The notes beneath the pieces were generated by a model. The model saw only the letters and a program-made list of their open reading frames with translations, was not told the DNA's origin and did not search any database. Both the position numbers and the translations under genes were made by a program. DNA of 31,329 nucleotides, taken from a virus. Shown here piece after piece: positions 1 through 31,329 of the stretch; the stretch's first letter is position 1; each line of letters starts with the position of its first letter. The stretch lies in IMG/VR virus record IMGVR_UViG_3300025809_000075, positions 1-31,329 of that record; one strand, 5' to 3'.

Positions 1-1
1 G

Positions 2-2884
2 TTTGGTCCACTTGGTGCTAGACTTAAAGATGACCCTGATGTATTTATCTTCAACAAGAGATATTCTATTTCAGAGATTGTTGATAGCCAAATAGCAGAC
101 AACCGTTATATCGAAACATGGAGAGGTAAAGCTGGTGCTAAGTTAGCTCGGAGAGCCTTCTATAATCGTACAGCGCCTATCTCTGCTTATACTCAACCTA
201 TCATTAGTCGTTACCCTTCTTTGAAGAATGCTAAACAAGCACTGCTTAATAAGATACCGGGTTATACACAATGGAAATCGGTTAACAAACTCTTAGAAGC
301 CAAAGGTCCAACAGACTCTTGGATTACTAGGCAGATTGCTAAACTACGTGGTAATGCTCGTGAGATACTTGATGGTGAGTTTCTGTTTGCTAGAGACCGT
401 AAGAAAGCTATTGCAACACTAAATGACAAGTCTACTAAGGCTCTTGCTAAATCAATGGAAGCTATTGCTGCTGCTGATGGTGCAGACTACGATATGCTGG
501 CTATTAAGATTGGTCAGATATTCGACGAAGAGCTGGGTAACTTAAACCCCTTCCGTTCTAAGACTCTTAAAGAGTTCCACAAGGATGGTGCAAAGATTAT
601 TACTAGTCTGGAAAAGCAAAAGTTAATTCGTACAAGTGTATTCAGAGACTCTGGAACAACTTCACCTATTGACTTAGCTACAGGTAGACCCTCGGCAGAT
701 AAATCTTTGCGTGGCACAAGTGTGTTTAAGCAGATTGAGATTGTTGATGGTAGCCTACGGCAACTACAGATAGCAAACGCTAAGTCTCGTGCTGCTAGAC
801 GCTTTGGTGTATACAACAACCGTGATAAGGTCTATGCTCGTGCAGGTCAAAAAGAATACTTTGATGCCCGTGGTCGTAAGACTAACATGCCAGTTGTATC
901 TGAAAAGGTTTATGCTGACTACGATGCTAAACAGATTGACCGTGATATAGCTAACATGCTTAATCATGCTAACTCTGTTAAGTACTCTGTTGACAACGAC
1001 TTCTTTGACTTTGCTGAAGAGGTAATTTACTTTAAAGCTAAACGTACAGGTGACTCTAAGTTGCTTGAGCAGAATGAATGGAAGAAACTGTTTATTGATG
1101 CTCGTGGTAATGATGGTCGTGGTGTACTAGCTACAGCTAAGTTCCATAGACAACGTAATCAAGCTTTCCAAGTGGATGCTTCAATTGACTTCCGTGGTCG
1201 TGTATATCATCGTGGACTACTCACACCTACTAAAGGTGAGACAGTACGTCCGTTCTTGAATACATCTAGAGCAGTATCAGTTAACCCTGATGTTCTAGAA
1301 GAACTGCAGACACAGATTGGCGCTGCTACAGGTAATGCAATTGACGTACTAACTGTTAAAGGTAGACTTAAAGCGTTTAAAGACATTGAACAAGACTTGC
1401 TAGAACTTGGTAGCTACATGCTAGACAAGAAAACACAACGTGCAGGTCAGGTTAGAAAGTTTATTGCTAAGACTCACCAGATGGGTCTTGATGATGAGCA
1501 CATCGGTAAGGTATCTCGTCTTGCTCTAGAATACACTCGTATATACCGTCACATGGATGGTAAGATGTATACTGACAAGACTAAATGGAGTCCTGCTGAT
1601 ATTAAGAAGCTTGCTGGTTACAAGACAAGAATGATGATTGAGAACGATGCTAGTTCATCTGGTGCTCAAATTATTGCTCTATCTACTCGTGATAAAGCTG
1701 CTGCTAACCTATCTAATGTTATACAGACACCAGAGAAACAGCGTCTCTACGATGAGATTGCTAAGTTAACTGTTAATGACCCTGAGTTCCTTGCTATTCC
1801 TGAACTTCAAGACTTAGACCTAGACTGGTCTGACTTGATGAAGGCTGCTAAGAACCAGAACATGGTTACATTCTATGGTGCTGGTGATGCTACTAAGTCG
1901 GCTAACGTTGCTAACGCTTTTGCTAAAGTACTAGCTAAGAAGGGTAAAGTGACTATTTCCTCAAAGGAAGTAGATAAGTTTAAGAAAGCCATTGATGCTA
2001 AGATTAGCTTCGAAATGGACAGAAAGAATTGGACACGCATAGACGAATTGCGTGATATCAAAAGAGATGTGGTTCTATCCTCTAAGCAGGGTAAACCAAT
2101 TACCGAATCCTTACACGACATTGCTAAGTCAGAGTTTAAGGATGGTATTAAGAGTTCAGAAGACATGCATACATTCTTGTATAAACTTCGTGATGAGACA
2201 GGAGACCTTGTAGGTACTCGTGTGTTTGAGAAGATATCTAAGATTATGTCAGGTCATCTAGAAGAACAAGTTCCTGTAACAGGTAAGTTCATTAAGTTCT
2301 GGAAAGATGTTGCGAAAGATTATGTTCGTGAATCTGAGTCAGTAGATATCCCTTGGGTGACTTTTGATGGAAAGACAATGATGCAACGCTACCGTGTTAA
2401 GGAGCAAGTAAGAATAGACTTTACAGACCCGATAACTGGGCAGAAAGTTTATAACATATACGAAGCACCTTCTCGTAATGGGAAGCTAATGTCAGAACAA
2501 TCAATACAAGATTCTGCTATTGGTCTTGGTGTTAACGGCAATCACAGTAATGATGCTGTGCTTGTTAGAAGATTCCACCTTTGGGGTAGAAAGAATAACG
2601 TAGACACTGGAACTATCCACGATGCGTTCTTTACAAACTTAGGTGACGCAGTTAATGCGAAATGGGCTTTACGTCAGTTGTATGCAGATGCACTGAAATC
2701 AGGCACCATTGATAAGACTCTTAAAGCAATGCGAGAGTCAGGTATGTCAAGAGAAACATATCGCAAATACTTACAACGAGCAAAAGATGATGGGCTTCTG
2801 CAGTCCGGACCTGATGCTTTAACATACGATGAAATCCTTGCTCCAATTGAGTCTGGGAATGATTGGTATGGTATCGGCCCATAA
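2..2884 (+). CDS. Virion-type single-subunit (T7/N4 family) RNA polymerase, 5' partial
   Basis: The frame is open from the window edge, so the true start lies upstream; the TTG at 221 is internal. 960 residues are visible. All catalytic signatures of T7-family RNA polymerases are present. The DxxGR loop is DFRGR (396-400). Motif A is DASSSGAQ, with catalytic Asp549. Motif B has Lys617 and Tyr625-Gly, with the same Lys-Tyr spacing of 8 as T7 K631/Y639. Motif C is HDAFF, with Asp874. The T7 Arg627 position is Met here. The sequence is strongly diverged from T7. It sits directly before the scaffold and capsid genes, as expected for a protein packaged in the particle. In phage N4 a similar virion polymerase is injected and transcribes early genes from hairpin promoters. 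The enzyme call is firm; packaging is inferred from position. Confidence 0.85.
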   Translation, partial: FGPLGARLKDDPDVFIFNKRYSISEIVDSQIADNRYIETWRGKAGAKLARRAFYNRTAPISAYTQPIISRYPSLKNAKQALLNKIPGYTQWKSVNKLLEAKGPTDSWITRQIAKLRGNAREILDGEFLFARDRKKAIATLNDKSTKALAKSMEAIAAADGADYDMLAIKIGQIFDEELGNLNPFRSKTLKEFHKDGAKIITSLEKQKLIRTSVFRDSGTTSPIDLATGRPSADKSLRGTSVFKQIEIVDGSLRQLQIANAKSRAARRFGVYNNRDKVYARAGQKEYFDARGRKTNMPVVSEKVYADYDAKQIDRDIANMLNHANSVKYSVDNDFFDFAEEVIYFKAKRTGDSKLLEQNEWKKLFIDARGNDGRGVLATAKFHRQRNQAFQVDASIDFRGRVYHRGLLTPTKGETVRPFLNTSRAVSVNPDVLEELQTQIGAATGNAIDVLTVKGRLKAFKDIEQDLLELGSYMLDKKTQRAGQVRKFIAKTHQMGLDDEHIGKVSRLALEYTRIYRHMDGKMYTDKTKWSPADIKKLAGYKTRMMIENDASSSGAQIIALSTRDKAAANLSNVIQTPEKQRLYDEIAKLTVNDPEFLAIPELQDLDLDWSDLMKAAKNQNMVTFYGAGDATKSANVANAFAKVLAKKGKVTISSKEVDKFKKAIDAKISFEMDRKNWTRIDELRDIKRDVVLSSKQGKPITESLHDIAKSEFKDGIKSSEDMHTFLYKLRDETGDLVGTRVFEKISKIMSGHLEEQVPVTGKFIKFWKDVAKDYVRESESVDIPWVTFDGKTMMQRYRVKEQVRIDFTDPITGQKVYNIYEAPSRNGKLMSEQSIQDSAIGLGVNGNHSNDAVLVRRFHLWGRKNNVDTGTIHDAFFTNLGDAVNAKWALRQLYADALKSGTIDKTLKAMRESGMSRETYRKYLQRAKDDGLLQSGPDALTYDEILAPIESGNDWYGIGP

Positions 2885-2974
2885 GTTGTACTTAAGCTGA
2901 TACAGAAGAATTTAAACGAGTCTGTGGCTCATAATCATATATTATATTCTAGCTGTGCTAGGAAAGGAATTATC

Positions 2975-3649
2975 ATGGAAAATCAAGTAGAGAATGAAGT
3001 AGTAACCGAAGAAGTAACTACACCCGAAGCCGAAGCTCCTGTTGTTGAAACAGAAGGAGAGGTAGTAACACCTGCGGACGAAGTTGAAGCATTGGTAGCC
3101 GACCGTTTGGCGAAGATGAAAGAGAACATGGACCGTATGTCTAAAGAGCGTGATGACGCTTTGAAAATGAAAGCTGACATGGAAGCTAAGGCGAAAGAAG
3201 ACGCCATTGCCCGTATGAAAGAAGAAGGTAAACTCCAAGAAGCTTTAGAAATGGAACTCGCAGACGCTCGTGCTAAACTGGCATCGTTCGAAGAGCAGAA
3301 TGTAAAACTGACTCGTGACAACGTATTGAACCAAGCATTAGCTGGTATGGAATTCCGTAACGATAAATCACGCGACATGGCTCGCCGTGAAATCGTAGAA
3401 CAACTGACACAAGGTGAAGAGGGTGGCTGGGTACATTCTTCAGGTCTGACTATTGCAGACTTTGTTGAGTCCTACGCTAAATCCGAAGACAACTCATTCC
3501 TGTTCCGTGTTAAATCTAACTCGGGCGCAGGTACAGGTACTCCTGCAGGAGCACCTTCAACCGACATGGCCAAATCTATTGGTGAAATGTCTACAACTGA
3601 AATCCTTGCTCTTGCAGCAAAAGGTAAACTAGGTAACTTTAACCTATAA
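2975..3649 (+). CDS. Capsid assembly scaffolding protein
   Basis: 224 residues. I start at ATG 2975, which has a purine-rich AGGAAAGGA ribosome site. An in-frame GTG at 2924 lacks such a site. The N-terminal 40 residues are very acidic and low in complexity. Residues 45-125 are a charged, heptad-like coiled coil rich in Lys, Glu, Met and Ala. The C-terminal part has a Gly/Ala/Pro/Thr-rich linker followed by a short helix, a common layout for the capsid-binding tail of scaffolds. It lies just upstream of the major capsid gene, the usual place for a scaffold. The scaffold is normally lost or cleaved during head maturation. Assignment rests on composition and position. Confidence 0.8.
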   Translation: MENQVENEVVTEEVTTPEAEAPVVETEGEVVTPADEVEALVADRLAKMKENMDRMSKERDDALKMKADMEAKAKEDAIARMKEEGKLQEALEMELADARAKLASFEEQNVKLTRDNVLNQALAGMEFRNDKSRDMARREIVEQLTQGEEGGWVHSSGLTIADFVESYAKSEDNSFLFRVKSNSGAGTGTPAGAPSTDMAKSIGEMSTTEILALAAKGKLGNFNL

Positions 3650-3684
3650 CTCTTACTATTATACAGCTATAAAGGAATATTAAA

Positions 3685-4785
3685 ATGGCTATTACAAACA
3701 CAGACTTCCAGAACATCGCTCTGGCAATCTCCGCTTACTCAGACGAAGCTTACACAACAGCTAAGAAACTGAACGGCACAGGCATCGTTGCTTCCGACCA
3801 GCGCATCGACCTTTCCGGTGAAAGCTTTATCGGTCAATTCCGTTGGTACAAGCCTTTGTCAGCTACTGTAAACGTTGCTTCTTTGGCTTCTGCTACAGAC
3901 GGTACATACACTGGCATGTCCACAGACGTTGCTGACTTCGTTAAGACTGTTCGTACTTTCGGTGCAGAGCAAGTTAACATGCAAGAAGTTGTAAGCAAAG
4001 CCGATGGTCTTGCTAAAATCGCTCGTGACTTCGCTGAAGTACGCGCACAAGACGAGCATGACGCTCTTTTGTCTGTTCTTAAAGGTGTTGCTGCTCACGA
4101 AGTTAGCCTTGGTACTACTTCTGGTATCTTGGACTTCGACACAGACGCTGACACTGCTGGTGTTGGTTCTTTCGTAGACGTTAACGCTGCTGGCCTTCAC
4201 GGCGCTGCTGCAACTGGTGCTGGCGATGCACGTAAATTGTTTGACGCTTCTGCAATGGGCGCTGCCCGTGGCGAACGTTTGTTCCGCTCTATCGGCGCTG
4301 CATTCAAAGACTATGAGCCTGATTTCATGTACATGGTTACTTCTCCTGAAGTGATGGCTGAAATGCGTGCTGCTAACTTGGTTGACGAAACTACTGTTAC
4401 TGAAGGTAACATCGAGTTCACAACTATCTTCGGTGGCAAATTCCGCCTCATCATGACTCGTGCTAACCAAGGTAACTTGGGCGCTGAAGCTGAAGTAAAC
4501 GCTGTGTCCACAAAGACTACCTTCATCATCAAGCCAGGTTCTGTTGCTTCTGCTTCTATGCCTATCCCAACACCTGTTGAAGTTGACCGTTCGGCTGCTT
4601 CTTACATGGGTGGCGGTTCTACTAACGTTTGGTATCGTTGGGGCTACGCAATGCACCCAATGGGTTACGACTGGGCTGGTGCAACCACTGCTTTCGCAAC
4701 TAACACAACTATGGGCGCTTCTGCTTCTTACGCACGTAAAATGGACGCATTGAACTTGGGCATCTTGCCTATCTTCCACGCTTAA
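3685..4785 (+). CDS. Major capsid protein
   Basis: 366 residues with an AAAGGAA ribosome site. Expected to form the icosahedral shell with the HK97 fold. An N-terminal helical region is followed by an Ala/Gly/Thr-rich beta-rich domain. A segment near 230-255 (ThrSerProGluValMet then GluPheThrThrIlePheGlyGlyLys) resembles the core P-domain of phage coat proteins. Codon use differs from the neighbours: C-ending codons such as aac, gac, ttc and atc dominate, as expected for the most highly expressed gene. It is flanked by scaffold and head-tail adaptor genes. No protease gene is visible nearby. Confidence 0.88.
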   Translation: MAITNTDFQNIALAISAYSDEAYTTAKKLNGTGIVASDQRIDLSGESFIGQFRWYKPLSATVNVASLASATDGTYTGMSTDVADFVKTVRTFGAEQVNMQEVVSKADGLAKIARDFAEVRAQDEHDALLSVLKGVAAHEVSLGTTSGILDFDTDADTAGVGSFVDVNAAGLHGAAATGAGDARKLFDASAMGAARGERLFRSIGAAFKDYEPDFMYMVTSPEVMAEMRAANLVDETTVTEGNIEFTTIFGGKFRLIMTRANQGNLGAEAEVNAVSTKTTFIIKPGSVASASMPIPTPVEVDRSAASYMGGGSTNVWYRWGYAMHPMGYDWAGATTAFATNTTMGASASYARKMDALNLGILPIFHA

Positions 4786-4808
4786 TAAAACTATAGGAGA
4801 GAGAACTA

Positions 4809-5315
4809 ATGGCACTTGTACTCAATACAAACAGCTACGTTTTGATAGCAGACGCTGATACATACTTTGAGACTCGTATTGATAGTGCCAACTGGCTTGA
4901 CGCTGAAGACGAAATCAAAGAACAAGCACTTGTCACTGCTACTTATATGGTAGATGACAACTCTTGGATTGGTTCTGCTGTTAGTTCCTCTCAAGCACTG
5001 GCTTGGCCCCGTAAGAATGCTTTCTACTACGATAACCGTATGGGAACCAATATTACGGTGGCCGACTCAGAAATCCCTAACAAGGTAAAGGTTGCAGTAT
5101 ACGAACAAGCACTGCACTTAGTAAACAACGAAGATGTACTGATGGGTCAGTCTCAAACTTTTGAGTCTATCTCTATCGGTTCTATCTCGTTGTCTGACTC
5201 CAACGGAGACGTTACCCGTATACCTAAAAGACCTGTCGAAGTACTTAGAAGCATTAAGCCTCTGATTATTCGCGGGGCTGGTGGTATGGGTGGCTCTTGG
5301 TGGAGGGCCAACTAA
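4809..5315 (+). CDS. Head-tail adaptor (connector) protein
   Basis: 168 residues, preceded by AGGAGAGAGA. The N-terminus (Ser-Tyr-Val-Leu-Ile-Ala-Asp-Ala-Asp-Thr-Tyr-Phe) and the later LeuAlaTrpProArg and IleProAsnLysValLysValAlaValTyrGluGlnAla segments are typical of the helical head-completion adaptor family often mislabelled DnaT-like. These proteins form a ring under the portal (HK97 gp6 or SPP1 gp15 role). The C-terminus is Gly/Trp-rich. The stop codon overlaps the next start by one base (TAATG), so translation is probably coupled. Assigned from motif pattern and position right after the capsid gene. Confidence 0.75.
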   Translation: MALVLNTNSYVLIADADTYFETRIDSANWLDAEDEIKEQALVTATYMVDDNSWIGSAVSSSQALAWPRKNAFYYDNRMGTNITVADSEIPNKVKVAVYEQALHLVNNEDVLMGQSQTFESISIGSISLSDSNGDVTRIPKRPVEVLRSIKPLIIRGAGGMGGSWWRAN

Positions 5316-5650
5316 TGTCTTTAAAAACTAAACTCAAAGGCGCAGTAGACAAGGCGTTTGCTGCTGCCGGAGACTTGGTACTTACAGGGACATTAACTAA
5401 CATAACTGCGACTGGTTACGACTTTTCTAGTGGAGCAACAGCTTCTACATCAAAGAAAGAATCAGTTAAGATAATCATACTTGACACAAAGAAATCTGCT
5501 GGTCAACCTTACACTGCCACCGCTATTATAAAGTCAGGTCCAACCTTGGACAACTATGACTCTATTTTAGTAGGTACCGATAAGTACAGCATTATAGATT
5601 TCTCTGATAATGGATTTTCTGTTGACTTGACACTTAAGAAGGAGGTATAA
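5315..5650 (+). CDS. Putative head closure / head-tail joining protein
   Basis: 111 residues from ATG 5315, which overlaps the previous stop and follows GGAGGG. A TTG at 5297 is a less likely start. The sequence is predicted to be mostly beta, with Thr/Ser-rich strands and an AspLysTyrSerIleIleAsp segment like those in beta-barrel stopper proteins. Its place between adaptor and tail terminator matches the head-closure (stopper) ring gene of siphoviruses. No diagnostic motif is visible, so the role is inferred from gene order. Confidence 0.55.
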   Translation: MSLKTKLKGAVDKAFAAAGDLVLTGTLTNITATGYDFSSGATASTSKKESVKIIILDTKKSAGQPYTATAIIKSGPTLDNYDSILVGTDKYSIIDFSDNGFSVDLTLKKEV

Positions 5651-6054
5651 TGTTTACACAAACTTTAACCGCCGTTGAAAGTGTTTTCGGTAGTTCCGCT
5701 TGGACTGCTAACAACATTAAAACTATCCCTGACAATTTTGAAGGGGATATGTCTAATTCCTCTGAGTATGTACATATCTCTGTCTTACCTTCCAGTAGTA
5801 GTCTATTGGCTTTTGGTGTTGATAGAAAGTTAAATGGCCTTGTTGCTGTCAAAATCTTTGTTCCTGCGGGTTACGGTCAACGCCGCCTAATGGAAATCGG
5901 AGACTTGCTTGACAACGTACTACAATACAAAACCTTATCTAATGGGACTAGGCTTGATAGTTCTTACATTAACGTAGAGGGGCTAGACCCTCGTAATGAA
6001 TCGTTCTATAGCGGTTCATACTTCATACCATTTACGCTATACGGAGAAAATTAA
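5650..6054 (+). CDS. Tail terminator protein
   Basis: 134 residues with one of the strongest ribosome sites in the window (AAGGAGGT); the start overlaps the previous stop by one base. The alternating beta/alpha pattern, with a central ValAlaValLysIlePheValProAlaGlyTyrGly strand, a GlyAspLeuLeuAspAsnValLeu helix and a C-terminal strand ending in PheThrLeuTyrGly, fits the lambda gpU-like tail terminator fold. Such proteins cap the tail tube and join it to the head. The gene directly precedes the tail tube gene, as in many siphoviruses. Confidence 0.65.
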   Translation: MFTQTLTAVESVFGSSAWTANNIKTIPDNFEGDMSNSSEYVHISVLPSSSSLLAFGVDRKLNGLVAVKIFVPAGYGQRRLMEIGDLLDNVLQYKTLSNGTRLDSSYINVEGLDPRNESFYSGSYFIPFTLYGEN

Positions 6055-6055
6055 T

Positions 6056-6598
6056 ATGGCACACATTTCATCCTTGGGTGCGGGTATCTTTACATACCTC
6101 GACATCTTCAAAGGCACCATCCCAGCGGGTACTGATACCTCTGCTGAAATGGCTGCTCTTTTCGTAGGCACCGTTGACGGAACAGCTGACGCAGACCATG
6201 TTCGCATGCCATCTGTTCGTGAATTCCCATCTATCGGTACACCTGCTAACATCGTTAACGTTCCTGTTTACGGCCAAAAGACTTCTTCGCAGGTCCAAGG
6301 TCAGTCTGATGCTCCATCTTTGGAAATCACTGTAAACTACGTTGCAGACGACATGACAGCAATCCACGCTCTCATCGACGGAAACCAAAAGGCATTCCGT
6401 TTCATGATGTGCGCAACTGCTACAACTGAAGACGAAGGCGCAGCTGCCCTTATGGCTACTGAGAACACTGAGTTCTATTTCCTCGGAAAAGTAGAAGCCA
6501 TCTTGGTAAACCCAGCACTTACAGACGCTACAACTGCGACTGTTACTTTGTCTGCACAAACAGACTTCTTTGGCCCAGCAACTTTGGCTGCTAGCTAA
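6056..6598 (+). CDS. Major tail tube protein
   Basis: 180 residues from ATG 6056 (Met-Ala-His-Ile-Ser), with CGGAGAAAA upstream; the in-frame codon at 5996 lies inside the preceding gene and is rejected. The segment GluPheProSerIleGlyThrProAlaAsnIleValAsnValPro, the run ValGlnGlyGlnSerAspAlaProSerLeu and the C-terminal Thr-rich strands are typical of siphovirus tube proteins, which stack as hexamer rings. Codon use is biased to C-ending codons, as in the capsid gene, consistent with high expression. A 10-bp hairpin follows the stop. Confidence 0.8.
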   Translation: MAHISSLGAGIFTYLDIFKGTIPAGTDTSAEMAALFVGTVDGTADADHVRMPSVREFPSIGTPANIVNVPVYGQKTSSQVQGQSDAPSLEITVNYVADDMTAIHALIDGNQKAFRFMMCATATTEDEGAAALMATENTEFYFLGKVEAILVNPALTDATTATVTLSAQTDFFGPATLAAS

Positions 6599-6606
6599 GA
6601 ATAGTT

Positions 6607-6631
6607 GGAGGCTCCCTTTTTGGGGGCTTCC
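6607..6631 (+). terminator. Hairpin after the tail tube gene, weak terminator or mRNA stabiliser
   Basis: The arms 6607-6616 and 6622-6631 pair over 10 bp, including two G-U pairs, around a TTTTT loop. Only a weak T/C-rich tract follows, so read-through is likely. This could reduce expression of downstream genes relative to the abundant tube protein, or protect the 3' end of its mRNA. Confidence 0.5.
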
Positions 6632-6651
6632 TTCCCATCCCGGAGAATATT

Positions 6652-6891
6652 ATGGATAAACCATTTAGTAAAGCATTCGTTATGCGTACTACCTTTCGCC
6701 ACATGCGGCGTAGTGTAGATATCAGCATACGTAAAAGCTTCGAGAGGTTCCAAGACTTCGACCAGAACACAAAAGCTGGTAAAGAAATTATGGAAACCCT
6801 ATCAGTATTACATACAGTTCGGAAGATGCTAGATGACTTTCAAGCAGCAAATCCAGAGCTATTTACAGAAAAAGATAAGTTAGGACAATAA
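6652..6891 (+). CDS. Small protein between tail tube and tail chaperones
   Basis: 79 residues, preceded by CCCGGAGAATATT. The first 35 residues are basic and rich in Arg, Phe and Met; the rest is helical and more acidic. It is not recognised. Position between the tube gene and the chaperone pair suggests a tail assembly role. The next gene follows after two bases, and its ribosome site would be the purine-rich end of this gene (AAGTTAGGACAATAACA). Confidence 0.6.
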   Translation: MDKPFSKAFVMRTTFRHMRRSVDISIRKSFERFQDFDQNTKAGKEIMETLSVLHTVRKMLDDFQAANPELFTEKDKLGQ

Positions 6892-6893
6892 CA

Positions 6894-7193
6894 ATGAAAC
6901 ATCTTGTTGGAAAATTAGTAACAGAGAAAGTACCCTTTATGGGTGACGAAGTAGAAGTTAAGAAGTTGACTGTTGGCGAAGTTATGGGCCTACAGAAAGT
7001 AATCGAAAAGGCTGCAAAGTCTAAAGATGAACAAGCTCAACTCAAACTCCTTTGTGACGTCATTAAGATTGCCGTTATCGGGGCAGAAGAACTTACCGAT
7101 GAAGATTTTAATACCTTCCCTATTCAAGAACTAACTGGACTGTCAGAGCAGATTATGCGCTTGTCAGGTCTTGGTGGTACTGAGGGAAACTAA
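6894..7193 (+). CDS. Tail assembly chaperone, G-type (zero-frame product)
   Basis: 99 residues. Matches the general form of the lambda gpG class: a short beta start (LysLeuValThrGluLysValProPheMetGlyAspGlu) followed by an all-helical body. It ends at a TAA directly after a GGGAAAC slippery site. These chaperones bind the tape measure and recruit tube subunits during tail assembly. Position between tube and tape measure is the standard one. Most ribosomes are expected to stop here; a minority shift to make the longer GT form. Confidence 0.75.
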   Translation: MKHLVGKLVTEKVPFMGDEVEVKKLTVGEVMGLQKVIEKAAKSKDEQAQLKLLCDVIKIAVIGAEELTDEDFNTFPIQELTGLSEQIMRLSGLGGTEGN

Positions 7194-7528
7194 CACATTC
7201 CGAAGAGAACTTATATGAATTAGCGTTCATTCTTGGGATGCCTGTTTACAAGATTATGGAAGAGATGCCCCAAACAGAGTTATCTAAATGGGGACAATAC
7301 TTCAAACAAAGACCTTATGGCTGGCGTGAAGACCAGAGGACTGCTGTCCTGCTTCAAGCACAAGGCTACAAAGGTAAACCTGAAGATGTCTTTAATACTC
7401 TTAAACAACTTAAACAAAACATTCCTGCTGAAGTCAAAGCCCTTCCAAAAGGTAAGTTCCTAGAAATGATGATGGGAGCTAAAGACGGGGACGACTCTGG
7501 TTGGAACCCACCTTGGATGAATAAATGA
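6894..7528 (+). CDS. Tail assembly chaperone GT, made by programmed -1 frameshift
   Basis: Reading join(6894..7190,7190..7528) gives about 211 residues. After the shift the -1 frame reads Leu-Thr-His-Ser-Glu-Glu-Asn-Leu-Tyr-Glu-Leu-Ala-Phe-Ile-Leu-Gly-Met, then ProGlnThrGluLeuSerLysTrpGlyGlnTyrPhe and ArgProTyrGlyTrpArg. This is the characteristic T-domain of GT chaperones, with its Leu-x-Glu-Leu, Trp-xx-Tyr/Phe-Phe and Pro-Tyr/Phe-Gly pattern. The T part has no good independent start: ATG 7238 lies inside the conserved domain and has no ribosome site. The T-domain in lambda-like phages tethers the tape measure to tube subunits. Confidence 0.85.
7184..7190 (+). promoter_or_regulatory. Canonical -1 ribosomal frameshift site GGGAAAC
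   Basis: The heptamer is phased as G GGA AAC in the zero frame and is followed at once by the TAA stop of the G frame. It fits the X XXY YYZ rule, so both tRNAs can re-pair one base back. The lambda G-GT site is GGGAAAG. The downstream -1 frame stays open to 7528. Confidence 0.88.
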
Positions 7529-7854
7529 CACAAGTCTCTTTGGAAGTAGTAAATTTTGAACGAGAAATGAAGCGCATCGAAGACGAAATTGTTGCGCTTG
7601 GAAACATAGAAATTGCCGCACTAGTAGAGTACGGTACTCAACAACTTAGGGTTGTTACGCCTGTTGATACAGGTAACGCAAGACGTGGTTGGCAACGTGA
7701 TATAGAAGTTAGTTTTACTAATTCCTTTATTGGTGCTACCATCTATAACGATGTAGACTATATTGATAGACTAAATAACGGGCATTCACAACAAGCCCCT
7801 ACTTACTTTATCGAACAAACGTTATCTAAAATAGGTTTAATCACCCCTGTATAA
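7525..7854 (+). CDS. HK97 gp10-like minor tail / tail completion protein
   Basis: 109 residues; the start overlaps the preceding stop as ATGA. The motif ThrProValAspThrGlyAsnAlaArgArgGlyTrp, then IleTyrAsnAspValAspTyr, AsnAsnGlyHisSerGlnGlnAlaPro and a C-terminal Phe-Ile-Glu helix, is the signature of the HK97 gp10-like family. That family is linked to neck or tail-completion functions. Here it lies between the chaperones and the tape measure, whereas it more often sits upstream of the tube gene. The end of the gene overlaps a CCCCTGTATAAT element. Confidence 0.75.
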   Translation: MTQVSLEVVNFEREMKRIEDEIVALGNIEIAALVEYGTQQLRVVTPVDTGNARRGWQRDIEVSFTNSFIGATIYNDVDYIDRLNNGHSQQAPTYFIEQTLSKIGLITPV

Positions 7855-7860
7855 TATATT

Positions 7861-7909
7861 GCCCCTGATGGTAGCTCGAAATACGAGTTTAACTGTTAGG
7901 GGCTTTTTT
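7861..7909 (+). terminator. Rho-independent terminator upstream of the tape measure gene
   Basis: GCCCCT (7861-7866) pairs with AGGGGC (7898-7903), followed by six T residues. An inner hairpin, CTCG (7875-7878) with CGAG (7884-7887), sits in the loop. It lies in the 72-base gap between two co-directional genes, so it probably attenuates tape measure transcription. Confidence 0.7.
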
Positions 7910-7926
7910 ATTAAAAGGAGAACTAC

Positions 7927-10900
7927 ATGAGTGGTGTAGAGATTCGAGTACGTGCTAATGCGAAGCAGGCTCAGAATGAAATTAGAAAGACAGGCAAAAG
8001 CTTAAAGAGTTTAGAAACTCAAGCCGCCGATATTACAAAGACTTTCCGCCGTATGGCTATTGGTCTTACAGCTGTATTTGCTGGTGGTGGCATTACTAGA
8101 GGTATTAACAGCGCAGCTGACGCTATGATTGGTCTTAACAACCGGGTCAAACTGGTTACTAAAGACGCAAAGACAACACAAAAGACAATTAACGACTTAT
8201 TTGACATTGCCGCTCGTTCAGGTGGTAGTATTGATGCAGCAGCAGAAACCTTTAACCGTTTTGGTTTGGCTCTACGGGACTCCGGTAAGTCAGTTAATGA
8301 ACTACTAACTGTTACCGAAGCGGTACAAAAGGCTGCTATTATCTCTGGCTCCGGTGCAGAATCAGCTAAAGCCGCTATCGTACAGTTGGGTCAGGGTCTT
8401 GCCTCTGGTCAGCTACGTGGTCAGGAACTTAATTCGGTACTCGAACAGATGCCAAGGCTTGCACAAGCTATCGCAGAAGGTATGAAGATTCCTTTTGGTA
8501 AGCTACGTGAAGAAGCTATGGCGGGTAAGATTACGGCTGAAGCAGTATTCCAAGCACTACTAGATGGTGCTGGCAAGATTAATGACGAGTTTGGTACACT
8601 ACAATTCACCACTGCTGACCTTGCAACCGTAATGAAGAACGAGCTCACTAGGGCTATTTCTGAGTTCGATAGGGTCACAGGTTTCAGTGAAGCCTTTAAA
8701 GCAGGTATACTTGGCTTAACAACTGCTTTCAGATTTGTTGGAAAGAATATTGAGAGATGGTCTTTAAACACACAGCTGGCTTTCTTGATTGTAGAGTCAC
8801 AGGCTAAAGACTTTGTTAAAGGTATTACAGACCTGTTCAGTGCTGACTTTGACGCAGCTGCTTTTGGTAAGCGACTTGGTGAAAGTCTTACTAAAGCATT
8901 TAAAGACGCTAAATCTTTTGGTGCTCAAAAGGTAGAAATCGCTCTTGACTTTTCAGTTAAAAAGTATAACTTGATTAAGAGCATGTTTCCTGAAGGTGAA
9001 GGAGGAATCCTATCAACCCTTACAAGATTTGCTACTAAAGTTAAGGACATCTTTGTAGGTCTATGGAAAGCCATTGTAGGTGACTCTTGGTGGACAGGTA
9101 TCTTTGACCCTTCACACGAAGAGCTTGGTAAAGCGTCTATAGGTAACGTGCAGTCTTGGGGTAAACACCTAGATAAAGCAAGAAACTATATTGCTGGCTG
9201 GGCAGTAGGTATCGCAGGAGTATTTGAAGAATTACACTTTGAGGCTTTAGACGCTTGGCAGTTGCTTGTTACAGATGTTGAAACACAAGGTTTTACCACT
9301 ACTGCGTCACAAAGAATTGTAAACCCTTTGAAAGAAGCTTTTAATTCATTGTTTGATGAGATTGGCAATGCTTACAACAGATTTGCATTAAGTGGTCTAG
9401 GCACTCAAATTAAGCTTCCCACAACTAACGAAATAACAGATAGTTGGAATGAGACTTTAACTTCTATGCGAGAAGCATACGACAAGACAATTGGTGTGAT
9501 TAATGAGCTTCCTATTGTAGTTGCAGCTAAAGTAGCGTTTGATACAGCTTCAGAAAACTTTTCTGAAATTACTGACGGTGTTAAAGGCTTCTTTAAAGAT
9601 AATGAGGCTAACCTAACTACAGTTATTGCTTCTGGTATGGCAATTGCTTTCAGCAAAGGTCTTCGTAGTGCTACTTTCAAGCTTGCTATACCTCTTGCTA
9701 TTCTATCTGCTGTTGGTGGTTTAGGTAACAGTCCAGAGTTCTTGGCGGCTGTAGGGAAAACAGCTAAGTCTTTTGGTGAAACCTTCAAAGACTTAATTTC
9801 AGGTGATGGGGATGTTGTTGCTAACATCTTGACAGGTCTTGGTAACGTATTTTCTACAATAGGCACAAGCTTTATTGATGGTCTTTTCGGAGAAGACTTC
9901 GAAAGTGATTTTGTTGATAGTGGTGCAACTGCCTTAAGTGCTGCTCTTGTTGCACTAGCTGTCGCCCCTACTTTAACTAAAGCCGCTGCTATGTTTGGCA
10001 TTAAACTCGGAGGTATGCTTCTTGCTCCTTCTGCGTTTAGCACTGCTATTAGTGGCGTTGCTACTAGCGCTGCGTTTATCGCTGCTACTACCAAGCTACG
10101 TACTAGCATGTTTGCCTTGTTATTTGCTGCTGATATGGCTTCACCAAAAATAGTTTCTGGTCTGTCTACAGCTATGACAGGTGCAGGTAAGGCAAAGAAG
10201 TTCTTGTCGGCTGCTAAAGCATTAGGTAAAAGGCTAATTGCAGGGATAGCTATAGGGTTTACTGCAAATGCCATAGGCGACATGCTTGGTGACGCTCTTG
10301 GACTTAACAAAGTAAATATCTCTTATGATGAGTTCGGTGATGGAATAAAGACTAGCAGCATTGGAACAACTTTGTTTGACTTGTTCAACGATGCGCTATC
10401 TGGTGCCATTGCGGGGTTTGTTGTTGGCGGCCCTTGGGGCGCTGTTGCAGGTGCTCTTGGTGGCGCTCTTCTAGGTATCTTCGTATCTGAAGAACAAAAG
10501 AACGGTATCATCAATATGTTCCATGTTGTTAAAGATGCTGTACTAGATGGTCTAACTTCTGCTTGGGATGCTTTCAAAGAGTATGCTAGTGATTGGACAC
10601 CTAACTGGCTTAAGGACTTGTTTGGTGCTAAAGAAGGCTTCGGAGGCTCACAAGAGTTTGAAGCTGACGCATCACAACTACCTGCATCTTTTGCTGGCTA
10701 CGGACAACAACCCGGTGAAACAGATGAAGAGTACAGGAAACGTGCTCAGAACTTTAACACAGGTGGTTACGTCTCTGGTGCAGGTACAGGCACCTCTGAC
10801 TCTATTCCTGCTATGCTTTCTAACGGTGAGTATGTCATTAAGGCTGCTGCTGTTAACAAGTTGGGTAAAGGTAAACTAGACTTGTTGAACCAAGGTATAC

Positions 10901-11664
10901 TTCCTAAGTTTGCCACTGGTGGTATCGTAGGTCGTGCTCAAACAGAAATCAGAGACTCTTTCGCTCGTGGTGATGTTGGCTTAGCTATGGAAATGATTTC
11001 CTTAGTTGAACAACTCGGTAAGTTAGATGAGACTCTGGACGGTCTCACTGATGAGATGAAGAAAGAAGTTAAGAAGGTTGCTAATGTTGGTGGTCGTTCT
11101 GAAGAAGAACAAACTCAAATTGATAACCTTAGGGCATCCTTCAACAGTCAGCTTTCTAGTGCTATTTCTGCTGTTATGCATGGTGGTGATTGGAAAGACG
11201 TTCTACACGGTCTCCTTGACTCTGTAACAAGCACTATCATCAACAACTTTGCTGATGGCCTTGCAGAAGGCATAACTAAGAACATTGACTTTGATTCTAT
11301 GTTCGATGGTCTTGGTAATATTTTTAGCTCAGGCTTTTCTATGGGCGGTGGCTCAGGTATCGGTGGACTTTTGTCTGCGGGTCTTGGCTTCCTTGGGTTC
11401 TCTCAAGGTGGTGTTGTACCGAACATACCGGGCTCACAAGCGGGTAAGGACTCTGTTCCTGCAATGCTTATGCCGGGTGAAGTTGTTCTTTCTAAGAATG
11501 ATGTTCGCAATATGAACAACAACCAGTCTGGTACTCAACAATCATTTAACATCAATGTATCTGGTGATGTGTCACGACAGACTCGTAAAGAGATTGTTAA
11601 GATGCTTCCACAAATTACTAGCGGTGTTAACATGAATAACAAAGAGTCTAACTACAGACGATAA
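7927..11664 (+). CDS. Tail tape measure protein
   Basis: 1245 residues with an AAAAGGAGAA ribosome site. Residues 1-260 match the tape-measure N-terminal domain: an early helical region, then SerGlySerGlyAlaGluSerAlaLysAlaAlaIle and GlyGlnLeuArgGlyGlnGluLeuAsnSerValLeu. Hydrophobic stretches at roughly 561-601, 666-724, 769-793 and 824-856 could insert in the host membrane during DNA entry. Two Gly-rich blocks near 946 and 1160 share the pattern GlyGlyxVal...AspSer(Ile/Val)ProAlaMetLeu...GlyGlu(Tyr/Val)Val. At about 0.15 nm per residue the tail would be near 187 nm. The protein sets tail length and occupies the tube lumen. No lytic transglycosylase motif was recognised. Confidence 0.92.
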   Translation: MSGVEIRVRANAKQAQNEIRKTGKSLKSLETQAADITKTFRRMAIGLTAVFAGGGITRGINSAADAMIGLNNRVKLVTKDAKTTQKTINDLFDIAARSGGSIDAAAETFNRFGLALRDSGKSVNELLTVTEAVQKAAIISGSGAESAKAAIVQLGQGLASGQLRGQELNSVLEQMPRLAQAIAEGMKIPFGKLREEAMAGKITAEAVFQALLDGAGKINDEFGTLQFTTADLATVMKNELTRAISEFDRVTGFSEAFKAGILGLTTAFRFVGKNIERWSLNTQLAFLIVESQAKDFVKGITDLFSADFDAAAFGKRLGESLTKAFKDAKSFGAQKVEIALDFSVKKYNLIKSMFPEGEGGILSTLTRFATKVKDIFVGLWKAIVGDSWWTGIFDPSHEELGKASIGNVQSWGKHLDKARNYIAGWAVGIAGVFEELHFEALDAWQLLVTDVETQGFTTTASQRIVNPLKEAFNSLFDEIGNAYNRFALSGLGTQIKLPTTNEITDSWNETLTSMREAYDKTIGVINELPIVVAAKVAFDTASENFSEITDGVKGFFKDNEANLTTVIASGMAIAFSKGLRSATFKLAIPLAILSAVGGLGNSPEFLAAVGKTAKSFGETFKDLISGDGDVVANILTGLGNVFSTIGTSFIDGLFGEDFESDFVDSGATALSAALVALAVAPTLTKAAAMFGIKLGGMLLAPSAFSTAISGVATSAAFIAATTKLRTSMFALLFAADMASPKIVSGLSTAMTGAGKAKKFLSAAKALGKRLIAGIAIGFTANAIGDMLGDALGLNKVNISYDEFGDGIKTSSIGTTLFDLFNDALSGAIAGFVVGGPWGAVAGALGGALLGIFVSEEQKNGIINMFHVVKDAVLDGLTSAWDAFKEYASDWTPNWLKDLFGAKEGFGGSQEFEADASQLPASFAGYGQQPGETDEEYRKRAQNFNTGGYVSGAGTGTSDSIPAMLSNGEYVIKAAAVNKLGKGKLDLLNQGILPKFATGGIVGRAQTEIRDSFARGDVGLAMEMISLVEQLGKLDETLDGLTDEMKKEVKKVANVGGRSEEEQTQIDNLRASFNSQLSSAISAVMHGGDWKDVLHGLLDSVTSTIINNFADGLAEGITKNIDFDSMFDGLGNIFSSGFSMGGGSGIGGLLSAGLGFLGFSQGGVVPNIPGSQAGKDSVPAMLMPGEVVLSKNDVRNMNNNQSGTQQSFNINVSGDVSRQTRKEIVKMLPQITSGVNMNNKESNYRR

Positions 11665-11672
11665 AACTAAAT

Positions 11673-11701
11673 GGTCATCCCTTCGGGGGTGGCCTTTTTT
11701 T
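11673..11701 (+). terminator. Strong terminator ending the structural region
   Basis: An 8-bp stem, GGTCATCC with GGGTGGCC including G-U pairs, closes on a CTTCGG loop and is followed by seven T residues. The hairpin is identical to the one at 19701. It separates late structural genes from the early region. Confidence 0.88.
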
Positions 11702-11736
11702 ACCAAATCTAGAAGTATTTTTACCCCAAAAAAGTG

Positions 11737-11758
11737 GGGGTTTTGCACCCTCTATAAT
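11737..11758 (+). promoter_or_regulatory. Early promoter candidate 1 (G4-N7-C3-TCTATAAT)
   Basis: GGGG (11737-11740), seven bases ending in A, CCC, then TCTATAAT. It lies just after the terminator and 42 bases before the first early gene. No TTGACA-like -35 box is present 17 bases upstream of TATAAT (that hexamer is AAAAGT). It shares its plan with the elements at 14224 and 15455. It may be a hairpin promoter for the virion polymerase, or a -10-only host promoter. Confidence 0.6.
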
Positions 11759-11799
11759 AGAAGAACGAAAGAACTTAACCTTAAATGGAGACCAAAACA

Positions 11800-12111
11800 A
11801 TGTTAGACGTTATTATGATTAAAATATTAAGAGTGCTGTGGACAATCGTAATGTTGCCCCTTACACTCATAGTAGTGTTAACTGCACTTGAAGGCCACCT
11901 CCTAGTAGCTCTCGGACTTGCAATCGGACTGTTACTTTTATCTAAGATGATATACGGGAACTTTATCTATGAAGCACAACTGAGATGGAGAGAAAAACAA
12001 ATACAAGAAGAAATCGAAGTTGACATTCACATGAACCGACTTCTAAAACGCGGATATGTCAGAAAAGACATTCACAAGAAAGCTAAACAAGCTATCGAAG
12101 CACGTAGATAA
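11800..12111 (+). CDS. Small membrane protein of the early region
   Basis: 103 residues from ATG 11800, placed 8 bases after TGGAGACC; the ATG at 11785 overlaps that ribosome site and is rejected. Residues 1-55 hold two hydrophobic segments, about 10-28 and 33-50. A long charged helical tail with many Lys, Arg and Glu follows, probably cytoplasmic. It is first in the early operon. The function is unknown; a holin-like role is possible given the endolysin gene 1.6 kb downstream, but early position speaks against it. Confidence 0.7.
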   Translation: MLDVIMIKILRVLWTIVMLPLTLIVVLTALEGHLLVALGLAIGLLLLSKMIYGNFIYEAQLRWREKQIQEEIEVDIHMNRLLKRGYVRKDIHKKAKQAIEARR

Positions 12112-12135
12112 TCTAAAACCCAAAGGGAGAACACA

Positions 12136-12429
12136 ATGTTTAAATTTTACCGTGGCACATGCCAACGTGAAGCACACGAACTTGCTAACGACACTCAGAC
12201 TCGTGAAGTATCTCACTGGACTGATTCCTTCTCTAACGCTGCTAAGTACTCTAAAGGTGCTGTGGTAGAAATTGAACTTGACGAACTACCACCACACTTC
12301 AACGCATACCGTGGCGTATGTGAAGGTGATGCAGCACACGGCACATTTGCTGAGTGGGTATTACCCCGTGATTACTTTGAAAACCGTGCATCTTGCTTTG
12401 TAGAAGAAGCAACTGTACACTGCGTATAA
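12136..12429 (+). CDS. Compact protein with an ADP-ribosyltransferase-like pattern (tentative)
   Basis: 97 residues with AAAGGGAGAACACA upstream. The order of conserved-looking elements recalls the ADP-ribosyltransferase fold: an N-terminal TyrArgGly strand, then TrpThrAspSerPheSerAsnAlaAlaLysTyr running into GlyAlaValValGluIleGluLeu, then a late GluTrpValLeuPro. This would correspond to the R-S/T-E triad in a very short enzyme. It sits in the early region, where T4-type phages place enzymes that modify host RNA polymerase. No close family is recognised, and the protein is shorter than known enzymes. It may also be an unrelated small early protein. Confidence 0.35.
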   Translation: MFKFYRGTCQREAHELANDTQTREVSHWTDSFSNAAKYSKGAVVEIELDELPPHFNAYRGVCEGDAAHGTFAEWVLPRDYFENRASCFVEEATVHCV

Positions 12430-12449
12430 AACCTGAAAGGGAGACCAAA

Positions 12450-12695
12450 ATGGAAACGAGTATCTTTGTAATGGTGTTTATCGGATTCCTTGCGAGAGGT
12501 ATGATTGGCACTCTTATCCAAAACCTGCTCAAGACAGACCTACTGTTGTTCTGCACACCTGTAAACTTAATGGGTGCTGCTTACTTCATGTGGGCGCTTG
12601 TCTGGGGTAACGTAGAAGCCTTACATGTAGGTTTCTTTATGTCAGACCTTATACTGACAACACTTATTCTTTGTGGGAGCAAAGCTAAACCTTGA
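12450..12695 (+). CDS. Small integral membrane protein
   Basis: 81 residues from ATG 12450 after GGGAGACCAAA; the earlier in-frame codon at 12393 lies within the previous gene. Hydrophobic throughout, with two to three likely membrane segments (about 5-25, 30-50 and 58-75) and few charges. Unknown; it may be a holin or an inner membrane modulator. The ribosome-site string GGAGACCAAAA is shared with the first early gene and nearly so with the gene at 13850. Confidence 0.65.
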   Translation: METSIFVMVFIGFLARGMIGTLIQNLLKTDLLLFCTPVNLMGAAYFMWALVWGNVEALHVGFFMSDLILTTLILCGSKAKP

Positions 12696-12707
12696 ATGGA
12701 GATAGAA

Positions 12708-13118
12708 ATGACACATGTAACTAAATCAACAGACGACCAAGTTATCCGTAACCGTGAATACTTCAACCGTGCTATCATCTTTCAAGGTGCTAGCTCTGTA
12801 GGTGGCTTCACAGACATCGATGCTGTATATGACGTTAAAGGTAAAGCTCTTGTGCTTATCGAAGTTAAGCGTGAGGGTTGTGCTATCACTACAGGCCAAA
12901 AGATTCTCTTTGAGAGAATGGTTATGTGGTGTCAGAAACCTGTTTATGCTATTACGGCATGGGAAAACCAAGAGGGTGACATCATCCTTAAGGATTGTGA
13001 AGTTAAAGAGGTCCGTGTTAAAGGGCCAGAAGGTAAGGCTGTAGTCAAGCCCATGCGTGGTCAGACTGTTAAACAGATTATCAACTACATCGAAAAGAAA
13101 CATGGAGTAGCAAAATGA
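12708..13118 (+). CDS. PD-(D/E)XK nuclease-like protein
   Basis: 136 residues from ATG 12708, 5 bases after TGGAGATAG; the ATG at 12696 would overlap that site. The segment GlyGlyPheThrAspIleAspAlaValTyrAsp followed by ValLeuIleGluValLysArg is the D...ExK core of the PD-(D/E)XK superfamily. A Gln in the next helix (ThrThrGlyGlnLys) is a common extra member of the active site. The C-terminal 40 residues are basic. It could nick or resolve phage or host DNA. The superfamily call is fair; the substrate cannot be told from sequence. Confidence 0.6.
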   Translation: MTHVTKSTDDQVIRNREYFNRAIIFQGASSVGGFTDIDAVYDVKGKALVLIEVKREGCAITTGQKILFERMVMWCQKPVYAITAWENQEGDIILKDCEVKEVRVKGPEGKAVVKPMRGQTVKQIINYIEKKHGVAK

Positions 13119-13171
13119 ACTATGAATCAATCGAAGCCTATCTAAAACGCTTACGGGAGTCAGGACTATGA
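13115..13171 (+). CDS. 18-residue peptide, translationally coupled on both sides
   Basis: MNYESIEAYLKRLRESGL. The start overlaps the upstream stop as ATGA and the stop overlaps the downstream start as ATGA. A GGAG site lies 8 bases upstream. It could be an expressed micropeptide or a coupling leader that carries ribosomes to the next gene, whose own ribosome site (CGGGAG) lies within it. Short length limits certainty. Confidence 0.4.
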   Translation: MNYESIEAYLKRLRESGL

Positions 13172-13434
13172 AAGTACAACTTGAATTATACATCAATAAT
13201 GTTGAGCATCAACTTGACGCTGAAATGATTGACTATGGTGTTGTGATTCGTCATACAGGTACAGTAGAAGACCTTGACGGAGACTATGAAGTTATCGAAG
13301 GTCCAGAGTTTGCTCACATCACACTTACTGATGAGGCTGGCAATCAGTGGAGCCCTCATAGCGAACTACTTGAGTCAATGGATGATATACTACGTGACTA
13401 TTGGTATCAACTAGTAGAGGATAATCTAATCTAA
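13168..13434 (+). CDS. Acidic small protein, unknown
   Basis: 88 residues, strongly acidic, mostly beta in its first two thirds and helical at the C-terminus (SerMetAspAspIleLeuArgAspTyrTrp). The start is coupled to the 18-residue peptide. The last A of its TAA is also the first base of the endolysin ATG, so the two may be co-translated. No family recognised. Highly acidic early proteins often bind host proteins as DNA mimics, but nothing specific supports that here. Confidence 0.6.
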   Translation: MKVQLELYINNVEHQLDAEMIDYGVVIRHTGTVEDLDGDYEVIEGPEFAHITLTDEAGNQWSPHSELLESMDDILRDYWYQLVEDNLI

Positions 13435-13838
13435 TGATAATGACAGCAGTGACATGCCTAGCTTTGAATGTCTTTTTCGAGGCTAGGCACGAGACCATAA
13501 CAGGACAAATAGCAGTAGCCGAAGTTACACTTAACCGTGTTGCTGATAAGCGCTACCCTAATAACGTATGTGATGTAGTCTGGGAGAAGAACCAATTCTC
13601 TTGGACTCATGACGGTAAACACGATGACCCTACCCGTATGTCCCACCTGGACCAGAGAGCCTGGGAGAGCATCGTAGAGCTATCAGAAGACATTTTAGAT
13701 GGTCAGGATATACTTCTTGGCCTCTCATCAACACACTACCACTCTGTGGCAGTCTCGCCCTTTTGGAAGTCTCACTACGAGGCTGACGGTCGGATTGGCA
13801 ACCATATCTTTTATACTAATGAAACCCCCTATAAATGA
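13434..13838 (+). CDS. Endolysin, SleB-like cell wall hydrolase
   Basis: 134 residues that form only the Hydrolase_2 (SleB) domain. Motifs in order: CysLeuAlaLeuAsnValPhePheGluAlaArg with the likely catalytic Glu16, then the helix GlyGlnIleAlaValAlaGluValThrLeuAsnArgVal, AsnValCysAspValValTrp, AsnGlnPheSerTrp, and near the end ThrHisTyrHis and GlyAsnHisIlePheTyr. This family cleaves the glycan backbone of peptidoglycan. No signal peptide or membrane anchor is present, so it would need a holin to reach the wall. ATG 13440 is an alternative start. It lies in the early region, apart from the structural genes. Confidence 0.85.
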   Translation: MIMTAVTCLALNVFFEARHETITGQIAVAEVTLNRVADKRYPNNVCDVVWEKNQFSWTHDGKHDDPTRMSHLDQRAWESIVELSEDILDGQDILLGLSSTHYHSVAVSPFWKSHYEADGRIGNHIFYTNETPYK

Positions 13839-13849
13839 GGAAGACCAAA

Positions 13850-14221
13850 ATGAAAACTCTTATCACAGCAGCAATCATCGCAGTATCCGCAACTACAGTA
13901 GTAGCTAACCCCTTGACCAAAGCAGAGAGCCTTGGTAAATGTGTTGGCATTGCTCAAACAATCTTAGACAACTTCTCGATTGATATCATGTTGTCTGACA
14001 AATGGAACAACGAAAAACTCACAGCTATTGTTGACATTAGCTTTGACCGTCTCTTCGAACTTGAAGAGGCTACAACAGAAGGCATGGGCAGCGCAACAAC
14101 CAAGGCTGTTAAAGAACGCATGGGCGAAAAGTTCGACTATGGTATTCTGTTTGGAGGTGGCTTTGCTAACGCAGGTGGCCTAAATAACGCAACAGAATTC
14201 ATGTTGAATAGCTGCAAATAA
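13850..14221 (+). CDS. Exported protein with signal peptide and two cysteines
   Basis: 123 residues from ATG 13850 after GGAAGACCAAA. Residues 1-19 form a Sec-type signal peptide (Met-Lys-Thr-Leu, hydrophobic core, Val-Val-Ala cut). The mature part is helical, with one Cys near its start (GlyLysCysVal) and one at the extreme C-terminus (AsnSerCysLys), so a disulfide could tie the ends together. A Gly-rich segment (LeuPheGlyGlyGlyPheAlaAsnAlaGlyGly) lies before the last helix. First of six exported two-cysteine proteins. No family recognised. Confidence 0.7.
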   Translation: MKTLITAAIIAVSATTVVANPLTKAESLGKCVGIAQTILDNFSIDIMLSDKWNNEKLTAIVDISFDRLFELEEATTEGMGSATTKAVKERMGEKFDYGILFGGGFANAGGLNNATEFMLNSCK

Positions 14222-14223
14222 CT

Positions 14224-14246
14224 GGGGAAATCCACCCCTCTATAAT
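14224..14246 (+). promoter_or_regulatory. Early promoter candidate 2 (G4-N7-C4-TCTATAAT)
   Basis: GGGG (14224-14227), AAATCCA, CCCC (14235-14238), TCTATAAT. The G and C runs can pair as a 4-bp stem with a 7-base loop. It lies directly after a stop codon and 31 bases before the next ATG. The hexamer at the -35 position is ATAACT, which is not host-like. Confidence 0.65.
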
Positions 14247-14279
14247 GAACAAATCAAAGTCTTGAAAGGACATACTATG
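14234..14279 (+). repeat. 46-base direct repeat, copy 1: promoter, leader and start codon
   Basis: Identical to 15465-15510. It spans ACCCCTCTATAAT, a leader with the ribosome site GAAAGGA, and the ATG of an exported-protein gene. The mature proteins downstream are unrelated, so the promoter-leader unit was probably duplicated. Confidence 0.9.
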
Positions 14280-14762
14280 AAAACTCTCGTAATCGCATCT
14301 ATCATTGCAACTGCAACCGCAACGGCAACTTTCGCTGGAACAACAGCTACTTGGGGTGGTACTACAGGTACCTTCGCTGAAGGCTGTACCTTTCAACAAA
14401 ATGTTGCTGGTCAAATGTCTCTTACTAATAACACTTGGACAGTCGATGACCCTGCCTTGATTCAGGTTAAAACACGCAATGTTGGCAACCTTACTATTGT
14501 ATCTGACAACAAACTACGCACTACTGCGGGTGTAGAAGTTGACAGTGCTACTGTTAACTACACAGGAACAATAGTTAGTAACGCTCACGGTGCTGTTGTT
14601 AACATCAATCCAACAGAGATTGCTATCGGCAACTTAACAGCAGGTAACGGTGTTAAAGTTGTTAACATCCAACTTAAAGGTACTGCTGAAATGTCTAACA
14701 CAGACGAACTATCTAGCACTACTGCTTACAAAATCAACCACACAGTAACTTGCCTACAGTAA
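14277..14762 (+). CDS. Exported pilin / spore-coat-U-like beta protein (tentative)
   Basis: 161 residues from ATG 14277; an in-frame codon at 14262 is upstream of the ribosome site. The signal peptide is residues 1-20 (cut after PheAlaGly or ThrPheAla). The mature chain is Thr/Asn/Val-rich and reads as alternating beta strands. A Cys lies near the start (GluGlyCysThrPhe) and another in the last strand (HisThrValThrCys), the arrangement seen in SCPU and fimbrial subunits. The next gene encodes a candidate Ig-like chaperone. Fold and role are inferred; it could instead be a periplasmic exclusion or lysis factor. Confidence 0.45.
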   Translation: MKTLVIASIIATATATATFAGTTATWGGTTGTFAEGCTFQQNVAGQMSLTNNTWTVDDPALIQVKTRNVGNLTIVSDNKLRTTAGVEVDSATVNYTGTIVSNAHGAVVNINPTEIAIGNLTAGNGVKVVNIQLKGTAEMSNTDELSSTTAYKINHTVTCLQ

Positions 14763-14763
14763 T

Positions 14764-15150
14764 ATGAAGTATATTGTAGCTATGGTGCTAATGCTGTTAC
14801 CAACTCTTTCCTCGGCACACTCTATGTTGCCGGGGTTTGAGGTTGAATATGCTCCCGCTCCTGTCTTCACAAAGACTTACGAGCTTGAGAACCATTATGA
14901 CTTTCCAGCTACTTTGGAAGTCTATGTGCTAAACAAAGATGGTTCTCCAGCTGTAGGTTGGAGGACTGACAAAGAAACTTATAAAATGAAACCTAAAAGC
15001 AAGAATCAAGTATCTATAGACTTTAAGTCTGTTGGTCAAAGAAAGCTTCTTGTATGTTCAAAACTTGTAGGAGTCGGTTATGAAGAAGTTAAGCCTAGTA
15101 TTATCAGTGTTGTCTGCAGTCGCCTTATCATCAATGGCAACAGCGAATAG
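14764..15150 (+). CDS. Exported Ig-like / fimbrial-chaperone-like protein (tentative)
   Basis: 128 residues, one base after the previous stop. The signal peptide is residues 1-18, ending LeuSerSerAla-His. The mature part has strands of Ig type: PheThrLysThrTyrGluLeuGluAsn, AlaThrLeuGluValTyrValLeu, then MetLysProLysSerLysAsnGlnValSerIleAspPhe. That last block resembles the basic Pro-x-x-x-x-Gln-Val stretch of PapD-like chaperone N-domains. Only one domain is present, about half the length of a true pilus chaperone. Two Cys (LeuValCysSerLys and ValValCysSerArg) are close together. The last 24 codons overlap the next gene out of frame. Confidence 0.4.
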   Translation: MKYIVAMVLMLLPTLSSAHSMLPGFEVEYAPAPVFTKTYELENHYDFPATLEVYVLNKDGSPAVGWRTDKETYKMKPKSKNQVSIDFKSVGQRKLLVCSKLVGVGYEEVKPSIISVVCSRLIINGNSE

Positions 15151-15451
15151 CTACAATATACAAACTAGCAATGGTGCTGGTTGTTCACAAAATGAAAACA
15201 CAGGTCGTTCTGTAGAGTTCGGTGCTGATGTTAATACTTACACAAATGAAAGCAACTTCTCTGTTACTTATAGCATCCAGTTGGGTCGTGATAAGTTAAA
15301 GAAGATTGACTGTTCTGCCATGTATAACCTAGAAGTATCTAGACAACGCATGGAACTTGAAAAGCAACGCTTAGAACTTGAGCTACTACGTACTCAAATA
15401 GCAAACGCTAAAGCCCAAAAGAAAGAAGTCAATCTTGGTGATGACTGGTAA
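15080..15451 (+). CDS. Exported protein with C-terminal coiled coil
   Basis: 123 residues, starting inside the previous gene with AGGAGTCGGTT upstream. The signal peptide is residues 1-22 (ending SerMetAlaThrAla). The mature N-terminal half is beta-like: ThrSerAsnGlyAlaGlyCysSer, ArgSerValGluPheGlyAla, then SerTyrSerIleGlnLeuGly. The second half begins LysIleAspCysSerAlaMetTyr and continues as a Glu/Leu/Arg/Gln coiled coil of about 40 residues. Two Cys only. The layout suggests a periplasmic oligomer; a spanin-like or surface-assembly role is conceivable but unproven. Confidence 0.65.
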   Translation: MKKLSLVLSVLSAVALSSMATANSYNIQTSNGAGCSQNENTGRSVEFGADVNTYTNESNFSVTYSIQLGRDKLKKIDCSAMYNLEVSRQRMELEKQRLELELLRTQIANAKAQKKEVNLGDDW

Positions 15452-15454
15452 ACC

Positions 15455-15477
15455 GGGGTAAACTACCCCTCTATAAT
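15455..15477 (+). promoter_or_regulatory. Early promoter candidate 3: perfect 6-bp hairpin plus TCTATAAT
   Basis: GGGGTA (15455-15460) and TACCCC (15464-15469) are perfect inverted repeats around a three-base loop, AAC. TCTATAAT follows. A short GC-rich hairpin with a 3-base loop just upstream of the start is the hallmark of N4 virion polymerase promoters. The -35 hexamer position reads TAAACC, which is not host-like. Confidence 0.7.
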
Positions 15478-15510
15478 GAACAAATCAAAGTCTTGAAAGG
15501 ACATACTATG
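15465..15510 (+). repeat. 46-base direct repeat, copy 2: promoter, leader and start codon
   Basis: Identical to 14234-14279, including the ribosome site and the initiator ATG. Only the loop and upstream flank of the hairpin differ. Confidence 0.9.
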
Positions 15511-15804
15511 TTTAAATCTATCATCGCAGCAGCAGTAATCGCAACAGCAACTTTCGTAACTCCAGCAAGTGCAGCACTACCTATGGCTACTTGTAAGGTA
15601 TTAGGTAACCTAATTGAGAACGTAGCTACACTTCGTGACGCAGGTGTTTCCCCGGTAGAAGTGTATGAACTGCTAACTGAAAATGGCCTCACACCAGCAG
15701 TCGCCGCTAACATGCTTGAGATTGTTTTTATTACAGGTAAAGATGTTGACGGTAGCCTCTTGAACCCATTGTTCGTAGGTACATGCGTAGGAGAATCAGC
15801 ATAA
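15508..15804 (+). CDS. Exported small helical protein, two cysteines
   Basis: 98 residues from ATG 15508. The signal peptide is residues 1-22 (ending ThrProAlaSerAla). The mature part of about 76 residues is helical, with Cys near each end (AlaThrCysLys and GlyThrCysVal) that could form one disulfide. The middle repeats a helix-turn pattern: AlaGlyValSerProValGluValTyrGluLeuLeu, then AsnGlyLeuThrProAlaValAlaAlaAsnMetLeu. Unknown function. Its signal peptide resembles those of the genes at 13850 and 14277. Confidence 0.7.
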   Translation: MFKSIIAAAVIATATFVTPASAALPMATCKVLGNLIENVATLRDAGVSPVEVYELLTENGLTPAVAANMLEIVFITGKDVDGSLLNPLFVGTCVGESA

Positions 15805-15938
15805 TGACTAAAGCACAACAACGTAAATCACCTGAGTTCATGAAAGAAATCTCATTCAAAGAACTCGTAAAAGCAATCGATGCCAAATGGTCACACACCT
15901 ACGGAGACGTAGATGACCAAGGTAACGAGGTTCGTTAA
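15804..15938 (+). CDS. Small cytoplasmic protein, 44 residues
   Basis: Starts in the stop of the previous gene (TAATG) with AGGAGAATCAGC upstream. Basic N-terminal third, acidic C-terminus (TyrGlyAspValAspAspGlnGlyAsnGlu). No signal peptide, in contrast to its neighbours. No family recognised. The coupled start and good ribosome site support it as real. Confidence 0.55.
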   Translation: MTKAQQRKSPEFMKEISFKELVKAIDAKWSHTYGDVDDQGNEVR

Positions 15939-15949
15939 TATTCTACAGT

Positions 15950-15991
15950 GTCCCTCTTCGGAGGGGCATCATAGAGCACTAACGCTCTTTT
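15950..15991 (+). terminator. Tandem hairpins, probable terminator
   Basis: The first hairpin is GTCCCTC-TTCG-GAGGGGC (15950-15967), a UUCG tetraloop on a 7-bp stem. The second is AGAGC (15973-15977) with GCTCT (15984-15988), followed by three more T residues (to 15991). They lie in the 73-base gap before the gene at 16012. Confidence 0.65.
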
Positions 15992-16011
15992 AGCCCTATA
16001 GGAGAAATAAA

Positions 16012-16215
16012 ATGGGAATTATCTTTGCAATCGTAATGCTTGTCGGCGCAACAACAGCAGCTGAAAATGCCGAACTATGTATCCACAGTGACCGCTCAAC
16101 ACTCACACAAGCTCAAGTATCTGAATGTGAATCATATGCAGAACTTCATGACGAAAACCTTGGTTGGAACCTTGGCGGAATGACTACTGGTGCAGTTATC
16201 GTCATGGGTAACTAA
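16012..16215 (+). CDS. Small exported or membrane-anchored protein, two cysteines
   Basis: 67 residues with ATAGGAGAAATAAA upstream. A short hydrophobic N-terminus (residues 3-16, with Ala-Thr-Thr-Ala-Ala) could be a signal peptide or anchor. It is followed by GluLeuCysIle and SerGluCysGluSer, then a hydrophobic Gly-rich end. The two Cys match the pattern of the five exported proteins upstream. Unknown function. Confidence 0.55.
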   Translation: MGIIFAIVMLVGATTAAENAELCIHSDRSTLTQAQVSECESYAELHDENLGWNLGGMTTGAVIVMGN

Positions 16216-16259
16216 TACCTCTAAACCAACTAATAAATCTTTCATATCGGAGAATACAC

Positions 16260-16439
16260 ATGACAACTATTACACACGCAACAACTTCCGCAGCTTTCAC
16301 TTACACGGTAGGTGGTACAAATGTTCGTGAAACTTGGCTTGATGGTTCAGGCAAAGTAATTAACTACTCGACTAAAACCCCACGGGGTCGCTACCTTGTG
16401 TCCTTGATTGCTCGTAAGGGCTTTGCTAAGACTAAATAA
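16260..16439 (+). CDS. Small protein, 59 residues, unknown
   Basis: ATG 16260 after CGGAGAATACAC. Thr-rich beta-like N-terminal half, basic C-terminal half (ArgGlyArgTyrLeuValSerLeuIleAlaArgLysGlyPheAla). Followed directly by a strong terminator. The basic tail may bind nucleic acid, but no family is recognised. Confidence 0.55.
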   Translation: MTTITHATTSAAFTYTVGGTNVRETWLDGSGKVINYSTKTPRGRYLVSLIARKGFAKTK

Positions 16440-16447
16440 ACTTAATC

Positions 16448-16480
16448 GCCCTGCTGCCCTTCGGGGTGGTGGGGCTTTTT
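16448..16480 (+). terminator. Rho-independent terminator in the early region
   Basis: A 12-base arm GCCCTGCTGCCC pairs with GGGTGGTGGGGC around a TTCG loop, with G-U pairs, followed by five T residues. It would reduce read-through from the small early genes into the RNA polymerase gene. Confidence 0.8.
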
Positions 16481-16512
16481 AATCTAATAATTTTTTTTGA
16501 AAGGTTCACATT

Positions 16513-16575
16513 ATGAACATCACACTATTTATTTGCGCTGCGCTTGTCTTACATTTCGTAGGGGTGGCTAAGTAA
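16513..16575 (+). CDS. 20-residue hydrophobic peptide
   Basis: MNITLFICAALVLHFVGVAK, preceded by GAAAGGTTCACATT. A single hydrophobic helix long enough to span a membrane, ending in Lys. It lies alone between a terminator and a structured leader. It may be a real membrane micropeptide; such a short ORF could also be chance. Confidence 0.35.
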   Translation: MNITLFICAALVLHFVGVAK

Positions 16576-16596
16576 ATAGTTAAATTGTCCTTAACA

Positions 16597-16624
16597 GTGG
16601 AGTGTCGAAAGATACCCCGTCCAC
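16597..16624 (+). promoter_or_regulatory. Structured leader upstream of the second RNA polymerase gene
   Basis: GTGGA (16597-16601) pairs with TCCAC (16620-16624). Inside, GTGTC and GATAC pair around a GAAA tetraloop, with a CCCG bulge on the 3' side. It could be an RNase III-type processing site like those of T7 messages, a translation control element, or part of a promoter. Confidence 0.45.
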
Positions 16625-16643
16625 ATATAGAAGGAATGGCTGA

Positions 16644-18851
16644 ATGAACTCAATGGAAATACTTTGCGAAAACATTCGTGAACGGCAAGGCTACCTTATG
16701 GATTTAAAAGGTGAAAAACCTGACAAGCGAAACACTGCTTGGCATCTATATGACAAAGACCCAGAAGAAATGATTAGCTTTACCTACGGACATATACTAA
16801 GTAAGATTGAGATATTGGCTGAACTAACCACTATCCTATCTTCAGTAGGTGGCTCTATCAACAGACGATATAAACTAAAACTAAACGAGGTAGACTCAAT
16901 CCACTTGGGTTGGTTTGTGTTCTTGGCCTATGTTGATACAGGTATCGTAGATATCAATCGTAAGCGCAAGAAGAAGAAAAACGGCAAGCTTAGTAAACAC
17001 TCTTCTTACCATGTTCAGGTAAAAGATGCAGCTGCCCTTAACAGTGTCTTAGAACAAATAGACACAAACGATACAGAAATGTTTCCTTCTCCTGTAGCAC
17101 CTGCTGATTGGGAAGTTGGGAAGTTTTACCATGAAAGTGGATACCCATTAATTAAGAAGAACCCACATGAAGATGCGGTTAAAGCTTGTAAGTTGGGTGG
17201 CACAGAGTACTTAGTGGAAACGCTAAACAAACTAAACAAGACTGCTTGGCGGATTAACCCGTTTATATTTGACACATTTAAGAAGTGTACCTTCTTAGGT
17301 TCAGATAAAACTCCGTTTAAGTTTAAGAAAGAGGTAGACCCTGTTAAGAGGGCTTCCTTAGAAATAGAAGCAAGGGCTATTGAGAAGCTCGCTGAAAGGA
17401 ACAAAGACAATGCTTTCTATCATCTGTATAATGTTGACTTTCGTGGTCGCATATACCCTAACACTGCGTTTCTACATGAGCAATCCTCAGACAACGCCAA
17501 GGGGCTTCTACTCCTCGACAACCCCGTACCTCTAGGGGAAGATGGTTTCTACTGGCTATCAGTACACACAGCTAACATGTGGGGTAACGATAAGGTCTCT
17601 CTTGATGACCGTGCTCAGTGGGTTCAAGACAACTTCTTCGACATTTGTTCTTATGTGGGAGACCCTATGAAGAATACAGGGTGGATGGATGCAGACAAAC
17701 CCTTTTGTTTCCTTGCTTGCTGTTTTGAGCTTAATAGTTTAGCTGAGTGGGGTGTTCATAAAGACCCCGAAGACTTTCCTTCATGCCTACCTATATACAT
17801 CGATGGCTCTAACAACGGTGTTCAGCACCTCGTTGCTATGTCTAAAGATGAGGCGGTTGCTCCTTTGGTTAACTTAAAACCACAAGAGTTACCGGGGGAT
17901 GTCTACATGTTCATAGCTGATAAGGTTATTGAACAAGTAAAGATAGATGCTGAAAAGCTTTTAAGTGTTGAAGGTACGACTGAAGCATTTAAAGAACTCT
18001 ACGATGACTTTGTTGCTCTAGAACAGAGTGTTAATAGACACTCGGTAAACCCTAAATCAGAGCTATTCTCACAGGCTATTAAACGCCGTAGTGAGTTTGG
18101 TAACGCAAAGAGAGACTTGTTAAAGAAGTTTGCTCCTTTGTACTGGTACAACATCAAAGAGAAAAAGATATGGCGTAAGACTGTTAAACGCCCTGTCATG
18201 ACGCTGGGCTACGGTGCTGTTAAGTACGGCATGGTAGAACAAGTACACGATGATACACGAGACATCTCTACTTACTTAAGAGATAAACACAAGTCGTGGT
18301 CTGCTTACCTAGGCGATATGGTTTATGAAACCTGCTATCGTGAACTCAAAGGACCAGCACAAATGCTGCGTATGTTTGAGGCTCTAGGTGAACAAGAGAA
18401 TGAGAAAGATAAACCTATTGCTTTTCGGCAAATCATAACAGGTTTACCTTTTGTTCATGCCTATCGTAAAGGTGAAAATAGAACTGTTAAGCTATCACAT
18501 AACGGTGTACGCATGGAGCTAGAGTTTACTCTCTGGCAAAACGCTACACTAAATAAAGATAAGCAAACACAGTCGGCTCCGCCTAACATTGTGCATAGCA
18601 TTGACGCAGTACACTTGTCTATGTTTATACACGATACAGACTACCCTGTTACTGTTGTGCACGACTCTTTCGGTTGTCACGCAGGTAACATGAATAAGGC
18701 ATTCTATGATGTACGTAATCACTTTGTAGAGCTTTATGATAGTAACCCACTTGAGCACATCTTCGAACAGATGGGTGCTTTACCACTAATACCCAACAAG
18801 GGAAATCTGAACGTAGCTGATATTATCGCTTCAGACTTCGCATTTGCATAA
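16644..18851 (+). CDS. T7-type DNA-directed RNA polymerase
   Basis: 735 residues (T7 has 883), with AGAAGGAATGG upstream. All signatures are present: DFRGRIY, motif A IleAspGlySerAsnAsnGlyValGlnHis with Asp387, motif B Arg511-Lys515-Tyr523-Gly with exactly the T7 R627-K631-Y639 spacing, and motif C ValHisAspSerPheGly with Asp674. The C-terminus LysGlyAsnLeuAsnVal...SerAspPheAlaPheAla closely matches that of T7 RNA polymerase. The shorter length falls in the N-terminal, promoter-binding part, so its promoters probably differ from T7's. The gene ends the early region and precedes the replication genes, so it likely transcribes them and perhaps the late genes. Confidence 0.95.
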   Translation: MNSMEILCENIRERQGYLMDLKGEKPDKRNTAWHLYDKDPEEMISFTYGHILSKIEILAELTTILSSVGGSINRRYKLKLNEVDSIHLGWFVFLAYVDTGIVDINRKRKKKKNGKLSKHSSYHVQVKDAAALNSVLEQIDTNDTEMFPSPVAPADWEVGKFYHESGYPLIKKNPHEDAVKACKLGGTEYLVETLNKLNKTAWRINPFIFDTFKKCTFLGSDKTPFKFKKEVDPVKRASLEIEARAIEKLAERNKDNAFYHLYNVDFRGRIYPNTAFLHEQSSDNAKGLLLLDNPVPLGEDGFYWLSVHTANMWGNDKVSLDDRAQWVQDNFFDICSYVGDPMKNTGWMDADKPFCFLACCFELNSLAEWGVHKDPEDFPSCLPIYIDGSNNGVQHLVAMSKDEAVAPLVNLKPQELPGDVYMFIADKVIEQVKIDAEKLLSVEGTTEAFKELYDDFVALEQSVNRHSVNPKSELFSQAIKRRSEFGNAKRDLLKKFAPLYWYNIKEKKIWRKTVKRPVMTLGYGAVKYGMVEQVHDDTRDISTYLRDKHKSWSAYLGDMVYETCYRELKGPAQMLRMFEALGEQENEKDKPIAFRQIITGLPFVHAYRKGENRTVKLSHNGVRMELEFTLWQNATLNKDKQTQSAPPNIVHSIDAVHLSMFIHDTDYPVTVVHDSFGCHAGNMNKAFYDVRNHFVELYDSNPLEHIFEQMGALPLIPNKGNLNVADIIASDFAFA

Positions 18852-18861
18852 GGAGAGAATC

Positions 18862-19050
18862 ATGCAAAAGATTATCGTAGGTGACAAATTCAAAGTACAA
18901 TTCGATGATGTAGTTGATGCAGTACGAGTTACTGCCCTTGGTCTGTTTGACGGAGGTGGTATCGAGTATCTTGAGGTTATCGTTAATGATGACTTCTATG
19001 CAGAACTCTACATCGAAGACATGGGCCGTGATTGGTCTTTTGTCGATTAA
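18862..19050 (+). CDS. Small acidic protein, unknown
   Basis: 62 residues from ATG 18862 after AAGGAGAGAAT, 10 bases behind the polymerase stop, so probably co-transcribed with it. Acidic and beta-rich (LysPheLysValGlnPheAspAsp..., GlyIleGluTyrLeuGluValIle). No family recognised. Its close linkage to the polymerase gene raises the possibility of a polymerase modulator, which is only a guess. Confidence 0.6.
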   Translation: MQKIIVGDKFKVQFDDVVDAVRVTALGLFDGGGIEYLEVIVNDDFYAELYIEDMGRDWSFVD

Positions 19051-19056
19051 AACAAG

Positions 19057-19092
19057 GCCCAAATTAGGGCGGAATAATGACTAATACTAGTC
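19057..19092 (+). promoter_or_regulatory. Middle promoter / leader element, copy 1
   Basis: The 17-base string at 19065-19081 (TAGGGCGGAATAATGAC) recurs exactly at 26516-26532. Here it ends inside a hairpin, GACTA (19079-19083) with TAGTC (19088-19092), loop ATAC. A second hairpin, GCCC-AAATTA-GGGC (19057-19070), precedes it. It lies upstream of the SSB gene. It is a candidate promoter for the second RNA polymerase. Confidence 0.6.
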
Positions 19093-19142
19093 GAAACACA
19101 CACAATACAAATCTCAAATATATCCCAAAAGGAAGAAATATC

Positions 19143-19685
19143 ATGGCTAACAATACAATCATCTTGTCCAACGTTGAACTGTTCTTTGCTAAACTGGACC
19201 CAGCAAACCCTAACTCTCGCTTCGACAAAGAGAACCCAACATGGGAAGTTCAAATTCGTACTAAGGATAAGGCTGTAGCTAAGAGCTGGAAAGACCAGAA
19301 CTTGCGTGTTACACCTGACGAGAATGACGATGGTGTATTCTATCGTGCAAACCTCAAGAAGAAATCTAAGAAGCGTGATGGTTCCGATATGGCACCTGTA
19401 AACGTTGTTGCTGGTGACTTGTCACCTATTGACCCTGCAACTGTAGGTAACGGCTCTATTGCTAACTTGTCTGTATTCCAGTATGACTACAGCATGGCTG
19501 GTAAAGAAGGCGTTGCTTCTATGTTAATGGGTGTTCAGGTTACTACTCTTAATGAGTATAAGCCTCGTCCAACACAGGGTGGCTTCGCTCCTACAGAGTT
19601 CAAAGTGAACAAAGTAGCAGACAACCAAGAAGTTGACGCTGACATGCTTGGTGGTCCTGACGACATTGACGACTTGGACTTCTAA
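19143..19685 (+). CDS. Single-stranded DNA-binding protein, T7 gp2.5-like
   Basis: 180 residues from ATG 19143 after AAAAGGAAGAAATATC. The ATG at 19077 lies in the conserved promoter-like element and is rejected. The body is beta-rich and basic in the middle (AsnLeuLysLysLysSerLysLysArg). The C-terminus is a strongly acidic tail ending AspAspIleAspAspLeuAspPhe. A terminal Phe on an acidic tail is typical of gp2.5-like proteins, where it docks polymerase and helicase. Opening Asn-Val-Glu-Leu-Phe-Phe-Ala-Lys and later GlnTyrAspTyr segments also fit. It protects ssDNA and coordinates the replisome encoded downstream. Confidence 0.8.
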   Translation: MANNTIILSNVELFFAKLDPANPNSRFDKENPTWEVQIRTKDKAVAKSWKDQNLRVTPDENDDGVFYRANLKKKSKKRDGSDMAPVNVVAGDLSPIDPATVGNGSIANLSVFQYDYSMAGKEGVASMLMGVQVTTLNEYKPRPTQGGFAPTEFKVNKVADNQEVDADMLGGPDDIDDLDF

Positions 19686-19700
19686 GAATTAAACAATAAC

Positions 19701-19727
19701 GGTCATCCCTTCGGGGGTGGCCTTTTT
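19701..19727 (+). terminator. Terminator after the SSB gene
   Basis: Same hairpin as at 11673 (GGTCATCC CTTCGG GGGTGGCC), followed by five T residues. It limits the highly expressed SSB transcript. Confidence 0.85.
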
Positions 19728-19746
19728 AATCATATGGGGAACTATT

Positions 19747-19905
19747 ATGGATGTACGTGAAACATACTACGAGCTATACTTTGACGGAGACCTGCAACAC
19801 GAGGGTACTTATGAAGAGTGCAGAAACTTAGCTCTTCATGCCTATGACGATGATTGCGCTGAAGTTTATGAAGTAACTGTAACAGAAGAAAAGGTGACAA
19901 TATGA
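19747..19905 (+). CDS. Small acidic protein, unknown
   Basis: 52 residues from ATG 19747 after GGGGAACTATT; an upstream in-frame codon at 19717 falls in the terminator. Rich in Asp, Glu and Tyr (GluThrTyrTyrGluLeuTyrPheAspGlyAsp). Overlaps the next gene by four bases (ATGA). No family recognised. Confidence 0.55.
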   Translation: MDVRETYYELYFDGDLQHEGTYEECRNLALHAYDDDCAEVYEVTVTEEKVTI

Positions 19906-20342
19906 AACTACTTAAAGGTGTATACCTAGCTGGCCCTATGGCTGGCTTCTCTGGGGAAGAAATGAAAGAGTGGCGTACTGTTGCAACAGAGCAACTAGTG
20001 GCTGCTGACATCCCTGTACTTGACCCTACACGCCGTGTTAGTTTTCACGAGCAGTCTCTAGACGACAAGGGTCTTAACTCTAACATTGCTCAACGTATCT
20101 TCCGTCAAGACTTGCGTGACATCGCTCGTTGTGAAGTTCTGTTGACTGACTTACGTGACCACCCTAAAGCCAAGGCTCAAGGTACTGCAGCTGAAGTTAT
20201 GTTTTCTCATATGAAGCATAAAATCATTATTGCATTCAAGAACCCCGGCGATAAACTTAACCCTTTCATGTCAGCTATGGCTACCGAAGTGCATGACTCA
20301 CTTCAAGACGCTATTGATGCTGCTATTGACTATACCCTGTAA
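19902..20342 (+). CDS. Nucleoside 2-deoxyribosyltransferase-like protein
   Basis: 146 residues. Features of the NDT / DNMP N-glycosidase fold: N-terminal ValTyrLeuAlaGlyProMet (7-13), TrpArg in the first helix, ValLeuAspProThrArg, then ArgGlnAspLeuArgAspIleAlaArgCysGluValLeuLeu, and GlnGlyThrAlaAlaGluValMet as the active-site loop with the likely nucleophile Glu. Such enzymes break or exchange the N-glycosidic bond of deoxynucleosides or their monophosphates. It sits with dCMP deaminase, MazG and RNR genes in the same region, which suggests nucleotide salvage or degradation of host-derived nucleotides. Confidence 0.75.
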   Translation: MKLLKGVYLAGPMAGFSGEEMKEWRTVATEQLVAADIPVLDPTRRVSFHEQSLDDKGLNSNIAQRIFRQDLRDIARCEVLLTDLRDHPKAKAQGTAAEVMFSHMKHKIIIAFKNPGDKLNPFMSAMATEVHDSLQDAIDAAIDYTL

Positions 20343-20354
20343 GGAGTACTACTA

Positions 20355-20492
20355 ATGGTTGTAGACAGATGTCCAACTACACACGCTTGGCGAGTCAGCA
20401 TGGTTATTGCTGGCTTCCGTGAATCCCGGCGTTACATGGGGTACACTAAAGCAGAAGCAATAGCATCCTTTGAAATGGAGTTTAACTTATGA
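20355..20492 (+). CDS. Small basic protein, 45 residues
   Basis: ATG 20355, twelve bases after the previous stop, with AAGGAGTACTACTA upstream. Arg-rich middle (GlyPheArgGluSerArgArgTyrMetGlyTyr) and a short helix at the end. The stop overlaps the next start as ATGA. Unknown; the tight coupling supports it. Confidence 0.55.
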   Translation: MVVDRCPTTHAWRVSMVIAGFRESRRYMGYTKAEAIASFEMEFNL

Positions 20493-20854
20493 AAGTAGCA
20501 GTATACTATAACCTCCACAAACACACATTCTCTTTGCAATCACGCAACAAAGAAGACTACGGTAAGGTTATTGGCCATACTGAACATGTCATCTTGAAGA
20601 ACGCTAACTATGTCGTCCGGTCAGCTGGTCGTAATAAAGTTCTACAAGAGAAGAAAAAGAACGTTCACGCTTTCGTAGTAGGTGAACTAGTGGAGGGTAT
20701 CGTCGGTGCCCGTTATAAAGAAAAGGCTGTAACTTATAACCCCTATAAGTGTAAGTCATTCTACGAAAAAGAAACAGGAGAACCAATCGCATCCTCGGAG
20801 TACGCTGTACTTCGCAAGGATGTTAACGGTAAACCAATCATAGGAGCATACTAA
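20489..20854 (+). CDS. Conserved phage protein of unknown function
   Basis: 121 residues, basic. The pattern ValTyrTyrAsnLeuHisLysHisThrPheSer, later AlaGlyArgAsnLysValLeuGlnGlu and LysLysAsnValHisAlaPheValValGly, is familiar from uncharacterised proteins of T7-like and related phages. No catalytic motif is evident. Starts and ends with short overlaps to its neighbours, within the replication region. Confidence 0.6.
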   Translation: MKVAVYYNLHKHTFSLQSRNKEDYGKVIGHTEHVILKNANYVVRSAGRNKVLQEKKKNVHAFVVGELVEGIVGARYKEKAVTYNPYKCKSFYEKETGEPIASSEYAVLRKDVNGKPIIGAY

Positions 20855-21591
20855 TGTACACATATACAATAGAATCAGAACTAGTCGTATGGAATGAAAC
20901 AGACAACTGGCAGTTTGCCATTGATGAATGGTCAACGCTTTGGACTCAAATGACTGTTTATGATGGACTGCTGGGCATTTACGTTAGACGTAACGGAGAA
21001 ATTGTCAAAGTTCTTATTAGTGAAGAAGACATCAAGAAACACTCAGAATTTTTGCTGTCTGTTAGAGACTCATCAAATCGTATAGAAGGAAGAATCATGA
21101 TGGATATGTATGAACAAGAAGTAAACGGTATGGATGTAGTAGAGCCTAAAGACAAGCTGGACTTGCCTAAAGAGTGGCAAGAGCCTTATACTGCCTATAT
21201 AATTCGTAAGACTAAAGAAGAAACCAACTACATGCTTGACGAGGAAGAATTAGACTACAAAACTGCTGTTGCTGAAATGGAAGGTAATGATTTAGTAGTT
21301 GACTTCCACGGTAACTTTGAAGACATGGATGATGATACACAAGATGCTATCATTAACCCTAAACACTATAAGCTCTTCTCTGCAGAGGACTACGCACGTT
21401 ACCCAGACGGAATCGAGTATATGGACTTATGCGACAAGGCTTTGGCTCACCTAACAGGCGTAGAGGCGCACTTAGTGGGTCAGATTCTTAAGTACACTCT
21501 TCGTGTAGGTAAGAAAGATGCCAAGGAACAAGATGCTAAGAAGATTGAGTGGTACGCCTCTCGTCTTGTTAAAACAGTGAAAGGGGGCTAA
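20854..21591 (+). CDS. DUF3310 protein with a long N-terminal extension
   Basis: 245 residues. The C-terminal third (about 165-243) is DUF3310: IleIleAsnProLysHisTyrLys, then IleGluTyrMetAspLeuCys, GlyGlnIleLeuLysTyrThrLeuArgValGlyLysLys and a closing GluTrpTyrAlaSerArgLeu. T7 gp1.7, a nucleotide kinase, carries this type of domain. The first 160 residues are acidic and not recognised, and include a run GluGluGluLeuAspTyr. The gene begins in the last base of the previous stop (TAATG). The domain assignment is firm, the biochemical role less so. Confidence 0.7.
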   Translation: MYTYTIESELVVWNETDNWQFAIDEWSTLWTQMTVYDGLLGIYVRRNGEIVKVLISEEDIKKHSEFLLSVRDSSNRIEGRIMMDMYEQEVNGMDVVEPKDKLDLPKEWQEPYTAYIIRKTKEETNYMLDEEELDYKTAVAEMEGNDLVVDFHGNFEDMDDDTQDAIINPKHYKLFSAEDYARYPDGIEYMDLCDKALAHLTGVEAHLVGQILKYTLRVGKKDAKEQDAKKIEWYASRLVKTVKGG

Positions 21592-21792
21592 ATGCTAGAA
21601 GAACGTTTCATTCGGACTGCTAACAAGTACCATTGGGCTGTCAAGGGGCACTTAATCCCAGAAGGGACGTCCGACGAAGAGATTATTAAGATACATGACA
21701 GTTACCTCAAACGCTTATGGGGTAATCACGAGGCTTTACTGTGTCGTGATGAATTCGAAAAACTGTGGGAACAACGTTTAATGGAGAAGTAA
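21592..21792 (+). CDS. Small protein, 66 residues
   Basis: Starts directly after the previous stop, with AAAGGGGG upstream. Helical, charged, with two Trp near the C-terminus. No family recognised. Next gene starts with no gap. Confidence 0.55.
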   Translation: MLEERFIRTANKYHWAVKGHLIPEGTSDEEIIKIHDSYLKRLWGNHEALLCRDEFEKLWEQRLMEK

Positions 21793-21975
21793 ATGAATAA
21801 CTCAGCTTTAATCAACGATGTTATGAAGTCTTTAGAGGGTCTCAACACAGCAGACCACTATATGCACGAAACTGGTGATGTAGAAGATGCAGCACTAGAC
21901 GCAGCACATCGGAATATTTCTGATGCTATCGCAATCTTAAACTCATTTCTCGAAAGGAAGCGTAATGAAGGTTAG
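21793..21975 (+). CDS. Small acidic helical protein, 60 residues
   Basis: Starts right after the previous stop, with ATGGAGAAG as ribosome site. Acidic helix-rich sequence (ThrGlyAspValGluAspAlaAlaLeuAspAlaAla). Overlaps the next gene by 11 bases. Unknown. Confidence 0.5.
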   Translation: MNNSALINDVMKSLEGLNTADHYMHETGDVEDAALDAAHRNISDAIAILNSFLERKRNEG

Positions 21976-22129
21976 CCCCGACTCACGTATCATCCGTAAA
22001 GCCGCAGAGAGCCTCAGAGAGACTAACATTGACCTCTCGATACCCCAAGCCATCCATCAGGCCAACATGGCCCTAGAGATGGTTAGAGACGCAGAGTATC
22101 GTGTCATGGATGAGGCTTACGACAACTAG
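21965..22129 (+). CDS. Small helical protein, 54 residues
   Basis: ATG 21965 after GAAAGGAAGCGTA. Two predicted helices with alternating charges (ArgLysAlaAlaGluSerLeuArgGlu and AsnMetAlaLeuGluMetValArg). No family recognised. Last small gene before the DNA polymerase. Confidence 0.5.
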   Translation: MKVSPDSRIIRKAAESLRETNIDLSIPQAIHQANMALEMVRDAEYRVMDEAYDN

Positions 22130-22158
22130 AAACTCGAACTAATAAGCTAGGAAACCTT

Positions 22159-23955
22159 ATGAAATTAGTATTCGATATCGAGGCCAACGGTCTCTTAACA
22201 ACAGTATCTAAGTTCCACTGTGCTGGTGCTTTAGATGTAGAAACAGGAAATGAGTATTGGTTTAGACCTCATCAACTACAAGAGTTCTTAGACCTCCTTG
22301 ACTCCGCTAAAGTAATCATTGCTCATAACGCTTATGGCTATGACGTAGAGGCTCTCCGGATTTTATCTGGTGGGTCTTGGACTCCCAAGGCCACAGTACA
22401 ATGTACCAAGGTTATGTCTCAGATGCTTAACTATCGCCGCTTCGGCTTCGGTCACTCACTCAAACAATGGGGTGAAGCTTTCGGAGACCAGAAGGGCGAC
22501 TATAACGGTGGCTGGGAAGAGTTCAATGAGGATATGTTTGAATACATGAAACAAGATGTTCGTCTTGGTGCTCGTGTTTATAACCACCTCATGCAAGAAG
22601 TAAAGAACTATATTGCCTCTAGTAACTCCAAAGGTATTCTCAAGGCTTTACGCTCTGAGATGCAGATGGACCACATCATGGTTAAGCAGAACCGAAATGG
22701 TTGGTTGTTTAACTCGATGGAGGCTACTCAACTACTAACTACTGTGGAAGAAAAAATGAGGTCTATTGAGGACTTTATTAATCCACAACTACCAGCAAGA
22801 TTAAGAAAGGTAGACAATGAACCGAAATCACCGAAGTTCACAAAGGCCGGAAAACCTGCTGCATGGATGCGTAAATGGTTTGAGCTTAGCGATGAGTGCA
22901 TGGTTGATGATTGCCCTGTCTGGGGAGAATTCAGCCGTATTGAATTTATTGATGGCGACGTGGGTAATACTGACACTGTTAAACGCCTTCTATATTCTTT
23001 GGGATGGAAGCCAGATGAATGGAACTGGAAGAGGATTGACGGGAAGTTTGTCAAGGTCTCACCCAAACTATCAGATAGCTCCTTGGAAGGACTCGGAGAT
23101 GTAGGTAAGGCTCTTATGGAGTACTATACTCTACGCTCTCGTCACTCTATTATCAAGGGTTGGTTTGAACATATCGATAGTAATAGCCGTTTACATGGCG
23201 ATGTGTTTAATATCGGTACACCTACATTCCGACAGACCCACAAGATTATTGCTAACTTGCCTTCGGGTAAAGCAGTATTAGGTCCAGAGGTACGTAAGTT
23301 GTTTGTAGCCAAAGATGGTTATAAGCTAGTCTCTGCTGACTCTGCAGCTTGTCAGCTACGTCTCTTGGCTCACTTCATGAAGAATGAAGAGTTTACTAGA
23401 GAGATACTTGATGGTGATATCCACCAGAAGAATGCTGACATCCTTGGCTGTGACCGTCCTACGGCTAAGCCCTTTATCTTCGCCTTCTTGTATGGCGCAG
23501 GTGGTAAGAAGCTAGGCTCTATTCTCGGTGTATCTGAGAGAGAAGGTAATAAGAAGAAGAAACAATACCTAGAGTCCATTCCAGCCTTGAAGAAGCTAAT
23601 TAACAGTGTTCAACACATTGTTGAGGAGCAAGGCTACATCCCCGGTCTAGACGATAGACCTATCTATACAGAGTCTGCTCATAAGGCTCTTAACTACCTT
23701 ATTCAAGGTGCTGAAGCTGTTGTAATGAAGTACACTATCATTATGATTGAAGAAGAACTTGAGAAAGCTGGCCTAGATGCCTCTATCCTGTTATTCTACC
23801 ACGATGAAGTTACATACGAGGTTAAAGAAGAACAGGCTGAACAAGCAAGAGAAATTATCATGCGTTGTTTTGAAGAAGCACCTAAAGCTCTAGGTGTAGA
23901 TATCATGACATGCGGAGATTGTAACATTGGAGATGACTACTATGACGTTCACTAA
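22159..23955 (+). CDS. DNA polymerase I family (family A), T7 gp5-like
   Basis: 598 residues (T7 gp5 has 704), after TAGGAAACCTT. The N-terminal 3'-5' proofreading exonuclease opens PheAspIleGluAlaAsnGlyLeu, with later HisAsnAlaTyrGlyTyrAspValGluAla. Polymerase motif A is SerAlaAspSerAlaAlaCysGlnLeuArg, with catalytic Asp394. The steric-gate Glu of T7 (E480) and Pol I (E710) is Gln399 here. Motif B is Arg433-x3-Lys437-x3-Phe441-x3-Tyr445-Gly, so the dideoxy-selectivity site is Phe, as in E. coli Pol I F762, not Tyr as in T7. Motif C is TyrHisAspGlu (H548, D549, E550). It replicates the genome with the primase-helicase and SSB. Confidence 0.95.
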   Translation: MKLVFDIEANGLLTTVSKFHCAGALDVETGNEYWFRPHQLQEFLDLLDSAKVIIAHNAYGYDVEALRILSGGSWTPKATVQCTKVMSQMLNYRRFGFGHSLKQWGEAFGDQKGDYNGGWEEFNEDMFEYMKQDVRLGARVYNHLMQEVKNYIASSNSKGILKALRSEMQMDHIMVKQNRNGWLFNSMEATQLLTTVEEKMRSIEDFINPQLPARLRKVDNEPKSPKFTKAGKPAAWMRKWFELSDECMVDDCPVWGEFSRIEFIDGDVGNTDTVKRLLYSLGWKPDEWNWKRIDGKFVKVSPKLSDSSLEGLGDVGKALMEYYTLRSRHSIIKGWFEHIDSNSRLHGDVFNIGTPTFRQTHKIIANLPSGKAVLGPEVRKLFVAKDGYKLVSADSAACQLRLLAHFMKNEEFTREILDGDIHQKNADILGCDRPTAKPFIFAFLYGAGGKKLGSILGVSEREGNKKKKQYLESIPALKKLINSVQHIVEEQGYIPGLDDRPIYTESAHKALNYLIQGAEAVVMKYTIIMIEEELEKAGLDASILLFYHDEVTYEVKEEQAEQAREIIMRCFEEAPKALGVDIMTCGDCNIGDDYYDVH

Positions 23956-24373
23956 ACTTATCAACAACAGCGTAATATTCTCAATCGACAACGCTTGGGA
24001 TGTTCATATCCTAGCCAAGTTCATGCGTCACATTGACACTAAGCGTGTGATGGGTGAGATGCAGAAAGAAATGCTCGTATGTAGCGGCATGTGGAATGGG
24101 CAACAAGAACTGTCTTTCTATATGGACTATAACGACTTCTTTACCCATGTAGCTAACTCTGGCTATGTGGATGAGCAAGAATGCTTCATGATTGTTAACC
24201 CAGTCAAGCCTAACCAACCTCATCGTAAACAAGCAGCCTTGTTATATCGTTGTGGTAATCAGGAACTATTGGGTAGCTTCACAGAAGTATCTCGGAAAGA
24301 AGCAGAGGCTAACAACAGCTATACTTACTTCTACAAACACGACTTGTATTTCATTGCTGGAGAGGAAGAATAA
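23942..24373 (+). CDS. Conserved phage protein, unknown
   Basis: 143 residues from ATG 23942, inside the polymerase 3' end, with GGAG 10 bases upstream. Mixed alpha/beta sequence with three Cys and many aromatic residues (GluLeuSerPheTyrMetAspTyrAsnAspPhePhe, AsnSerTyrThrTyrPheTyr). No catalytic motif recognised. Coupling to the polymerase suggests a replication-linked role. Confidence 0.55.
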   Translation: MTFTKLINNSVIFSIDNAWDVHILAKFMRHIDTKRVMGEMQKEMLVCSGMWNGQQELSFYMDYNDFFTHVANSGYVDEQECFMIVNPVKPNQPHRKQAALLYRCGNQELLGSFTEVSRKEAEANNSYTYFYKHDLYFIAGEEE

Positions 24374-24597
24374 TGGAATTTACTCGTATGGAAAAGCGCA
24401 TGTATCAATTAGAGCTGGAAGTCGAGAGGCTAACCAAGCTACTTGATGTCATCTGTGAAGACCATAGTATACGACACGCTATTGCTGTTCATGAGATGAG
24501 CAAAGGTAAACAGGAGGTCGTAGATGGACCAACAACTAAGTATGAACTTTCAGAGTTTGCCAAAGCCAACTATGGCAGAGGATACTCGGAGTACTGA
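24373..24597 (+). CDS. Small protein with N-terminal coiled coil
   Basis: 74 residues; the start overlaps the previous stop (TAATG). Residues 5-26 form a heptad pattern (MetTyrGlnLeuGluLeuGluValGluArgLeuThrLysLeuLeu), likely a dimer helix. The last 74 bases overlap the next gene in another frame. Unknown. Confidence 0.5.
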   Translation: MEFTRMEKRMYQLELEVERLTKLLDVICEDHSIRHAIAVHEMSKGKQEVVDGPTTKYELSEFAKANYGRGYSEY

Positions 24598-24850
24598 ATA
24601 CCAAAGGCGGTTACGGATACGTTTATCTGTAGCTGCCTACGCCTATGAGTATGAGAATGATAGTGTCATGTCTGATGCTGAATACGATAGGTTATCTTTG
24701 TTAGTCGATACTTCTATTTCTACTAAGAATAGAAAGATGGACAACTACTTTAAAAAGAGATTTAACCCTGACACTGGTCAGTGGATTAGGTTTCATCCCG
24801 ATAAACCCGGTCTAGCTAACGCTTACCACAGATACTACAAGGAGAAATAA
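24524..24850 (+). CDS. Small protein resembling the Ia segment of NAD-dependent DNA ligases
   Basis: 108 residues from ATG 24524 after a near-perfect AGGAGG site. The segment AlaTyrAlaTyrGluTyrGluAsnAspSerValMetSerAspAlaGluTyrAsp matches the YxxxxxPxxSDxEYDxL pattern of the ligase Ia domain that binds nicotinamide mononucleotide. No adenylation domain follows, so it is not a ligase itself. A C-terminal block reads AsnProAspThrGlyGlnTrpIleArgPheHisPro. The resemblance may only reflect a helical motif shared with uncharacterised phage proteins. Confidence 0.5.
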   Translation: MDQQLSMNFQSLPKPTMAEDTRSTEYQRRLRIRLSVAAYAYEYENDSVMSDAEYDRLSLLVDTSISTKNRKMDNYFKKRFNPDTGQWIRFHPDKPGLANAYHRYYKEK

Positions 24851-24851
24851 A

Positions 24852-25085
24852 ATGTACGCACCAGAACAGAACATTGGAATCTCAGGTTGGTTTGAAACTG
24901 AGTATGGGGTAGACTTTGTTGAAATTAGAAGTGCCGAAGGTCTAGATGACCTTGTGGGACAACTATTAGAAGACTACGGTGATGACATCGTAGGTGTAGA
25001 CCTTGAACTAGACGGTGAGTACTCAGATGGCTCACCAATCGACGAAGACTATGTAATTGGAACAGCTTTAGAAGAGGCACAATAA
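24852..25085 (+). CDS. Acidic protein, 77 residues
   Basis: One base after the previous stop, with AAGGAGAAATAAA upstream. About one third Asp and Glu (LeuGluAspTyrGlyAspAspIleValGlyValAspLeuGluLeuAsp). No family recognised. One of several highly acidic small genes in this block. Confidence 0.55.
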   Translation: MYAPEQNIGISGWFETEYGVDFVEIRSAEGLDDLVGQLLEDYGDDIVGVDLELDGEYSDGSPIDEDYVIGTALEEAQ

Positions 25086-25086
25086 T

Positions 25087-25491
25087 ATGTTTATAGCAGT
25101 AGAAGAAAACATCCGCATCGAGTTTGACCGTTTCTATTCAGCAGTTAAGTTTCATAACATGGAACTACCTGAAGGTCTCCGTGACTTGTTAGAAACACTT
25201 GAGGATAACGTCATTAATGAGTATGATAACCAAGCTATGGAAATCCAAGAAGAGTCTTGGGATGAGGGTTACGCTGAAGGCAGGGACCACGGTCGTGACG
25301 AAGGCTTTGACGATGGCTTTGAGAGCGGCAGCGACCACGGTTATGATTTAGGTCATTCTGATGGTAAAGAAGTAGGCTACGATGATGGCTACTCAGAAGG
25401 TTTAGACCAAGGTCATGCAGATGGTCACAATATAAGCTACGAAGAAGGCTTTAAAGGTGGGTATGAGCAAGCGAATATCGACAATGAGTGA
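25087..25491 (+). CDS. Gly-x3 tetrapeptide repeat protein (Yae1-like deca-GX3 pattern)
   Basis: 134 residues. Residues 1-55 are an acidic helical head. From residue 61 to 128 the protein is built from 17 consecutive tetrads in which Gly occupies the first position in 16; Ser117 is the only exception. Second positions are mainly Tyr, Phe, His or Arg; third and fourth are mostly Asp, Glu, Ser, Gln or His. Gly every fourth residue recalls the GX3 repeats of Yae1/Lto1, which form helices. The coding DNA is 12-base periodic at 25267-25470. It could be a helical scaffold, and the Asp/His content suggests metal binding. Function unknown. Confidence 0.6.
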   Translation: MFIAVEENIRIEFDRFYSAVKFHNMELPEGLRDLLETLEDNVINEYDNQAMEIQEESWDEGYAEGRDHGRDEGFDDGFESGSDHGYDLGHSDGKEVGYDDGYSEGLDQGHADGHNISYEEGFKGGYEQANIDNE

Positions 25492-25627
25492 GTTGGAACG
25501 CTTCTTAAACGAAATCGGTGTAGTAGATAACTATGTCGAAGAACCTGTAGTAGATGAACGGGCTTACTATCTTGTTCAAGGCTACTACAATGACCCACGA
25601 AACGAAAATGGAAAGGTACCCTTCTAA
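25463..25627 (+). CDS. Small acidic protein, 54 residues
   Basis: ATG 25463 lies inside the end of the repeat gene, with AAAGGTGGGT upstream; ATG 25484 is an alternative. Middle part is acidic (TyrValGluGluProValValAspGluArg), end is TyrAsnAspProArgAsnGluAsnGlyLysValProPhe. The stop overlaps the next start (TAATG). Unknown. Confidence 0.5.
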   Translation: MSKRISTMSELERFLNEIGVVDNYVEEPVVDERAYYLVQGYYNDPRNENGKVPF

Positions 25628-25848
25628 TGTTTACAGTAGAACACGAACCAGACTTTACAGTGGTAACAACTCTCGACCAAGGTGGGGAGCATGAAGACGT
25701 TGAAGTTATCTTAGATGATGAAGATATTGTGATACGTCAGTTTAATGAAGACATGGGTTGTTATGACCTAATCAACATGAGCTTTCAACAGTTCAAAGAC
25801 ATCATTGCTTCCATGGAAAAAGGTCAAGGAGCATACTATGCAGAGTGA
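25627..25848 (+). CDS. Acidic protein, 73 residues
   Basis: Coupled to the previous gene. Asp/Glu-rich beta-like sequence (AspValGluValIleLeuAspAspGluAspIleValIle). Overlaps the MazG gene start by 11 bases. No family recognised. Confidence 0.5.
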   Translation: MFTVEHEPDFTVVTTLDQGGEHEDVEVILDDEDIVIRQFNEDMGCYDLINMSFQQFKDIIASMEKGQGAYYAE

Positions 25849-26104
25849 ACTATACGAGAGACTAGCACTAGACTTCTTTAGCCCCGGACACAGGAATCAC
25901 GAGAGACTCGCAGAGGGGCTCATAGAAGAGGCTAACGAAGTTTTGGAGGCCCAGAATAACGAAACTCGTTCTGAGCTTCTAAACGAGCTAGGTGACGTTC
26001 TCTGGTATATCACTATCATGGCTAACCAAGAGGGTTCCTCACTAGAAGAACTTATGAAAATGAATTACTACAAACTAGAGGAAAGGGCGATGAATGGGAA
26101 GTAA
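25838..26104 (+). CDS. MazG-like nucleotide pyrophosphohydrolase
   Basis: 88 residues from ATG 25838 after AAGGAGCATACT; the earlier codon at 25805 lies in the previous gene. The metal-binding pattern is clear: GluGluAlaAsnGluVal in helix one and AsnGluLeuGlyAspValLeuTrpTyr in helix two (EExxE...ExxD). These enzymes cleave NTPs, dNTPs or (p)ppGpp to monophosphates. Phage versions are proposed to lower host stress signalling or purge unusual dNTPs. Overlaps the dCMP deaminase gene by 11 bases. Confidence 0.8.
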   Translation: MQSELYERLALDFFSPGHRNHERLAEGLIEEANEVLEAQNNETRSELLNELGDVLWYITIMANQEGSSLEELMKMNYYKLEERAMNGK

Positions 26105-26513
26105 CACATGGGACGGAATGTTCATGGCAATGGCACATGCTGCTGCCCTTCAATCCAAAGCAACTAAACTAAAAGTCGGCGCTGTTGCCGTTAACGATGG
26201 AAATGTAATAGGAGTAGGTATAAATGGCACACCAACAGGATGGTATACTAACGAAGATATCGACCCAGCTACGGGAAGCACAGCAGACTGTGTCCTCCAC
26301 GCTGAAGAAAACCTCGTCTCTAAACTGGCAAAATCAGGCGCTGGTAGCGATGGAGCTACTCTTTTCTGCACTACTGCTCCTTGTATTAAGTGCAGTCGTC
26401 TCATTGTACAGTCTGGGTTTAGCAGGGTGGTCTATGATTCAGACTATAAGACAGAAGATGGGCTAGAACTATGCCGAAGATTAGGGCTAGAAGTCCATAA
26501 ACATAAGGGATAA
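26094..26513 (+). CDS. Deoxycytidylate (dCMP) deaminase
   Basis: 139 residues. The zinc site is complete: His69-Ala-Glu71 supplies a ligand and the proton-shuttle Glu, and Cys97-Ile-Lys-Cys100 the other two ligands. The N-terminal TrpAspGlyMetPheMetAlaMetAlaHis and the AsnGlyThrProThrGlyTrp substrate loop fit the ComEB / T4 cd family. It converts dCMP to dUMP for thymidylate synthesis. It forms a group with MazG upstream and the NDT-like and RNR genes elsewhere in the window. Confidence 0.88.
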   Translation: MGSNTWDGMFMAMAHAAALQSKATKLKVGAVAVNDGNVIGVGINGTPTGWYTNEDIDPATGSTADCVLHAEENLVSKLAKSGAGSDGATLFCTTAPCIKCSRLIVQSGFSRVVYDSDYKTEDGLELCRRLGLEVHKHKG

Positions 26514-26515
26514 AA

Positions 26516-26541
26516 TAGGGCGGAATAATGACCAAAGTCAT
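26516..26541 (+). promoter_or_regulatory. Middle promoter / leader element, copy 2
   Basis: TAGGGCGGAATAATGAC (26516-26532) is identical to 19065-19081. Here the end forms ATGAC (26528-26532) with GTCAT (26537-26541), loop CAAA: a hairpin of the same size as in copy 1 but with different 3' sequence. It lies in the gap before the exonuclease gene. Confidence 0.6.
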
Positions 26542-26566
26542 CCCAGAATTATAAGGAACTATAAGT

Positions 26567-27289
26567 ATGACTATAGCTATCATAGATGGTGATGTTCTTG
26601 TATATATGTCTATATGGAAGACCGAATCACTAGAAGAAGCAAAGAAGAAGTTCATGGAACACCTTAATGATGTTCAGAATAGCTTGTTCACAAAAGACTA
26701 CGTCATGGCCATTGGTGGTCCTGATAACTTTCGAGTAGACCTTTTCCCTGACTATAAGGGGAATCGGAAGAAAGCCAAAGATACTAGACCTGAGTGGTTT
26801 GGTGACTTGAAGTCTTGGGCAAGTAACTTAGAAGGCTCTGTTGAGTCTGATAACTGTGAAGCTGATGATTTAGTCCGTGTATGGGCTTTAGAATGTGATA
26901 AGGCAGGTATTAACCGTTGTGTTGTATCTGTTGATAAAGACTTGGATTGTATTCCAGGTTCACATTATAACCCTCGCACTAAGGCTATTTATCAGGTGTG
27001 TGAAGAATACGCAGAACGGTTCTATTGGCAGCAAGTACTAACAGGGGATAGTGTTGATAACATCCCCGGCTTGTGGAAGGTAGGGCCAGTAAAAGCTAAG
27101 AAGATTCTTGCTGATGCATGGACTCATAGTGAGTTGATTGCTGCAGTATGCCGTGCGTACCATGATGCTTATGAGGACGAAGGCTATGCCTACCTCTTGG
27201 CTAACGGACGCCTAATCCACATCTGGAGAAAAATTGATGACCACTTCAAAGTTGACAAAGAAGTATACGAAGCAGCTATCAAAGGATGA
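26567..27289 (+). CDS. 5'-3' exonuclease / flap endonuclease
   Basis: 240 residues after ATAAGGAACTATAAGT. FEN-family motifs: IleIleAspGlyAsp (5-9), a central PheProAspTyrLysGlyAsnArgLysLys, Cys-Glu98-Ala-Asp100-Asp101, SerValAspLysAspLeuAsp and GlyAspSerValAspAsnIlePro, followed by a helix-hairpin-helix (GlyProValLysAlaLysLysIleLeu). It would remove primers and flaps and degrade host DNA, like T7 gp6 or the N-domain of Pol I, which is missing from the family A polymerase here. Its 3' end overlaps the next gene by 53 bases. Confidence 0.9.
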   Translation: MTIAIIDGDVLVYMSIWKTESLEEAKKKFMEHLNDVQNSLFTKDYVMAIGGPDNFRVDLFPDYKGNRKKAKDTRPEWFGDLKSWASNLEGSVESDNCEADDLVRVWALECDKAGINRCVVSVDKDLDCIPGSHYNPRTKAIYQVCEEYAERFYWQQVLTGDSVDNIPGLWKVGPVKAKKILADAWTHSELIAAVCRAYHDAYEDEGYAYLLANGRLIHIWRKIDDHFKVDKEVYEAAIKG

Positions 27290-27734
27290 AATAGGTCATT
27301 GGGATTGTAAGTTTAAGTTTAATCCCTGTGATGTATTTGGTTTCTTGTACTGCATTCACAATACGGTTACTGGACAGTTCTACTGGGGTAAGAAGCAATT
27401 CTTCCACGGTGGCAAAAAGAAGTCTAAGACCTATGGTAAAGAAATGACTTGGCGGACCTACACGGGTTCGTCTATCCACCTTAAGTCTGACATTTCTAAG
27501 TATGGGCATGATAAGTTTACCTTTGAGATTGTAGATGTATATAATACTAAGGGTGGCCTTTATTATGCAGAAGCCTATGCTCAGATGGTCTCTGAGTCTA
27601 TGACTGAGTACTTGGATGATGGTAAGACCCCTCGATTCTATAACAGACAGATTGCTGCTATTAGGTTTGTCCCTAAAGAAGCTGTGTCTGATAAGACTCG
27701 TAAGTTTATCAAATCACTGAAAAGGAAATACTAA
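27237..27734 (+). CDS. GIY-YIG-like (Seg-type) putative homing endonuclease
   Basis: 165 residues from ATG 27237, inside the exonuclease 3' end, with TGGAGAAA upstream. The signature GlyPheLeuTyrCysIleHis...GlyGlnPheTyrTrpGlyLysLysGlnPhe corresponds to the two strands of GIY-YIG, in the variant where the second triad reads Tyr-x-Gly-Lys-Lys. It is followed by a basic run, then TrpArgThrTyrThrGlySerSer and a helix with AspIleSerLysTyrGly. This is the standard form of free-standing phage endonucleases. It sits between two replication genes, a common insertion site. Its first 18 codons overlap the exonuclease, so it may have trimmed or replaced the native gene end. Confidence 0.65.
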   Translation: MTTSKLTKKYTKQLSKDEIGHWDCKFKFNPCDVFGFLYCIHNTVTGQFYWGKKQFFHGGKKKSKTYGKEMTWRTYTGSSIHLKSDISKYGHDKFTFEIVDVYNTKGGLYYAEAYAQMVSESMTEYLDDGKTPRFYNRQIAAIRFVPKEAVSDKTRKFIKSLKRKY

Positions 27735-27907
27735 TGAGACAATTAGCAATTATGTTATACGTACTATCGTTGGCGTCAGCGGTCTTTGGATTGTTGGGTG
27801 CTGTCGATGTAATTGAGTTTAACTTCTTTGCTGCAGTGTTCCTATTCTTACTGTTCAAAGAAATATCTGAATTAGCAATGGCCTACTCATTAGCTTTGGA
27901 GGACTAG
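27734..27907 (+). CDS. Small membrane protein, 57 residues
   Basis: ATG 27734 overlaps the previous stop, after AAAGGAAATACT. Two hydrophobic stretches (about 4-24 and 30-43) followed by a short charged end. Unknown; it lies alone among replication genes. A holin role is possible but unsupported. Confidence 0.55.
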   Translation: MRQLAIMLYVLSLASAVFGLLGAVDVIEFNFFAAVFLFLLFKEISELAMAYSLALED

Positions 27908-27908
27908 C

Positions 27909-29570
27909 ATGGGTCGCATTGTAACTAAGAACCAACCCTGTGATGCATGTGGAAGCTCTGACGCTAGACAAATCTACGATGATGGTTCTAGTCATTGCTT
28001 CTCATGCCGCAAATCAACACCAGCACCTAGAGAGGGTATTACTGTGATTAAGAATGACACAGACTTCGAACCCGTCTCTTGGGGTCCAAGTCTTACTGAA
28101 ATAAAAGAAGACTTCCCCAGCCGGGGTTTTAAAGAAAGAAACATCTTTAAGCAGGTATCTCAACACTACGGTGTTAAGGTATCCTATGATATCGATGGTA
28201 ACATTGACAGTCACTACTATCCTTACTATAGTGATGATAATCTGGCTGGCTATAAAATAAGAAAGCTTCCAAAAGAATTTACCTCTGCAGGTAAAGTCCG
28301 TGGTGGTTTGTTCGGACAACAGTTATTTAATGGTGGCAAGCGCCTAGTAATTACTGAAGGTGAGCTTGATGCTATGGCTGTACAATCAGCATGGTATAAG
28401 CGTTACAAGACCTTCTATCCTGTTGTATCACTTCGTTCTGCTTCTTCTATTAAAGACTTGATTGAAGAGCGTGAGTGGATTAGAAACTTTGACGAAGTAA
28501 TCCTATGGCTTGATAATGATGACGCTGGTCGTGAAGCAACGAAAGAAGCTGCTCGTATCATCGGTTATGATAAAGTTAAGGTTGCTAAGTCAACTGAGAA
28601 AGACGCATCTGACCTCTGGATTAAAGACCCTGACCGGGTTCTTAAGACAGTATATGATGCTACGGACTACACCCCTGCAGGTATTCTTACTAAAGAAGAC
28701 TTGTGGACACAACTATCAGAGTACAATGAACTTGAATCTATTCCTTATCCAGACTTCATGGGGGGTTTAAATGATAAACTCAAAGGTATGCGCTTCGGTG
28801 AAATCACTCTATGGACATCCGGTACAGGCTCCGGTAAGTCAACACTCTTACGTGAAATCGCAGTCCACTTACTTAATACCACAGATGACAAAGTCGGAAT
28901 TGTCTCACTGGAAGAATCACCAGCGGAGACAGCAAGAAAGATGTCTGGCATGGCCCTTAACAGGAACCCAGCAGCAGAGGAAATACCTCTTGAAGAACTC
29001 AAGGTTGGATATGACCAACTATTCGGGGATGATAGAGTACTGGTGTTAGACCACCAAGGTTCTATCTCGGATGGTTCAATCATGGACTACCTAGAGTACA
29101 TGTGCCTATCAGGTGCTAAGTATTTGTTTGTTGACCACATTACTATTCTTGCTTCAGAGGGTGCTGATGGGTTAACAGGTAACGAAGCTATCGATAAGAT
29201 TATGAATGACTTGTTGCGTCTTGTTAAGAAGCACAATGTCTGGATTGGTCTGATTAGCCACTTGCGTAAGACAGATAACAAGGGTAAATCTTTCGAAGAA
29301 GGTAAACTACCATCTATGGATGATATCCGTGGCTCTGGTTCAATCAAACAAATCAGCATGGACATCATTGCCTTTGCTCGTAATGTGGGTAGCGGCGATG
29401 ACGTTGAAAGAAACACGATTAAAACAAAAGTCCTCAAATGTCGTTATACTGGTCTTACAGGCCCATCAGGAGCACTGTTATATGACTTTCCTACTGGAAG
29501 ACTCGCTAAAGGAAACGACTACGAAGAACAAGCCGAAGGACAATCTTCCGGACAATTCATGAGGGTATAA
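27909..29570 (+). CDS. Primase-helicase, T7 gp4-like
   Basis: 553 residues (T7 gp4A has 566). An N-terminal zinc ribbon has Cys11, Cys14, Cys30 and Cys33. The TOPRIM primase follows, with IleThrGlu150GlyGluLeuAspAla and TrpLeuAsp202AsnAspAspAla. The RecA-like helicase has Walker A GlyThrGlySerGlyLysSerThr (305-312), then GluGluSerProAlaGlu, Walker B-like LeuPheValAspHis, and GlySerGlySerIleLysGlnIle. The C-terminus is Gly/Gln/Ser-rich. It unwinds DNA and lays primers at the fork. Complete, with no missing catalytic residue noted. Confidence 0.95.
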   Translation: MGRIVTKNQPCDACGSSDARQIYDDGSSHCFSCRKSTPAPREGITVIKNDTDFEPVSWGPSLTEIKEDFPSRGFKERNIFKQVSQHYGVKVSYDIDGNIDSHYYPYYSDDNLAGYKIRKLPKEFTSAGKVRGGLFGQQLFNGGKRLVITEGELDAMAVQSAWYKRYKTFYPVVSLRSASSIKDLIEEREWIRNFDEVILWLDNDDAGREATKEAARIIGYDKVKVAKSTEKDASDLWIKDPDRVLKTVYDATDYTPAGILTKEDLWTQLSEYNELESIPYPDFMGGLNDKLKGMRFGEITLWTSGTGSGKSTLLREIAVHLLNTTDDKVGIVSLEESPAETARKMSGMALNRNPAAEEIPLEELKVGYDQLFGDDRVLVLDHQGSISDGSIMDYLEYMCLSGAKYLFVDHITILASEGADGLTGNEAIDKIMNDLLRLVKKHNVWIGLISHLRKTDNKGKSFEEGKLPSMDDIRGSGSIKQISMDIIAFARNVGSGDDVERNTIKTKVLKCRYTGLTGPSGALLYDFPTGRLAKGNDYEEQAEGQSSGQFMRV

Positions 29571-29794
29571 TGCAATCATCTGAGAGTGAAGTATTAATGC
29601 TTAGTATGATTCTTAACTTAGTGGTTGATGGGAAGTCTAATCTAGACAACCTATCACCCTATGTTAGGGACTATATACTAGGTCTTGTAGACGAATATGA
29701 AACCGAAGTTGAGCAGAATGAAGGTGATATACTATATTGGTATGCACACAATATGCTTGCGGAAATTAGCGGTTCTAAGAAACTTATACACTAG
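29570..29794 (+). CDS. Small acidic helical protein, 74 residues
   Basis: Starts in the stop of the primase-helicase gene (TAATG), after ATGAGGGTA. The N-terminal SerGluSerGluValLeuMetLeuSerMetIleLeuAsn helix and the acidic end are not diagnostic. Unknown; co-translated with the primase-helicase. Confidence 0.5.
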   Translation: MQSSESEVLMLSMILNLVVDGKSNLDNLSPYVRDYILGLVDEYETEVEQNEGDILYWYAHNMLAEISGSKKLIH

Positions 29795-29804
29795 GAGATA
29801 AACT

Positions 29805-30179
29805 ATGGAATTAAAACCTGAACTTAAGAAAGCTTTTGCTCACTATGAAGACTTTATCAAAGTAGTCATTAAAAATGAAGCCCACCTTGACACATATCTG
29901 AATTCAACTAAAACTTGGTCTGAAGAAGAAATGTTGTTTATGCGTGATTACTGGGACATCGACCATTCAGGTGGTTGCCCATTAGAAGATTGTGACGAAT
30001 ACACATGTAATGGCGATGAATGTGAATGTGACGAATCAGAAGTAGAAGTTGTACTCGACAATATGACTAAGCGTGAACTTGAAGCCTATACTCTGGATGA
30101 GCATGGTGTTGATATCGACCGCCGCTTGAACAAAGCAACACTAATTAAACAAATCAACGAACTAGAAGATAAGGACTAA
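29805..30179 (+). CDS. Acidic protein with Cys cluster and C-terminal SAP/HeH-like helices
   Basis: 124 residues after CTAGGAGATAAACT. The N-terminal half is helical. The middle has five Cys within about 20 residues (GlyCysProLeuGluAspCysAspGlu, TyrThrCysAsn, GluCysGluCys) and may hold a metal. The C-terminal 40 residues (MetThrLysArgGluLeuGluAlaTyr, then AsnLysAlaThrLeuIleLysGlnIle) have the helix-extended-helix spacing of SAP or HeH DNA-binding motifs. A nucleic acid-binding role is plausible; no named family is recognised. Confidence 0.5.
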   Translation: MELKPELKKAFAHYEDFIKVVIKNEAHLDTYLNSTKTWSEEEMLFMRDYWDIDHSGGCPLEDCDEYTCNGDECECDESEVEVVLDNMTKRELEAYTLDEHGVDIDRRLNKATLIKQINELEDKD

Positions 30180-30184
30180 ATATA

Positions 30185-31329
30185 ATGAACGCATACGAAT
30201 CATTCATCCACTTGTCACGCTACTCACGTTATCTAGAGGCCGCTGGTCGTCGTGAAACGTGGGAAGAGACTGTAGACCGACTGATTGGTTTCTGGAAAAA
30301 AGAAGTTAGTAATAACGTAATTACTGATGACGAATTCCAACAGCTAACAGACGCAGTATACAACCGTGAAGTGATGCCCTCTATGAGAGCAATGTGGGCT
30401 GCTGGTGACGCACTGTCACAAAACCCATTCCGTGGATATAACTGCTCATTTACAGCTGTTGACCACATCCGTGCATTTGATGAAATCCTGTACATCTTGA
30501 TGTCAGGCACAGGTGTTGGTTTCTCTGCTGAAGCACAATACGTTAACAAACTACCTATCATTAACGATACGTTCTCTCAAAGTGAGCGTACCATAACAAT
30601 CGAAGACTCTGCTGAAGGTTGGGCTAAGGCTCTCCGTAAGCTGGTTGCTGAACTCTATCTAGGTAACACACACGCTTGGGACTTCTCTAAGATTCGTCCC
30701 GAAGGTGCTCGTCTAAAGACAATGGGTGGTCGTGCTTCTGGCCCCGCACCCTTACAAGACCTGATGACGTTTGTTACTAACACCTTTAAGAATGCTGCTG
30801 GTCGTAAGCTTCGTTCTATCGAAGTACATGACATTGTATGTAAGATTGCTGAAGTAGTTGTAGTTGGTGGTGTACGCCGCTCTGCTCTCATCTCTTTGTC
30901 AGACCTTGGTGACCCTGAAGTACGGGACGCTAAGTCTGGTCGTTGGTGGGAAACTACCGCACATCGTGCCTTGGCTAACAACTCAGCTGCCTATGAGCAG
31001 AAACCTTCTATGATGGTATTCATGGATGAGTGGTTGGCTCTTATGAAGTCTGGCTCTGGTGAACGTGGTATCTTTAACCGTGCTGGTGCTCGTGCGCTTG
31101 CCCCTGAACGCCGTAACTCTGACCTGTTGGTTGGTACAAATCCTTGTGCTGAAATCCAACTACGTTCTGGTCAGCTGTGTAACTTGTCGGAAGTTGTATG
31201 TCGTGTAGACGATACAGAAGAAGACCTTAAGCGCAAGATTGGCCTTGCTACTATTCTTGGTACTCTCCAAGCCTCTCTCACTGAGTTCAAATATGTCCGT
31301 AAAGTATGGCAAAAGAACTGTGAAGACGA
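30185..31329 (+). CDS. Class II (B12-dependent) ribonucleotide reductase, 3' partial
   Basis: 381 residues visible; the frame runs off the window end. Motifs: MetProSerMetArgAlaMetTrpAlaAlaGly, TyrAsnCys87SerPhe with the first redox Cys, LeuMetSerGlyThrGlyValGlyPheSer, GlyArgAlaSerGlyProAla, GlyGlyValArgArgSerAlaLeuIle, and AsnProCys321AlaGluIle with the thiyl-radical Cys. The pattern fits the monomeric, adenosylcobalamin-dependent NrdJ type. No separate small subunit gene is seen. It makes deoxynucleotides from host ribonucleotides and depends on host cobalamin. Common in marine phages. Confidence 0.88.
   Translation, partial: MNAYESFIHLSRYSRYLEAAGRRETWEETVDRLIGFWKKEVSNNVITDDEFQQLTDAVYNREVMPSMRAMWAAGDALSQNPFRGYNCSFTAVDHIRAFDEILYILMSGTGVGFSAEAQYVNKLPIINDTFSQSERTITIEDSAEGWAKALRKLVAELYLGNTHAWDFSKIRPEGARLKTMGGRASGPAPLQDLMTFVTNTFKNAAGRKLRSIEVHDIVCKIAEVVVVGGVRRSALISLSDLGDPEVRDAKSGRWWETTAHRALANNSAAYEQKPSMMVFMDEWLALMKSGSGERGIFNRAGARALAPERRNSDLLVGTNPCAEIQLRSGQLCNLSEVVCRVDDTEEDLKRKIGLATILGTLQASLTEFKYVRKVWQKNCED

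Follow-up and report, generated by a model that had tools for sequence, protein, structure and literature searches.

Why does a siphovirus-type phage encode an RNA polymerase (RNAP) among its head genes, when a second RNAP gene lies further downstream on the same DNA? The question is raised by the window analysed here, an IMG/VR fragment of 31,329 bp that was taken as a whole. A first-pass annotation had described two single-subunit RNAPs in it, the first encoded directly before scaffold and capsid, among the structural genes, and the second a T7-type enzyme with the C-terminus SDFAFA. Our searches bear this out: both ORFs, 2-2884 and 16644-18851, score above the PF00940 cut-off, and the genes following the first one match phrog_206 and phrog_247. 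In the following, the two proteins are called MuF-RNAP and RNAP2. The main genes of the window are:

2..2884, + strand: MuF-RNAP gene, 3' part, C-terminal RNA polymerase region of 960 aa (PF00940, AlphaFold2, Foldseek)
2975..3649, + strand: head scaffolding protein (phrog_206, E 6.9e-14)
3685..4785, + strand: major head protein (phrog_247, E 1e-21)
4809..6598, + strand: region of head-tail adaptor Ad1, tail terminator and major tail protein (phrog_477, phrog_179, phrog_158)
7927..11664, + strand: tape measure protein, 1,245 aa (PF20155, E 2.7e-52; PHROGs)
16644..18851, + strand: RNAP2, T7-type RNA polymerase, 735 aa (PF00940, E 2.5e-80; phmmer against T7 RNAP, E 2.6e-55)
22159..23955, + strand: DNA polymerase (phrog_17, E 4.1e-127)
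27909..29570, + strand: primase/helicase (phrog_239, E 2.2e-149)

The start of the window cuts ORF 2-2884, leaving its 5' end open. Since scaffold, major head protein, Ad1, tail terminator, major tail protein and tape measure genes come next, the ORF is part of a siphovirus-type head/tail cluster; no sheath gene was found among the proteins tested in the window. With the portal gene known from the sequence of relatives, the MuF-RNAP gene is located between portal and scaffold/capsid.

ORF 2-2884 matches PF00940 with E 2.4e-8, above the curated cut-off, and the RNA polymerase family phrog_414 with E 4.8e-24, while RNAP2 is a far more typical PF00940 protein. A sequence profile search of the PDB with the RNAP alignment gave no significant match (the top one was an N4 RNAPII chain, E 0.057), and the fold comparison was used for this reason. 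The polymerase part was modelled with AlphaFold2 from a 40-row family alignment (pLDDT 83, pTM 0.81). In Foldseek, the model matched T7 RNAP (3e2e) with E 1.5e-19 and probability 1.00, and mitochondrial RNAPs were matched as well. Against viral models, the 1,463-aa protein of phage DSS3_VP1 was the top match, followed by T7-type RNAPs, with N4 virion RNAPs (vRNAPs) lower. Structure prediction, which had been named as a check, hence returned a T7/mitochondrial RNAP fold, with motif C at the turn of a beta-hairpin. The motifs of MuF-RNAP are located as follows:

1187..1201, + strand: DFRGR motif, residues 396-400, equivalent to T7 421-425 (family alignment)
1646..1663, + strand: motif A, DASSSG, catalytic Asp549 (family alignment, model)
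1850..1885, + strand: motif B, KNQNMVTFYGAG, K617/Y625/G626 (family alignment)
2354..2464, + strand: equivalent of the specificity hairpin (T7 about 739-770), near-invariant within the family (alignment)
2618..2623, + strand: motif C His-Asp, H873-D874, catalytic Asp874 (family alignment, model)

DFRGR, D549, K617/Y625/G626 and H873-D874 are near-invariant in 40 relatives, and these residues or close equivalents are kept across clades at 31-36% identity. The catalytic motifs had been called complete, which holds for DFRGR and for motifs A, B and C but not for the equivalent of T7 Arg627, which is Met613 in the window protein. The Arg is lost in most Naomviridae-type members and mostly present in the MuF-RNAPs of a diverged clade. 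In the pairs compared, the polymerase part has a dN/dS of about 0.04-0.09, indicating strong purifying selection. Judged by the cut-off and the palm motifs A, B and C, both polymerases of the window are single-subunit T7-type RNAPs, with catalytic activity predicted.

In two relatives, group I introns (RF00028, E 2e-25 and 6e-22) split the MuF-RNAP gene at motif B (L055:11850-12140 and L056:11922-12276). The MuF-RNAP gene of ESV1 carries an insert with an HNH gene (L005:21519-22350) in the same motif B codons (NMV|TFYGAG) as the introns.

An upstream extension had also been suggested in order to find the start of the first RNAP and any fused domain, and it revealed an N-terminal MuF domain. 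Among the 79 related loci recovered for the window, L006 on contig IMGVR_UViG_3300009505_000075 (G001/L006) matches the window at 99.96% identity along 12.9 kb; when L100 is included, a further 6.8 kb match at 99.8%. This near-identical contig completes the window protein to about 1,480 aa, adding about 525 residues upstream of the window that include the MuF domain. The N-terminus of the completed protein matches Phage_Mu_F (PF04233) with E 1.0e-19, as do the proteins of DSS3_VP1 (E 1.8e-13) and EBPR siphovirus 1 (E 1.3e-15). The first RNAP is therefore no free-standing enzyme but the C-terminal portion of a minor head protein of the MuF type. A single reading frame with PF04233 at the N-terminus and PF00940 at the C-terminus is present in G001/L006, in DSS3_VP1 and in relatives long enough to tell. 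PF04233 was found above the cut-off in 20 of 21 records, the lone exception being 5'-truncated, and the portal gene lies directly upstream. The fusion has a length of 1,450-1,540 aa throughout, intron-split copies excepted. A fold search of the PDB with the N-terminal model gave no match, and this region is called MuF from the domain match in its sequence.

MuF proteins are known to enter the particle, as shown for SPP1 gp7, which enters the procapsid via the portal (PMC6316719), and delivery to the host has been proposed for MuF-fused enzymes (PMC5512222). SPP1 gp7 is also a DNA-binding portal protein without a polymerase (PMC6316719); together with the loss of the Arg627 equivalent in most Naomviridae-type members, it would fit a polymerase domain that is inactive or structural, for example DNA-binding or a plug, or a fusion whose role is confined to the late phase in the producing cell, with no ejection. 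We regard this as very unlikely, given that the catalytic residues are retained across clades, that selection on MuF-RNAP is strongly purifying and that the early block contains a dedicated promoter class (see below). Moreover, the group I introns occupy active-site codons of MuF-RNAP, as is common for introns of this type in conserved essential genes.

Two classes of promoter-like elements occupy separate territories in these genomes. Class A is a 40-bp element, AAAAAA[GC]TG[GA]G[GA]AAA...[CG]C[CA]TCTATAA[TC]GAAGAAA, with the core CTCTATAATGAAG and 2-4 copies per genome. In nine genomes, which include the near-duplicates G003 and G010, 28 of 29 sites fall within the block from tape measure to RNAP2, and every site is on the + strand; one class A-like site of VP1 is found outside this block. 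True sites score 21-59 bits, versus maxima of mostly 3-17, once 20, in Markov-shuffled genomes. The class A sites of the window and the hairpins around its early block are:

11673..11694, + strand: intrinsic terminator-like hairpin 3' of tape measure
11728..11767, + strand: class A promoter-like site 1 (39 bits versus a window shuffle maximum of 3.3)
14216..14255, + strand: class A promoter-like site 2 (54 bits)
15447..15486, + strand: class A promoter-like site 3 (44 bits)
16448..16475, + strand: terminator-like hairpin 5' of RNAP2
16597..16624, + strand: conserved leader hairpin just 5' of the RNAP2 start
19701..19722, + strand: terminator-like hairpin, stem-loop identical to 11673-11694

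Several further features were seen in this region. A 60-nt promoter-leader block is duplicated at 14220-14279 and 15451-15510 and is followed by two small genes whose N-termini are signal-peptide-like. The early class A block also holds, at 13434-13838, a gene for a cell wall hydrolase (PF07486). The late block and the gene that follows RNAP2 are each closed by a 30-nt terminator hairpin whose loop is TTCG; the two copies (11670-11699 and 19698-19727) are nearly identical. The leader hairpin at 16597-16624 is bulged (outer stem GTGGA/TCCAC, an inner stem and a 3' bulge) and precedes the ribosome site of RNAP2. Seven genomes keep it, G017 with a compensated pair, and it may control the translation of RNAP2. 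Between the terminator and this hairpin lies a hydrophobic mini-ORF of about 20 codons (16513-16575), with counterparts at the equivalent position in window-type genomes.

A palindrome in the site at 15447-15486, GGGGTA-AAC-TACCCC, prompted us to consider N4-like hairpin promoters. This candidate was rejected, as the stem is not kept elsewhere or in VP1: no conserved stem was found in class A, the GGGG/CCCC pairing being broken in several copies (GAG vs CCC) and absent in VP1 and G017.

Class A might instead be read by the host RNAP from sigma-70-like TATAAT promoters, with MuF-RNAP being a virion polymerase of another role. Most class A copies indeed contain TATAAT, and the early genes of T7 are transcribed by the host RNAP, which provides a precedent. 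However, a sigma-70 scan of 11600-19800 gave 18 matches versus 16.5 +/- 4.0, which is no excess, and none of the matches coincides with a class A site. There is no -35 element, and the essential T is lost in every copy of some genomes: all copies in G010 and G003 read TATAAC and both copies in G007 TATATA. Furthermore, the conservation of class A reaches into the would-be first transcribed bases (GAAGAAA). We therefore rejected a sigma-70 origin of class A and consider transcription of these sites by the host RNAP unlikely. In the diverged clade, a de novo repeat search revealed no class A, class B or other promoter-like repeat.

Class B comprises 40 pattern sites in the same nine genomes, all on the + strand and none in the block from tape measure to RNAP2; in VP1, a PWM scan gave two weaker class B-like matches inside this block. 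The sites occupy syntenic places, with two or three before the portal gene (counted where this region is present; G017 showed none), one shortly after RNAP2, another before exonuclease/primase and a further one after RNR. Two are listed for the window:

19054..19093, + strand: class B promoter-like site directly after RNAP2
26505..26544, + strand: class B promoter-like site before the exonuclease/primase genes

Depending on the lineage, equal syntenic places carry GGGCGGAATAATGA, CTTGACCCTTATGA, CCCGCAAATAATGA or CGTTAAAGA. In window-type genomes, class B has a frame of AAAATA, 8 variable bases and a TAATGA or TTATGA start. This layout resembles that of T7-type promoters, which have a variable recognition box. 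The class B box is GGGCGGAA in the window, G010, G011 and G007, CTTGACCC in G013, CCCGCAAA in G006 and of the CGTTAAAGA types in G017 and VP1; within a lineage, the change extends to all syntenic sites. In window-type genomes, both classes have the start element (A/T)ATAATGA in common. Class B tracks a phage polymerase and yet shares this element with class A, which is a further argument against the host RNAP as the reader of class A.

The RNAP2 specificity hairpin is 71-89% identical to that of the window in the G010/G011/G007 group and 26-37% identical in G013, G006, G017 and VP1. The MuF-RNAP hairpin is 73-93% identical across the same genomes, where the class A core is retained. The RNAP2 hairpin correlates with class B (r 0.88) and not with class A (r -0.22), and the MuF-RNAP hairpin more with class A (0.61) than with class B (0.27); these values come from six genomes that are related to each other and are supporting, not decisive. 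They point to RNAP2 as the probable reader of class B, and MuF-RNAP would read class A. The reversed assignment, class A read by RNAP2 and class B by MuF-RNAP, could appeal to the class A core, which looks somewhat closer to the T7 promoter core, and to RNAP2 being the closer T7 relative. Under this assignment RNAP2 would need another starter, and class B is rewritten exactly in those genomes whose RNAP2 hairpin diverges (G006, G013, VP1 and G017) and whose MuF-RNAP hairpin and class A core are kept. We consider it highly improbable.

The computation establishes both polymerases, the MuF fusion, the order of the genes, the two promoter classes with their territories and the covariation of class B with the RNAP2 hairpin. 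On this basis we propose the following model, which we hold to be likely: MuF-RNAP is packaged and ejected, reads class A and makes RNAP2, which in turn reads class B, including that of the late operon. MuF-RNAP would be synthesized late together with portal and capsid, as suggested by its position after the portal gene behind class B promoters. The MuF part would carry the polymerase into the procapsid via the portal, by analogy to SPP1 gp7 (PMC6316719). The protein would then leave the particle with the DNA through the tail, for which a folded enzyme of 100 kDa probably must unfold. In the cell, MuF-RNAP would transcribe the block from tape measure to RNAP2 from class A, with transcripts predicted to start at or just after TATAATGA, and give rise to RNAP2. 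Finally, RNAP2 would transcribe the replication genes and the late operon, MuF-RNAP included, from class B. A point against this model is that terminator-like hairpins separate RNAP2 from the last class A site, so that read-through or another signal would be needed.

How widespread is this arrangement? Of the named phages, the roseophages DSS3_VP1 and DSS3_PM1 (Naomviridae) come nearest, with an identity of 44% for the window part of MuF-RNAP and 47% for RNAP2. Both RNAPs were found in 13 of 13 Naomviridae-type records long enough for both loci (23 records in all); nine further records of this type stop no more than about 14 kb past MuF-RNAP on its downstream side, the spacing of the two genes being roughly at least 15 kb. 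The fusion recurs in DSS3_VP1/PM1, in IMG/VR relatives and in the diverged EBPR-siphovirus clade (L108-L123), where RNAP2 is present in the three longest contigs, and the family is mostly marine. The ESV1 record (54 kb, labelled partial) contains MuF-RNAP only and no RNAP2. No relative of MuF-RNAP was found in bacterial genome contigs. In a 108-kb relative (L127-L131, G029), MuF-RNAP, RNAP2 and primase/helicase are each in pieces, which suggests several introns.

A homologue of dCMP deaminase is encoded at 26094-26513 of the window. Such an enzyme is used for dU-DNA in a related roseophage, and dU-substituted DNA has been reported for DSS3_VP1 and DSS3_PM1 (PMC12697855). By analogy with this precedent, the window phage may have dU-DNA as well.

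If the model holds, MuF-RNAP would be a third independent way of carrying an RNAP in the virion, after the N4 type and the two-barrel phiKZ/P23-45 types, and the MuF head module would deliver working enzymes besides toxins. It would also explain how Naomviridae could begin to transcribe their DNA upon entry, dU-DNA included. Specificity change in T7-type enzymes can be studied on the promoter classes paired here with specificity hairpins, a natural data set that might also yield orthogonal polymerase-promoter pairs. Direct testing of the model is possible in DSS3_VP1 and DSS3_PM1, which are both in culture.

In our literature search, no paper describing MuF-RNAP was found; the original description of Naomviridae lay outside this search, and prior notice is possible. 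The literature naming DSS3_VP1 mentions no virion RNAP for this phage, and the ESV1 paper does not mention an RNAP. A survey of the domains in MuF proteins and vRNAPs confines N4-like vRNAPs to N4-like (pro)phages and, in the part considered here, reports no MuF-RNAP (PMC5512222). We think that the fusion probably represents a new class of virion RNAP, in which a T7-type enzyme on a portal-bound MuF protein passes through a long non-contractile tail and starts a cascade of two single-subunit RNAPs, possibly independent of the host RNAP, in a widespread marine family with dU-DNA in some members.

Among known systems, Naomviridae (Noahvirus arc DSS3_VP1, DSS3_PM1) are the closest. The window and DSS3_VP1 have MuF-RNAP, MCP, TMP, RNAP2, DNA polymerase, primase and RNR in equal order and share the class A core, whereas the class B promoters differ. 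In GenBank, the 1,463-aa fusion of DSS3_VP1/PM1 (L003:18390-22781) is labelled 'minor head protein-like' or 'head morphogenesis', and its RNAP part was missed.

The N4 vRNAP (Schitoviridae), to which the first-pass annotation had compared the first RNAP, is likewise a single-subunit enzyme encoded with structural genes, and its proposed ejection and early transcription lead to a second RNAP (PMC4496689, PMC12633501). The likeness holds for the gene position but not for the enzyme: the fold is T7-type without N4 architecture, and Foldseek places T7-type enzymes above N4 vRNAPs. At about 3,500 aa, N4 vRNAP is far larger than the MuF fusion of about 1,480 aa, and its N- and C-terminal parts for encapsidation and ejection are different. 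N4 RNAPII has two subunits, whereas RNAP2 is single-chain. The early promoters of N4 form short hairpins in the template strand, with a loop of 3 nt; class A has no conserved hairpin. In the proposed model, MuF-RNAP works like N4 vRNAP, but it is not of the N4 family.

A virion RNAP in a siphovirus, followed by a second one made after infection, had been put forward as a little-described strategy. The MuF domain, the portal/capsid operon behind class B and the separate promoter class on the RNAP2 block argue for the strategy itself, but it has a precedent in the Thermus siphophage P23-45, whose virion RNAP, carried as a fusion on a structural protein, transcribes a second, non-virion RNAP (PMC10770324). 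The RNAPs of P23-45 are two-barrel enzymes with the virion copy in the tape measure; here they are T7-type, with the putative virion copy on a MuF head protein, and the tape measure of the window is a separate gene with only TMP_3 above the cut-off. MuF effector fusions (phage Mu F, SPP1 gp7 relatives and MuF polymorphic toxins) also combine a MuF head domain with a C-terminal enzyme for which delivery is proposed (PMC5512222, PMC6316719), but their known cargoes are toxins, ARTs, PBECR RNases and RelA/SpoT domains, and here the cargo is an RNAP. RNAP2, finally, is a direct homologue of the T7-type RNAP of Autographiviridae; there early transcription is host-driven, whereas here a virion-encoded relative would precede RNAP2.

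Follow-up and report, generated by a model that had tools for sequence, protein, structure and literature searches.

Six genes whose products appear to be exported occupy a variable slot in the window, by which we mean the whole stretch of 31,329 nucleotides that was analysed (IMG/VR record IMGVR_UViG_3300025809_000075). A cell-wall hydrolase gene and an RNA polymerase gene form the borders of this slot. The source is a lytic marine phage, a Naomviridae-like siphovirus as judged by its gene order and its T7-type RNA polymerase. We labelled the six genes g1 to g6 by their starts (13850, 14277, 14764, 15080, 15508, and 16012), all of which correspond to open frames, and their products P1 to P6.

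13434..13838, plus strand: cell-wall hydrolase (endolysin family; phrog_938 endolysin, 7.2e-23), without a leader; left border of the slot
13850..14221, plus strand: g1 (P1), exported by prediction; Cys 31 and 122
14277..14762, plus strand: g2 (P2), exported, all-beta protein by prediction; Cys 37 and 159
14764..15150, plus strand: g3 (P3), predicted single-domain PapD-like chaperone fold; Cys 98 (F1) and 118 (G1)
15080..15451, plus strand: g4 (P4), exported by prediction; two Cys; heptad-like C-terminal helix
15508..15804, plus strand: g5 (P5), exported by prediction; Cys 29 and 93; distant relative of phrog_2315
15804..15938, plus strand: conserved 44-aa slot-border gene (FKELVKAIDAKWSHTY type), not exported; a similar ORF occurs in relatives
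16012..16215, plus strand: g6 (P6), 67 aa, probably exported; Cys 23 and 39
16644..18851, plus strand: T7-type RNA polymerase (phrog_414, 1e-126); right border of the slot

The order tape measure, hydrolase, RNA polymerase, DNA polymerase, primase, ribonucleotide reductase is common to the window phage and Noahvirus DSS3_VP1 (Naomviridae), and tblastn matches to the hydrolase sit left of the RNA polymerase in relatives. However, the RNA polymerases of the two phages are 46.8% identical, and the DSS3_VP1 slot holds other ORFs, 0 of which scored as exported. Payload families in the slot vary even among close relatives. The slot of one of these, L010, lacks the cassette formed by g2, g3, and g4 and holds a collagen-like exported payload, while no exported ORF was seen in the slots of L013 and L035. 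The leader DNA of g1 is also common to L010, where it stands before an unrelated 112-aa payload. Matches to g1 and g6 came from only one contig, which encodes both at 100% identity. The integrase family searched, PF00589, was found in 0 of 11 records, so lysogenic conversion by a temperate phage gains no support here.

The first-pass annotation had described six exported proteins, each with two cysteines in the mature part and none in the leader. Our home-made score for leaders of the Sec type, which ranged from 6.67 to 8.30 for the six, agrees with the first point, and the cysteine count was confirmed in every case. A leader score of 6.5 was attained by two of the 41 other window genes, both of which resemble membrane helices, and in 0.4 to 5.6% of whole-protein shuffles. 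The weakest leader is that of g6 (MGIIFAIVML...), whose N-terminal end lacks a basic residue. No obvious membrane segment was detected in the mature parts (top 19-residue mean hydropathy 1.16). The joint Poisson chance of exactly two Cys six times over is 7.8e-6 (window background 61 Cys in 6,915), but this value overstates the surprise since even Cys numbers are favoured in exported proteins generally. Judged from these sequence features, export of the six proteins is well supported and disulfide bonding is probable. The annotation had also called the mature parts unrelated, and this held for the three of the 15 possible pairs that were compared, g1-g5, g2-g4, and g3-g4, the latter two on mature parts only. 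An apparent kinship of g2 and g4 was rejected, as its probability of 62% with leaders fell to 0.7% on the mature parts.

The three genes g2, g3, and g4 recur together, as seen from profiles and gene order. The order P2-P3-P4 was present in nine of nine distinct marine phage contigs, with P4 in all eight contigs that run on. The g3 and g4 genes overlap by 71 bases in the window, and the overlap is kept in seven of eight marine contigs. P3 and P4 were also found together with a P2-like gene for a two-Cys protein in 8/8 further phage lineages and three Vibrio plasmids; by profile and neighbourhood, the cassette occurs in T4-like, T5-like, jumbo, and Erwinia phages as well as these plasmids. In Thalassavirus it lies directly before the holin and endolysin genes, and in D479 it comes after rIIA/rIIB. 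With leaders removed, the marine and Vibrio profiles matched at 98.5% for P4 (score 86, shuffles at most 15) and at 92.8% for P3 (score 43, shuffles at most 13.6). The P3 relation rests on the wider Vibrio set, Thalassa included, as marine P3 against Thalassavirus P3 alone was barely above its shuffles (19.1 vs 18.6); the comparison of the Vibrio and Thalassavirus P3 sets with each other was left out because one sequence was present in both. P4 matches occurred in 181 INPHARED records (E up to 0.1; some may be chance), which suggests that P4 is common in Vibrio phages.

The tblastn searches gave no matches for P3 in plasmids and phages and none for the window P4 in phages. Two contig scans with few peptide patterns yielded no bacterial-genome relatives, and the second P4 copy on a V. 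campbellii plasmid had no second exported neighbour within 3.4 kb. The genes of phage Thalassa match PHROG families 37374 (P4), 25455 (P3), and 25895 (P2) over nearly their full length, so parts of the cassette were already known as families without a function. Those families are listed separately, under 'unknown function', and the window g2, g3, and g4 do not match them.

The product of g3 is predicted to be one PapD/Caf1M-type pilus-chaperone domain. Its model (pLDDT 82.2) had pilus chaperones as its best Foldseek matches (E 4.7e-6, probability 1.00), and structure comparison with PapD gave a Z of 10.4 over 95 residues at 2.6 Å. The PapD-like viral model at the top of the BFVD ranking is 109 residues long and so agrees in length with g3 of Vibrio phage 1.081.O. 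Both g3 cysteines are invariant in 15/15 aligned g3 proteins and fall on the predicted strands F1 (92-104) and G1 (116-124), which they would join by a disulfide. Such a bond between F1 and G1 marks the FGL family of chaperones, according to passages in PMC4133393 and PMC3706281. Like the FGL chaperones (Caf1M, DraB) and PapD/FimC, g3 has a PapD-like N-terminal Ig fold in its model and a gene that adjoins that of an exported beta protein. In contrast to the FGL chaperones, it has no second, C-terminal Ig domain, as all 128 residues with leader (110 in the mature part) belong to one domain; its F1-G1 loop has ~11-15 residues (105-115 in the model) instead of ~24; and its A1 region has no Arg. 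In the marine g3 set, Arg120, two residues past Cys118, could act as a G1 base. The PapD_N profile (PF00345) did not match the window g3 (P0003) and was found in 0/8 records, and the outer-membrane usher (PF00577) was found in 0/19 records (0/11 and 0/8), several of the IMG/VR records being fragments. Two other identities for g3 were discarded. PDB sequence matches to TAL effectors reflected the composition of the leader, and no single stretch passed on its own. A spanin pair with g4 does not fit the predicted Ig fold of g3 or the lack of a lipobox in g4.

Sequence comparison shows that phages exchange the mature part of g2, against a nearly constant g2 leader and g3. Between L007 and L058, 20 of 20 g2 leader codons and 60 mature g3 codons are identical (at protein level), whereas the mature g2 proteins are 42% identical. 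L054 and L055 differ in the opposite way, with 88% for mature g2, yet 58% for g3 and 33% for g4. The blastn blocks end at window position 14335 and restart at 14733. In all pairs with finite dS, dN was below dS, and no positive selection was seen. In Thalassavirus, g2 was more variable than g3 in four of five comparisons, but without swapping. The C-terminal strand of g2 is conserved (YxIxHxVTCxQ-like). The g2 model is weak (beta, pLDDT 69) with no clear fold match; its matches to generic beta-sandwiches, at a Z of no more than 7.9, were set aside as unspecific. Marine P2 scored 12.2 against Vibrio P2 (shuffles up to 11.5) and 21.6 in a further comparison (shuffles up to 16.1, probability 4%); since this relation is insecure, a constant client is unsupported. 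Over their whole length, the Vibrio P2 proteins aligned with Fim pilins of E. coli at a score of 21 (shuffles up to 16.3, probability 3.3%), and for the marine P2 set the Fim profile gave a probability of 0.2%.

A promoter-like 40-base motif (AAAARTGGGG-N8-CCCTCTATAATGAAGAAA type) is present in three copies:

11729..11768, plus strand: copy 1, after the tape measure gene
14217..14256, plus strand: copy 2, before g2
15448..15487, plus strand: copy 3, before g5

Copy 1 scored 35.8 with a matrix of 19 relative sites and 36.4 with 18, while six Markov-random sequences had 0 matches above 8. Across 60 bases, copy 3 and the leader that follows it share 93% identity with the region upstream of g2. 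No copies were found in this record beyond those before the first post-tape-measure gene, g2, and g5, and in two relatives, of 69 kb and 47 kb, none lay outside the equivalent block. DSS3_VP1 carries two weaker copies after its tape measure. Among the first ORFs behind motifs, 21 of 57 were exported by score, although this survey contains many duplicate rows and shares sites with the set from which the matrix was made; the motif also precedes cargo of an unrelated kind. The first-pass annotation had called the six slot genes early, a reading that finds no support, as the motif stands before post-tape-measure and cargo genes and not before replication genes.

We judge the chances to be about even that the slot inserts exported, disulfide-stabilised proteins behind a reusable module of promoter-like motif, ribosome site, and leader, and that g3 is a dedicated periplasmic chaperone of the variable g2, with g4 as partner, the three serving some task in the envelope, for example the exclusion of rival phages. 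The G1 edge of g3, tied to F1 by the disulfide, would cover the edge that the beta-sandwich of g2 leaves open, probably at the constant C-terminal strand of g2. In this view g4 would contribute an exported partner whose tail forms a coiled coil, and g2 would be the replaceable component that does the work, either in the periplasm or on the surface of the infected cell. Its target would most likely be rival phages (superinfection exclusion) or a variable envelope target. The proposed function of the cassette, taken by itself, is less likely than not. The missing second chaperone domain, A1 arginine, and usher count against the chaperone reading, as do the weak g2 model, the insecure kinship of marine and Vibrio P2, the lack of positive selection, and the unswapped g2 of Thalassavirus.

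Phage superinfection-exclusion envelope proteins, such as Spackle and Imm of T4, Cor, and Llp, are small exported or membrane proteins, often encoded by single accessory genes. The window proteins are likewise small, exported by prediction, and phage-made, but here the unit comprises three genes, one of them chaperone-like and another one exchanged between phages. The sole sequence match to exclusion proteins was between the spackle family and a single Vibrio P2, and it covered the leader only (residues 1-29, E 0.013). No earlier description of the cassette was found in the literature searched, which covered few subscription journals, and the available passages of the roseophage literature (PMC12629253) do not mention it. 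Each of the roles proposed in the first-pass annotation, namely superinfection exclusion, envelope remodelling, and decoration of the cell surface, may apply. The first-pass annotation had missed the g2-g3-g4 conservation, the pilus-chaperone fold, and the payload swapping behind constant leaders.

A serious competitor, to which we give somewhat less than an even chance, is that these are ordinary moron-type genes with unrelated small tasks, two cysteines being a habit of secreted proteins, and with no joint function beyond g2-g3-g4. The varying payload families, the unrelated cargo behind the same motif, and the single contig matching g1 and g6 all fit this. However, g2-g3-g4 is conserved as one block in plasmids and in phages of widely differing kinds, and the same promoter-leader module is reused. 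The exported proteins might instead assist or time envelope disruption at the holin-endolysin-spanin stage. The position of the slot after the hydrolase, the Thalassavirus and D479 neighbourhoods, and the motif common to the slot and the post-tape-measure gene are consistent with lysis helpers, but the slots of L010, L013, and L035 show the cassette to be dispensable, and exchange of g2 alleles is unexpected for a lysis protein; we consider this unlikely.

Two further explanations draw on the chaperone fold of g3. In one, g2 solubilised by g3 polymerises or coats the cell as surface fibres, usher-free or host-assisted, and thereby makes infected cells or freed virions clump. The end-to-end alignment of Vibrio P2 with Fim pilins and the collagen-like payload of L010 point this way, but the pilin match has a probability of 3%, the usher is absent in 19 records, and a phage soon to lyse its host would gain little, making fibres improbable. 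In the other, g2 and g3 mimic a host subunit and chaperone and jam host pilus or receptor assembly, blocking rivals by dominant interference. A host-type chaperone without its own usher and a variable g2 to suit variable host subunits would be expected of such a poison; g2 is at most a putative pilin, and we find this reading unlikely.

If the chaperone-client reading is true, this would be the first known case of phages with their own pilus-type periplasmic chaperone and a variable client but no usher. It is possible, though doubtful, that lytic phages and marine plasmids share an undescribed mobile system, a minimal and usher-free triad of chaperone, subunit, and coiled-coil protein with serotype-like subunit exchange, and that it serves as each phage's own exported weapon or shield when phages compete for one cell. 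Since P4 is seemingly common in Vibrio phages, and several of these grow on laboratory strains, the periplasmic role of lytic phages would become open to experiment.

All six genes proposed in the first-pass annotation to encode exported two-cysteine proteins (g1 to g6, plus strand, starting at 13850, 14277, 14764, 15080, 15508 and 16012) specify a Sec-like leader followed by a mature part with exactly two cysteines, which establishes both features; g6 is the least secure exported call. Two of the 41 other window genes passed our home-made leader score, both membrane-helix-like. Under a simple Poisson model, the chance of the six-protein cysteine pattern is about 8e-6.

The window spans all 31,329 bases of one IMG/VR virus record. 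With Noahvirus DSS3_VP1 it shares 46.8% identity in the RNA polymerase and the succession of genes from tape measure through hydrolase, RNA polymerase, DNA polymerase and primase/helicase to ribonucleotide reductase. No integrase (PF00589) was found in the 11 records searched. The window hydrolase (13434-13838) lacks a leader, and one is predicted in more distant relatives (L025:500-979, L033:329-805 and L059:3011-3553). There are two terminator-like repeats, 97% identical, one after the tape measure gene (11670-11699) and the other 3' of the RNA polymerase gene (19698-19727).

The conservation of g2-g3-g4, the cassette, is established. These genes adjoin in nine distinct marine contigs (the window, L007, L016, L054, L055, L056, L058, L059 and L084), with different gene surroundings in L055 and L056. 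L058 stops within g3, and therefore g4 is counted in all eight remaining contigs; g3 and g4 overlap in seven of eight. As read from its sequence, g4 has an N-terminal part with two cysteines and a heptad-like C-terminal stretch. The g2 model is all-beta at low confidence, and no clear structural match to it was found.

The slot, which runs from the hydrolase gene to the RNA polymerase gene, differs strongly among relatives. L007 and L009 (RNA polymerase 82%) are identical across it and carry the cassette and g5. In the L010 slot, g5 is accompanied by genes for a two-cysteine protein of 112 aa and an exported collagen-like protein; L013 and L035 have no ORF scored as exported there. L010 and L013 have a further exported two-cysteine family upstream of the hydrolase. 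The exported ORF families drawn from these loci usually have exactly two cysteines in the mature part; the exceptions are the collagen-like protein and one L059 protein, each with none, and L059 g2, with four in total. The collagen-like protein (L010:5916-6824; Pfam Collagen 3e-14) has the same leader and replaces g2-g3-g4. In one exported family (L010:2783-3133, L013:5610-5972, L019:2908-3273, L046:1838-2212, L086, L087 and L095), exactly two cysteines flank a Gly/Ala-rich hydrophobic core, and several members lie immediately 3' of the 40-base motif described below. Adjoining the L059 cassette is a gene for a small exported protein (L059:4169-4543) that reads like an outer-membrane barrel.

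Exchange of g2 is also established. Between L007 and L058, all 20 g2 leader codons are the same at the protein level, as are all 60 compared mature codons of g3 (dS 0.05), and mature g2 is 42% identical (dS about 2.5). L054 and L055 show the opposite pattern, with mature g2 at 88%, g3 at 58% and g4 at 33%. When L058 was aligned to the window with blastn, the matching blocks broke off at 14335 (g2 codon 20) and resumed at 14733, about ten codons before the g2 stop. The payload has therefore been swapped, with the leader before it and the last strand after it staying constant. Since dN was below dS in every pair with finite dS, we attribute g2 diversity to exchange and age, with no detectable positive selection. 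Within Thalassavirus, five records are 95.5-96.8% identical to the Thalassa reference in g2; in g3, four are 99.3-99.8% identical and the fifth 95.6%.

A 40-base motif resembling a phage RNA-polymerase promoter, and putatively one, occurs at these sites.

Copies of the 40-base promoter-like motif
Window, 11729: ahead of the gene that follows the tape measure gene
Window, 14217: before g2
Window, 15448: before g5
DSS3_VP1 (L048, 7301 and 7748): two weaker copies after the tape measure

The window has no other site, and six Markov-random sequences gave no matches. In records G003 (69 kb) and G005 (47 kb), the motif occurs only from tape measure to RNA polymerase; L055 and L059 lack it. The 60 bases through the ATG (inclusive) are 93% identical between g2 and g5. 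The first 12 codons of g1 and of the L010 112-aa and collagen-like genes share 78 to 86% DNA identity, and codons 25-64 are near chance level. At L088 2228 and L093 7238, the motif precedes proteins reading like homing-type endonucleases, and thus it seems to travel with cargo.

Counterparts of the cassette products (P2, P3 and P4) were found outside the marine contigs. In a tblastn search with L059 g4, Vibrio phage 1.081.O and one V. campbellii plasmid matched weakly (E 0.04 and 0.07), and in both, g3-like and g2-like genes adjoin the P4 match. With these sequences as queries, P4 matched 52 phage records, and a later search (E up to 0.1) gave 181 records, 178 from Vibrio and three from Erwinia phages. 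All three genes are present in the eight phage lineages inspected (1.081.O, 2.275.O, D479, Erwinia pEp_SNUABM_01, Thalassavirus with six records, 1.205.O, K450 and vB_VhaS-tm) and in three of four plasmid copies, some being absent from or shortened in annotations. Phages 1.081.O, 2.275.O and D479, the Erwinia phage and two of the plasmids have the arrangement P3-P4-P2; the others have P2-P3-P4. In Thalassavirus, the cassette lies immediately 5' of holin and endolysin. Leaderless profile comparison related P4 (98.5%, score 86 against shuffles up to 15) and P3 (92.8%, 43 against up to 13.6); P2 showed no significant relation, with Thalassavirus-type P2 alone scoring 21.6 against shuffles up to 16.1 (probability 4%). 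The L108 g3-like protein is exceptional, with four mature cysteines read from its sequence. The V. campbellii plasmid (L123, NZ_CP026317.1 29500-32900) has a second P4 copy with no exported neighbour seen within 3.4 kb. On the Vibrio sp. THAF190c megaplasmid, another P2-like gene, also for an exported two-cysteine protein, lies downstream of the cassette (L114:3823-4293).

The g3 model is a predicted eight-stranded sandwich (pLDDT 82.2) whose best PDB matches are FimC, Caf1M, PapD and DraB. In VIA, PapD matched with Z 10.4 over 95 residues at 2.6 Å, and the remaining matches include WxLIP and MSP-domain proteins. In BFVD, a single viral model has E below 0.001; it ranks first and is a 109-residue protein, equal in length to 1.081.O g3. 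Cys98 falls on predicted strand F1 and Cys118 on predicted strand G1; an F1-G1 disulfide is characteristic of FGL chaperones (PMC4133393, PMC3706281). Unlike these, g3 has no second domain, long loop, A1 arginine, PapD_N profile match or usher, and is therefore not classed as a member, though it may function as one does. None of eight further records with counterparts had an usher.

A literature search found no description of the g2-g3-g4 set, and the Thalassa parts belong to PHROGs families 37374, 25455 and 25895, all 'unknown function'. We suggest that g3 would shield g2 in the periplasm, its G1 edge contacting the constant last strand of g2, with g4 as a partner; the g3-g2 pairing is fairly probable. 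The g2 product would have a variable target, with phage-phage competition as the most plausible setting, and the cassette might, more tentatively and with some doubt, exclude rival phages.
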